A program made the position numbers and the translations under genes. The notes beneath the pieces are model-generated. The model made no database searches and had not been told where the DNA came from. It saw only the letters and a program-made list of their open reading frames with translations. From Acholoe squamosa (taxonomy: Eukaryota > Annelida > Polychaeta > Phyllodocida > Polynoidae): DNA of 64,000 nucleotides. This document shows, in pieces, positions 1-64,000 of the stretch; the first letter of the stretch is position 1, and every line of letters begins with the position of its first letter. Where the stretch lies: positions 17,322,641-17,386,640 of the forward strand of contig OX439044.1 of NCBI GenBank assembly GCA_949317995.1, read 5' to 3'.

Positions 1-2982
1 CTGCCTCCTCCCAGCACCCCCCCCCCCCCCACACACACTTACTCATCCCTCTTCCTCCAGCGTCTGCCACTACCCACTTTAAGGCTCATTGCTTACCGAT
101 TTCTGGCTGCTCCAGCCTCCACCCATCCTTGATCTTAGGCGTACTGTTGGTGAAGAATGCATTGAAACAGGTGTGCAGGTGTACCTATACTACCCCATAC
201 CTGTCATTCACAGTTTTCTCCTACATTATTTCTAATAGTCCATGTATGCGACCTGCACATTTCTACCTTCCCACCTATTTGTAAACATTTGCTCAAGAAG
301 CATGTAATAACAATGAACCCATTGGACCCACAACCATTGCTCCATCTTTTTTAACTGCTCTTAGAACAATGTGAACGGGCATTGGAAAATTCACTTTTTT
401 ACACGTCATGCGTTACACACTGCTGCAACGAAGGAGTGGCCGTCAGGCAAGTCATTGTTTCAGCGACCATACATAGGTGGCACCACCTACCAACATTGCG
501 CCTGTACAGAAAATAATTGCCTATTGCCGCTAGTTTGCAGTGGTTAAACAGAGGCCTTGCTAACCCAGTGTATAAACGTTTTATTCTATTACGTTTTTGC
601 CCCCATTTTCTCGCCCATTCTTCTTTTATATAGACAATAAAAACGCAAAAGGGGTTTAAAGTTCCCTGAGTCTATGACCACAGGCCACTACCATTGCCAG
701 GACTACTGACACTATATAACTATATATAAAATATGTCTCTCATCAGGAGTTCCTTTCTAAGAATGCCCCTTGTACGAATACAGTGCCCAGTGCCCAGGTA
801 TGACGTTGAAGGGTCCCCAATAATCCCTTTGTAGGAACACGACTGCTGCTTTTATTTCATGGTCACATTCTTCAAACTCCTCCTTGTGCCTATCCAACAT
901 GCGCTCCCTCTGTAGCAGACTTTTCCACACACAGACGCACACATGGAGACCACTGCACCACAGTTAGTTGGGTACTTGTATTCCCGGGCGCACCCACCGT
1001 CCGTAGACAAGTATTCTGTCGCGCCCCACCCATCGATCACCCAATATGATTATAGTCAGGGCCCCGAGAGCACCCTGCTCTCACTTCTTGTCGCTGTCGG
1101 CGGCGCCAGTGCTTGGAGGGGCACTGGAGGAGAGGAAGGAGGGATGGGAGGAAGGGGGGAACGGTCAAGCACCGGCCTCCCTCGGGGGAAATAGGCGAAG
1201 TGGCTGTACGACGTGGGCCCTCTGGTTGGCCCATCCCCGTCCAAGCTCCCTACGTCATGGACGGGTTCTTGCTTGGTATGTCCCCAGAATAAAATCCTTC
1301 TGTTGTACGGACAGTTCAAACAAGCCCTGTTTTAAGCCCTCTGCAGGGGGACTGTGCTAAGTTAGTCTAACTATCCCATACCAGTAAACCCAATATAAGT
1401 GACTTTATATTTTGCTTGAAGAGAACCATAGCTTGATTAGATATGGCTTCGCATCAGATTCGTAGTGGCCTCATGCCCAGACACAGGAGGAACCTTGCTC
1501 TCACATCAGGATGAGGCCTTGTGCAGAGTACAGCCACTTCTCCAGGGTCATACTGAAGTATGGGAGTGGGGCTGTACTGGAAGAAGCAATGCTGGAGGGT
1601 GTGACTCCTGTAAGGTGTTGGAGGTGATTCATACTTCCACATGGAGTGGGAGGCATGCTGATTAGGGGGTGGGGGAAGGACAAGGGGGAGGTGGCTGTGT
1701 ATGACCACCTCCTCTACCAATGTACCCACTCCCATTCTGTATGGTTAATGGGAACGGCCAATATAAATGTGGGAGGCCTGAAGCCACTATGTATTAGACA
1801 GCAAGGTCGCAATCTTGGAGGACAGATTCCTGGAATGTGTGGGTAGCAAGTTTCTGGTCATAAGGAAAGCTGAAGAAACATTGCCAAGAAATTGGATGAA
1901 AAGCTTTCTATACAAACTTTCTACAATGTCCATCGAAACTAAATACACTTGTCAAAATGCAGGAAACACAGGTATTAATGTCAAGGGGAAAATATTGGAA
2001 TACATCATAATGCTGAAGTTGCAGGGATTATGAATTTATCGTTGTTCTTGTCTGCGGCCTACATTTGGAGAAATGTCTATAGTGCGAACTGGCCGCTGCC
2101 CAATTTTTATTCATATTTCTGTCACAGAGCATAAACCACGGTTCCTTTGGCAGAGGGCATGTACCCTAATGTATGAAACACGTCCCCTATGGCCACAATA
2201 TTCCCACTTCACTCCATTTCCCCAACTCCCTCGCCCACATTCACCCCACCCCTACCTACAAACCAACATACCGGGAATGTAGCGACCCGCCCCCACATGA
2301 TCAAGTCGTCGCCTGGGACCACTTCCGGTCAACGGCTCGTCGAAGGGAGAGGGTGAATGGGATAGGGTGTAGGGAGGGGTGCTATTTATAACGATGTATT
2401 CAGAGGGTCAGGGAAAGAGCAGATAGGTTGTCCAGAGGGGAGTAGGTCGGGTAGTAGTAATGCAGTGGGGAAGGAAGGATATATGAAGGAAAGGGATTTT
2501 CTTAGATGAGCAGAATATGGTGCAGTGCTTAGCAAAGAGATATTAAGGATATAGCAGCATATGTTAAGCTATGAAAGAAAGGTCATCAAAAGGAAATTTC
2601 ATACTAATAATACATGAGTATTCATGAAAAAGGGCTAAGATATTAGAATCTAGGAAAAGAGTTATCACAAATGTGAGGAAGAAGAAATAGCATTGGCTGA
2701 TAGTGGGAGAGGAGGGTAACTAAGGATGGGGGTCACTAGTGTATCCTGATAGAACCGATGGCAGCTCTCTGGTTATGTTCTGGTATAGTGAGCGAGTAGG
2801 TAGGAGTGGTTGGGGTGAGGAGTGCTATGTACTGGAAATAGAAATGGTGGGTGGTATACACTATACAGAATTCAGTGGGTGTCCAACTGAATGGCCGCAC
2901 GGGTCAGGACACGCACTGTATGTTTGTGTTTATGGTAGAAGCCACCCTGGAAGCCACTTAGCTAATGGACACCACCAAAATG

Positions 2983-3034
2983 GTGCTAGAGGTGGTGCTG
3001 ATGATGATGGTGGTGGTGGTGGTGGTGGTGCTGC
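2983..3034. repeat. (GGT)n/(GAT)n triplet microsatellite
   Basis: GGTGGTGCTGATGATGATGG runs into seven or so GGT units. The Gly/Ala/Asp-rich tail of the open frame crossing it is a translation of this tract and is not evidence for a protein. Confidence 0.8.
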
Positions 3035-3384
3035 CTGAGGTGCGGGTGTTTCAAGGAGTACAACGTCCTTTACTCCATCTATCCTCACCTCAACCCTAAA
3101 TCCCAACCCATGACTGGGATTAGTGAAGTGTTTCCAGTCGGGTTAGAGTGCACGAGTGTTAACAGTTGTTAATCTAGTGTGTAGTAACTTGGCTATCTCT
3201 AGCTGCAGTCGCGTGTTGCATACAAGTTGGACTATCTATTGTTTAGCTTATCTTCTGTATCTATGTTAAGCTGTGGAGACTGAAGTGCCACCGCGTGAAT
3301 AAACATGTATACCGTATGCTCGCCATTTTCAAATTAATGATTGATATCGTGTCCCTTCCCTCCATTTTGATGCAAGGTTTCACT

Positions 3385-3393
3385 GAGCAGCTC
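3385..3393. promoter_or_regulatory. GAGCAGCTC palindrome, first copy
   Basis: TGAGCAGCTCA context. This is the first of 13 exact GAGC[A/T]GCTC copies; the others begin at 6502, 6544, 9998, 21660, 22982, 23488, 25116, 26975, 28009, 30689, 33478 and 48004. The function is unknown. A protein-binding palindrome or the relic of a small repeat family are both possible. Confidence 0.4.
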
Positions 3394-3993
3394 AGACTGA
3401 CATCAGCTCATTTAAATTCAAGTTAACTTGAAGTTAGGTGAAGCCAATCTCGATCACCTCACGGTGTGGGTTAGTGAACTTAAATCGATATATTCCCATT
3501 GAACCTCTGGGAAGCTCCAGGCTTTTTCACCAAAAAAGTTTAGATTTCCTTTTTAGGTGACATGTGTTTTCTTCTTCTCAAGTTGGCAGTGATTTTAAAC
3601 AAATTGGATTTGTGAGAATGTTGCACGTTCCCAAACCCTTGAACCAGTCTTAATTGGATAGAGGCTTGTTGCCCCCGTTCCGGTTCTCCGCTGTCGAGTC
3701 CAGGCCACAGTGGTGTATATGGATCATGATAGCGTCTGTGAATGTGTAACGAAAGTGGGATATTATTAAACAAGCAGAACCTGTTTTAATAGCAATAGAT
3801 AGTAAAATACATAGTAAAAGTCTCATAGGTCGACATATGGAGGAAAGGGAAAGGAGACATCATTAGAGGAGTGAGGAGTGAAACACAAGAAATGACATGG
3901 GTAGGAAATAAGAAATAAAAAGAAACAGTAAGTGAAACAGTAAAGATGGGCGATCTATGGAGTGGAAGTTGATGGAGTGAGAGGATAGCAGCA

Positions 3994-4446
3994 GTAGATA
4001 AAGTAGAGATAAGGGTAACAGGTCGTTTCAGACCCAAAGTCATTTCAGACCCAGTCATTTCAGACCCATGGTCATATCAGACCCAAGTCATTAGGACCCA
4101 TGTCCATTTCAGACCCAAGTCATTTTGGACCCATATGACATGTCTTACATCACAAACCCTCCCCCTGGCCTACTCCGGCGGTGCCTGCAGCCCCCCTCCC
4201 ACATTCCAAGCTGGTCACTGGATTGGCTCCAATGAAACGTGCGGTGAGGCCACTACTGGACCACCCTTCTGGATCCGCCCCTGACTAGTGTTTCATGCTG
4301 ACTCTATTCATGCATTATGCAGGCTCTAATTGAGTCTATGGGTCTGAAATGACCTGGATCTGAAATGACCATGGGTCTGAAATGACTATGGGTCTGAAAT
4401 GACCGGGTCTGAAATGACTTGTATTCGTAGATAAAGTAGAGATAAG
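3994..4446. mobile_element. Foldback (inverted tandem-repeat) element with 20-bp flanking duplication
   Basis: The left arm (about 4026-4136) is a run of roughly 16-bp units of the type TTTCAGACCCAAGTCA. The right arm (about 4337-4420) carries the reverse complement (GGGTCTGAAATGAC), so the arms can form a long imperfect stem. The core of about 200 bp contains CTGGATCCGCCCCTG at 4269-4283, which resembles the right terminus of a hAT-type MITE. The sequence GTAGATAAAGTAGAGATAAG occurs at 3994-4013 and again at 4427-4446, immediately outside the arms. I read it as a target-site or template duplication, although 20 bp is long for a cut-and-paste element. No coding capacity is seen. Gene conversion or a segmental event could also have produced the flanks. 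Confidence 0.75.
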
Positions 4447-5935
4447 TAAAGGCACTGCTGTGGCAGAAACCAGATCCCTATAATGACAGCTTCAAAAATG
4501 TCATTGCCATCAATCAGCACCCCACTCCTCCTGTAGCCTCCATCTGATCACCCCTTCCCCAGGTGGCGCCAGATGTAGTGTGCCGCCCGCACACCAGGTG
4601 TCACATGATGCCTTGTCGTTCTACCATACGCCACATGGGGGCGGGTGGGTGTTTGTAGGGTGTGTGTCGTTAACATGTGCTCAGTGGTGGTTCGGGTGTC
4701 ATGGTGTTAATAGTTTAGTCGCTATCAGCGCAGTCACGCCATACGTACATGCTGTTTTCCTTTGAATCTGATGTTACAGAATGCTGGCGCACAGGGGCTG
4801 ATTCGTCAGATAAAAATTGAGAAAACAAATGAGCCTCCTGTGTTTACGAGTAAAATTGTTAATTGGTCCAGGGGATTCTCTGAATCTATATTGAGGTTCC
4901 AGGATCTTTAGTAGGGGGCACCATTGCTTGGTCTGATACCTAGAGAATAGGCCTGAGCAGAGAGATAGGCCTGAGCACTGCTAACAGCCAGCATTATGGG
5001 TACTTCTCTTTGTTAACTTGAAAAGCGAGTTTTTAGGAGACACCCTGGGGCCCTGCATTTTCAGTCATTTTGGTGGTGCGAATAAGTTTAAAAAAAGATG
5101 GAAATTTTGTATATAAGAGGCAGAATTACTTAATGAATTTGTAGTGTCATTAAAGTAGGAGTCTTGCAGGAAAAGGTATTCAATTACAAAGTTTTGTAAA
5201 TTTTGAGAAATTGTCAATATTGTACAGACTCAGTTGGTTGGCAGCCATAAGACACTTTTTGCCTCCAATGGTGAAGGTATATGATGTTGATCCATGTGTC
5301 AACTTTCCAGCCTTTATTGGCAATGTGGTGTGAATAGCACGGTTTCGGTGGGAGTTATGCGAATAGTGGCTTGGTGGTGCGAATAACCTGGGTGAGGGAG
5401 TGCTGATGCAACAGGATGAGTGCACAACTCATGGGAGCCAATCACAGGCTTTTCACTTTTCGAGTTAACAGCACTTTACATTGCTACATTATATTTTCTA
5501 TATGATATCTACCAAGCAGAGCACACAAAGAGTCTGAATTTAAGACGCTTTCGCAGAAGTCCTTGAGCCTTTTGTGTTTCAATGCACAACGCCCCCTGGC
5601 TTCTATATATTGTATTACATGAGGTGCCTCCCTGCCAATTTACCACTGTCCTCCTCACCCTCTCTCAGGTGAGTGATTCAAGATCTAACCTTGTAACCAA
5701 TCACTGCCCTCAGGTGCATAGAAACTCCTTTTATCATGGCCCTTTTTTTTTTTGCATAAGCCCTACCATAAAAGACAAACCTACGAGGAGGAGAGTGATG
5801 ACCTGGTCAACGATTGACTCTCAGCGTGAAGAGTGATGATGCAGACCACACAGGCCGAACATCTGACCCCATGACCTACGGATCGACACGCTAATTGGCT
5901 GATTTGTAAATGGTCTTTATCTAGGTACGCTAGGT
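4447..5935. other. Spacer, no gene recognised
   Basis: AT-rich, low-complexity sequence. The open frames at 4580-4765, 5180-5425 and 5582-5836 are short and show no family motif. Nothing beyond isolated homopolymer runs is visible. Confidence 0.5.
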
Positions 5936-6370
5936 TCAACCCCTAACAACAACCCCACAGTGGAACCTCCCCTCAGCCTCCGCCGCCATCTCCCCACTTA
6001 CAGAGTGGAGCCCTCTCTGGTCAAAGGGGGCGGCCGCGCCTGATTTGCCAAGGTCCGGCCGGAGACGCCCAAAGACGGTCGGAGAGGACCAAGTCTTTAT
6101 CCTATCGGACCCCTGGCGGTTTATTACATGACCTTCTATGGAAAGGCAATTTGGGCTGCGGCCGCCCCCTTGGCTCATTCTTATTCCGACCACTGGTATC
6201 GAGCGTGCTCGGGTTATCGCGGCTTGGCCTGTAATTTGCTGCTTGTTGCTGGTAGCTGGCGCGTATCTGCACGGCCCTGATTGGCCAATCTGACTAGCCT
6301 CGATCCCATTAGACACTGGTCGTTAGGTGGAGGCCGCAATAATCTCGACCCCGCGCGTCCAGTTGTTGAA
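5936..6370 (-). promoter_or_regulatory. CpG-dense promoter-like block with palindromic CCAAT site
   Basis: This block is clearly richer in G+C and CpG than its surroundings and contains two NotI-type GCGGCCGC sequences. GATTGGCCAATC at 6279-6290 is a perfect 12-bp palindrome presenting a CCAAT box on both strands. On the minus strand an ATG at 5989-5987 begins a short frame starting MAAEAEGRFHC, which has the look of a first-exon start, but it stops at 5936 and I see no convincing GTRAGT donor. The minus-strand frame across the block (5936-6316, 126 codons) is probably kept open by low TA content. The promoter role is inferred. Confidence 0.4.
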
Positions 6371-8835
6371 AATAAACAAGAGTTGGTCTCGTCGGGTGTG
6401 GTTGTAAACGACAGATGGGTGTGTGTATTGGGTTGTGTTGGGTTTGGTGTGGGCGGCCACTGATCACCGAGCTACTCCTTGTATTGACGGGCTCCATAAG
6501 TGAGCTGCTCCCTGTCTTTGTGAGACTGACCTACTCCTGTAATGAGCTGCTCTGTAGGTATATATATACCTTCAGGTTCTGTAGGGTCACTGCACTGAGC
6601 CACTGAATGTAGGTACATGGACACACGATACGTTTTCTATACTGACTTAGCAGGATAATTTGATAGGTCTTATCAGTAGAACTTGCTGGTAACAAGCTCC
6701 AGCAATGGCCGCGCCCCTGCTACCTCGGAATAGTGACATGTTTTCCAAAATGATATAATACAGAAACGAAGACTGTCCTGTGTATGTTTCAGTACTGCAT
6801 CTTTGGAGCGTGCCCTCATTTTTTCCCCCTGTGTGTGTGTGTGTGGGGGGGGGGGGGGTCTTGTGTCGGGCACATGGTCAAGCAACACAAACTTCCAACC
6901 CAAGTGTGTAACATCCGGCGTTGATCCCCTCCTTCGTCGTTTTGACGTCATCGCTGGTGTCGTTTGTAGCGTTTCTGTGGATTAGGCCAGTTGTCTGTGA
7001 TCCGTGCTCAATCATTCTGGAACAATGGAGACCATCATGGCCCCACCTTCAACAACTCCCCGCCTACCCATCTCCCAACCGGTTTTGTACTCACGATTTT
7101 GCCTCCCAATTTACAAATTTACGATCGCTTGTTCTTCTCTCTGAGAGTGAGAGGCACGTCACTGGACGCACGGTTCCGCAATTTGTATGGTTTGATTGTG
7201 GTGCCAAGCCTACTCTTAGACTAGTCACTCCCTCTTAAGTAACCTGTCGCCGTCTTCCCTAGAAACAGTGGATAATAGGAAAATGCAAAGACAACTTTCG
7301 CGATGGACTTGACCAGGCTCAGTTTATTTGGTGATAGGGCTTTTGGAACTCGTTATGACTATGGAATTTCATAAATGAAATACGAAAATCAGGCGGTTCA
7401 GCAAATTTGGGAAATAAGGGTCGGGGATAAAGTGAAAAGGATATAGTAAAAGGAAAGATAAAATCCATTGAAAGGAAGGTGTTAGGCTAATGATAAATGT
7501 GCCTATCTGCTCATGATAAATTGCTTTTACATTCAGATTGGTTTTTATCAGACTCTCACAATGGCCCCTGTTGCCTGCATTGGTCTACGTATGTTTATGT
7601 ATCCTGTGGCATTACCAGGAAATAACGTCTGCTTGACTGCTTACTTAATTGAAAACCATTTTCATAAAGGCATAGTGACTAAGAAAAAAAGAAACTTTTC
7701 AAGCCATATAGAAGAAAAATGAGCGGCCACTACAAATGGATAATCTGTGTGCCCTTACAGGGGCATCCTAGTCGCGTGGCTGCTCAGCTAGGACTATGCA
7801 CAGAGAGTGGTAGGCAGACTGTGTACAGCAATGAGTAACAGACCCAGTCTGTCAAGACAGATTGTGTCAGCGAGCAGGCAATGGAAGGCAGTGCTCAGGA
7901 GGTAAACCCACCACCCAATGGTTCCCCCACACATAGCCTATACTGGCCTCCAGGGTTTGGGCAGGGCTACATGACCACGTAACATGAAAGCTAATGCTGA
8001 TCCTAGTGTGTCGGCTTAAGGTCCCACCTCCACCCTGGAGGAGGGGGTCCTTGTGTACCAGCCGGACATGGATGTGACATACATCCCCACCAAGACACGC
8101 GAACACAATTGACGCCCACCTCGCCCACCAAAAGATTGCCAGTAAGAAGTGGGTGTCTGTCTTCATGTCAGCTTAGTAGAGCCAAGTTTAATTCTACCAC
8201 TGTTGGACCCAGTCCCAGAGTCTTGTCTGCTCAGCGATTACTGTCAGGGCGGTTTGGACACTAAGATCGCCCCTTCCTCCCAGTAACGACACTAATTGAT
8301 GGTATGTAATTTCCCTCAGACTTCAGGCAATCGCTAATCTGCCTCCAAGATCTAGTAGAGCTCGGCCTCGTCAAATCAGATGCGCATTATGGGTTGATCC
8401 TGTAATGCATTTATCGTAGTAGTTAGGTCGCCTTGTGCTGTTGATGTACTGTGTAGGGCCTCGATCTGCAGTGAAGCATTCAGGAAAGGAAATATCAACA
8501 GAGACTGAATGCCAAACTTGGGAGCGTAAAAATAACGAGATTGAAAATGGACAGATGTACCCAATTTCCCCCATGAGTCACTCTATCACATACCTGACAT
8601 TATTGGTCAGTGCTTATTATTTAGGTGGTGAGGGAAATATGAACAGTTGATCGTAGACAGACTATACCACCCCCCCCCCTCACCCCACATGGGGCACACT
8701 TCAATTGCAACGATTCTCAGGTCATAATTACAACCCCCGGTAATCGAGGGAAATCTAATTACCCAGGTATGCGATAAGCAGGGGTGGTGCATGGACTTAA
8801 TGCCTGGTGGAGGGGATTTCATTTTCCGGCTTTAG
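6371..8835. other. Spacer, no gene recognised
   Basis: Two GAGCTGCTC palindromes (6502-6510, 6544-6552) sit 42 bp apart beside GAGCTACTCC at about 6470. A (GT)n/G-run lies at about 6830-6858 and a C-run at about 8671-8679. No open frame carries a recognisable domain. Confidence 0.5.
6502..6552. promoter_or_regulatory. Paired GAGCTGCTC palindromes
   Basis: Exact copies at 6502-6510 and 6544-6552, with degenerate relatives GAGCTACTC just upstream and GACCTACTCC between them. The arrangement resembles a cluster of binding sites, but no factor is assigned. Confidence 0.4.
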
Positions 8836-11800
8836 CCTAAGCCATTACATTTAGTAGGCAGTGAAGGAAAACCATGTACTAGGCCGTCATATCGGGTCGT
8901 ATTGTAGGATAATGGTATCTAGTTAAGGATGTCTCAGACTTTATGATAACCTCTAGAGGCTACAATAATGTCGCCAGACGTGCCTGTTGTGGCAAGGCTA
9001 AGACCATTGTGAGTTTATAAACAGAACTTTGTTACTTCGAGGAGAGCCCCCACTTTTGCACTTTTGAAAATCTAATGCCCTTTAGTCCAGAACCTAAATT
9101 AGAACACTTGATATTGTTATAGCTACACAGTATGGTCATACGGCGGTCTCGCTGAGTAAGCAAATGGTATTACATGTATACCAATAATTATATGTTTCTA
9201 GGAAACTATATGGGTAAACTTTACACACTGAGCGCCTAAGAGTGCCTTATAATTGTGTATGTGTATACGACACGGAACAATCTGTGTCCTCCCTTGTCAA
9301 TCTTTGTTGTACGTTCTCCATGTACCCAGGACAGTACTTAATTGCGAAACCATCCACCATTGGCGTACCATCTAATTAGGTCTGATATCTCTGTAAATAG
9401 ACTAGGATAACAGGGATAATGGCAATGTATCTTTGGTACAAGGAGCATATTGAACCCGTGCTGCTATAGCCAATACTGATGTGTGTATACAAACACTCGT
9501 CGAATTACCTTAATCTCAAGTCTATGCTGATGTTTTATCACAAACATAAAGATAAATGGAATAGAAGACCGGATGTATGTAGCATGATCGGAAGGTATTT
9601 AATTGTGTATTAGTAGTAGATATACAATAAGTTTTATGCAGGTTACATAATTATGTGGGCGTATGTGATACATAAACCATACTTTTCTATTTTTCTAACA
9701 ACCAAGTGTGGATTTTCTGTACATGTAATTGTAGCTTTCTCTTAGAATTGCTATGATAACTGTGCACAGTCTGAATGGTCTACAACCCATTCTTCTTTAT
9801 CGTGACACAAGGGAGTGCCACACATTCATTGCCATGTCCCTAATTAGTTGACTTTTCTTGTGAATATCATCCCCATCTCTGTATAGTGTAGACATTCTGC
9901 ACCAGTGACAACCGTTTACAGCACCCTTTCACACGGAGCTCATTAAAATTGCTCCCTCATGTATTATGAGCTAGATTCAATAATGAGTAGCTCAGAGGAG
10001 CAGCTCATAGAGCAGGTTCTGTAGGGGGAGGGAAGGGAGGGAGCAGGACCACCAGCTCCACCACTGTTTGGTCGCACCCTCTTTGATTTTGAATCAATAC
10101 CCTATGAATAGTATCATTTCCTCTGCTAACACCTCCACTAACGTCCCTCTCCTCTCCTACCTCCTCCACTTTGGAACCTATGGACTCCACACTAGGTTAA
10201 AAGAACCTATTCCTGCCTGCCTTCGATTAAGCATGATCATTCTTGTGGCCCTGTTTTCTTTACTGCTTGAACAGGCTTTGAAGATGTCATTTAAAAATTG
10301 TGAGATGGGGGTATGATTGGGGTGCTGCTGTTGAGATTGTCTATTTAACACAATGATAAGCATGTAATAATTAGTGCCTACGGCGACGAGGCGCCTCGCA
10401 ATCAGGTATCTGTCAGTTCTTATTGCTTCCCCTGCTGAGAAGTGTGGCAATTACACCCTTGGCACAGTCAGAGGTAGCTTTGCCTTAAGTAGGCAATAGG
10501 GAGCCTAAGTCTCGCGATAAACCATGTCGTAAAAATATTTCTGATTTGGGAGAGTTCAAAGTATACACCCAGCTCAGATGACTTGTCATCTAGAGTGTCT
10601 AGATGGGTATAGGTAGCCATTTTGTGGAATCAGATGGTTGATACACCTAGATTGAATTCATGAGTAGTATAGTGAAATGTGCACCTGCGACATTATCAAT
10701 CATGTACATACAGTCCCTAAATCTTAAAGGCAACAATGCTTTTAAAGTCACATTATGACCCCCTAAACGGCGCTGCATGTGTGATGCTAGCTATCTAAAT
10801 CAGTGCTAAATAGAGGGCAATCAGCAGACAACCAGACATATGTAGTTGGCTAGTTAGGTGGACCTATGGAGGTCGTCGAGCTAATCGTGTCCTGCTAAAT
10901 CTTCCTAACGAAGCCTGGAGGGTGATTCTTAAAAACTCACGAAACAGAATTTCAATTTTCGTCAGGACACAAAGGTCATCAAATCAAGGCCTAATCAAAA
11001 TTATAACTGACATTTCTGCATACTATCTGCATAAAATAGGCATATTTACACTGGAAATCTATGATTATTTCAAAATATGGCTATCTTCTGTTTGTTGCCC
11101 AATGCATGACATGACCACAAAAGGATCGTCAGTTCTTTTAGAATTGCCCTCCTGAGAACAAAACGTTATATCATGCTGACCCATCTATGTAGTACACTAG
11201 TTCGTCACAGCTATAACATATATAGGTTCCTAGGTGAACAATTAACCTTGATTAGCTGTAGCACATAGGGGAAATGCACGGATTAGGTATAGGAAATCCA
11301 AAATCAATATAGATTATGGTGTATACTTCTATTGACAGATGGCCAATTGGTTGGTCTGATTCCAGCATACCAAGGTACAAAACAACTTTCCCCGTAGACA
11401 ACAATTACAAGAATTATACATAATACTGCATATAGACGGCTAGCTAGCGGAACAACGAGGAATAATTAGCGATCCAACAGAGAGAAAGAGGAATGGGAAA
11501 TTCTGTTTTTATGAAGATATTGATAGGAAGTATGAAAAAAGGTGCAAAACCTGTCCTGTGTGAGCTTCATATGCTAATTTGACATATTCTACACCTGATT
11601 TTTCATTTTGATAGAATGGTCCCCTGCTTAATACATTAGAAATTCAGTTTTATATGAAAACTAGCATTATCCTAAATACTCTTGACCCATCCTAACAAAG
11701 TGGTACTGAAGTCGCACATTTAGAAACCTAGATATAGGCTTCTCAAGTGGTATAGTGTCAAAAATATCAGATTTTCCAAAATTAATATTTTAGATTTGAA

Positions 11801-12520
11801 TATATGTTTTTAGAATCCTTGGTTGCCAGACTAAATTTAAGCCCTAAATACCTAAAATACATAGTTACATCTTTCACAGTTATGTAAAATTACATGGGAA
11901 TTATATAGGATTTATAAACTATCATATATCTAATATGTTAAATCTAATCGATTTCCAGTAAATTTGACTACATTAACTGTCAGAGAATTCCCAGAGGGCA
12001 ATGTGGTTCAAATATGCAAGTGTTATATACCCAATGAAAGCCCTTGATGTGCTTGATATGAATCTGCCAATATCTAATTCTATGTGCGACTTCCAAACCA
12101 CTTTGTAAGGATGGGTCACCCTTGACAAATTATTTATTATGTCATGAAAATAATATACGTCATATTCAAGATCTTGTTGTGTTTGCACCTCATCCCACGC
12201 CCACCAACATTCACATCGCCAGGAAGTAATTTGTTCTCGTCCTTTTAGAATATTAAGCTTATTAGGTTGTACATCTATACCATTTTAATCTTCAATTTCC
12301 CCCCTCGGATTACACCTTCCACCTGCACCATTGCTTAAACGTATCCCCCAGTGAATCCCTGGTGGTTTCCGATTTGGTTTGGTGAAGTTAGCTTTTCCCA
12401 ATGTGTTCCCTTCCCTATATTTCTATGGGTAGTTAAGTAAATAAATCAAGAAAATATTGACTAACAGTAATTTCTGCATGCTGGTTACCTTGCCACTGCA
12501 GGGCTTCATTGTAATGGTTT
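8836..12520. other. AT-rich, repeat-poor spacer
   Basis: Roughly 3.7 kb with no tandem repeat, no TIR pair and no protein-like open frame. Paired palindrome motifs (GAGTAGCTC 9985-9993, GAGCAGCTC 9998-10006) are the only internal structure noticed. Its lack of transposon scars beside repeat-rich neighbours could mean purifying selection on noncoding sequence, but sequence from one species cannot show this. Confidence 0.45.
9985..10006. promoter_or_regulatory. Tandem GAGTAGCTC / GAGCAGCTC
   Basis: A degenerate copy and an exact copy of the GAGCWGCTC palindrome lie 13 bp apart, followed by GAGCAGG at about 10011. This is one of the tightest clusters of the motif in the window. Confidence 0.4.
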
Positions 12521-12610
12521 CTATACTGGCTTCCTATCTACTAGCCACCACATTACTGAATGGTTTAATGATTTTCGCTTCATCAGTGGTTTTCTGTATA
12601 CTTATTACTA
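12521..12610. repeat. Isolated relative of the 18.4-19.2 kb minisatellite
   Basis: CTGGCTTCCT, CACATTACTGAA and GCTTCATCAGTGG appear here in the same order as in the degenerate left edge of the 48-bp array near 18.42 kb. This suggests an old dispersed copy about 6 kb from the main array. Similarity was judged by eye. Confidence 0.35.
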
Positions 12611-13199
12611 GATCTAGAATAACTTAATGAAAGCGTAGTGACATTCTGCATACTTACCATCTGACCACTGTATGGCCACATGATTGTATGTGATATATTG
12701 CATTTATTGACAGCATAACTAGTCGACCCTGGATACACATATCTACAAAGCTTTGTATCTTTGCCAAAATAACAGCTGAGGGGTGACTTAACTGATGTAG
12801 TCAATGGTTTCTGTGTATCCAAGGAATGGTTTTCTGGTCAGGCCATTACTCAGTCTGACCTAGATCCCAAACACTACCACCTCTATGTAAAGTAACCCAA
12901 CCAGACCTCTCATGCCCTCTACCCTACCCTAGTACCTCACCTCCTGATTCAGTAGGGTGTTACCAGAAGCCACTAGATCTGTTGTTGGCCTCAGGCTGAA
13001 CCCTTCCGCCAAGAGATAAAACCAAACCGCCTAATTCCCCTCCCACGCCAACCACTGTAGCCCATTTCCCAACCCTGTGGCTTCTGTGGCCAGTGGTCTT
13101 TTCCTTATTAATTAACTAATTAGGGGACCTCATTACGCCCACCTGCCCATTGTCACAACATGTCTACATAAAGCCCACCCCTAATACGCCGTGCTTCCT
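12611..13199. other. Spacer, no gene recognised
   Basis: C-rich on the plus strand from about 12840 to 13080. An AT palindrome-like stretch TTAATTAACTAATTAG lies near 13109, a sequence of homeodomain-site type. No coding signal was seen. Confidence 0.4.
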
Positions 13200-13345
13200 C
13201 CCTAGGGGGAGCCACCAGCGTCCGGGTCACGTGGTCCGTGATAAGTGACACCTCTCGCGGGACATGTGCGTCTCGCGGGATCTCGTGTCTGCAGCGAGGA
13301 ATGTGCCCGGCGAGCACCTGCGGCAGAATGTCTTATACCAGCCTT
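13200..13345. promoter_or_regulatory. CpG-dense promoter-like block: E-box and two TCTCGCGGGA sites
   Basis: GTCACGTGG holds a CACGTG E-box at 13228-13233. TCTCGCGGGA occurs twice, at 13253-13262 and 13271-13280, spaced 18 bp start to start; it is close to the TCTCGCGAGA element known from bidirectional housekeeping promoters in animals. CpG density falls off sharply on both sides. No first exon could be assigned. The + strand frame 13238-13429 has no recognisable domain. Confidence 0.4.
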
Positions 13346-16263
13346 TTGGTACCAGCAAAGGAGGTGGTCATGAGCATGGCGGTGTTCGGTCTGTGGGGAG
13401 GTGGGGGACTGTCATCTGTATGTAGATGATAGCTGAAAGTGGTGCTCATTTAGTCACCATTAGTACAGTGAATGAGGGGGTAATAATACTTCTAATAGAC
13501 CCTTTATTGAATTATTGGGAGTATGCTTACTTCAAACCGCGTCAAATTGTAGTGTAATGGTAGACTTATTAAAGTCTCTGATGATATTGGCAGAAAATGG
13601 TACCTATGAAAGTGTCTTGAAATAAATGACTCAAATCCTCATTTGGAACCACCAGTCCCTTCCATCACCTCTATCCGGCTTGTGCTCATGAGATAAAATG
13701 TTAGGAACTACGACCAGCCAGTCTGAAATAACCCCCATTCAGAGGGCAGGATGGTATTATCGCCCCAAAGCATCTCTTTTGAATCAGCAACAGTATGTAC
13801 CCTTAATATGTGTCCTCCTGGTACCCTGAGGATGTCCCTTGACCTGCATTTCCCACTCCCCATCAGTACCAAGCACCTTTGGGATTCTTGTCCTTGGAAC
13901 AAGGGCCTATAGAAGTCTGGTCTGTAAGCACGTGCTGAGGACAATCACACTTGAGTGATTACCTGCCGCGTTTAAAACGACAAAAGAAGTGTGATCCCAT
14001 TAGGAGTAGAACTGCATGTGGCTTCCCAGTTCCTTAGCCAGCCACCTTACAGGGACAGGAGAACCAGACAACAAGTCAGCACTTCTCCGTATAGACGCCT
14101 TCCTCCAGACGAGCAATAATTTCTTGGAAAATTCAAGGCCAAATCAAAGATTGCTCTTTTTTGTGGAGATTTACATAGTACTATTGCCAGGTATTAAGGT
14201 AGCCTTTCATTCTTTAGAAAAATTATGTTATGATCATTGGACTTTCATATTTCAAAATAAAACACAAAATTTGTGTGTGCTCAATGGGACAGCGGAATGA
14301 TAAATATACAAAGTTGTGATCATTTCATAATCATGAAAATGTTAGATATATGCTTATAAATGTAGATTTAGATGGAGCAAGTTGAATTCTGCATTAAAAG
14401 TTTGTACGGTCGGTAACATCTTACTCTACAGTGTAACCTATAACAGACAACTATAATGAGAATCTCCTCTTTCATACATATTCTACACAGCGTAGATTCT
14501 ACCCTCGTAGTTACTCCCTTCCATTTTTTTCTACAACCTCCTCGGCCCTTCACCTTTTTCCTCTGCAGTCCTTCCCACCACTGACACTGCCTTCTTACCC
14601 TGTTCTCAGGGGGTTCCTCTTAAAGGACGCCCATCCTATACCTTGTTCCCAATGGTACTGCTAAGAGCAATACTCCTGCTCCTTCACAACCAGACGGAAC
14701 GAACCCATGGGCCACTGAAGTTTTGTCCTTTTCTCTTTTTCCCCATCCCCATCATCATATTGGGCAGTTTAAGATGGCTTATCCTTGCTGAAACCTTTTG
14801 CACTTTAAAAATCAAGAGTGCCAGTTTAATTCCTGGGATAGACTGCAGCTTGGTCAAGCAGTATCGCGACGCTGACTCACATTTACATGTAATATCAGTT
14901 TAACTTTGTCATTTTATTACATTCCTGAAAGAACTATGTGGCAGATCTACAGCCACATCTTCTGATGTTGACAGAAGGTATTGACATTGATAAAAGCGAA
15001 CCAGGGGTTAGAGAATGGCTTATATTCAACGTTGCCTCCTGTAACACGATGTTCAATGCTACGTACTCAAATACCTCCATGGGAGCAGTAAGAGAAGCTA
15101 GCATGGGAGATGGCAAAAGAATGTGAAGATTTGTGAGAGGATAAGGACTATCTTTATCCTTGTCCTCATCGCTGATTTGTGGCTGTATTGGTCGACATTA
15201 CCTTGTACCCCTTTCCTATAACCCTAGCCCCCATTTATCTAGTGGAAGTTAGTGGTGTTACAGCTGTAAGATAGCATGGCATACCTAATGTTTGTTTCAA
15301 AGACATTGGTTCTAGTACCAGAATCACGTTATCAGAAGTCGGTCAGAGGTGAACAGGTATGATGAATGGACCAACAGGTAACCACCCCTCATATACAGGT
15401 GTCTCATTCAGGTAGCTACAGGTACATAGGGGAATGAGTTAGGAGGCTGCCCTTCACATGTGTATACCTTCACGCTGCACAGGTAACCACTGCCCTGGAG
15501 GGCCACCTGAGGGCCTGGAGGGAGTTATGTTATCAGTGAGCAGTATGGAGACGGGCAGCTCTATGGTGAGTGGGTGGGTGGGGGAGTAGATGGTGAATCG
15601 GAGTTGGCACCACCTGTTTCCTATACATTATCCCACTAGGGGATATACCAGGCACTACTTGCTGCTCCTTTTCTATTTAAAGAAAGTTGGATGTGAGACA
15701 CAGCTGTACCAAATTCAACCAACGTACAGTGTGGATCTGAGCTAATGACATATATGAATGGAAATGATAATCAATTGCCAAGAGCACACAATATAGAAAC
15801 AGTTATTGCAGTGTAGCATTTTCTACTCTCTCTGACACCTTGCTTATATCACTCCCCAAACTCTTATCCCCACACTGACTGAGCGTTATACTAGCTTTCT
15901 ATCAGCCTTTTTTTCAGAGTCCGGTAAATTAGAAGTGTCAGTACCTTTGCCATAGCTTGCTTTATTTCAGGCGTCATGTGTCTTAGCCACCAAGTGTTTG
16001 TTAGGGGCACATCTGGGTTTGATGATAAGGGAATGTCCTCTCAGCAGGCAAGGTAAATTGACTGAGGGTGAGAGCCATCTACATGGTGACTCCAGTCATC
16101 TAAGTTCTCCAGGGCTGTACACTGGATCCTGATGGAGGACTGATAACTCATAGTTCATGTACAGCCAGAGCTCAACTTACACAGGTGACCCTGATGGGTA
16201 TAATTAACTGTTTCTGTCAATTTATGTAGTTGCCTGGGCACTTCCTCCTGGTATGCAGCATAT

Positions 16264-16266
<3 letters not shown>
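13346..16266. other. Spacer, no gene recognised
   Basis: Mixed-composition spacer. The open frames (13708-13944, 14016-14300, 14643-14903) lack motifs. No TIR pair or tandem array was noticed. Confidence 0.45.

Positions 16267-16340
<74 letters not shown>
16267..16340. repeat. (AT)n microsatellite
   Basis: 74 bp of uninterrupted AT dinucleotide. It is likely polymorphic and able to extrude a cruciform. Confidence 0.98.
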
Positions 16341-16342
<2 letters not shown>

Positions 16343-16798
16343 ATCCCTGTAGGACTGATGATAAAGGTTTGAGACTAATTCTAGATCCTACCTAGGCGTT
16401 GGAGAGATCCTGTAGGCCTAAAGTGCAGATGTACTGTAGAGTTGTGGGAGAGGTCTGACTCAGCAGTGGGAGCAAATAACAGTATGAGTCCAGGTAGGGT
16501 AAAAACCTCAGAGGATGTGTATACTGTGGAAACCAAAGTGTATTGGATAATATTGTCTTTATTGTTATCACTGCATCGAGAATGTTGCCTTGCCCTTGCA
16601 TCCCCCTCGCTCTACTCCACTCAGTCTCCAGACTCTCCAGATCCAAGTTACTTTACATTATCCCACGTCCATCATACCATCACCGATATCTCAGATCCTG
16701 GAAATAGTTGCCTTTCGCGTAATCTACAGTTTATCGCAATAGCTCATCCAAGAATCTCAAGTTCCGTCATGTTCTCGCAAAGTTTTTGTGAAGGGAAT

Positions 16799-17326
16799 TT
16801 ACAAGAGCCACACAGATATTTGTTTTCGTAGTTTTTGCTTGACTAACAGCGCACAAAATGAGATATCTGACGCAGGGAACACAGTGGTAAATGGGTTAGG
16901 GTCTCTAGATACAAGCTCTATAAATCTTTTATAGCAAACCTGTCTAGATACATATATATCCTCACTGGAGGGAACCTTTGGCAAAGGCTCCCCACTCCCT
17001 GAAGATTGGCTGTATGACGGGCTAGGCGTGAGTCCGTCTAGACAATGTGTCCCTGACGTCCCATCCTGTACATCCTCAATCTGTACACCTCCAGGATTTA
17101 TTGTACCACCAGGGGATCCTATGGAATGGGACTGGGTTGGACCCAATTTGCTCATTTTCTGGGTACATAACTTGTGAGGTGTTAGGGCTAGTTCTTTTGT
17201 TGTTGGGGCTGAATAGCGGTGGTTTGAACTGATTGGGGTAGATAATCTCTCGGGGTTATTCACTTCTAAGTGAACTAGTTTTGATCTGAGCTGACCCCTA
17301 CGTGATAGGTGCTGCTCATACCCTAG
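16799..17326 (-). CDS. Unrecognised open frame, possible terminal exon or decayed coding sequence
   Basis: The minus-strand frame is open for about 175 codons from just after a TGA (upstream of 17326) to a TAA at 16799. The first in-frame ATG is at 17158; upstream residues are open but have no ATG. The composition looks more protein-like than most frames here: a charged N-terminal stretch (around LRSKLVHLEV), a Ser/Pro/Gly-rich middle with TPSPSYSQSSGSGE, then a hydrophobic and basic C-terminus near VKQKLRKQISVWLL. I recognise no family. A 3' splice site is hard to place because the obvious GTGCAG junction precedes an in-frame TGA. It could be the last exon of a host gene, a transposon relic, or chance. 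No homologue can be claimed. Confidence 0.25.
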   Translation of the reverse strand, partial: LGYEQHLSRRGQLRSKLVHLEVNNPERLSTPISSNHRYSAPTTKELALTPHKLCTQKMSKLGPTQSHSIGSPGGTINPGGVQIEDVQDGTSGTHCLDGLTPSPSYSQSSGSGEPLPKVPSSEDIYVSRQVCYKRFIELVSRDPNPFTTVFPASDISFCALLVKQKLRKQISVWLL

Positions 17327-17329
17327 TCA

Positions 17330-18040
17330 CTGCACAGCAGAAATGGGTCAAATGGCTGTATGTTCTTTTTGTACTTGTGCCAAAATGTTGCCCCTGCCCT
17401 AGTATTCACTCTGTTCATGTTGGCAGAGGTTGGGTAGCACGTGTCCCATATGTAAGGGGTGGCTCCTGACATTCCATAGAGTATGACAGGTAATGGGTTG
17501 AAATCACCACCAGGAAGTGCAGGAATGGGAAGTTGAATGGGTTTTATATAGTTTTTTTTTATAGGAAAAGGTGAAAAAAATCAGATACTCTGCTAGAGAT
17601 GGTGCAGTAATTTTAAAGTATCACGAAACTGACATTTGGAATTAGTCATCTGCTATAACACAGTACCACTAAATACAACAATATGCCAAACAAAATACAT
17701 CCTTTTGTCCACAATGATAGGACGGATGCTAACACAACGTGGCTTTTGAATGAGTACCATTGCCAGCTCGTGGGGGTGAGACTAAATACCGTCAGGTAGG
17801 AGTCTTTGTGCTGGATGTGTGGATGGGTAGCGGTATACAGAGGGATAGGTGGGGAGGATGGCAGGTGGGGGGAGGGGCGGATCCCGCTGGGCCAGGCAGC
17901 CCCAACCTTGGTACGCACCGTCGGCTTCAGGTGGCGGCCGATCCCTCACTCTGTCCCCGGGTGAGGGCATCTCTCCTCCTGAACCTGGGCCTCCTGGGAC
18001 TGACCAGCGAGGCTACCCAACCTTTACTTCAATAGGAGAG
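17330..18040. other. Spacer becoming GC-rich upstream of the 18.05-kb promoter-like array
   Basis: 17800-18030 is GC-rich and open in several frames on both strands (for example 17760-18035), a consequence of composition. It may be part of the same regulatory block as the ETS/octamer/TATA array that follows. Confidence 0.4.
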
Positions 18041-18044
18041 GGAC

Positions 18045-18156
18045 ACCGGAAGTAACGACACCGGAAGTGGCCTCACGGTCACCGGGAGTGTCGTAGCCAA
18101 TGCTGATTTGCATAGGTTTCTTTGTTACAGGTCACTCCTTATTTGCATATAAAAGG
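18045..18156 (+). promoter_or_regulatory. Compact promoter: two ETS sites, CCAAT, two octamers, TATA
   Basis: Within 112 bp, in order: ACCGGAAGTA (18045-18054) and ACCGGAAGTG (18060-18069), both ETS-type; CCAAT at 18097-18101; octamer ATTTGCAT at 18106-18113; a second octamer at 18141-18148 running directly into TATAAAAGG at 18148-18156. The order ETS, CCAAT, octamer, TATA on one strand is that of a polymerase II core promoter, with initiation expected near 18175-18190. Octamer plus CCAAT plus TATA is known from histone H2B promoters, but no histone frame follows. The transcript may be noncoding, or its first coding exon may lie elsewhere. The promoter call is inference from motifs. Confidence 0.5.
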
Positions 18157-18417
18157 AATGATGTCAAGTCTGCTAATGATGAAAAACTAACAAACCCTAA
18201 TTATGTAAATTAATGTTAACAGCTAATTACTATAGCCACTTTATGAGAGGCCTACACTATGCTGTAACTTATCAGGAGGTAGTCCTCCGATACTGGCCTC
18301 ATTGGGGCTATATAATAGCAGCCGCGCATAGTCAGAACGCGCATCATCAAGGAACGTCTTTATAAAGAGTGGTGAGATCACCAGTGGCGTTTTTGAATAG
18401 CTTCATGATAATTGTCC

Positions 18418-18900
18418 TCTTCACTGGCTTCCTCTATATTACTACTGGCCAAGACATTACTGAAAAGATTTCACGATGGTGGCTTCACCAATAACCTCCT
18501 ATATACTATCCACCTGACCACTAACATACATTCAACTGTGGCTTCCTGTATACTATCCACCTGACCAATGAGTGACTTCATCGGTGGCTTCCTGTATATA
18601 ATATCTAGCTGCCCATTGAGTGTTTTTTTTTTCAGTGGCTTCCTGTATATCCCATCCAGCTGCCCATTGAGTGGCTTTTTCAGTGGCTTCCTGTATATCC
18701 CATCCAGCTGCCCATTGAGTGGCTTTTTCAGTGGCTTCCTGTATATCCCATCCAGCTGCCCATTGAGTGGCTTTTTCAGTGGCTTCCTGTATATCCCATC
18801 CAGCTGCCCATTGAGTGGCTTTATCAGTGGCTTACAGAATACTGTCCACCTGACCACTAAATGGCTTCATTGGTTGGCTTTCTGTATACTATCCACCTAA
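18418..18900. repeat. 48-bp minisatellite with degenerate edges
   Basis: Near-identical 48-bp units begin at about 18637, 18685, 18733 and 18781 (unit starts GGCTTCCTGTATATCCCATC). A slightly longer variant precedes them from about 18589, and increasingly divergent copies lie on both sides. Because 48 is a multiple of 3, frames stay open on both strands (a 128-codon minus frame and a 110-codon plus frame with a 16-residue period); these are artefacts. The central homogenised units with degraded flanks are the usual picture of unequal exchange acting on the middle of an array. Confidence 0.9.
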
Positions 18901-19064
18901 CCCATACCTGCAAACTTCTCAATTTTCTCATCTTTCTCAGTTGTTTTTTTCTTGGAGATCCATCTTGGTCAATCTTGTGATTCGTCCAGATCCAATGAGA
19001 TCTCAGCTTATCATTAATAAGGGGGGCGGGTGGATTTTAGAAATTTTGATGAACTCAGTTCTTA

Positions 19065-19205
19065 GTGACCACTGAGTGGCTTCATCATGGCGTTCATATA
19101 TATTATTCACCTTGTTGACCGGTGGGAGGCTTAATCAGTGGCTTCCTGAATACGAGCCACCCATTCACTCAGTAATTTCATTATTGTGGCTTCATCATTT
19201 GTTTC
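19065..19205. repeat. Degenerate outliers of the 48-bp minisatellite
   Basis: ACTGAGTGGCTTCATC, TTAATCAGTGGCTTCCTG and TTGTGGCTTCATCA repeat the array's key words at similar spacing, about 170 bp beyond its right edge. They read as old array remnants separated by an insertion. Confidence 0.45.
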
Positions 19206-22200
19206 TGGTATAATATCTACCAGGTGCGGTATCAGCAATCTCAATTGTTGATTCTGCTAAATAAAAATCTTTATCACCAGCTTCTTGTGGTAATTTCCGA
19301 CTTTTCAGACACATTCTATGGTAGTGTTCTACAAGCCATGATAAGTCCCCAGTGGCTAGGACCTGCTGTATGGGCATTTCCATGTTGAACATCTGATACA
19401 GTATGGGACGTTGCCTTGTGACAGCAGCTGCCCATCATGTGAGTTCCTTGGGAGAGCTGTCGGCAGAGGGCATGGTGATGGGAGTGACCCTTGGTCCTAT
19501 ATTACCTTATAGACCTGGATCTTCTCGCCTGGCTACGGTGCTCTGCCCAAATAGGGTTGGGATTTCATCGACGTTCCTTCTGATGATTTGACACTGTGAT
19601 TCATCAGTTGCAACTAGTGTATACGTATGAATAGGACTGTCAAATCAGGCCCACACCATTGCAATGCGTCTTGATAGTGGTTTATATGGTAGGAACGAAG
19701 AGCTTATGCCTTTGTTCCAAGTGAAGGCTTATGTCTGTTATTCTCGGTACTTATGTAGCCAGGATTCTATTCTTTAAAAAAATGATATGCAGTCCTAACC
19801 CTGCCTCCATTATCCATGATACAGTTATAAACAACTAAATCAATTAATATTTTACCATAAACACCTCTAACGGCGGTTATCACTTCATCAAATTAGCTAG
19901 GAAGCACGATGGCTGCATTAAGAGTTCTGTTAAAGAAACAGAAGATGCCATCTCCAGGCTTTTTATGTCAGTCAATGAATGTCAATTTCACTAAGAGGTA
20001 ACCTTGTCAATTGTGTCCCATTTCTGCCTGGTGGACAGGAAAGAATCGTGTTACAGAAGATGTAATGAATCTGTGTTTTTTAGATAGTTCTGTATTAATA
20101 AGGATGCTAATGCAGCATGTTCTATTTGTATAATAAATCCCATAGTAAACCATGCATCATGAAGGATGAAGGGGATTAGCGTGGACTAAATAACGTGGTT
20201 GGGCTATTGCAAGGGGAAACATAACGTTTTAACTCCTATCCATCTACCTATCTTCTTTTGACTAGTGTATTCTGCTCGAAATGATATTTGGCAAATATGG
20301 CAAGCTCACTAGTTTTAATCTGAAAGAAATATAATGGACAGGTTTATGAGAAAATATAATAAGATCCTAAATATTTTCATACACTTCATGCTTTACATTT
20401 TACTTTCTCCTTGGTAACAAAAGGAGCACATCTATTGCCACCAATTCCGCACAAAGATGTTTCTTTTCTCACTAATTCTGGGCAAATGAATCAGATAAGC
20501 TCAGCCATACAGACTCATCAGTCTGTCAGAGATTATGGTCCGTCAGGTTGACATGCGTTTTAAGACCCAAATCCACCCATCATCATCCCTAACCTCTGCC
20601 CTGGAGTAACACCTAAAGTCTTAAGCAGTCTCCTCAACCGCTCACTTTATGAAAAGCCTCCTGGTTTTTAAACACTGCAATGTCTCTTTCTTCCCTACCT
20701 TAGGCGAATTTCACTAGGCATCCTCTCTTTTTTCCGTCCCTTTAGTAATTAGTACCATCAGTTTGTCAGGGTATTTAATTGCATCGAAGTGGCAGGATAA
20801 CGAGTCTTGGGCCCACCAGAGCCATCAAGATGATCGACTTGTAATTTCGCCGGTTAAAATGCACTCTGGAGAAAGGACTGTTTGGGTTAGGGATGGGATG
20901 AAATACATTGTTGCAAAGCATTTGGAAGACAATGGAGTTAAGGCATTGTCGTAGGCAATCCTGTAGTATTTATTTAGTCTAATGAGAAATGTTGCTCCGT
21001 CCCCCATGTTGGATAAATGATAGTAGTATTATGGAGGCTTTGTTCCCTGCTGTAGCAGGTAGTTCTTGCGAGCCTTAAGGGCATTGGGACATCACTCCTC
21101 TTAACGAGTTTAGCAAACTATTTACAATCTATTTGAATGAAAATACTCATACAAGAGTAGACAGATAGCACTAAGCATGCTTTCTTTTCATTTTAAGTTA
21201 CATGAGATAATATACCTAATGAAGATAACATTGGACACTTTGAGGATATAATAATGAATAGCCCAGTGTACCTATAAAACCGATCAGGTAATATTGGTGC
21301 TGTAGCAGTCATAATTGGGCATTCTATTAAGATAATTAAAACGGGTCAATAATATTTAATGTAAATGTCCATTTGACGCCTGAGGTCTAATCAGAATTAA
21401 TGGGAACCTGAGTCCCACATTCAGGTAGGTTCACGAGCACCTTAGTTACCAATGGGGCTAGGTATGAGGCCAGTAGGTGACCGACAAATCTCTCCTCATT
21501 CCACTCATGCCCCATTTCCCTTATTGAAAAGTATTGAAAAGTGACAAGGCGGGCATAGGCTGCCCACCAGAACCCAAACCAGCTCAGTCCCTAAGTAGTC
21601 AGTAGTAATCTGGTCTGACTCTGGTGGAAGTATTCGTGAGCAGGAGAGAGCAGCTGGAAGAGCAGCTCACACTGCCAACAGTGTTTATCACTCTATAAAC
21701 CCCATTCAACTAACACCAGCCATTCAGATTGCCATACACGTAGAGTTACCTAGTAGTTAGACCCGTTCCAACACATTGTCAGTGACCATCAGAACAGGAC
21801 ATGGCACCGAGTCTGGCACTACAACAACCACCCCCAGCCATTGAATTGGCCACAGAGCATGTTCTCTGGGTTTTTTTTTTAATGAATGGGAAAAAGTCAT
21901 TTTGTTTTGCGATAGTTTTCATGTGAACTATTTGAGTACAAGGTGTGTGGATAGTTATTGACAGCCCAGACAAGATGATTGTATCCGACTGAATTTGCTG
22001 GCTCAAACACACAGAGAGGTGAGGGGTTCTAAGTTTGATTCATTCTCTATCTAAATATTGTATTAATTTCTGTCGGAAGAAGGCATTGCAAATTAGAATT
22101 AGCTCTGATCGGCGGAGCAATTTCAGATCTGTTTATCAAATAACCCCTATTTGATGAGCCCTCGAGGGCGTGTGTTCATTGATTTTGTTTCATCAATGAT

Positions 22201-22544
22201 TACAGATAGGAATTATCCTAAGAGTGGTTAGATAAAGATGTGATGTTTACCATGAAATCTTGTCCACCCATTGTCTGAACATCTACCCTTGACACATCAG
22301 TCTTCCATGTAATGAGAAGTTCCCCCAGAGCACTATAGTAACAATGATTTACCTCTGGGGTAGGTTGACCTAAAGACGTCCACCTAACTTTCCCCACCTC
22401 CCAGAAAGTTGCCATAAATATTTATTTCCTCTTGAATCATCATTGCCAAGCCGTTGAGAAGCATTGAATCTAAAATGTGATGATGCTGATTCAGTAACAA
22501 ACTTAATGTTATGGCTATTTTCTGGGGGTGGGCGTCTCAAGGTA

Positions 22545-22613
22545 TGTGGGCGATGTTAGGTTAACCTACCCCACATCTTGTGGACGTTTTTAGGTTAACC
22601 TATCCCACATCTG
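22545..22613. repeat. Tandem pair carrying TAGGTTAACCTA palindromes
   Basis: The perfect palindrome TAGGTTAACCTA occurs at 22557-22568 and 22591-22602, 34 bp apart, each inside a matching unit GTGGnCG...TAnCCCACATCT. The flanking GTGGG and CCCAC also pair, so each unit could form a hairpin. Confidence 0.6.
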
Positions 22614-23914
22614 TGTGATTATGACCAGTGACCTCCTCCTACATGTCCACATTGTTTGTTTCTTTCTGACTCTTCAACTTGTGTCTCTGTGTAATAACTA
22701 GGGGGTTAGTTCTACTCAGGGTCAGATATGAACTCAGGTGCTTTATGTCCCCTTCCATCGGTTACTATACTGAACGTGTGTTCATCCAAATCATTGGTAC
22801 AAACATTTTATGTACACATAATTATGTAAAGTATGGTTGTAAATACGCAAAGTCAGAACACCCACCACATACCCTTCACCACTAGCAAAACTGGAGCAAA
22901 CTAGGAGACCAAAATAGATAGAGGAGACTCACTGGGTTGTTATTATTATGTCCCATGAGCACTTGTGAGCAATACAAGTCTGAGCAGCTCAGAAACCAGA
23001 GGTGATATTGAGATGTGTGTGTGTACTCTGCAGTACAGTGTTCAATTGTTGAACATGGTGGAATGCAGGTGGAACAGGAACATAATGTTGGGTTCTGTAA
23101 TCTGCCTTATTTATTTTTTGTTTGTGTAGATCAAAAGAAAATTACAAATATGTGAGATTATAAGATATTATTAGCTACAATATACAATATACTCATAACC
23201 GTTGCTCAAACTGTATACTGCGCTAAGACACCATGGAATCCCAATGATGAATCAGAGTAGTTAACGTTTTCAGTTCCAAGAAAATACCATACCGAAAGGA
23301 AAAGCCTACTCGTGTTACTAAGAATGTAACACTACTGAGATTTCAATTATTACACCTAAAATTATTGAAAATGAACATTTCATTGAATCATGGCAAAACA
23401 ACAGGGAGGAAATCATAACTTTTATATGCAGCGCACTAACTCGTAGAACTCATAACATGGTGTTTGGTGTGTATGATCGGTTTCTATGAGCTGCTCATCA
23501 CGTTCTGCTCATGTTACTGTCAGACACGTGAGCAGGTAACTGGAGCAGGTGGTTGTTGAGGCCTGCAGTGGGGGAAACACCTCCTCCATGTGCTGACCCC
23601 TGACCTATACATGTACCTGTAAGTGGGTCTAAGTGTAAATGGGTGCAGTACATGCAGGAGCATCTCCTCCAGGGGCTGGGAATGTGTATCCTTGCTCCTG
23701 TATAAGATGTTAAGGGATAGGTTATTTGGATTATGTACAAGTGATAAAACTCATTTTATCTTCCTATTATGTTGGCCTCCTACCTGTGTTATGAGCAGTA
23801 ATCCACCACAGACAGCTTATACACGTAATCCAAGCCTAGTCAGACGAGTTAGGGATATATCTCCCCTTGTTGCTAAATCTCTACTAACCCAAGCCGTAAA
23901 CCAAACCAACCTAT

Positions 23915-24230
23915 CCACCAGCGGCGCGACGCGAGTCGGTGTCGCCGCGTGCGGACGAGTAACTCCGCGAGCAAGTTGGCAGAGCGCGGGTTTTACCCGT
24001 GGGCTCAGAGAGCGGCAATGGGAGGGCTGGGTGGTAGGGAGTGGGGGGTGGCTGGCCGCTGTCTCCTCTCTTCTCCCCATACTACCCTACCACTGTACGC
24101 GTGGCCGCTACAGGGGTGGGTTGTGGCGGGGGGGGGGGAGTGGCTCACCCCTGTCTCAGTCTCTGCTGGTGAGAGCAACTCCACAGGCAGGGGATAGTGA
24201 GTCGCTCGTTTGCTGGGACCCAGCCAGCCA
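23915..24230. promoter_or_regulatory. CpG/GC-rich block
   Basis: An abrupt rise in CpG (GGCGCGACGCGAGTCGG near 23922) keeps frames open on both strands, including a 213-codon plus frame at 23623-24264 that shows no domain. I read this as a candidate promoter or unmethylated island rather than a coding exon. Confidence 0.3.
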
Positions 24231-24555
24231 GCATAACGCCAAACCAGCTGTTGGGGTGGACTAACTGGCCTGATGATATCTGTGCACTGTGATACAGTCT
24301 CTGCATTATTGTACTGCTCCCTCATAATGCACACTGTCATTTTATATGAACTGGGTGCCAGATAGGGACATGGATCCGCGTTACAGGGATGAGTTGCTCT
24401 CCTATATGCTGACTTAAATTGCAGAGCTACTCACAATATAGCAATGCTCCACACGAAGAGACACTCGGCCATAGGTGTGAAACTGATGTATTACTAACAT
24501 AATTTGGCAAAAAGAGCATTCCCTCTATGACAATAGTGCCAAAATATTTTTATTG

Positions 24556-24913
24556 TAGGCTTCCGGTAACATGGTTCAAAAACTTGAGGTAGGTAGGTCG
24601 GATTTTTTTTTTATGAATCATACTTTGGGCTGCTTTTATTGATAATTGAGGCACAAATAATCAAATGTACCATCCAAAACATGAAAGGGTTGAGGTGAAA
24701 TTTTGGATTCTGTATTTGGATACAAGCAAACCACCGAAATATTAGAAATATGAAATCAGTGTGATAAAATTATGAAAAATGTAATAAAATTATGAAAAAT
24801 ATGAAAAATCTTGAAAAAAATATGAAATATTGCTCCAAAATATCTGAGGTCGGCCCCTTTTTGCTGAGGTAGGTCGGGTGACTGGAAACAAAACTCTTTT
24901 TTTTTTGGCCTAG
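24556..24913. repeat. Probable old MITE with GAGGTAGGTCGG motifs
   Basis: CTTGAGGTAGGTAGGTCGG near the left edge and CTGAGGTAGGTCGGGTGACTGG near the right flank an AT-rich, A-run-rich core. The ends share TAGGC in inverted orientation. I recall similar modules as abundant repeats in marine invertebrates, but the termini are too decayed for a firm call. Confidence 0.35.
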
Positions 24914-25749
24914 ACATAGTTGTACCGATAGATGCTCGTCCTAATGTCAGAAACTAGTGTTAAGCTGAGAAAGACAATTTGAACTACACATCGATGTCAA
25001 TTTGATGATTATGCACAATGCTCTAGTGAAAGGACCTTTCCTTAGAACTACGTCTTGTATCAAATAGTAGGAAAGAGTGAGAGTAGAATGGTCTGGATCT
25101 CTTAATTAGTTCTTAGAGCTGCTCCTCTCGAGGCGTGATGAAGGAGATTGTTTTAATGCAAAGTGGGCTAACACAATGCCACGTTAAGGTACTTCTGTCA
25201 TTAGGAGTTGACACATTGAATTCATAGTAAATTAGTACTTCCCTTAGGTGGTGAAATGTTTGCTCCACACAGACTTTCCCCCAAAAAAATACAAACGATT
25301 ATCATGATATGTAATGCACAGACACACATGTTGTACCCCCCCCCCCACCCTAAACTCAATCCACTCAAATGAAATTAAAACCCTACCTCTCATTTGCATA
25401 ATAAACCCTTTAGTTACACTGACGTTAGCTCAACAACGCTCAATTGCCACACACATCTATTATTCTACTCCAGGCATATTAGTTTTCCATCAATCCTCAC
25501 ACCTTTTGCCAGCCCCCCCCCCTCATACCACCCCATACACCTCACACAACCCTCATCCTACCATCACAGTATCTCCACATTCCATTGACAATTGTTCATG
25601 CTGATTACATATAGTTTGCCAACTCTGAGCACACTGATGCAGAAAATATCAATTAGTGGATTAATTAGTACCTATAACAAGACCATGGCCACCCATATTA
25701 CGTGTGGTGTTTCCTCAGGATGGCCTCCACTTCCAGCTCCACGCCTGTT

Positions 25750-25810
25750 GTTGCTATGGCAACACACGCATGATGTCATAGAAAGTAGAGGAACTGAATA
25801 TGATGTCATA
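25750..25810. promoter_or_regulatory. RFX X-box with two ATGATGTCATA sites
   Basis: GTTGCTATGGCAAC (25750-25763) fits the palindromic RFX X-box consensus. ATGATGTCATA, an ATF/CRE- or AP-1-like octamer context, follows at 25770-25780 and again at 25800-25810, exactly 30 bp apart. X-box plus CRE-like spacing is known from regulated metazoan promoters. There is no adjacent gene to assign it to. Confidence 0.45.
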
Positions 25811-28797
25811 ATAGAGTTGGACCATGTTAGCGGTAATACAAAACTAGGGTGTTGTCTGCGGATTCAGTGAGGGTCTAGTGAAGAAAATTAACCTACTGGT
25901 AGCTTTATCTGAATTTATAACAACAATGCCCCCAATTCTAGGTCTCAGTGTATACGGCACATGGCTATTGTATTATTGACCAATGGGAGGTATCCCTGGC
26001 ATATACTGCGGAGTCGGGGGCTGAAGGTGTTAGTCATAGTGCCGTCGGGGTCTAATGGCGGCCCCCAGCTGATAATGGCTATGTGAGCTATATATCATAA
26101 TTGTGGTTCGACTTGGCGATGTTCTATATACATGTATCAATTTCACAGGATAGACAATGGGTGAAAGCATCTTTCCTTTCACGACTAGGATCTTGGCATT
26201 ATTTGACAAGCATCGAATTGAATATATTATTCCACTTCAGTAAATAAACCACTAGACTAAGTATTGCAGAATTACAAACCTATTGCGTCGTATTTATGTG
26301 CAGAATTAAACTTGACATTCAGATATCAAGTCCAATTAAGATACCAGGTATAATGAGATGTGACTACAACACTGGCGCGCCCTGTATGAGACAGGCCAGA
26401 CGCCGCTAAACAATGTCGACTTTATGAAAGCACCAACTCGGCATTTCCATTACTCGGTCGACATTTCCATTACAGTGAAACTTGAGCAAGCAGGAAATAT
26501 CCTGAATGGGGCGGAGTTAAGGATCTGCGTTGGAACATGTAATTCAGTATAAATTTAGTTTGATTTCTCTGTGTAATGATACTGTTAGGAACATATGCCT
26601 ATTAAAGTAGATTATGATAAAATGTCGTAGTATTTCCCACAAACAGACAATCTGGTTTTGTCATAGTCGACTGTTTAAACTGTGTACCTCGAATCCCATT
26701 AAATATGCTCATCATGGGATTAAAAAAATACATCTAATATTATAGCTAGGTTAAAGTCTTGTTACATTCTCTATGTAGCTGAGTGTAAAGAATTTGACTG
26801 ACATCTGAAATGTTTCAATCCTCAAACATGAAAGTACAGACGTCATCCATGGAGAACACCGTTAGCTGTGTATACCTACCCAACAGTCCTACTAAGACAC
26901 TTAACCTTTATTAGCATTTGAAGGCTAATTTAGAGAAGTGTCCATAACATTTGAAAGCTGCTGGTTGCTTGGGGGAGCTGCTCTAGAAACTTCCTGGTAC
27001 AAGCTCAACCTAAGCTTCAAACTATAAACGTGTGCTAATGTAAAAGTATTGTATGTATCTTTGAAGCAATTTCAAACAGGTTTCTTTTTAAATTGAGTTC
27101 TATCTCTGCAGCTGAGTTATACCCTATACCCCGGTTTGTGTACGTAAATGGGCTAGGTATTACAGTAATTTGGTGACTACAATATTAACTCGGAAGAGTT
27201 ATAGGCACGCTATGGGGTCCCCAAAAAGAGGCAGATATGGCCAAACTTTGGAAATAAAGCATCACAGAACTGTAATTTCACAAAAATATGTTCATATACA
27301 GGTAGAGTGATATGTTAAGATCGTGAATATGTTGAATGGTCATTGAATAAATCTGTGATGGTTTCACAATTCATGGATTACAAAATGTTGTATAGAAAGA
27401 CCAGAGAGGCGACCCTTTGGGTCTCCAATGTTAAAGAATACACATTCCATTGGGAAACCTTTTTTCCTGCCCTTTTTGTGTGCTGTGTTAACCATAGAGA
27501 TGTGTGTTAACCATAGATGCTGATGTCATCACACATGACAGCCTCTATAGGCCACTCTCCATGCAGATCCCTCACCCATGCCTCCTTCATATATGAATCA
27601 TATAGTCTGTGCTGTGAGAGTGCCTCTAGGGTGTTGGAAAGATTCAGAGTGGTACCGCACCACAAGCCCCCCCCCCCCCCACCCACCCAACCTCTTCTGA
27701 GTTAGGAGCGACTCTGGCGCTTTCCTCTAGTTGTCTTATTGTGGATGTAGTCGGGTGAATTAACCACAATAGTAATATAATTATTATTAGATATAATCCT
27801 GTGAGGTGACCACAATGCCTGGTAATATTGATAGAGTCTGGTGAAGTGACCATTGTGCTATTAGACAAAATCTGGTAAGGTTACTACAGTGGTGAGAGAG
27901 ACACAGTCTGGTGAGGTGACCTTGAGAGACCCCGTCAACACCTAATTACTGACCCCCGTGCCCAGATTGATGATTGTGATATTGGATTATGATTAATCTG
28001 TCTGTCGTGAGCAGCTCAGTGAGAGGTACTGAGTCGGTGTGAGCCGGTCAGGCAATCAGCTCACATATAGATATGATTGCTGTGTGAGTGGCAGTTTAAG
28101 AAGGAGTGTGCTCAATACACTGAGAGGGGTTATCCTTACACCTCTGACCATGTATGACCCTAACCAAGGACACCACACCAGGCCTGCAGTGGTAAAATGA
28201 CCCCATCCCCTGAAGCTAACATATCTTCAGGTGTTACCGTATCATATGAGTCATAAATTCAGCAAGAAGCCTATATCAAAAGTCCTCTTGTAGTTAGGTT
28301 AAAATACATTGGTCGATATTAGAGACTGTATTATTCTTTTATACTCTGAAAACAGTGTGTAACATCCATTGGCAAAATGCTACCTTCTTATAGACTAGAC
28401 TTATGATCTACAGCTTGCAGCCCCCCTCCCCCTTGCGTGGAAATCATGGAATCTAATGTTGGTAGATTCCAATGCCATCAAGCACTACTTGTGAGTATTA
28501 GAGGAGGGGGTCTGGTGTTCTGGGGGTAAATAGGATTATTGAGTTGGTCTCGGTGAGGTAGCCCATCAGGTAAAGATGGTCCTGACAAGTTGTTATTCCA
28601 CATATTGACTCCGGCCCCTAGACCCCTACAGGGCCCCATACAACTAGTAGCAGTAGAGGTTGGGGATAGGGAGTCTTGGTGTCTGTTTTAGGTATGAGAT
28701 GCAATATATTTGAGAAGATCTAGGTCAATGTAAATGTTGTAGATCAGAGCAATGCTACAACAGTATTTATAAATTCTGTCGACAGAGAGTTGTGATG
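25811..28797. other. Spacer, no gene recognised
   Basis: AT-rich spacer with palindrome copies at 26975 and 28009, a C-run at about 27666-27680 and the degenerate tandem repeat listed separately. No convincing coding frame. Confidence 0.45.
27745..27935. repeat. Degenerate tandem repeat (GTCTGGTGAGGTGACC type)
   Basis: Five diverged copies: GTCGGGTGAATTAACCAC, ATCCTGTGAGGTGACCAC, GTCTGGTGAAGTGACCAT, ATCTGGTAAGGTTACTAC and GTCTGGTGAGGTGACCTT, at intervals of roughly 35-55 bp. An old minisatellite. Confidence 0.6.
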
Positions 28798-30202
28798 TAA
28801 CACTGTACAACAAATTTTCCCTTTTCATAAAAAACGGAGCTGAAACCCATTTATTCCTATGTATTTTGACCTGGGGAATTCAAAAATAACATCCATTTTT
28901 CGCTGGTTGCTTTCAATTTTGAGAAACTGATACTACCCTAGAATTGCCAATTTTTGTCCTCAGTAGCCAAATCCATATTAGTGCAAACTATACAAAGACC
29001 AGATTTTGCATCAAATCTGATCTAGTTATCTTTGGTCAATATTTCCAACCCCATTTCTAATGAATTGCTCATCCTTTGACCCTTAATTGTGGAGAAAAAG
29101 TTATGAATAAGGTCAAAATGTTAGCCAGTCAACACTTGTTCAGGACTCTTTTGCTTGCCTCTTTTACACAGTGTTGGGCTCATACCACTTCAAACCTGTT
29201 ACTAGCCTGCTAGAAGAAAAGGTAACCACTATCTTTGGTAGCATTTTTCCATCTCTGAGAGGTTCTATTGGAATCTCTCCCCATGTATGTCACTTACCGA
29301 GCCACATTGTTTTTGGGAAAGAATGCGAGGTCAAATGCAGGAAGTGGATCTTTAAGGACATCTTGCATTTGAGTTTCTGATATGTGCCAGAAGTGTATCC
29401 ACATGCTCTACATAATCCCCAGCCCTGTTGTTTCCAAGAAATCCTGTTATGACTGCACTGAGGGCAAGCCATGGCTTCCATTCACTATGTAGCCTATTCT
29501 TGGTTATAATATCAAATTACCATCACTTTAATGACATGCTTATGGATAATCCTGTTGTTAAGATGCAACCTTACTCACTATAAATCATGGCTGGTTACTC
29601 TAAATGATTCAGAAATCAGTGTTTCTAGGAAATTAACATGAAAATTTAGCTGTCTTTTTGAGATGGCTCCCCTGGTACAAAAATGAAGCAATATAGCCCC
29701 AAAACCAGGCATTATAACGCAGTGTACATGAGATCGAGGTTATTTAGTGTGGATATATGTAAGTCTTGACCCCTAGTGGTATAATCCAAGTTCGTCTCTT
29801 TCTTCTGGACTACCCAAACTGCTACAACTATGCATATGGAGCATGCTAATACAGAGGACATAAAATTAATAAAACTGGTTCCGACGCCCAAAATAGTAGA
29901 GGCCTAGGAGCCACTTTTGGGTGAAATATGATTTGCAGCAGTGTCAAAGCTATTGATATAATCCAGACAAATGCCAGGAATGAGATAAGAAAGTTGTTGC
30001 ATAGATTTGGACTATACTACATAGGTGAACATAGTGAAACCATTGCCCTCGGGGGGTTTTTCAGCATATATGGCACCCTATGGATATCTCAAAATTAAGA
30101 GCCAATAGGCATTTTTTAACCTCATTTTCAGAATCAGCAGCCTCAAACTAGGTATAATTGGTATGTTTGGTCTCCATTTTTTCTGGCCTTTGTACAGTGT
30201 AA
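28798..30202. mobile_element. TIR element CACTGTACAA with TAA flanks (Harbinger-like in structure)
   Basis: CACTGTACAA at 28801-28810 is matched by its exact reverse complement at 30190-30199, and both ends are directly flanked by TAA (28798-28800, 30200-30202). A 3-bp TWA duplication is typical of PIF/Harbinger elements, but the short TIR leaves the superfamily open. The 1.4-kb interior has one suggestive coding remnant on the minus strand (29290-29481). No DDE transposase domain could be traced, so it is a decayed or non-autonomous copy. Confidence 0.55.
29290..29481 (-). pseudogene. Zinc-ribbon-like fragment, possible transposase remnant
   Basis: A 63-codon frame begins MEAMACPQCSHN and continues to WGLCRACGYTSGTY. 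Two CxxC knuckles are separated by 14 residues, the second followed by GYTSGT. The pattern CPxC, then CxxCGY with a following SGT and a Lys/Leu-rich segment, is reminiscent of the zinc ribbon in front of IS1595/Merlin-type or Mutator-like transposases. It is only one small domain and the frame then stops. It lies inside the TIR element 28801-30199, which supports a transposon origin. Chance is not excluded. Confidence 0.35.
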
Positions 30203-31024
30203 TAAAAGTGCTAGGTGAATTGGCATGAGGCATGGAGAATGGGATTCAATATGATATTGAGTTAGTGTAACGTTTCATTGGCAGAGGGTACACAGAGGAC
30301 GTATCCATGACTGAATAGATGAGGGGCTTGAGGAGAACCATGGCTAAAGGGGTTGGTTAAGATGTCTAATGCTTTGGCTAATGTGAACTGAGGTAGTGAA
30401 ATAAAGGTAATACTCAAGATATGAGGCAGATATGTAGCTGGTAGGGCAGTATGAGAGGCCTCAACTCTTGAGATAACAGAGGTAAGGTGAAGGAGGTATA
30501 AGGGAACCTTGGGTTGGTAGGAAACAGACCCTTAGTGGTTAGGGTTCCTGGATGGTTGAGGTAGAGGCATCTCCATGAGTAGCTCTATAGTTATTTATAG
30601 AAGCACTCTGCAGCGGAACCTGCTCCTCCAGCCCCTCCTGTAGGTACACGAGTGCCACCTACAGGAGCACCACCTGGAGGAGTGGAGTGAGCTGCTCAAG
30701 TGTGGCATGTGTTGCTCAGTGTGGAAGGAGAGGTGAGGGCTGGTCAAGGAGATGCATCCATGCTGGGTGTGTATGTGTGTATTGATATAGGCGTTGGTAA
30801 GGGGCACAGAAAGTATGATTTATCAAGGAAAAGAGGAAATGCATTAACAGTGTCGATAACAGGTCTGGGACAGTGACTATATTATGTAAAAGAAAGTACT
30901 TGATGTCCGGAAAATACACATATTTTTGCTAAATCTTAATTACAATTAGTGGAGGTTAAATCAACCAAGCAAAACGAAAATATATCGATTGCTCTTGATG
31001 ACCTTGGTGTAATGAACAAGCAGG
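30203..31024. other. Spacer with palindrome cluster
   Basis: GAGTAGCTC (30577-30585) and GAGCTGCTC (30689-30697) lie among GGAGCACCACCTGGAGGAG-type purine-rich repeats. No gene recognised. Confidence 0.4.
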
Positions 31025-31688
31025 TTAACCATTTCCATCCCTGTATTTTTTAAATACATAAGCAAATGTCAACGATCAGTGAATAATAGGCCTCGTTGAA
31101 TACGGGCAGAAGCACCTCTGGGAATACGATCCTAAATTATTCACTGTGAGTTGACATTTGCATTTATGCCATGGCCCTACAGGGTTAAATTGCTTTAAAA
31201 TAAAGAAACACAACCATATTTACTGTTTTTCAACGTGTCAAGTCGTCTCGATTTGTTTTCATCCGCCATGATACCTTGCTCGACGAAGTAGGTCATGTGA
31301 TACGGAGCTAGCTGCTGGTGCCAAGCACTTTTAGTTTCGAATTTGGTATATGGTTTTTAAAAGTATTTTACCAAATATAAATGGCTGAAATAGTCAAATA
31401 ATATCATGTTATGAATTGTTTAATCTATATCTAAGAATAACCGTCATATTTGAAATAGAAAAATTAAAGTGCATAACATTTTAACCGAAACTAAAATCAT
31501 TTGGCACCAACGGCTAGCTCTGTATAAATTTCAAAATGGCGCCGCTGGATATGCGAGGATCGTATTCCACCCCCCCCCCCCCATTGAATACGGCGTAAGT
31601 AGTACTAATCTATAGTGTCGTCGATATTAGCCATGGCATAAAGTGCTATAGTACTGCATATTTGCAGCACAGGGGGTTAAAGGGTTAA
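31025..31688. mobile_element. TTAA-bounded nested palindromic element
   Basis: The left end TTAACCATTTCC (31025) and the right end, read inverted, TTAACCCTTTAACC (31688) both start with TTAA. Several inverted pairs are nested inside: GGGAATACGATCCT (about 31119) with AGGATCGTATTCC (about 31556); GGTGCCAAGCACTTTTAGTTTCG (about 31317) with its near-inverse (about 31487-31508). A separate inner hairpin joins AGCAAATGTCAAC near 31062 to GTTGACATTTGC near 31151, itself ending at a TTAA (31185-31188). TTAA ends starting CCCTTT are typical of piggyBac-type MITEs. No coding capacity. A C-run interrupts it at about 31570-31582. Confidence 0.6.
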
Positions 31689-31928
31689 TGAGTACTCATG
31701 CTTGTATTACATTAACAGAAATCCTTAACAACTTTTCTTCATGCTGCTCTCTCTTCTCTGAATCACTTAAATTCATAACCACATTTATTTTGAGGTCGAA
31801 CAAGCATAGTTTACTAATAAAACACATCAAAACAATCCATTTTATTGCAAATATTGTTGTTCACCAAGTGGCTCTACTTGCCATGGATAACAACAGTGTG
31901 TCATAAGGAATCCATCCACAGAAGCACA

Positions 31929-31987
<59 letters not shown>

Positions 31988-33456
31988 ATAACAAGGAAGC
32001 CAGGTGGCTTCCACAAAATGCCTCCTATGCCATTTGCAATGATGGCCCATACCAGTGACTATGCCTGGAACATATGTCTAGCATTCCTGACTCCATCCTC
32101 AGGTGCCTCGGTTTATATAATGACCCCTAACTAAACCAGTTTTCAATAAAACACTGTCATTGCTCTGCAATATACGTTTATGCAATCAAGGCAGTTTTCA
32201 ATTAAATAAAATTGGTCCAACTGATTTAAATCTTTTATCTTGTTAATTTGTAGAAACTACTATTAATTGACGGCTTATTCCATTTATTCTGTTTATTTCT
32301 AATAATATTTTTCAGCAGACTTTGTGTAGACTTGATGCCATGTAAACCTGACCCTAGTACAGTTGTAGTTGTGATAGCACCAAGTCTAGCACCTGTTTTA
32401 TTCACTGTCCAAACACTAGAGACATGTGTCACGACTACAAGATATATTTATGATTACACTGATCAAACAGCTGAAAACAAGAAAGGTTTAAGTCAACCTC
32501 CTCAAGCATTCAATGCGATGGGTGCACTTTTTTTTCCAGAAGTCTTATAGAAGCACTGGTGCGTTGTTACTGCTAACATATTTCAAGTACTCACTAATGA
32601 CAAAGCCGGCGTGGCTAAAACCAAGATGTGAGTACCCTAAGGGTTAAAATCACACTTCTGGGTGATTTCTCATAACAGCATGGGGTTGTAAGGGTTAAGG
32701 GTTCATATGGGTGCGCCGAGTTAACTCATATCACACGTGCTGGAGGTCTGGGGCGGCTACATGATAAGCAGGTAGGGTTACACCCATGTGCCCCTGACTC
32801 CAAAGACTGTGCCTCATAACCCCCTTGGTCCAGGTCCCAGGTGAAACTTAGATATGGGTAAATGTGTATAGCTTCAGTAGCATTAAGCTCAGTTATGAAA
32901 TTAATGGCTTCCAGGGTTGTTACCTTGACCAGACAGGTTCCAATCTTGGTAGCATTCACATATCTATTATGCCTTCATTGCTAGTTCATATCTCGTCTTC
33001 TCTTAAGAATCCCAGAGAGGGTGAAAAATAAAGCATATGCCTGTAATATTATACAAAACAACATCATCAGATTGTACACAACATCTGAACTGGTAAAATA
33101 CATACATGTGTTATCTGTATTCTGTATATAGTATGGGCTCTGACCAATGATGACTTCTCCCTCCCCCTACCACTGATCTCTAGCACTCATTCCTTTATAC
33201 CTCAACCAATCAGTTGGACACAGTCAGACACGTTGCTACAGATAATTAACCCCTCCATGTTGACACTTCTGTCCTATCTATTCCCTTTGGCCAGTGATCA
33301 ACTGACAGCGGTTGGTCAGCCCTAACGACTGTGTGGATGGTGTGGGTTGGCTCCAGACTTGCTTACATTCTGGTAGGGTTATGGCAGGCATGTAGAGAAC
33401 ATGCTGCCTACATGTCCACACTCACCAGGTGGGTGGGGCCTACAGGACCCAATGAG
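31689..33456. other. Spacer with (CT)n
   Basis: Contains the (CT)n tract and short GGGTTAA words near 32641 and 32693 that may be ends of another TTAA-type MITE. No coding frame recognised. Confidence 0.4.
31931..31986. repeat. (CT)n microsatellite
   Basis: 56 bp of uninterrupted CT dinucleotide, purine-free on this strand. Confidence 0.98.
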
Positions 33457-33470
33457 CCACCAGATGGCAG
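33457..33470 (+). promoter_or_regulatory. CTCF-like site, forward
   Basis: CCACCAGATGGCAG is an exact match to the degenerate bilaterian CTCF core CCASYAGRKGGCRS. It lies 8 bp upstream of a GAGCTGCTC palindrome (33478-33486). Binding is inferred. Confidence 0.6.
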
Positions 33471-33806
33471 CATCCAGGAGCTGCTCATGTAAACAGTGGT
33501 GAGTAACTCAGTGGCTTCTTTGGTAAAGTGTCAGTTGGACCACATGGTTACTTCCACTGGAGGTTCTTTCTGGGTATATGAAGTATTTTAGACATTGAGA
33601 TGACCTATGGTGCACTGCAGACTGTCTGTTTGCTAATTGATACACATGTCTGGTTTCTAACATCTTATGAAATATGCTAAGATGTAGAAAGTCTCCCTGG
33701 CTTCTAATAGTATTTAGACTGGACACTCATGCCAAAAATTGTAATCTCTGAACTTAAGACATGCATTTTGGTTTTGGTGAATATATCGAAGTATGTGTGA
33801 TAATAT

Positions 33807-33808
<2 letters not shown>

Positions 33809-33891
<83 letters not shown>
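33809..33891. repeat. (TA)n microsatellite
   Basis: About 83 bp of TA dinucleotide. The open frame through it (poly Ile-Tyr) is an artefact. Confidence 0.98.
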
Positions 33892-33894
<3 letters not shown>

Positions 33895-35488
33895 CAAAAT
33901 ATGCAGCACTGGTAGTGGGACCATCTGTTTTCTGAATATTCTACCCTGTTTATGTTGCTATACGAATTTTGAGATACAAGCAGATGTTCTGACTTTCTGT
34001 GGTTTAGTCATGTTAAGATCAAGGTAAAGGTTGCTGGTCAGAAAATTTAAGCCTCAAGGTGCACTGTTAAAATATGTTGCCAAAATAACGGCGGAATCTT
34101 CGTCCCAAAGTTGCCAGAGATCTGTCATTATTTTTATAGAGATTACTTTACATTTTTGTACCACCGTGCTGCCACCTGGGGATTCTTGTAAATACTACAC
34201 TGGATCACTGCCATTCAATTACGGTGGTTTACAGTTCAGTCTTACGAGTATCCCTCGTAGATTAAACGGTTATTTTTTTTCACTTCATTGAACATTAGAG
34301 TTTCCAACACTGAGTGACTGTTTTAAAACGACACTTAACAGCTAGAATCTATTACTATAGATGGTTACAAACACAAACATGTTCACACACTGGAGTCGCT
34401 GAAATACATGACAGTGGTATTGCTGCATACTGTAAGTCTCACACTTGCCACATCCCTGGCCCCGGGCCCCTGGCTCACTAAGACATCGACTCTGAAGTCT
34501 TCAGTGTGAAAGCCATAAAAGGTAGCCACTATATAATGATACTTACATGATTTTCCTTTGTAGGGAAAATATATAATGAATACTATGTAAACCCCAACTA
34601 ATGATACCACATATATGAGTATTGGGATTAACTGTAAGAGGCTGACTAACGAGACCTACAGCAGTGCCAAGTAGATTGCTGCCCACTTTAGGTGGCTCAG
34701 TTCTAAGGAGTGAACTTTGCAGTACACAGACTGTCTTGAGCCAAAAGTGCTTACTTTTTTCTTTATTTTACATCGAACCTTCAAGGGACCCGTAGGCAAC
34801 CTGGGAAGACCTATCCAGTGGCCAAGTTCTCAATAATCGGCCGGTTATAGGAAGAGGTATTGGGAAAATTCAAAACTTTCACTTTTACAATGTGTATAGT
34901 TCTCTGTGACTTTGACTGTCTTACCTAATGGGACATGGACTACGTGTGTATTACTTTCTTTTTCTTTTTGTTCAAAATAACCGATAAAATGATGGTCCTA
35001 TTTATAAAGATTGGTATTTAAATCCTTCTTGCTTGCCCAGAATAATGTCTAAGGTGTCTGGAGAGAATTTCATCAGACAAAATGTGCTTAGAGTGGCAGA
35101 AATCTGAACTTTTCGCCAATTCTCATTCTCGGCATCTTCACATTTTGGTCTTCCACTTGCGACGGAAGTGGCTATGTGCCAACCCTTCCAGGGGGTCAGG
35201 CAGGGGATGTGCCAGGTTGGGAGTGCTGGAAGAGGGGGCGGAATGCTTAAGGTATTCAAGAAAGGGTCTTGAGTTAGTTTAGATGGTGTGATAGGATGTG
35301 TTAGAAGGAAAAGGATTTTGGGACAATAACATCACAATAGCACGCGGATGTGGGAAAAAAGGCACAACTTGGTGAACAGAGTGAAAGAGTGAAATTCAAA
35401 CAAATGGAGAGGAAGTAGATGGATAGAGAGAGGAAGAAGCATGTCTGTATGGAGGGATTTTTATATTGATATTGATATAAGGGGGAAT
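33892..35488. other. Spacer, no gene recognised
   Basis: Frames at 34031-34291 and 35002-35259 lack motifs. No TIR pair or array noticed before the foldback element. Confidence 0.4.
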
Positions 35489-36548
35489 CTACGGAGCCCC
35501 TAATAGGACATAACAAAAATAATTTTTTCACCGGAAAAATATTCTTGTGGGTACAGAACAATTCTTGCGGGTACAGAAACAAATCTTGTGGGTACTGAAC
35601 AATTCTTGCGGGTACAGAAACAATTATTGCAGGTACTGAACAATTCTTGTGGGTACAGAAATAATTCTTGCGGGTACTGAACAATTCTTGTGGGTACAGA
35701 AACAATTCTTGCGGGTACTGAACAATTCTTGCGGATACTGAACAATTCTTGGGGAAACTGAACAATTCTTGCGAATACTGAACAATTCTTATGGATACTG
35801 AACAATTCTTGCGGATACTAAACAATTCTTGCGGATACTAAACTGTTCTTGTGGAAACTGAATGATAATAAACTCCTCAAGCCCCAACATGAATGTTTCT
35901 GTACCCGCAAGAATCGTTTCTGTACCTGCAGGAATAGTTTCGTACCTGCAAAAATATTTCTCTACCCACAAGAATAGTTGTTACTGAGAAAAAAATACTT
36001 TTTACATGTTTTAAACTCTCAGAATTTAGAAATGCTACTGTGTCCAAAGAATTCACCTGTACATGCACGAATATAATTTGCATGAATAGTATGTTCCTCT
36101 ACCCCAAAAAAAATTATTTCTGTGCCCGCAAGAATTTTTCAGTATCTGTAAGAATTGTTCAGTACCCGCAAGAATTGTTCAGTACCCGCAAGAATTCTTC
36201 AGTATCTGCAAGAATTCATCACTATCTGCAAGAATTCGTCAGTATCCGCAAGAATTCTTTAGTACCCGCAAAAATATTTATATAGTGGCAACCCTATGTC
36301 CTTTGTCAAATTGATTGTTTTCTAAAAAAGAGTTTTTTTCTGCACCACAAAGAATTCGTTATCAGATGGAAAAAAAATTGCAACCACAAAAAAATATTTC
36401 TGCACCTATAAGAATGCCCCTGTACCCGCAAGAATACCCCTGTATCCGCAAGAATTCTCCTGTATCCGCAGGAATGTTCCTGTACCCGCAGGAATTTTTT
36501 TATGAACAAAAAAGATCTTGTTGGTATGTCCTATTAGGGGCTCCGTAG
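35489..36548. mobile_element. Large foldback element with tandem-repeat arms
   Basis: The ends are a 24-bp inverted pair: CTACGGAGCCCCTAATAGGA at 35489 and TCCTATTAGGGGCTCCGTAG ending at 36548, extending inward through CATA. The left arm (about 35540-35875) is about 16 copies of a 20-21 bp unit AACAATTCTTGCGGGTACTG. The right arm (about 35890-36290, with a further block 36395-36500) carries the reverse complement CAGTACCCGCAAGAATTGTT. The structure is a near-kilobase palindrome with a short loop at about 35860-35890. No target duplication is obvious. The 174- and 101-codon frames inside are repeat translations. Non-autonomous; the mobilising enzyme is unknown. Confidence 0.85.
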
Positions 36549-38910
36549 TACTCAGTGCTGACAAAGACAAATACAGACATTAATATATTATAAGAGAACA
36601 AGAGTTTGAGGCAGGCCCTCAGAGGCAGAGATGGTATGAAGATGGCCTAACACCTCCTTCCCTTAGCCATGGAACATGCTACGTCAAGTTTAAACTTACC
36701 ACAGATATCCACATTGTACCATGGCAATGTTACACATTGGTCCCTAGTGTGAGGACCATGCTTAAAGGCACTGATCTGAGAGGATATTGACATTTGCTGA
36801 CATTGTTGTCTGACCGATATTCCATCTTTCCAGTCAATGTTCTCCCATTACCCCAACACAAAAGAACTGCCAAAAACATTAGGCTCTGAACTATGTCGGA
36901 GTACTTTTAACATTTGGCTAGCCATTTTAAGGTAGCTAGGTAGTTGGACTTCTCTATGGGTGCTCAAAGGGCTGAATACATAGTCTTGTATGCGATAACA
37001 GGCTGGGATATATCTGTAATCTTACATTTAATTCATAGACTCTTACATGACACAATTCCCATTGATTCACACACAGTATCTATAAAAAATGCTAACATAG
37101 CATCACACATTAGATCTACCATTCTATATTAGAAAACCTTTGGTAATAATGAAAAATCTCTCTCTTAGAACTGTCAATTCTTCTGATGTATTGATATTGC
37201 GCGTGAAAGGCAGCATTCCTTTTCCCCATGTGGGTCAGATTTTGCTAGATATACACAATTTTGTTTTGTCTTGACACAACACTTACAGGGCTTTTACATT
37301 GTAGATGCAATACTCTAGATCTTGATAGGAGGACATATGAGTGATGCAGCTGATTGTGATGGAGTAGGCAACCCTTAACAACAGACTGATGAATGCAAGA
37401 AAAGAAAAGTTTACCAGATGCACATTGGTATCTCATAACGCGATGTGATTTTGTTAATAAAATTGCATTTTACTGAATCTGGAAAGCAACAGTTTTATTA
37501 TTGAGAGAGTCAATGTATAAACTCTAATTCTACTTTCAAGGAAGCAGTAAGAAGGTATTGGAAACCATTTGATGTTTATAGTTCATCTAACAAAGAAGGA
37601 GGTGGTTGGGAATCCACCCCTGCACTTTCTTCGTTTGTCATCATCATCGGGGAGTAGATATGTCTAACGCTAATAAATTGATGCATTGTGGCAATTATTC
37701 TATCACAGGAGGTTGTTCCCCCAGATGGGCTGGCTACAAGAAACACCTCAGTCATTACGGCCCATTCTGAACTGTGGACAGCATGGGGGAGATGACTCGC
37801 GTGACATGGGGAGGAGGATACTCACTGCAAGCAAAGTCAGGCCGCTTATAGCATTTGTTCACAAATGGACATTTTTTTTACAATGCTTGGAGAAATTGGC
37901 CATGTTTGCCTCATACATTATAGATAGAGATAGTGGATGGATACGATATGGTACAATAGTTCCAACATACAATACAATATACCGTTAATATCTCGACAAG
38001 ATAATCTTGGGGTTGTTCATATTCTAATAAAGCTGGAAATTCAGATGTGAGTATATTGTGACATGATTTTCTTTTAATGTACCGTGTCTTGCCTTTCATG
38101 TTACAGTGAAAGTTCAGTAAATCTATTTCTCAATATTTCAGTAATAATAACCTTTGGTTCTATATTATCACAAGGGCCTGGATCTCTGAAATGCGCAGGA
38201 CTATAATAGTGACTAATACGAGTGGGCGGATGATCTTGTTACCAAAGATTGTATGGAAATGTACATAACAGTGTTATGTGTAGGGCTTAAGAAATGAAAT
38301 TAGTCCATATCTATAGCATGAAAATGGACACTATTGACCACAATCCGTCTCAATAGGCCATTAAGTCACACTGGAGTCAGTCAACAACATTATCTGGTGG
38401 TATTTAGGATATCGAACATGTTAACCCTGCAGTGATCACAGAATGCTTTTATGTTCAACATGCATATACCCATGGATAGTCACGATGCTTACATATAGCC
38501 CGGCTTAAAAGACCTGCATCTTCTCATCCTTACACCATGCTGACTCTGTTGTCTTGGTACAGTTCCAAATGGTTGGCACCACACACTAATCCGAGTCTAC
38601 TCACCAGCACTGTATTGAGCGTCAATATGGCAAATGTGTGTATTAACCTCATCATATAGCATTTATATGGCTCATCAAAGCTGGACCCCACAAAGGCTTA
38701 AAGTTACTGATGCAATCCTTAATCCCTCCAGCCCAGATAAACCAGGAGACATGGCTAAATCGCAGAGGTGTGCTAATCTTCAGATCGGGATTATGAATAT
38801 AATGCCCACCGCCCAATTAGTCCAGCTCCCGACGCTGCTCACATGTTTTGATAGAGCCTGGAGATCATTTTCTGGTATTTGGAGTACCCAGGAAATTTAT
38901 AGAGATAAAA
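36549..38910. other. Spacer, no gene recognised
   Basis: AT-rich spacer without arrays. The frame 37686-37988 (100 codons) has no motif. Confidence 0.4.
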
Positions 38911-39113
38911 TTAACCCTTTACGTACCACAAGGTTCATATAACTTCATCATAATGATGTCCCGATGCAATTCTGCATTAGAGCATTCATGCCAAAGACTC
39001 ATGACTGTCTCAAACATGTAGGGTAGGCATGAAACATAAATGTAGCCCTACCCCTCCTTAAGGTACATTTATTTATCACGATGGCAAATGGACAAATTGC
39101 ATAAAGGGGTTAA
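38911..39113. mobile_element. TTAA-flanked MITE
   Basis: TTAACCCTTTACG at 38911 and, inverted, TTAACCCCTTTATG from 39113. About 200 bp, with internal weak dyad TCATCATAATGATG. The TTAA plus CCCTTT termini fit a piggyBac-like non-autonomous element. Confidence 0.55.
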
Positions 39114-40503
39114 TAATATGACAGAGATTGAAACTCCCATATATAACCCACCAAATTACATTAGAATAATGCTATTGGCATTGACATTATGGTTTCCATT
39201 GAACACAAAGTGAGAGAGTCCTGTACTAATATCTACAGTTTATTGGTGTATAATCCACCTCCAGGGTAGGTCCTAATCTGAATATGATTCACAGGAGTTG
39301 ATGAAGGTTGCTAATGGGAGCGGAATGAAGATGTTCTACATGCCTGTGGCAGGGGGAGATTTACTGGAGGATGCTTGAGTCTATATAGAAATTGCATCTC
39401 GCGACACACAGGCCAGACTAATCTGGGCAAGAGCAAGGTAATGACATGCAAAGCCTAACATAATGTGGAACTTCATCAGGTAGTACATTAGCGTTTGTAG
39501 ATTACTGAGGTGTATACATTAAGGCATACCTACAGTGAGGAAATTGCTGCACATAGAGAGAGTAACTGTGAGAATACAGCAATCGTAAATGAAGGGTAAA
39601 ATTTAGAAAATTGCAAAACAAAACAAAAGGTAAAACTAGAGAATGGGCTGCTGAGATTTTGTGGACCAGCCTTTCAAAATACAGTATCAAATTCTGCAGC
39701 TATTGACAAGGAAATTAACAATTGTGTGAGCTCAGACGTCATACAGGAGAGACCAACAGCCGAATTCTTCTTAAATCCATTGCAAATATAAAAAAGAAAC
39801 TGGTGAAAACAATGAGTGCATTGTAGCATACATGTTGCTATGATTAATCGGTATAACTGGTAAAAGATAGTATATATACAAACTAGTTACATCACCACGC
39901 ATGCTGTCTGCGCAGTTTTTCTGCGCAGGCGCGGTCTGATTAATGAGCCGTCAACAAAGTGGTACCAGCTCAGAGAGATGCTCACCGATAGAGATAGAGC
40001 GGAAAGAGTATCTGCTCAGCCCTATATAGATGGTGCACAGATAGGCCAGATTGAGTGTTATAGTGGAAAGGGAAGCTCGCTGTTATTAATGCCACTTTTT
40101 GTGCTGTATCTGAGTTGGACAGCCGACAAATCAGTCAGATAAGGGGACTCTGGTTATCAACCACCCCTGATGTCAGTCGACAGATTACCACGCCACGTGC
40201 GTTTCATCTTGCAGTTAACCTGTCCCATGCTTAATTGAAATCTCTGAAATAAAGTGCCATTCCTTGTGTTTTTATGTAGATTCTGATTTAGATATGTGCG
40301 AGGTGGAGAATGAAAACAGGTTATTTAAAAAGACTGTTTTGATTAGGAAAGTAGAGAGGGTTGTGTAAATTTGCAAGGTTTTGGTTATATCAAATTTATT
40401 CACCCTTTTTTCCCTTTGCAGGTGGGTAATCTGCTGTGACTAGCTGGTGTGACTAGAGGTAGGCCAAGGATATTCCATTCTACATCGCTTATCACGGGTT
40501 AAA
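39114..40503. other. Spacer with a CTGCGCAG dyad
   Basis: CTGCGCAGTTTTTCTGCGCAG at about 39907-39927 is a short dyad followed by GCGCGG, NRF1-like in composition. No gene recognised. Confidence 0.35.
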
Positions 40504-40794
40504 CAGGGTTCCCATGCACACGTCATGGAAAGTCATTGGCTGTCAAGGTACAAAAACAGTTGACAGGAAGAGCCATGGAATGTCATGAAATTTCAACATC
40601 TGGCAGAGAAAGTAAAGGGAAAGTGATTATATTTTAGCAAAATTCTTTCATATTTACCCACTTCTCAATTGAAGAAATTTTCATACGGGCTTTGCCCACT
40701 TATGTCCAAAAATATACAATTATGTCAGGGAAGACTTTGATATTTGTCATGGAAGGCCATGAGATTTCAGTCGGAGAATTTTGTGGGAATCCTA
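40504..40794. mobile_element. MITE with CAGGGTTCCCA ends (hAT-like)
   Basis: CAGGGTTCCCATGCACACGT at 40504 continues into GTCATGGAAAGTCAT. The right end reads, inverted, TAGGATTCCCACAAAATTC with TCATGGCCTTCCATGAC inside. CAGGGTTCCCAC plus internal GTCATGGAA is a widespread animal MITE type. Flanks show no clean 8-bp duplication, so the copy is old. Confidence 0.65.
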
Positions 40795-42151
40795 TTGAAG
40801 AAGCGCACTTCCAGAAAAAGAAACTGTTTGCCATCAACTGAATTCAAAACACCTAGATGCTGAAAATGATATTCAATTTGTGAGCTTTAGGGTATAATCT
40901 GCTTCTTAAGGGTACTACCATCAGCCCCAGCAGGGTCAGCACAATCTAAGTTGTCTGATAAGTGGGGGATATACAGCTGAATTCATCAGATGTGTTATCC
41001 CATATACATATCTTCAGGTATTTTATGAGCAATCGCGATAATTGAATCACATCCCCTTGTTGTACACCCTTGCTTACTCAATTATTCAAGACTCTATAAA
41101 GTGTCCCATGTATCAAACATGTACGACTATCCCTTGGAGGGGTTGGTGGTGTCCGAACCCTTCCAAAGAATTGTAGTAAAAGTAGGCTGGAAGCAGACAC
41201 AGTAGCTTAAAAAAACTTTTCCCTCTTAATTTACGAGTTTGTATGGTATAAATGATATATCGAGATGGAATTCGCATTGTGTAATCTAACCATTGATATG
41301 ATAAATGATTTAAATAGAATCATAGAAATGAGACGAGAAAGTAGTAGGACGCTATACATTGGGAAATATAAAGTAGGGGATATAGTCCTTGTGGTCCTCA
41401 AAAATGATCATGTCTCTAGACCTGACAGGTCTTACCTCCCTTTCACCTCCAGATTCCTGTAAGCCTCAAGTGGTTTCGATCCCCACCTATTGACTCTGCA
41501 AGCCTGTCCCAACTATGGATCGCGGATTGGCGGACAAAGTCCTGCCTGTTCCCTGAAAGCCCTTTGCCTAAAAGGGCATTTCAAATCCACATAAAGTGTG
41601 GGATTGGTGTCGCGGGGAGCACTGGCCTTTGAACCCCGTCTAATTGGACCCAATCATGGAAGCCACGGGCGAAGCCACTCCAGAAGCCACTTGTGAACGG
41701 CCAGAGAAGCTACCGGCAAATTTAAAGAAGCCCTACCCTGTGAAGTGGCCTCTGCTCACTTGCACAGCTCCACAGCCTTCCCCACCCCTACCCATGCAGT
41801 ATCCTTAACTACTAGTATCCACCCGTACCAGAACAGTTTGATTATTCATTCTGTGTCATAGCCTAACAACCAAGTATTGGAGGTATTACAATTCGCACAC
41901 ATGGTTTGCTAAGACAAAATGGACATTTTCCCGTCGAAGGCCTTCGGTGGGAGAGAGTATATTTTCGAGATGACACAGTGAGTGACATCTCTGATATTTT
42001 AATTAAAGAATATGGGATATTGGGTGCCTTGGGGGCATGAGTGTTAGAGGTTTAGGTGGTGGGGGGGGGATGTCCAGTACTAAGAGGGGCATGGTTGACC
42101 AGACAGTGCAGAGACTGGAGGGCTGCGGAGGGAGTTGGCTAAAAGCTAAAT
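40795..42151. other. Spacer, no gene recognised
   Basis: The 65-codon frame 41265-41462 contains GKYKVGDIVLVV, faintly like the C-terminal fold of LTR integrases, but has no other support. Confidence 0.4.
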
Positions 42152-42462
42152 GGTAAATGACGGGGGACCACCCTCTAAAGTAGGCCATGAGGGGTGCGTT
42201 AGGCTGCTAACTTTTATCTCTAACTACGTCTGCCCACATGCCAGGTTCTTTGAAGATTCAGAGAAAAGGTGACTTAATGTTACAAATTTAGGTCGTATTT
42301 TTAAAGGTTTATTTTGGGGGGATTGTAGATGCAAAAATTTGATTGGGGGTTCGGGGGCAGAGCCCCCGAAAAAGGTTAGTTCTTAACTCTATGTCCGTTT
42401 TTCAGTGGTACCGAACGCACCGTTCATGACCTGCTTTTGGGACTGGTCCCCCGTCATTTACC
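42152..42462. mobile_element. 311-bp MITE, GGTAAATGACGGGGGACCA ends
   Basis: A perfect 19-bp TIR: GGTAAATGACGGGGGACCA at 42152-42170 and its reverse complement at 42444-42462. Weaker pairing continues inward for about 35 bp (AAAGTAGGCCATGAGGGGTGC with its counterpart). The core holds a separate strong hairpin TCGGGGGCAGAGCCCCCGA near 42350. No clear target duplication. Superfamily not assigned. Confidence 0.8.
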
Positions 42463-43700
42463 TTATAAGCGCGGCCGGGAGTTGTGTGATCTTATTAGAC
42501 CCATGACGCACAGAAAGGTGCGATGCGCGCGCCGCTCAATTACCATGACAACGTATCGATCTCAGTAGACAGACAACCTTAGGAGGTTTGAAAGTGGATG
42601 TTGAGGAGGGGAGGGGGGGGGGGGGTTGGAGCTATAGGACAGTAAGGTAGAACCGCTAGGAGCAGGGTAAGTTTGTCTGTGAATTGACCGTTTCTGTTTG
42701 TTAGGAGGTAGAGAACTCAGGAATTTGGCAGAAAAGGGAAAGTATTGGGTGCAGGTGTGATGGGACTCCGGAATCAGAACCATCTTGATGTTAGGAGGAA
42801 ATGTGGGGACGAATCTGATAACTATTTCAGGTAAAGATATAACCCAATAGTAATCCTAACTGACCCTGATAAAGGCATGTGATATGTGTTGCGGTATGAA
42901 TCAGGTGGTGTGGATTGAATAAGACAGTGTGAGATTTGAATTGGACGGGGGGATTAGAGCCGCGTGTGAGGCCATTCTTTCTCTGTCAGGACAGGGTCAA
43001 GCGGGGCATCACGACCACGTGTTCTGTTAATTAGTTAATTGATCCCAAGCTGGTAGCCGTCCTAATGTCTTGATCTGGACCAAATAAACCTCTCACCAAT
43101 CTGGTTTTCAATGACATCAACAACAATCACTAGTAGCAACAGAAGTGAGGAGTCTAGACCTGAGATATCAACCAGAGTTGGTGCCAAGAGGCTGATTAAG
43201 AACTAAACCATCCGCATGTCGTTTATGTATGTTATTTTTGCATGAGATGAAGACTGAGTTGACCAGTATACGTGGATAGAGATATGACTGTGCCAGCTAC
43301 TCTACATTTTGCTCACCCTCTCCCCTGTTTGAAAGGAATTTTATATCTGCACCTTGCCTCTGTGTACGAACTAGCTTGAATGTAGGTGAACTAATTTTGA
43401 ATGGTGAATTCCTGACTTTGAAATATTCCTACTTTTTATGCATTGGATCCCGCTATAAGGAAGATCTAAATTGCTAAGTATTGTCAACCGTGGAGTGACA
43501 GCTCTGCCGAGCTATTAGGATATCACATAGTTCATCCAATTAGATAGTGGCACGACACAACTTACACCCTGTATGTGGGAGACCAGAATACAGGAACCCA
43601 ATACATTAATTAGCATTCACGATGTAATACTCAAGAAAGAAGGTCAAACTAACACTCATGTACTATTCTGTTTAGTTTGAGAGCCGGTTTCTGACTCTTC
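42463..43700. other. Spacer, no gene recognised
   Basis: CpG-containing at 42465-42560 (GATGCGCGCGCCGC), a G-run near 42600-42625, then ordinary spacer. No coding frame recognised. Confidence 0.4.
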
Positions 43701-43714
43701 CCACCAGAGGGCAC
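43701..43714 (+). promoter_or_regulatory. CTCF-like site, forward
   Basis: CCACCAGAGGGCAC, exact match to CCASYAGRKGGCRS, motif pointing right. Confidence 0.6.
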
Positions 43715-43853
43715 TAGTTGTAGCCTGTGCTGGTTGCGGCAGGTCACCTGGCACCAGCGAAACGATTAATCCTTTCCGCTGATTCCGGCTGATTAAGCCC
43801 TCAGGGTCCAACTAGCAGGTCGGCAGATGTCCGACGCGCCGGCTACCAGCCAA

Positions 43854-43867
43854 CCGCCCTCTGGTGT
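43854..43867 (-). promoter_or_regulatory. CTCF-like site, reverse, one mismatch
   Basis: On the minus strand ACACCAGAGGGCGG: only the first base departs from the consensus. It sits 8 bp from the next exact site. Confidence 0.45.
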
Positions 43868-43874
43868 CGTCCTA

Positions 43875-43888
43875 CCGCCCCCTAGTGG
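43875..43888 (-). promoter_or_regulatory. CTCF-like site, reverse
   Basis: Minus-strand CCACTAGGGGGCGG, exact match. It faces the forward site at 43701 about 160 bp away. Confidence 0.6.
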
Positions 43889-45165
43889 CAAGGGGGAAGT
43901 GCAGTGTCGGTACACTTGAGCATTTTGCCTCAGTGTCTTGGCGCTGCAGCTTCCATAGGCTAAGGAAGATGACACTGGGATATAGGTAGTAGGGTACACA
44001 CTGCGCAATGCACTGATTAAACGGAGTGCATAAAGATAGTGAAGTAATTTCCTATATTCATTCATTTAGAGGTCCCCAATCATGCTAACTCTTAACACTG
44101 ATTATCTCTCTGGTACCTGCTCCAGTAATGACCTCCCATTCCCGCTATAGGGAGCTCGCAAAATCGACTGATATGATATACTTGTATTAACAATATTTTG
44201 TTATTGTATATTGACCCTTATGAAAACAGCATAAATATGTGTGTATCTTTTTGGTCAATAAAAAGCATTCCAACAACAACCTCAGCTGCTGCAATCAAAT
44301 TAGCCGAATTGTGAAAAATAAAAGATAATGGGGTTATGGTCCTCAGTGTCACTTTTTGCACTACTTATCCAAAACGGCTACCCCGGAAGTCGTCGGCTTT
44401 GACCTTGGATGTTCCCGTAGTTGGCAACTCACACTCTATCTGTAGTGCAACCAGCGAAAGTGACCCAGGGAATCAGAAAAAAAGTAGAAGTTGTGTGAAA
44501 GCACAGAGTTACAACGGTAGGAGTTGCAATGCTTTTGGCACGTGGTGGCGCCACTTCTTTTCGTGCGAGCAGTGCCGCAGGTGCTGGTATAATCTAATCT
44601 ATTTACTTACCTTGCTTTGACCAACCGTCCCTTCGGCTTAGACAAGGTGGCAACTCCTATACTACTTACAGTACCGCGCGTCACATCCCTAGGCTTAACC
44701 TAGCTGTAACAGACCAGAATTGGATTGCGCGTTACATTATACGAAATGTTTGGACATTGAACTCTTGGATATTGCCATGTCACCTCACCTTATACGAAAG
44801 CAACAGGTTCTCCCGTCAGTTTTAAGACTGGAACTTTTACAGTCAGGCTTCACAGGCGTGCAGATGTCAATAAAGGCCCCACCGTTTACAGTGATACACA
44901 TTGACCTCCCATCAGAACGTCCGCGCCATTAAACACGATCTTTGCTCTATGTCTGAAATACCCATAATATAGGAATCATGTCTTTTATATAATGAGTCCT
45001 ATCCATTTGACATAGCATGGGGGAGTCAGTTGCTTGCTTGAAGGTAAGGTGTATATTGTGTTACCTTTGGATTGGGGAGGGAGAGAAAAGAATCAGAGTC
45101 GTTCAGAATCGTTTGGAGGGGTGGGGGCTATTCAGTTTTGGCCGATAGGGGGAGTCCATGTGAGA
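43889..45165. other. Spacer with isolated promoter-like words
   Basis: CCCCGGAAGTCG (ETS-like) near 44381 and GGCACGTGGTGGCGCCAC near 44538 are suggestive but not clustered enough to call. The 94-codon frame 44336-44620 over them shows no domain. Confidence 0.35.
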
Positions 45166-45169
45166 TTCA

Positions 45170-45360
45170 TGTGAGATTCCGCCTTATCTGGTCAGAGCCG
45201 CCGCCGCACGTCGCCCCTATCGCCGGGCGCGTGTCGGCCCCGCCATCTAGTGGCTGGAGACCCCGAGAGGGCAAGAAGACGGGTGGCGCCGCCCTGGTGG
45301 TGACCCCGATGTCAGTGAGGCCATTGTTTGGTAATTGAGCGGGGACGGTGCGCCGCATAA
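45170..45360. promoter_or_regulatory. CpG-dense block containing a CTCF-like site
   Basis: GCCGCCGCCGCACGTCGCC and GGGCGCGTGTCGGCCCCGCC make this among the most CpG-dense stretches in the window. It contains the minus-strand CTCF-like site at 45240-45253. It may be a promoter or an insulator; no transcript start is assigned. Confidence 0.4.
45240..45253 (-). promoter_or_regulatory. CTCF-like site, reverse
   Basis: Minus-strand CCACTAGATGGCGG, exact match to the consensus, inside a CpG-dense block. Confidence 0.6.
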
Positions 45361-46023
45361 AGGGAGTTGGACAGGGAGATGGGTATGTCTGTGTTGGGGG
45401 TGTGCTATGTATGAATGACCTTGTCTGCAAAAATATTTAAACTGAGTAAATCATAAAAAATAAACTGACTGTCCATATTTAATGCTCATGGTGCACAAAA
45501 CAAGTAGAAGCTAGATAGATCTTTTTTACTGGTAATAACTATGACCCCCTCATTTTGGACATGGCAACATGGCGCGGGTGTGACATGAGGCTTGTATCGA
45601 CCAGATTGGTTGTTTTATGTGAGTAGATACTCAAGAGGCAAGCCCAAATTCAACAACCTTGCAAAGATAGAAACACCGGTAATATTCAGGAAAAGTCCTC
45701 CATAGGATGGTATAGATAGGTTTACCATGAAATCGGTGATGGGTGTAGGACGGGTAGGTCTGATCCAAAGCGTCACGTCACTGTAGACATTAGGAGCATT
45801 AAGTTGTAGGAAGAGGAGCAATACACGCATATGTACACTGGGCTGTACTGACTGGGTATTGCTGGTTAGCATTTAGACTTACTCAGGTTGAGCTGTGTTC
45901 AATATCAAATGAAGATAGGGGGAGATTATACCTTTCATTGTGCTCTTAAAAGGGATCCAGTAGGACTTATTATTTGCTTGGCTGGGGCACATTAGATGAT
46001 GACCCTAGTGTGTCTGATCAGGT
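45361..46023. other. Spacer, no gene recognised
   Basis: AT-rich, with no array and no protein-like frame. Confidence 0.4.
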
Positions 46024-46371
46024 AAAAATCAGGGGTGTGAAATATCCGCCTTTAGGCGGAAATCTGCTTTATTTAAGTCCACTAGGACCGTTCCTGAGAT
46101 CTGTGTAAATTAACTGAGAAATTGAAATACCATTTGTATGGGGGGGGGGGGGTGTGACTGACTGAGTGAAACTGACTGTCAATGTTATCAATGTTTGATA
46201 ACTTCCAAACTGGTTACTACTATCATCTAAATCATATGTAACCCCCCTAAAAGGTGCTAACGTGTATCTAATTGGCTATCTGAACAGATTTGATCCAATG
46301 TAAAATTGACTTTAAATCCTGGAATATAATTCAACCTAAACCGGTCTCAGCATTTCACACCCCTGAAAAAT
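46024..46371. mobile_element. MITE with CAGGGGTGTGAAAT ends (hAT-like)
   Basis: A perfect 14-bp TIR: CAGGGGTGTGAAAT at 46030-46043 and its reverse complement at 46352-46365. AAAAAT directly flanks both sides (46024-46029, 46366-46371). hAT elements normally give 8 bp, so the duplication is short or eroded. An inner hairpin CCGCCTTTAGGCGG lies near the left end, and a G-run at about 46141-46152. Confidence 0.85.
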
Positions 46372-46803
46372 AAAGCAGTAGACTCATGTAGCTTGTTTTT
46401 TGGCCATTGTCCGTACAAATACATTTATATATACTCTGCATTCCACGTCCACTTATTTATTTGTACATCATTAAATGCTAAATCCCTAATGTCAGCATGA
46501 CATGGAATCAATCCAGACAGACTTGAACATACCAAATTTCAATAAACACATAAATTCAAAGAAGGGCAGAAGGCAGGGTCATTTATAAATACGGTTATTC
46601 TGATATATTTGAGACAAACTGGAATGATTGTATCGTGTTATCCCCGCCGTCTGCCAATACAAGTCCAGAACGTAGAGCATCCTGTCGTGCTAACTTGCCA
46701 GGGGTGCGCTGATCATGGGCGCCTGGTGGCATGGGTGTGACTTTCATTTATTATCTTACATCAGATACACAAACAGGGGGCTATGAGGTGCTCTCTGGTT
46801 ACT

Positions 46804-46824
46804 GAGCCGCTCATGGAGCGGCTC
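46804..46824. promoter_or_regulatory. GAGCCGCTC/GAGCGGCTC inverted pair
   Basis: The C-centred variant of the dispersed GAGCNGCTC palindrome occurs twice within 21 bp in mutually inverted form, making a hairpin-capable TGAGCCGCTCATGGAGCGGC. Confidence 0.45.
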
Positions 46825-47284
46825 ACGCCACCCACAGGGATTAATGTGGGGTGGTGGATGTTACAGGATGGGGGAGACAGGGAGCCAGGAAGTGGCCAAA
46901 CATCTGTGCATGGGTCTGCCAAAGGATTGGGTTATTGATCAAAGGATGGCATTTACTCATATCTAGGCCAACGTTGATTTATTTTCTCAAGACTTGTTGA
47001 TCCCAACCCACTTGTCTGGAGGATGCAATCAGATGTGGGAATATAGGGTTAGGTAACTAAGATATGTAGACCTGTGGAGCAACCTTCCAGATCTCTGGGT
47101 TTAGAAAGGTTCAGATGCAGCTCAAATTGAGTTGTCCCAAAAAGCCATGACACCGTATAGGGGAGGTTGATGTAGTGATTTTTCAATCCACATTAAAAAG
47201 TAACTATTTTCAACTATCCACCATTCTAAGTATGTGGAATCGAAGGGGAAGGTATTGGATCTCAATTTAAACATTATATTACAT

Positions 47285-47356
47285 AGCGAAACAGTATGTT
47301 ATTATACAAAAAAAAGGTATAGCGAAACAGTATGTTATTATACAAAAAAAAAGGTA
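47285..47356. repeat. 36-bp tandem duplication
   Basis: AGCGAAACAGTATGTTATTA followed by TAC and an A-run is repeated at exactly 36 bp (47285, 47321), with a one-base difference in the A-run. Recent slippage or duplication. Confidence 0.9.
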
Positions 47357-48480
47357 AAGAAGTTACAAATTTTCCCAGAGAAGACACTTGGATTAAGATC
47401 GGTTGAAGTATCGCAACATCTCGTGCATATTGCTAGAAGTGACAAGAGTTGGTGCAAGCTGGCCCCAAACGCCCATACCGTAGGTCTATGCTTTAGAGAT
47501 TAAAACATTGAACAGAATTGTTCACAAAGAGGCCGAGACAGTAGAAACATGACGGATGGGTGGGGTAAGAGGAGTACATTTACCACCGAAATGGCTTCAT
47601 AACAGGTTTGTAAAAACAATTTGAGGTGCCCTGGTCTGTACAGTGTTAGATTAGATCCTTACTCAAGGCCTCCTGATATCATTTTCGCCAGTAATGGCGA
47701 GAAAAATCCAATATGGCGAGTGTACAGGGAGACGATGGGTCCCGGGGCGGAAGACGGGCATGGCGACGAAATGTTTACGGGATGTGTGAGAGGAGGCCCC
47801 AGGCCGAGCGGTCTTCCGCCGCCGCGTTCATTCCACGCTTTGGCGTGGAAGCATTCTATATTTCTGGAAATAAATAATTGATCTTTCAGTCATAATATTA
47901 TTGTATGTATCATGATCGTTATCAATCTGAGCAAATCAAAATTCACAGTCTCACAAATCACGGCGTCTGTTTGGAGAAGTGAGCAGTTCTTACGTGACTA
48001 GGTGAGCAGCTCACCACTTACCCATGTGTGGCATGACTCAGATATGACTCTTCATATGACCTGCATATATACACACATCACTGAATGGGAGTGAGACATG
48101 GCATGTCTGACAGACCAGCTTATGGACATAGATAAAAAGGAGAAGGTAAACGTGTGCAGTAAATCATAAACATAGGATGTCATGTTAATCCGTGTTTACT
48201 GAGATCTCATGTCATTCATGCAGATGTATATATGTAATGCTGACCCTCGTATTAGACTTGCTGAAGTCCCACTCAAGCATCAATTGCCAGCATCCATGTA
48301 TTGCCTTTCTCCTGCAAAGTGATATGCTTGGTTGAGCAGGGGTAGGATAGGGTCCCAGGGGTGGTAGGGGGCAGGGGTTCTTTACCAAAAGGTTGCCAAC
48401 AATACTTGTCCAAACCTCTTGCATTGAAAGCATTTATAACCTTGCTTCTGGAATAAACATAGCATGTTGACATATCCAGT

Positions 48481-49152
48481 TTGTTGGCCGAGAGACTTGT
48501 CTCCTCGGCCATATATATACGTCGTGTAGGAGCAGGTCATGTCAAAAACAGCCAAAACTCCTCTACTATAGATCAGCTACTGAATTCAGTCAACCATGAC
48601 AAAGACTGTGGTGTACCAGTGTACAGATGTACCAGTGTACCACACTCACAGATCAGCAAATACTACATAATCTCTGTCATGGCATTAGACCTTACAGAGA
48701 CCTGTGGTACTGCCTGCATATATAATTATGTAATACCTCTGACCTATAGTGAATTGTTTTTGTCCAGGGGCGTTCTGCAGTGGCCTCATAGCTTCCAAAT
48801 CAGTAATAGGCGCCTCCAAATACCTGTAGTGAATTGCTATTGTTCCAGGTCATCCAACAGCACCACAGCTCTGTCCCCTAGAGTCTCTGAGTGTTTGTTC
48901 AATCACTTCGTAATTAGACATCTCTACTACGATCTTTCAGCCATTACATCTGTGATGTATAATTCACTCTTAAAAATGTCCTCGACCAAGCGTGATCTCG
49001 TTTTAGCTCTTGGTTTGATATCTACCAACCATCTTAGGCCAACTGTCCAAGTGGCCTCTATATCAATTGTAACTGTGCTACATTTGTTCATGATTGTAGT
49101 GAATTTTCACCACAAAGACACCTCTTTACATATCTACAGGTCATTACAATAA
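48481..49152 (+). CDS. Unrecognised 223-codon open frame, doubtful
   Basis: One of the longest frames not explained by tandem repeats or high GC. The product has scattered Cys, Ser and Ile, with a hydrophobic stretch near ISIVTVLHLFMIVVNF close to the C-terminus that could pass for a membrane segment. There is no signal peptide, no family motif, and no promoter-like block immediately upstream. A run of this length is uncommon but not impossible by chance in 64 kb of six-frame sequence. I list it because it cannot be dismissed as a repeat artefact, not because I recognise it. Confidence 0.15.
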   Translation: MLAERLVSSAIYIRRVGAGHVKNSQNSSTIDQLLNSVNHDKDCGVPVYRCTSVPHSQISKYYIISVMALDLTETCGTACIYNYVIPLTYSELFLSRGVLQWPHSFQISNRRLQIPVVNCYCSRSSNSTTALSPRVSECLFNHFVIRHLYYDLSAITSVMYNSLLKMSSTKRDLVLALGLISTNHLRPTVQVASISIVTVLHLFMIVVNFHHKDTSLHIYRSLQ

Positions 49153-50204
49153 ACCAGGAGATTCTATAGGCTGAGCGCAAACGTTTCTCATTTAATTAAA
49201 ATGTCTGCAGATCTATATACAAGGTCCGTACATGTGTAGGGAGTAATCAGTAAAAGTGTACAACTGAATGACACCATGTGCATATCACAAGGGGATGCAA
49301 AAATAAATTGAAAATGGATAAAATGCATTTGGCAGTAGTACATATAAGCACATCAGCAGTAGGGGAATAGAGAGCCCGGGATGTACTCTCATATTCAGAC
49401 CATTTTTCTGGTATTAGCTGAGTTGATCCTCCAGGGATTCCTCTCACCCTATTCCATCTAGCAGCGCTGAACCCGTATGGTAATACGAGTCAACATGAGC
49501 CCATAATTACCCAGTTATTATTTGAAATACTACGTTCCCAACCTATATGTGCCTTTTTATAGTCTAAACATTTCTTTCATGTTGGTCGGTAATATGAAGC
49601 ACCGTCCTGGTTTCCACCAAGCAGACGACTTTTAACTCCCTATTACGTCACATTTCGCTGCTGGTTTACGGCTGGTAAATACACAAACTTACCATTCTGA
49701 ACCTACCAGCGTCATATGTGACGTCATCAGGCCGAGTAGGCAGCATCCCCCAACACACAGCCTACAGCTTGATGAAAAAGCCTAAGTATTTGTGAGATAT
49801 GTGAAATACCTGCAGTCTTATCATACGTGCATAGCCCCTTGGGGAGGCTGGTATGTGAGATGGGTGTCAGGGACATGGACTAGCTGTGATCATCCCATAG
49901 GGTGAAGATAAAGGATGATGTATTGCTGTATTTTACAAGGGAGGGGTTAATATTCACATTAATAGATGTTCTGATATATCGCCAGTTCTGTCGGGGGGGG
50001 GGGGGTGATAGAAAATGGGAGAAGGGGGGGGGGCTGAAAGTAAAAAGGGCACGGACCTGCAAGAGCATAGAGCATCATGTCTCAGGAAAAGTTATGATAG
50101 GAGAGGCCGGGAGGAGAGCCATACAGACATAGAAAAAAATACAACAATTAAGCCAAATTAGAATCTAAAAAAGGGGTATTAAGACGTAATGGATCCAGAA
50201 ATAG

Positions 50205-51185
50205 CGCAGGAACCAGCAGATGGAGGAGCGTCTCCACACGTCACTTGTTGTCACGCGCATGCGCAGTCGACATAACCGCAAAGACCACTTCTATTTACAT
50301 CCGAGTGCTGCCATAACACACAGCCCTTGTCGTGCCTACATCGCCGACAGGGGCTAATGCTTGCTGCTGTCTCTCTTTGTGTTTTATCCCCTCTTCTTGG
50401 TCTAACATTTAGACTCCCTGGGGCGCATGCGTGACCACGGGAACGAGGCAGGATCAGAATGACACATGCCAGTAAGCAGCACTGCAGTGATCCCTGGGTA
50501 GATGTAGGGTTTATGTGTAGGCCTTAACCAGAATGGCTGCTGCAGGCCAGGGATGACCTAGTCCTTCATATTTAACTCGAACAGAGTTATAAGAGTCAGG
50601 TAAAAAATTGATACATTCAGTGCCTCTTAACAGAGAGAAAAAGTAAGACGCTTGCTTTTCCGGTCTATGTTAAATCCCATAAGAGGTGCGAATAGGTTCA
50701 ATGTTCCCACGTTTTTGGACTGGAGTGGTGCAAATAATGATGAATGTTGATGAATTTGCCATCATTCGATGAGTCCGCGTGTCTCCAGTGTCGTAATTTC
50801 GGCACAAACATGGCGGATATTGATTTTTTGTTAATTTTAATATAGAAATATGATAAAGGATATGTGTTCGCCCTGTCGTTAATTCACATCACAAAGCCGT
50901 GGTCGTGCAAATTGACCCAAATAACTATGGAAATTGGGTCGGGCATGCGCAGATATAACCAAAATCCAGCGAGACGATCGATTTGTGGGGCTAGAACATC
51001 TACAGTAAATTGAGGGGATTATTCGATTCAATTCGATTGATATTGCCAAAGATGCATGGATTATATTCAAAAAGCCATTAATTTCAAGTTTAATCGATAT
51101 AATCTATCATTTCTTCGTCGAAAATGCGACTTCCGGCAAGGAGGGGTCGCACATGCGCATGGAACATCAAAATTCAAAATGGCGA
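50205..51185. promoter_or_regulatory. NRF1/YY1/ETS-like promoter region
   Basis: NRF1-type cores: CGCGCATGCGCA (50254-50265), GCGCATGCGT (50423-50432), GCATGCGCA (50943-50951) and CATGCGCATG (51152-51161). YY1-like ACATGGCGG at 50808-50816 and AAAATGGCG at about 51177. ETS-like ACTTCCGG at 51129-51136. This combination is typical of broad animal housekeeping promoters. The ATG at 51179 opens a 47-codon frame starting MANSEAIALRCYRN, possibly a first exon; an overlapping frame (51124-51399) is equally open. No family recognised. Confidence 0.45.
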
Positions 51186-51399
51186 ACAGCGAGGCGATCG
51201 CCTTACGGTGCTATCGAAACTCATGGATTATAACAAAATGGAGGAGAATTACGTTGTCTTATGCGTTTGTATGGTTAATATGGATCATTATTCAAGACCT
51301 GCTGGTATTTTGCAATGCTTAACTTGCCAAGAGAGGAGTTATTCGCCAATGAAATATACGAGCGATAATGGATGCATTCTCCATAGGCTTAACCATTGA

Positions 51400-52133
51400 C
51401 AGTGATAATGCTCGAAGAAAACATGAGGTTAGTATCAGAAGGGGCCTAAAACAAGAGATTAAGTGCCTGTTTGAGTTACTTGCATTGCAAAATGCTGTCT
51501 TATATTTGTTTAGACTATTCAAAAGAAGAGGAAAAAGATAAAATGTTTCGACATTGTCTGGTCGATATTCCCTAATAAAGAGCAATAGAACACGCTGGTA
51601 TCGAGGGATGCAGACTCCATAAGGTTCACAATCTTTAAAAATCGGCATTTGCATCCTACTTTTTTGCAGTATGTAAATTATCAAACAGTTCAGATTTTGG
51701 ATCGTGTGTCGAGGGAACTATACTTTCATTTTTCTCATAGGCTGACATTCTGCTCTATGCAACTCTCTATAATGTCAAACACAGGTTTATTGCAATATCA
51801 ATATATAAAACACGTTCTCACTCTTTAATATCTAGCACCATGGGCAGACAGTGTATCCAGTATATCCTTTGCTAAATTTTTGACAAATAAGTATAGTACA
51901 CATAGGACATGTGATAAGCGATGTAGGCAATTATAAGGTATCAGAATGCTTAATGATTATGGCTTTAATCCACCTGATACTACTCAGTTTTTGCAAATCC
52001 CTTCTCTAATAATATGTCAGATATAGCAGTTAGAATAATAGGCTTCACAGCATACAGTTCGTCTAAGTTAGTGTGGCATATCCCGCTCTTCCGTTTGTAG
52101 GACCCAATGGACATGTATAAATCACTGGATTAT
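51400..52133. other. Spacer, no gene recognised
   Basis: AT-rich, with no repeats or coding signal beyond the minus frame 51319-51684, which has no motif. Confidence 0.4.
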
Positions 52134-52983
52134 TATTGGGGACCGTCAGTGTAACGTTGCAGCTATAAATAGCATATGATGTCAGTCCCCAATTTTATCA
52201 GAGGGGGTTGGCAATAAAAAGGAGTAGTCACTCTGATGGCATTTGTAATGAAACGGGTCAATAGAAGTTTATTAAAATTTAATGAATTGTACAGAAGTGT
52301 TGTCTAATTATGTTGTTTGTTTTTGAGTGAAATCCTGTGGCTCATTTTTTTTTGTAGTGGATAGTGAAAGTGGAAGTTTGTGCTTTTCCCATAGACTTTC
52401 ATAGTAAAATTATCTCCAAAACTGATGAAGCTTTTTAACTACAAGTTTGTTTGGCATTAGAAAGTAGATAAAGAAGTAGAAACCGAGATTATGAGCAAAA
52501 ACCTATGGTTAGAAGCTTGTTTTGGCAGTGTTTGCTTGTGTTAGAAGTTTTTAGTCTATTGTAAAATGAAATAGTCTAAAAGAAAACAGGCTGGGTGGTG
52601 TGAGACATTGCATCAGCTGTAGATGTGTATTTTCATCAACAAGTGCTGACCTCATGTCTAGACATGTCTTAATTAGGTAGTTCCCTACCTTGATTGGCTA
52701 TTCTCTATAGTTGATTGGATGTTCCCCTAAGGATGATTGGTGGTGATATATTTCATGTTATTATAATTATGCAGTGTAATGTTGTAGCTATACATGTATA
52801 TAGCTCAGACAGGCATGCTGTAAGGGAGGAGTATTTACTTGTACTTGCAAGTGGAAAGATTTAGAATTATTTTTAAGTCAGTAGGTATATGAGACAGGCA
52901 TGCTGTAAGGGAGGGGTAGTCATATACATTGTAACTGATGGTATGTTTTCCAAGGTAGAGCAGTTTAACTACGGTCCCCAATA
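52134..52983. mobile_element. TA-flanked TIR element TTGGGGACCGT
   Basis: TATTGGGGACCGT at 52134-52146 is exactly inverted at 52971-52983. Taking TA as the target duplication gives an 11-bp TIR and a TA-type (mariner-like) element of about 846 bp. Inside, CAGTGTAAnGTTGnAGCTATA recurs directly (52149 and 52772), and GACAGGCATGCTGTAAGGGA recurs directly (about 52809 and 52892). No transposase frame survives. Confidence 0.55.
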
Positions 52984-53420
52984 CAAGTACTACTTTGTTA
53001 CATATTTTTCCTCTATCTTATAATTGCTGTCTAGTTTCCTTTCTTTCTGCTGACAAATCTAGGTTTCATTCAGACACAAAGACTCCCATTCATATGTAGC
53101 TTCTTAGTACCCTAGTTGCCCTCTAATGCTACCCACTGCCCCTGTTAAGTGACACCATTGCCCCTCATCACCTCCAGCTGAAGATGGGTGCTTATCAGTG
53201 CTTATCTAAGAGTGTGAACATCTGCCACGTCTTATCAACACGATTAGCTAAGGCAACGCATAGGATGGCCAAACACAAGGTGGCTCTAGGGTAGATGTAT
53301 AGATGCAGAGTTGTAGAGATCTAGCTAATAAACTAGAGAAAGTGATCATGGTAAAACGGGATATTGGACATCTTTAAGCAAGCATTTTTGATTGCTTCAC
53401 GGTACTTAAAATTTAGCATA

Positions 53421-53606
53421 TGTAATCAGGAATGTAAGTCTTCAGGATTTATCAGGATTTCCTGATTTCTGAAATTTTTGAATGACATGTATTTTCCTTA
53501 TAACAGTGGTAAGGAGGGCTATTTGGAAAAAATAGAAGGCTTTTATATCAAGTAAACGTGTGGCTTCCTGATTTTTGCCCATGCCTGACTTACATCCCTG
53601 TGTAAT
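53421..53606. mobile_element. 174-bp MITE, CAGGAATGTAAGTC ends
   Basis: CAGGAATGTAAGTC (53427-53440) pairs with the right end, inverted CAGGGATGTAAGTC (53587-53600), one mismatch in 14. TGTAAT flanks both sides (53421-53426, 53601-53606), again a 6-bp duplication. hAT-like termini, no coding capacity. Confidence 0.8.
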
Positions 53607-53784
53607 GAATAACCAGGGGCGTGGGAAGCAGTTTCAGAGTGGGTGGGACCAGGGGGGGATTTCTGCATTTTTTTTTTATCTCCCTTTGCTTGACCTTTTA
53701 GTTTTGACCTTTTGAGGAGTTGGCCAAAAGTGGGGGGGGGGACATGTCCCCCCTGCCCCCCCTGCTTCCTACGCCCATGAATAA
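53605..53784. mobile_element. 164-bp MITE, CAGGGGCGTGGGAAGC ends
   Basis: The left end CAGGGGCGTGGGAAGC (from 53614) pairs with GCTTCCTACGCCC (53764-53776). ATGAATAA occurs immediately outside both ends (53605-53612 and 53777-53784), an 8-bp duplication as expected for hAT. The right terminus lacks the last CTG unless the ATG of the flank is its mutated form. It sits only 12 bp from the preceding MITE and the two flanking duplications overlap. Confidence 0.8.
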
Positions 53785-54763
53785 ATGTTGAGTTGAGTCT
53801 GGCCACTCCAGGTCATTGAGCTCTAGAACCATGCCTAAGCTGTACTCACAAATTGATGCATTACCATCTGACGTGGGCCTAAATGAATAATGGATGTTTA
53901 TAAACATGCCACTTGGGGTATCTATATAACAGCTAAGATTTACATGACACCAGTAGGGAGTCACCTCTTCAAGGCAAGGAGGACGCAAGATTTATCACTC
54001 CAACTCCGAGCAGATATAATGTACAGGGATTAAGTACAAGTAATCTCATAAGGTTTTACCTATTGCCATATTGAAAGATCATTTGAACATGGGTTGGAGT
54101 GGAATCTCATTCCCCTCAGGCGACATCCTTTTGCTCAGCACACTGTATCTGGTAAAAAAAAAGATATATCAGAAATTCCCTTTATCTATAATTTTGTTCA
54201 TGATGAAAAGCTTGGGTTGTTGGTGTAATACTTAATAATGACAGCTATTCTGATAATCTACATTGAAATCCTTCGTGCTATTTTTGTCTGTCAAGTAGAT
54301 GTGCCATTATATACCTGATAGTCCACATGAATTCATATTCATTCAATGTATATTCTGAACGTGGACGCTATTATAGTCTCTAGCTGAAGCGCAATTTTTC
54401 ATAAGCATAAAACAAAAAAATATATATGTAAGGGAATACATGTACAAGTATCTTTAGATAACCACCAAGTAAGAGTCAGAGGTGGAGAGCAGATAGCACG
54501 GCAGGTTGGGTGTTTTTTTGCACTGATAAGAATGAAAAGATGCTGCACCCCTGGGCCAGGTACCCTGGTAGAATGGAAATGCCAGACCTGGACCTCGTCT
54601 GATAAGGTGGGGAATTTTTCATATACAATACTGAGTTTGAGAATTTGTGTAAGGTGCAGGTGACTTTGTCAGGTGTTTTCCTCCTTTTCAGAGAGAAAAC
54701 TGTTGTCCATGTTAATGTGGCCTCCCAATAACCCCTACATAATAAAATAGTATTCAGTAAATA
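53785..54763. other. Spacer, no gene recognised
   Basis: The minus frame 54476-54808 (110 codons) has no recognised domain and runs into the LINE fragment. Otherwise nothing seen. Confidence 0.4.
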
Positions 54764-55700
54764 TAGAGAAGATCCATAACATACCACCATGCAAGATTGA
54801 TCCACCATTCACCATCGAAAAAGTAAGAAAAGCAATAAAGACACTGAAAAACAACAAGAGCGCAGGAATCGACAACATTAAAGCAGAACAGATGAAATAC
54901 GGGGGAGATAATTTATAACACCAAAACGAATAGCAGAAATCCTAAATGAAATCTCAGAGACCAGCAAACACCCCACGGAAATAAAAGACGGCATACTCAC
55001 ACCACTACAGAAACCAGGAAATCCCAAAGGTCCACCATCAAACCTACGTCCAATTATCCTACTTTCCATCCTCAGGAAAATCCTGGCAGTATGCTTAATA
55101 AAAAGGATAGGCGGGAAGATCGATCAACAAATCCCCATTGAACAAGCCGTATACCGGGCAGGCCGAGGAACAACAGAGCACACCTTCGCCAACAAGATCT
55201 TTGCAGTAACATCTCAAAATTACCAGGTAAACATCACACTGATGGATATGTCAAAGGCGTTTGACACCGTAAGGCGAAAGACCCTTCTAGATCTGGAATC
55301 AATTCTCAATCCGGCCGAACTACACCTAACAAAAATCCTAATTGAAGTTGTGAGATTGACAGTGTGCATAGGATCGCAAACATCAGAACCCTTCCCTACA
55401 AAGATGGGTGTCCCCCATGAGGACTGCCTTAGCCCGATACTGTTCACATTATACCTGGCCAGAGCCCTGGAAGCAGAAAACACCGAAGACACAACCGGAC
55501 CCAGTGAACACTCCTACGGAAAACCACCAAAAGTTGCCAAGATAGAGCTACAAGATCATAATTACAGCTGGCCACAAGAGATAGGAGTTCTGATAAAGCC
55601 CAAATACGCTGATGACATTGGATGGGGGGCTGCAAACTGCAAACACGAACTGACAGCAGAGAAAGAAACAGTAGCACCAAAACTGATGGTCTTCGAGTAA
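54764..55700 (+). pseudogene. Reverse transcriptase domain, frameshifted
   Basis: A first segment to about 54916 encodes LKNNKSAGIDNIKAE, the conserved N-terminal LKN-K-x-G-D block of LINE RTs, then stops after GGDNL. After a frameshift the frame continues to 55700. Visible blocks: PLQKPGNPKG and NLRPIILLS (finger block), VYRAGRGTTEH, motif A DMSKAFDTV near 55245, motif B GVPHEDCLSPILF near 55410, and motif C YADD near 55606. Motif B reads HE where functional elements have QG, and there is a frameshift and a stop, so the copy is inactive. The RT would copy its own RNA at a nicked genomic target. Confidence 0.9.
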
Positions 55701-56318
55701 ATGAAACCAAAACCGAAGAATACAAAGTAAAGGCACACAGAGATGAAAGGTGGAAAAAATGCAAAATTTTAGGAAGTCTACTAGGTACACAAGAAGATAT
55801 CAAAAGAAGGAAACAGCTTGCAAACAACAGGCTACTCAAACTACGCTATGTGTTCGAATATAGACGCCTCAAACAAGAAACAAAACTACAGGTTTTCAAC
55901 GCCTGTGGGGGAAGCATATTCCTATATAACTCAGCTGTGGACGACAAACAAAACCACCAACAACAGAATCGACTCATACCACAGAAGACTACTGAGGAGA
56001 GCCATAAACATCAAATGACCACAGGAAATTTCACGGGAGGAGCTTTACCGTAAAACAAAACAAAGAAAATGGAGCAAAACCATCAGAATGAGAAGGCTAC
56101 GCTGGTACGGACATGCAGAAAGACTACACAAGCAAACACCGCCAAAACAAGCACTTAAAGAAGCAAGAAGAAAAACAAAGAAACTACGAGGCAGACAAGC
56201 ATCAACATGGCTCAAAACCCTTGAAAAAGACCTACAGGAACTTGAATTGACAAAGGAAGCAGCCAGAGAAAAGGCCCTAGATAGAAAAGAGTGGAGAAGG
56301 GTGGTAAATGAAAAATGA
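55699..56318 (+). pseudogene. LINE C-terminal region, frameshifted
   Basis: The sequence continues from the RT in another frame: KCKILGSLLGTQEDIKRRK and LKLRYVFEYR, then FNACGGSIFLYNS. After another shift comes IDSYHRRLLRRAINIK, then after a further shift RRLRWYGHAERLHK and DRKEWRRVV before the stop at 56318. The order (lineage-specific KxLGS block, HRRLLRR, RRLRWxGH, DRxxWRxxV) is that of the post-RT region of animal LINE ORF2 proteins. At least two frame changes confirm decay. Confidence 0.85.
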
Positions 56319-56366
56319 GGCGCCATGTGCTGATGCACTTTGTGCGTAATAGATGATGATGATGAT

Positions 56367-59265
56367 ATCACTCACAGCTTTTAGTTGACTTTCTATCACG
56401 CCCAGACCACCTCCTACTCACTTTGAAAGGAAGAGATAACCCTATGTTCAATATGACTGCTTTCCATAGCCTTTATATTATATAAAAAGATTATGACATT
56501 GTTACAAGCACACCGGGCTATTATAAGGTCAGGCAGCAAAGCTTCACTGGTGTGTTCGTTCCATTATGTCACAAGAGACCAAATGTACCAAAAGCTGCAT
56601 TGTTAGATAACTGGGGCTGCTGCAAAATTATGTTTATTTTCATTAAAGTAAAGTGTACAGCATCATGTATCATGTAGGGAGGACTTGATAGAGCTATACA
56701 GTGCTAATAACCATGCAGGATGTGCAGATATCACCTATCAGTAGCACTTATCTTTAGGTAGTTAGTGCTATGCATTCTTATCAAGGTGCATTATGTCTCT
56801 TGTGACGTCAAAGCCTGGCCCAGAAAAGTTTGCTACCTGCTTTCCATTCCAATAGCAGACGTGCTATTGAGTATGCCACCATCTTTTAAACCAAGAAAAA
56901 GCCTACCAAAAGAAGTAATCTTGGAAATGAGTTTGTCTTTTTCTTGAAAGAACCTCATGCAGATCAGGTATATGCCCCCACCTCCTTCATACTTGTAAAC
57001 AGTCTGGTGCCAAAACTGCAATTCCCTGTGAACCTAACAATATTAAACACTACTCTAGGAACTTTGCCCCTGTCTGAGGTACTTTAGTGTTGGAGGGAGT
57101 AGACACCCTGCTTGCTGGTAGGGGTCCTCACGGCCGCTATTACTCTCCTCTCTTTCCGTCCACTTTAATTTGGCGAGTGATAAATAGACCAAGCCTATGA
57201 TAGTGAATAGTCTGCCTGGCTAAAAAGAGCAGACAAAAAGTGCCAAGAGAAATTGGCGTGTGATTGGGGTTATTCCTGGTGTGGAATAGGGAGGAAGAAT
57301 ACCGGTCAATGCTGGGGGGATTGGGAGAGATAGATCTGTAGGGAATGCATTTGTGGGCTGATATATGGATGTTTGGGGACTTTGGAGGGTGATAAGTTGT
57401 GAATGCTGCTGAGTGTATGGAGGACCGTTGGTGTCCTTAGAGTGTACTGTAATATCTAGCATACAGACAATATGATAGATATTACAGTTTAGAAAAGGTA
57501 ACATGCATGTTTTCTAATAATTATAATTGATGAATGGTGTTGAGTTATGTGTGGAAATACAATCAAGAAGCTTCAATACTATTCTTGATACAATATATAA
57601 ATTCCAGGCAGATTCACATGATACGTGTAGTTATAATACCTTATCTCCCCCTAAACTATCTGTCTAGTGCAAATCCAATGATAGAGCCATGTCTAAATAG
57701 GATTGGGGTTGTGATAGCCTCATTGCCCCTTTACCCACCCTCACTAACCTCCATACCCTCTCATCAAACTCCTCCAGAACAAAGACTGCCACCTGCCCTC
57801 CACTAGATTCACCTCCAGGCAAACACTAGAATGCAGGCCCTAAAAGCGCCCTACAAAGGTACAAACCAGGCCAAAATGTCGAATTAGGAACATCTTTTTC
57901 TTGGGACTTTTCTCCCTTGCCAGCATTGTTGTTTTGCCAGTAAACAAAGCATTTGGGCCTTGTGTGTTGTGGAAAGAGGTTAATTTGAAGCAAGTCTCAC
58001 AATAATGGAGTTGTTAACCCTTTGAAGACCCCATGGTGTCTCCAGGTAGTACCTTTGTCGTCAAGATGCACCTATGCTGTGCTGGTGAGTTAAGGCACCA
58101 GAACTGCATCACGGGTCTGATGCATGAATATATCTCTGGTAAGTTACTCACTAGGGCTGTATCATAACAGTTAACGACCAGAGGGCATAGTGTATTATGG
58201 CACTTAATGGTCATGACCTCACGGCTGGCAGTCATCCTGATTAGGGCAGGTGTGTAGGGATCAAAGGAGGCTGGATCCCTTAGTGGCAGCGCTTATAGTC
58301 CTGCCACTGCTGCCTTACACACAATGTTAATATACAGGTGGATGTGAGGTAAGGACAAGATACCTTATGGCCTCAGTCAAGCTATAGGTCTATATATTAT
58401 GGTAACTTACTTAATGTGCTAAGTTACCAGTATAGAAAAAGACCTAATGCAATGTTCTAGTCAGAGCATGTTTTGTTGCTATAGCATAGACACTATAGCA
58501 AAAACGTGATCTATTGTAGGGGGGGGTGTGGATTGGATTTTGGAAGGGGTTGGGTTGTTTAGGCTGAAATTCCTCTCTAGCAGTCAATAAAATTGCCATG
58601 ACATATTATACACTGTGTACTATAATAATACAGCTTTCTTGCCCATGTATAGTAGTTGTTAGTGTTTGCATGTTTTAGCTTCAGAAAATGGGCTCAAAAA
58701 TCAAAATTATCACTGACAAGCTACTTGTAATATTTGACCTCAGTTTTAAATCTTGAATATGTAACAGCAGACTTTGGCCATTTTGGGCAGGTTGCATTTG
58801 TGACATGGCTTAGGCACTTTGCCTGGTGATGTAGAACCAAATCCTGTTCTGTTTTTATTTCTTTGTCAACCTGATATAAACTATAGAACGGAGGGGGTGA
58901 AATATTGAAATAAATCATTTAGGCATAGGCCAAAATGCCATATTGGGCAAGTCATGCACCACATGGCAGACGTCATGATCAGGTGGGCACTGAACCGAGA
59001 CATGCCAGAGCCGCTGGGCTGCAACAGGTATTTGCCTGCCTTCAAATCATGTCAACTGGACATAGACTGTCACCAATTATAATTGGACTTGTTGATAGGG
59101 GTGTAATGGTTCGTATTGACTTATATGTTGGGTGGCTCTTTGGCTCGCTTACCACTAGAAATACCAACACAACACGAGTAGTTCGGGTTGGGCAAAGCCC
59201 CAGAAACCCCTACCTCTCGGGTAGGACTTTATTCCACTCTAGTCTACAGGTTAAACTGCGCGTCT
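56367..59265. other. Spacer, no gene recognised
   Basis: AT-rich spacer. TTAACCCTTTGAAGACCCC at 58014 resembles a single TTAA-type MITE end without a partner. The frame 58935-59267 abuts the minisatellite and has no known domain; CCTACCTCTCGGGTAGG near 59209 is a short hairpin. Confidence 0.4.
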
Positions 59266-59267
59266 GA

Positions 59268-60735
59268 GTGCAGCAATGATGGAACATGGATGCAGCAATG
59301 GTGCAGCAATGATGGAACATGGATGCAGCAATGGTGCAGTAATGATGGAACATGGATGCAGCAATGGTGCAGCAATGATGGAACATGGATGCAGCAATGG
59401 TGAAGCGATGATGGAACATGGATACAGCAATGGTGAAGCAATGATGGAACATGGATGTAGCAATGGTGAAGCGATGATGGGACATGGATGCAGCAATGGT
59501 GAAGCGATGATGGAACATGGATACAGCAATGGTGAAGCGATGATGGAACATGCATGTAGCAATGGTGCAGCAATGATGGGACATGGATGCAGCAATGGTG
59601 AAGCGATGATGGAACATGCATGTAGCAATGGTGAAGCGATGATGGAACATGGATACAGCAATGGTGCAGCGATGATGGAACATGGATACAGCAATGGTGA
59701 AGCGATGATGGAACATGCATGTAGCAATGGTGCAGCAATGATGGGACATGGATGCAGCAATGGTGAAGCGATGATGGAACATGCATGTAGCAATGGTGCA
59801 GCAATGATGGGACATGGATGCAGCAATGATGGGACATGGGTGCAGCAAAGATGGGACCTCGGTGCAGCAATGATGGGACATGGATGCAGAAAAGATGTAG
59901 CAATGGTGCAACATGGATGCAGCAATGGCACAGCATGGATGCAGCAATGGTGCAACATGGATGCAGCAATGGCACAGCATGGATGCAACAATGATTGGAC
60001 ATGGATGCAGCAATGGTGCAGCAATGATGGGACATGGATGCAGCAGTGGTGCTACATGAATGCATCATGGGTGCAGCAATGGCACAGCATCGATGTAGCA
60101 ATGATGGGACATGGATGCAGCAATTGCACTACATGGGTGCAGCAATGGTGCTGCAATGATTGGACATGGATGCAGCAATGGTGAAACACTGATGCAGCAA
60201 TGATGGGACATGGATGCAACAATGGTGAAACATGGATGTAGCAATGGTGCAATATGGATGCAGCAATGGCACAGCATGGATGCATCAATGATGGGACATG
60301 GATGCAGCAATGGTACAACATGGATACAGCAAAGGTACAGCAATGATAGGACATGGATGCAGCAATGGTGCAACATGGATGCAACAATGGTGCATCAATT
60401 ATGGGACATGGATGCAGCAATGGTGCAGCAATGATAGTATATGGATGCAACAATGGTGCAACATGGATGCACCATGGACATAGCAATGGCACAGAACAGA
60501 TGCAGCAATAATGCAGCAATGATGAAGCATGATGCAACAATGCAAAATAGATGCAGCAATGATGCAACATAGATGCAGCAATGATTCAACATGGATACTG
60601 CAATGATGCAGCATGGGTGCAAAAATGATGCAATATGCATGCAGCAATGATGCAGCATGGGTGCAGAAATGATGCAATATGCATGCAGCAATGATGCAGC
60701 ATGGATGAGAAATGCCACAGCATGGATGTATTAAT
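59268..60735. repeat. 33/21-bp minisatellite array
   Basis: The left part (to about 59840) is about 17 in-phase 33-bp units of the type GCAGCAATGATGGAACATGG plus ATGCAGCAATGGT, with variant positions recurring in alternation (E/G, G/A and C/Y substitutions when translated), suggesting a higher-order period. The right part mixes 33-bp units with about 21-bp units (CAGCAATGGTGCAACATGGAT) and becomes degenerate. Because unit lengths are multiples of 3, five frames stay open for 100 to 300 codons. These are not genes. It is the largest array in the window. Confidence 0.97.
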
Positions 60736-61060
60736 GTACCCATGTAAGTACTCATGTAAGTACTTATGTAGGTACCTATATAAGTACCTATGTCATTGCC
60801 CATGTATTAAAGGCGCCCACCTATAAGTCAACCCCCCCCCTTCTTTGACAATCAAATTCAACCTATAGAAAAAATGCCTGAGAAATATTAACACTAGAAT
60901 CTATCATATAGAAAACCCTCCTATAAGTCGAACCCCCTCTTTGGGGGAAAAATTGACATGAAAAATAGATATAAATAAAAAAATTGATGTATACCTGGGG
61001 TTTTACAGTATATAGGTAATGTTGTAAGCAAATTTGTAAGTACTCATGTACCTATGTAAG
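60736..61060. repeat. GTAAGTAC-type minisatellite interrupted by a MITE
   Basis: Units of about 14-16 bp, TGTAAGTACTCA and TGTAGGTACCTA, run from 60738 to 60805 and resume at about 61015-61060, with the pogo-like element between. Confidence 0.6.
60806..61010. mobile_element. Pogo/Tigger-like MITE
   Basis: The left end TTAAAGGCGCCCACCTATAAG and the right end, inverted, TACTGTAAAACCCCAGGTATAC resemble each other and the familiar TACxGTAAAACCCC-type termini of pogo-like MITEs. An inner copy CCTCCTATAAGTCGAACCCCC lies near 60910. TA flanks are plausible. It splits the GTAAGTAC array, so it is younger than the array. Confidence 0.5.
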
Positions 61061-61175
61061 TATATTGGCAGACAGATGGACACCTGGGTTAACACTGATA
61101 CATAGCCTAGGTAGACACATGGGCACATGGATTGACACATAGGCAGACACATAGGCAAATGGAGTGGCAGAACAT
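61061..61175. repeat. Degenerate GACACATAGGCA tandem repeat
   Basis: GACACATGGGCACATGG, GACACATAGGCAGACACATA and GGCAAATGG recur in series, a third small array on the same flank of the main minisatellite. Confidence 0.55.
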
Positions 61176-61601
61176 TAAAGTGACAAAACATGCTCTATTA
61201 ATATACAAGATGTTACTAAAGCTATGCTGTAGATATAAATTGCTCTATATTTTCATTAGGACAATGGATCCGTAATCTGAAGGTGAGGAAGATGGACAAT
61301 GACATAACAAAAGTGGGATGACTCTGTGCTTATATAAGTGTGCCTTATACCAAAATGGTATTGGTATCATTGTGCCACATTTTATCGGAAAGATTTTATC
61401 GGAAAGATGACTTGGAATTCAAAATGGTGCACTGTACTGTTCAGTCTTTGACTTTAAACTCAATGATCACAGTCATTATTGATAGTCATGAATTAGATCG
61501 AGAACCTTTTCTTGATCAGTCGTGATCTACGGGTCTTGTTGTATATGAAATAGTTTATGATGTTATTGATGGGCCTCTATAGACTACGCACGCATACCAT
61601 C

Positions 61602-61604
<3 letters not shown>
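61176..61604. other. Spacer, no gene recognised
   Basis: Ordinary AT-rich sequence; the frame 61340-61525 has no motif. Confidence 0.4.

Positions 61605-61677
<73 letters not shown>
61605..61677. repeat. (TA)n microsatellite
   Basis: 73 bp of TA dinucleotide directly upstream of the SINE-like segment. Confidence 0.98.
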
Positions 61678-61679
<2 letters not shown>

Positions 61680-61689
61680 TTTCCTGTCC

Positions 61690-61840
61690 CCTCTTTCTTA
61701 CATGTGTCTGGTGTCCATATGCACGGGCACAGGCACATGTATTCCTTTGTGACGTGATGTCTAATGTACTTTTTCCGCCATGAATATGACCTTAGCTGTC
61801 GGCTTGGCGTTAAACAACCATTACTCACTCACTCAGATGT
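61690..61840 (+). mobile_element. SINE-like 3' segment, molluscan type
   Basis: ATATGACCTTAGCTGTCGGC, then TTGGCGTTAAACAACC, then ACTCACTCACTCA. A conserved GGCGTTAAAC block followed by a CTCA tail is the signature I associate with molluscan SINE or LINE-tail repeats. The 5' limit is uncertain; no A/B box was firmly located. Confidence 0.55.
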
Positions 61841-61841
61841 A

Positions 61842-61953
61842 AGAAGATGTAATTCTTCAGAAGTATACCAATCTCTTTATCAAACAGAGCTAACTTTAGC
61901 TGCCTTAATGGAAAAGGGAGTTTCCGTTCCAGATAACCAAAGCCTCAAAAAGC
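61842..61953 (+). CDS. Possible small exon, unrecognised
   Basis: After the SINE-like tail (which ends CTCACTCAG) the frame reads RRCNSSEVYQSLYQTELTL, then MEKGVSVPDNQSLKKQ, followed by GTCAGA as a possible donor at about 61954. A second acceptor-like TTCTTCAG precedes AAGTATACC at about 61860. The residue mix is protein-like and hydrophilic. No family is recognised and no neighbouring exons were found, so this is only a candidate. Confidence 0.2.
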
Positions 61954-61989
61954 AGGTCAGATCATTTCAAACATATTCCTTTGATTAGG

Positions 61990-63249
61990 ATCGATACCTT
62001 TAGAAAACTTCAGTGCACCACAGAGATAAAGTTAGCGGCATCTTACCAACTGGTTCGAACTGAGAACTATATTGCCTCAGGGTCATCCATGAAACTGAAT
62101 TTGAGTATAGGAAGAATTCTGATATTGGATATGTAGATAACACGTACAGAAATGGAAAGTATCTGTCAATGACTCAGCGTCCCTTCACCTGGCAGTGGCC
62201 ACGTGATGAGAACGCCGCCTCTCCATCGATCCCCGGATCTCAACTGCTTGTTCCTGGCGAGGACCTGTCTATAGCTATAGGTTGGGGAAGCGCGGAACCA
62301 GCGGCAGGAATTCAATAGACACTCCATTTTGAATATGAGCTAGCGTTCCTGTAGTCAGGATGCGCCTCCTGGAGGGGACCACTGGAATTTGGAGGCATCT
62401 GGTTGGCCTGTTAGTACTATCCTGTCTGTGGGAATGGTGTGGAATTGGTAGGCCTATAGGCAGCCCCTGCGCATTGTGGGACATCCATAACTTCCATGCC
62501 TGCCTGTGCCCCTTAGCGCCCCAACAACTGCCTTGTTCCCTTACTTATTACCATTCTGCCCTCTTTCTCACCGTCTACCTTCCTGTTTCTTCCCTTGCCT
62601 CTTCCCTCCTTGTCTGTCTCTCTGCCTCTCGATTGTCATTTAAAACATAAAACAGCGTAAAACATGGAAACACATTGAAAGTGTTAGCATAAGTAGTTGA
62701 AATAGTATACCACATTGAGTGGCATGTTAAGGCTATGATGGTAAAACCTCCCCGAACAAACTTCCATTATAGCCAGTACACCAGCCAACCTGTCTCCCCA
62801 CTCCCCCCCCCCCCTGTGGGCTGGGGATGCCTCGATAAGGGCTGAATTGGTTTGATCCTGGCCCCTGGCACCCGGATCCTATTCAGACCTGTGGGTCCTG
62901 GTAAGGGCACCACTGTGGTCCTGGAGGACAGTAAAGCATTAGGAGGGCAGCACAAAGGGCGGCAAGGCCTGACCTGGGGCTTTGTGGTGGCGGCTGTCCC
63001 ATGTCCATCTTGTCCCCAAGGATAGCCTGCTGGCTGATCCCTGAGGGTCTCCAGGGAACAATCATTACTCGTTACTACGATTAAGGGGGGTGGGGCTGGA
63101 CTAAAACTGTGGCTATATGCCCAACAATATAGCACGCCATATATTGGAGTATATGGTTTTTGATATGAATGGGATTTGCAAAGTTAAGCACATACTCGTT
63201 AGATAAAAGAAAAGGGTGATACAATGTTGTGTGTCACAGTGTGTATTAT
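61990..63249. other. Spacer, no gene recognised
   Basis: CCACGTGATG (E-box) near 62198 and a C-run near 62805-62815. The minus frame 62767-63135 is GC-supported and has no motif. Confidence 0.4.
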
Positions 63250-63280
63250 TGGGCCGTGAGAACATGTTCTCAACGGCCCA
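63250..63280. repeat. 31-nt near-perfect palindrome
   Basis: TGGGCCGTGAGAACATG and its mirror CATGTTCTCAACGGCCCA pair with a single one-base bulge. The centre GAACATGTTC also fits a p53-family half-site (RRRCWWGYYY). It is followed by two direct TTGGTGGG words. Confidence 0.7.
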
Positions 63281-63676
63281 TTGGTGGGTATTGGTGGGAC
63301 ACGCATATATGTGACCAGATGGTGGAAAACCTGCATCCAGGGGGGAAAAGGCTTTTTAAAGTTTAAGTCACAGGCTTTAAAATGGTATATCTTGAGCTAA
63401 AGAAATCCAGGTAGTTCTTTTGTAATTGCTTGTCAAACCTAGGTTGATGTGTGTAACTGAAAAACACAAATATGCTATAGATGCATTATATCCTAGTGAA
63501 AATACTGATAATCCAAAGATACAGTTTTGTGGAAAGATAAACAAAGAAATATTATGTTTTTACCATAAAATTGGTTCCAGAAGGATTTTTTTTTTAGGTC
63601 TGTCTTCGTTTCTGACTTCCTTATGTAAATATCCCACATATTTGTGGCAAAAAGTCCCATTTAGAAAAATGGGGTT

Positions 63677-63690
63677 GTTTCCATGGCAAC
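63677..63690. promoter_or_regulatory. RFX X-box
   Basis: GTTTCCATGGCAAC, a strong match to the palindromic X-box, 130 bp from the CTCF-like site. It falls within the 178-codon frame 63426-63962, which has no domain and is probably not coding. Confidence 0.45.
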
Positions 63691-63820
63691 CAAAAATTGT
63701 TTCGTTTGCATTCCATAAATGGAATGTTTTCAGTAAAAATGGAATAATTCTGACCATACCACTGGATTCCCAATTAAAAATTGATTTTTTTTGTATATTT
63801 CTCATCGTGTTACTCATACA

Positions 63821-63834
63821 CTGCCCCCTGGTGG
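63821..63834 (-). promoter_or_regulatory. CTCF-like site, reverse
   Basis: Minus-strand CCACCAGGGGGCAG, identical to the classic vertebrate core. Motif points left. Confidence 0.65.
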
Positions 63835-64000
63835 CCAAAACCAGAACTAAACCCCCCCCCCGGATGCAAGTTTTCTCCAGATGGGTCACATATAGTTGTC
63901 CAATGGTCGTCATGATGCATGAATGTAGCTCACCTCGTAATAGTTGTATGTTAGTTCACTAAGTCTACAATTGTATCTACACTGTCTTGGTCATGATGCA

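Follow-up and report, generated by a model that had tools for sequence, protein, structure and literature searches.

GAGCWGCTC, a strict palindrome enriched in a 64-kb window, as a candidate site for a dimeric DNA-binding protein

Why should one short palindrome recur unaltered across tens of kilobases when the flanks of its copies do not align? The first-pass annotation of the window, by which the whole 64-kb stretch analysed is meant, reported 13 exact copies of GAGC[A/T]GCTC, and a recount placed all 13 at precisely the same coordinates. Dinucleotide shuffling (100 shuffles, the largest of which contained 2 sites) gave an expectation of 0.30 and third-order Markov simulation (25 runs) one of 0.56, in keeping with the annotation's estimate of less than one copy by base composition, and neither model accounts for the frequency. 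Markov orders 0-4 predicted 0.26-0.45 sites, and orders 5 and 6, which were trained on the window including its sites, predicted 1.3 and 4.3. The shuffles and Markov models, together with the genome-wide control word described below, led to rejection of chance and dinucleotide bias as the source of the sites. Twelve of the 13 lie before 34 kb as had been claimed (binomial P 0.003, with the boundary picked post hoc). The partial relatives described were confirmed at 9985, at 46804/46816 and at 47981 (listed in the annotation as 47982), and that near 23510 is only a half-site (TGCTC, 23506-23510). The features are listed below with coordinates and, where recorded, strand (a point denotes no strand).

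3385..3393, strand., palindrome GAGCAGCTC, exact match
6001..6500, strand., CpG-rich and GC-rich stretch, CpG o/e 0.88, GC 0.56
6279-6290, CCAAT-type GATTGGCCAATC, inside the CpG-rich stretch 6001..6500
6502..6510, strand., palindrome GAGCTGCTC, 42 bp start to start ahead of the 6544 site
6544..6552, strand., palindrome GAGCTGCTC, with a TATA-like run beginning 6 bp later
6559..6568, strand +, TATA-like TATATATATA, promoter-like as judged from sequence only
6587-6591, strand +, initiator-like TCACT, its A 30 nt past the TATA start at 6559
9998..10006, strand., palindrome GAGCAGCTC, with variant GAGTAGCTC at 9985
21660..21668, strand., palindrome GAGCAGCTC, with GAGCAGCTG at 21648
22982..22990, strand., palindrome GAGCAGCTC, surrounding DNA with no other genome match
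23488..23496, strand., palindrome GAGCTGCTC, surrounding DNA with no other genome match, half-sites downstream
25116..25124, strand., palindrome GAGCTGCTC, exact match
26975..26983, strand., palindrome GAGCTGCTC, exact match
28009..28017, strand., palindrome GAGCAGCTC, not within the repeat at ~28800-30203
30682-30730, weak tandem row of 2.5 copies, covering the palindrome 30689..30697
30689..30697, strand., palindrome GAGCTGCTC, not within the repeat at ~28800-30203, with GAGTAGCTC at 30577
33478..33486, strand., palindrome GAGCTGCTC, exact match
46804..46824, strand., pair GAGCCGCTC / GAGCGGCTC, the palindrome with C or G centre, starts 12 bp apart
48004..48012, strand., palindrome GAGCAGCTC, in the CpG-rich stretch 47501-48250, with GAGCAGTTC at 47981

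The consensus is strict. Sequences with 0, 1 and 2 mismatches numbered 13, 16 and 107 in the window compared to 0.56, 9.2 and 109 in simulation and the excess therefore resides mainly in the exact sites. The only single substitutions above background were C>T at position 4, counted together with its mirror (6 vs 0.60), and C or G in the center (2 vs 0.10); other single-base neighbors of GAGCWGCTC occurred at approximately background levels. The spacer is equally restricted: GAGC-N-GCTC with its 1-bp spacer was found 15 times in the window, and spacers of 0 bp and of 2-12 bp were each represented once or not at all. The base at -1 was T in 20 of 30 half-site readings and C in none. Around 12 anchor sites, half-sites at a distance of 30 bp or less totaled 16 against 3.6 expected, a value equaled in none of 2000 random draws, and their offsets, read by eye, followed no clear single helical phase. 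The exact sites themselves are not clumped at short range, as 1 of 12 gaps was <300 bp with 0.71 expected.

The earlier observation that the flanks do not align was borne out when the palindromes were masked and 150 bp on each side was compared at E 0.05: the exceptions were two short matches, of 14 and 13 bp, and those flanks of neighboring sites that overlap. Thus, a single transposon family or MITE was rejected as the origin of the window copies, and no one family explains the copies seen. In genome searches the segment 22900-23600 (701 bp, with two sites) matched only itself, and two further window queries recovered only repeats away from the sites among the best 40 candidates scored. No repeat was recovered over any of the eight sites covered by these queries (6502, 6544, 9998, 22982, 23488, 28009, 30689 and 33478), and among the tandem arrays found in the window only the row at 30682-30730 covers a site. 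Reverse transcriptase (RVT_1) was the sole Pfam domain detected in 269 window ORFs (135 + 134 of 281 listed ORFs of at least 58 aa, the list excluding tandem arrays and low complexity). The absence of host domains from this set led to rejection of a coding origin for the window sites, and it is on the lack of Pfam domains that the window is described as non-coding. Pfam found no domain in 10 of 65 ORFs from the 20 kb to the left of the window, and these scans linked no gene to the palindromes. RNA genes in the window were found neither by ARAGORN nor at Rfam gathering scores.

The 1.48-Gb genome contains 71,505 copies of GAGCWGCTC compared to 7,948 of GCTCWGAGC, a rearranged word of identical dinucleotides that is thus 9 times rarer. 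The word HAGCWGCTC occurs 35,698 times on the forward strand, or 5,950 per word, versus 35,750 per exact word of the palindrome. Site density in the window is 4 times the genome mean (P 2e-5). Conversely, 230 kb of other stretches held only 4 sites, 3 of them inside 271 bp, where 11 were expected from that mean, and because of this shortfall local arrays and repeats may account for a large share of the genome-wide count. At C1:0-3 Mb, 12 of 58 gaps were <300 bp against 0.35 expected, some in duplicated segments, and close pairs of palindromes genome-wide numbered 10,119 against 104 expected.

The genome-wide excess is mixed in origin. At one chromosome end (C1:0-3 Mb) 43 site loci were read, and 28 of them could be placed in six groups by sequence similarity. 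At least two of the groups are LTR-like, a label drawn from the layout of the repeat units, and carry one to four palindromes near a TATA box. Among the matches listed, 15 non-satellite places held close pairs: in seven the palindromes flank a TATA box as an inverted pair, and six belong to one family in which an A/T-rich run separates the palindromes, TATAAATA being present in two of the six. A 19-bp satellite at C1:7.177-7.180 Mb also holds many copies, and the loci L043 and L045 resemble coding exons by eye, with the palindrome read as Glu-Leu-Leu or Glu-Gln-Leu codons. Outside the window the palindrome therefore is found inside repeat copies near a promoter, as expected of a regulatory site dispersed by transposons.

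On balance it appears somewhat more likely than not that the palindromes are sites of a candidate DNA-binding protein, probably dimeric, that are clustered in non-coding DNA and also are present on retroelement promoters. The protein would contact the two identical 4-bp half-sites of GAGCWGCTC, most simply as a homodimer, with a preferred T before and A after the site and a tolerated core of GAG-Y-N-R-CTC. A dimeric protein was also proposed in the first-pass annotation, and the strict symmetric consensus, fixed spacer, crowding of half-sites and unrelated flanks fit that proposal. Neither outcome that the annotation named as counting against it was obtained, the expectations under the dinucleotide and third-order models being far below 13 and no one transposon family accounting for the copies. 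The proposal is thus supported in part, as elsewhere in the genome many copies are in repeats and, by eye, exons. The window sites and their adjacent half-sites are scattered through DNA that is non-coding and for the most part unique, which would be expected of enhancers and promoters that answer to one factor, and a regulatory role for the stretch is suggested accordingly by their arrangement. The best promoter candidate would be the 6502/6544 pair, next to the TATA-like run and the CpG-rich stretch. A TATA box near every window site was not borne out, as a TATA-like word was within ~60 bp in only 5 of 15. The presence of the site near TATA boxes in at least two LTR-like groups would be explained most simply by use of the same activator, and host and transposons may both use one putative regulatory protein. 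A fuller version, which we consider rather doubtful, is that a putative factor whose dimer site is strictly GAG-YNR-CTC is a proximal-promoter activator flanking TATA boxes, that several retroelement lineages adopted the site, and that host loci like the window use dense sets of it. Such a factor would tie the regulation of the host to the control of its transposons.

The principal alternative is that the window copies are relics of many LTR-like or other families that bore the palindrome in their promoters, the cluster being old insertions with no host role. The six repeat groups and the inverted pairs around TATA boxes favor this explanation, as does the 6544 site where palindrome and TATA follow in that order. 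However, no window flank gave an alignment with a locus read from elsewhere in the genome that spanned a site and reached E 0.001, the weak site-overlapping alignments being of the 9998 flank with L043 (E 0.045) and the 48004 flank with L020 (E 0.33), and the genome searches returned the unique segment and off-site repeats described above. Moreover, had the flanks decayed neutrally until they could no longer be aligned (30% or more), ~45 one-mismatch relatives would be left per 13 exact copies, and the excess seen was ~7, although this argument weakens if each copy comes from a different young, low-copy family. We regard descent from such relics as possible but unlikely. That GAGCWGCTC simply is common in the genome as an artefact of composition, codons or satellites is much less credible: the exon-like copies and the 19-bp satellite inflate the count of 71,505, but the control word, the Markov expectations, the single weak tandem row over a window site and the lack of host domains all argue against it. 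Least plausible of all is a structural role in which paired palindromes form a hairpin or cruciform around a TATA box or in retroelement RNA, since although the inverted arms of the TATA-flanking pairs reach 1-4 bases past the palindromes and a few copies show joint changes of the arm bases (A-T, G-T and G-C combinations), these changes come from only six distinct sequences, several plainly related, the window sites mostly are single, and a stable hairpin would need more than 9 bp.

If a protein does bind, the motif would be a ready-made probe for a regulatory factor in this genome and a direct route to promoters and enhancers common to the host and its retroelements. As the control word GCTCWGAGC has identical dinucleotides, a simple test of specificity is available. 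No known factor with a GAGCWGCTC consensus was identified, IUPAC spellings of the motif had no match in the literature searched, the titles listed for its plain-letter words mostly concerned unrelated subjects, and a literature search on mollusc palindromic motifs found none.

Homotypic clusters of transcription-factor binding sites are a known class in which one short motif is present in many copies. The window resembles these clusters in that a single strict motif is matched more often than background predicts, and in its half-sites, its non-coding DNA and its unrelated flanks; short-range clumping is seen for the half-sites, not for the exact sites. It differs in that the copies span 30 kb instead of being packed in one enhancer and are known from sequence alone. 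Transposons also carry such sites, including p53 sites in human LTRs and CTCF sites in rodent SINEs. GAGCWGCTC similarly is found close to the promoters of repeat families and hence is dispersed, but it is shared by at least two repeat groups, and those window copies that were tested do not fall in recognised repeats. The p53-type element RRRC-WW-GYYY was rejected because its center has two bases and GAGC-N2-GCTC occurs only once in the window. The AP-2-type element GCC-YNR-GGC also was rejected: its half-site is GCC and that of the palindrome is GAG, though the layout of half-site plus YNR is the same. HIP1-like palindromes show roughly even genome-wide dispersion, which the short gaps and close pairs documented above do not match. 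HIP1 itself, the cyanobacterial highly iterated palindrome with the sequence GCGATCGC, is far above expectation genome-wide, bacterial, and linked to DNA methyltransferases (PMC4390886). GAGCWGCTC likewise is a short palindrome far over genome-wide expectation, but it is eukaryotic, of odd length, free of CpG and clumped.

The 13 exact copies of GAGCWGCTC reported in the first-pass annotation were all confirmed at the positions given, and its expectation of well under one copy also held: 100 dinucleotide-preserving shuffles of the window yielded a mean of 0.30 sites and a maximum of 2. Third-order simulation produced 0.56 sites per window. Markov models of orders 0-4 predicted 0.26-0.45 sites in the tandem-masked window, and orders 5 and 6, which are trained on the sites themselves, predicted 1.3 and 4.3. 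Among all odd palindromes that the window forms from 4-bp arms, the GAGC palindrome ranked first with 15 copies (13 with an A/T centre and two with a C/G centre), followed by runners-up with 6. The same arms separated by other spacers (0, 2-12) occurred at most once per spacer. The 13 sites did not clump mutually at short range, as one of 12 gaps was <300 bp compared to 0.71 expected.

Sequences with zero, one and two mismatches to the palindrome numbered 13, 16 and 107 in the window, against 0.56, 9.2 and 109 simulated. Single-substitution variants were near background except for C-to-T at position 4, counted together with its mirror (6 versus 0.60), and the C or G centre (2 versus 0.10). The same substitution table for a 180-kb random sample revealed only a mild excess (4 sites versus 0.95), and this clean contrast was absent. 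The base 5' of GAGC was T in 20 of 30 half-site readings, G in six, A in four and C in none. Given the variant counts and this preference, the full site is close to TGAGCWGCTCA and the tolerated core is GAG-Y-N-R-CTC. Around 12 anchor sites, half-sites (GAGC or GCTC) were concentrated at distances up to 30 bp, with 16 found versus 3.6 expected and none of 2000 random draws as high. Five control 4-mers were examined: AGGC, GGAC and GCAG showed no rise within 30 bp of the sites, and GGAG and CAGG were raised, by at most about 2-fold, across the range of distances examined.

The window lies at C10:17322641-17386640. Across the 1,481,437,319 bases of the genome, in 63 contigs, the palindrome occurred 71,505 times, compared to 7,948 for GCTCWGAGC, which has exactly the same dinucleotides, and 2,172 for a CpG-containing reversed-word control. 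The degenerate HAGCWGCTC, which stands for six words, matched 35,698 times on the forward strand, or 5,950 per word versus 35,750 per exact word. At the genome-mean density 64 kb should carry 3.1 sites, against 13 in the window (P 2e-5). Elsewhere, 23 stretches of 10 kb (230 kb) contained four sites compared to 11 expected from the mean, and three of the four fell inside a 271-bp span; the 20 kb left of the window held two. Pairs 1-30 bp apart numbered 10,119 genome-wide versus 104 expected.

Self-comparison of sampled sequences, within-stretch repeats included, assigned 6.3% of the window and a mean of about 22% of 18 random 10-kb stretches to repeats, and covered none of the 13 window sites. 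Other features noted in the window were:
54912-55697, open reading frame that encodes a reverse transcriptase domain (RVT_1, E 7e-10)
35541-36495, oppositely oriented arrays of a 20-bp minisatellite, with inverted arms up to 158 nt
59268-60657, 33-bp tandem array, + strand open for 309 codons and - strand open in three frames

A looser comparison of window flanks with loci fetched from elsewhere in the genome found no match at E 0.001 or better that spanned any site. Weak matches overlapped sites 9998 (locus L043, E 0.045) and 48004 (L020, E 0.33), and clear matches lay off the site in the flanks of 6502/6544 (L005) and 25116 (L018). When the 43 site loci were compared with the window and 20 sampled stretches, only one had a relative there that spanned the palindrome. 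Genome-wide flank queries covered eight of the 13 sites (6502, 6544, 9998, 22982, 23488, 28009, 30689 and 33478). The sole match to 22900-23600, which holds two sites, was itself. The 27900-33700 query disclosed a site-free repeat at 28800-30203, about 1.4 kb long (best 40 of 4,754 candidates), and the 5900-10200 query a site-free 80-100 bp repeat at 6638-6739 (best 40 of 2,045); as the best 40 were scored, weaker repeats over sites in both stretches could be hidden. The 28800-30203 repeat is interspersed, its best 40 candidates being on 14 contigs with long matches of 81-91% identity. The 6638-6739 repeat is single in the window and forms an inverted pair 130-170 bp apart at four listed places on contig C1, a layout that resembles MITE ends. 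If the window sites were neutral relics of repeats, many one-mismatch forms are predicted, about 45 at 30% divergence, whereas the excess found was about 7; this argument loses weight if every copy belongs to a different young, low-copy family.

To survey the carriers, loci were read from the matches listed, which fell at 59 distinct places within the first 2.96 Mb of C1. The 43 loci read represent 51 of these, the remainder being seven places close to 207 and 222-224 kb plus a single one at 1.44 Mb. Alignment across the site resolved the loci into 21 groups: six groups of 28 loci and 15 singletons. Certain groups consist of local duplicates and not of dispersed repeats, as with L055 and L056, identical over 500 bases and 4 kb apart. 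For the singleton L028, a relative at 87% was present in L017, a random stretch that lacks the palindrome. The L030 group has TATATAA with three palindromes 5' and one 3', and AATAAA about 175 bp further on; in the L047 group, read on the opposite strand, TATATAA follows the palindrome by about 120 bp. Judged by layout, both look like LTR promoters, and by eye L043 and L045 look like exon coding sequence. Among 100 listed close-pair rows, 72 derive from one satellite:
G000:C1:7176851-7180470, satellite with a 19-bp unit containing the palindrome (rows at 7.177-7.180 Mb)

The remaining 28 rows correspond to 15 places, comprising seven inverted pairs around a TATA box, six members of one family and two others. 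In that family an A/T-rich run separates the palindromes, with TATAAATA in two of the six listed. As the carriers include repeat groups, duplicates, exon-like loci, a satellite and paired-palindrome loci, the 71,505 sites are a mixture and not a tally of host regulatory sites.

The sites are best explained by a putative protein that would bind GAGCWGCTC as a dimer, since the site is strict, symmetric, of fixed spacer and recurrent in unrelated contexts, with adjoining half-sites and, in certain repeats, TATA boxes nearby. No standard animal factor is known to have this consensus. AP-2 sites have a YNR centre and p53 sites are of RRRC...GYYY style, both as in GAGCWGCTC; the half-site or spacer differs. 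Transcription-factor site clusters and transposon-borne sites are known in kind; the motif itself was not found in print by the literature searches made, in which six IUPAC spellings were tried.

The surroundings of the 6502/6544 pair appear promoter-like from their sequence elements. TATATATATA begins 6 bp downstream of the pair, the A of TCACT lies 30 nt after the start of TATATATATA, and a CpG-rich stretch containing GATTGGCCAATC is upstream. No Pfam domain was detected among the 10 of 65 ORFs scanned in the 20 kb left of the window. The palindrome occurred within about 1 kb of five of ten CpG-rich 500-bp rows in the window. CpG is low across the whole window (o/e 0.43) and CA/TG is raised, which suggests broad methylation.
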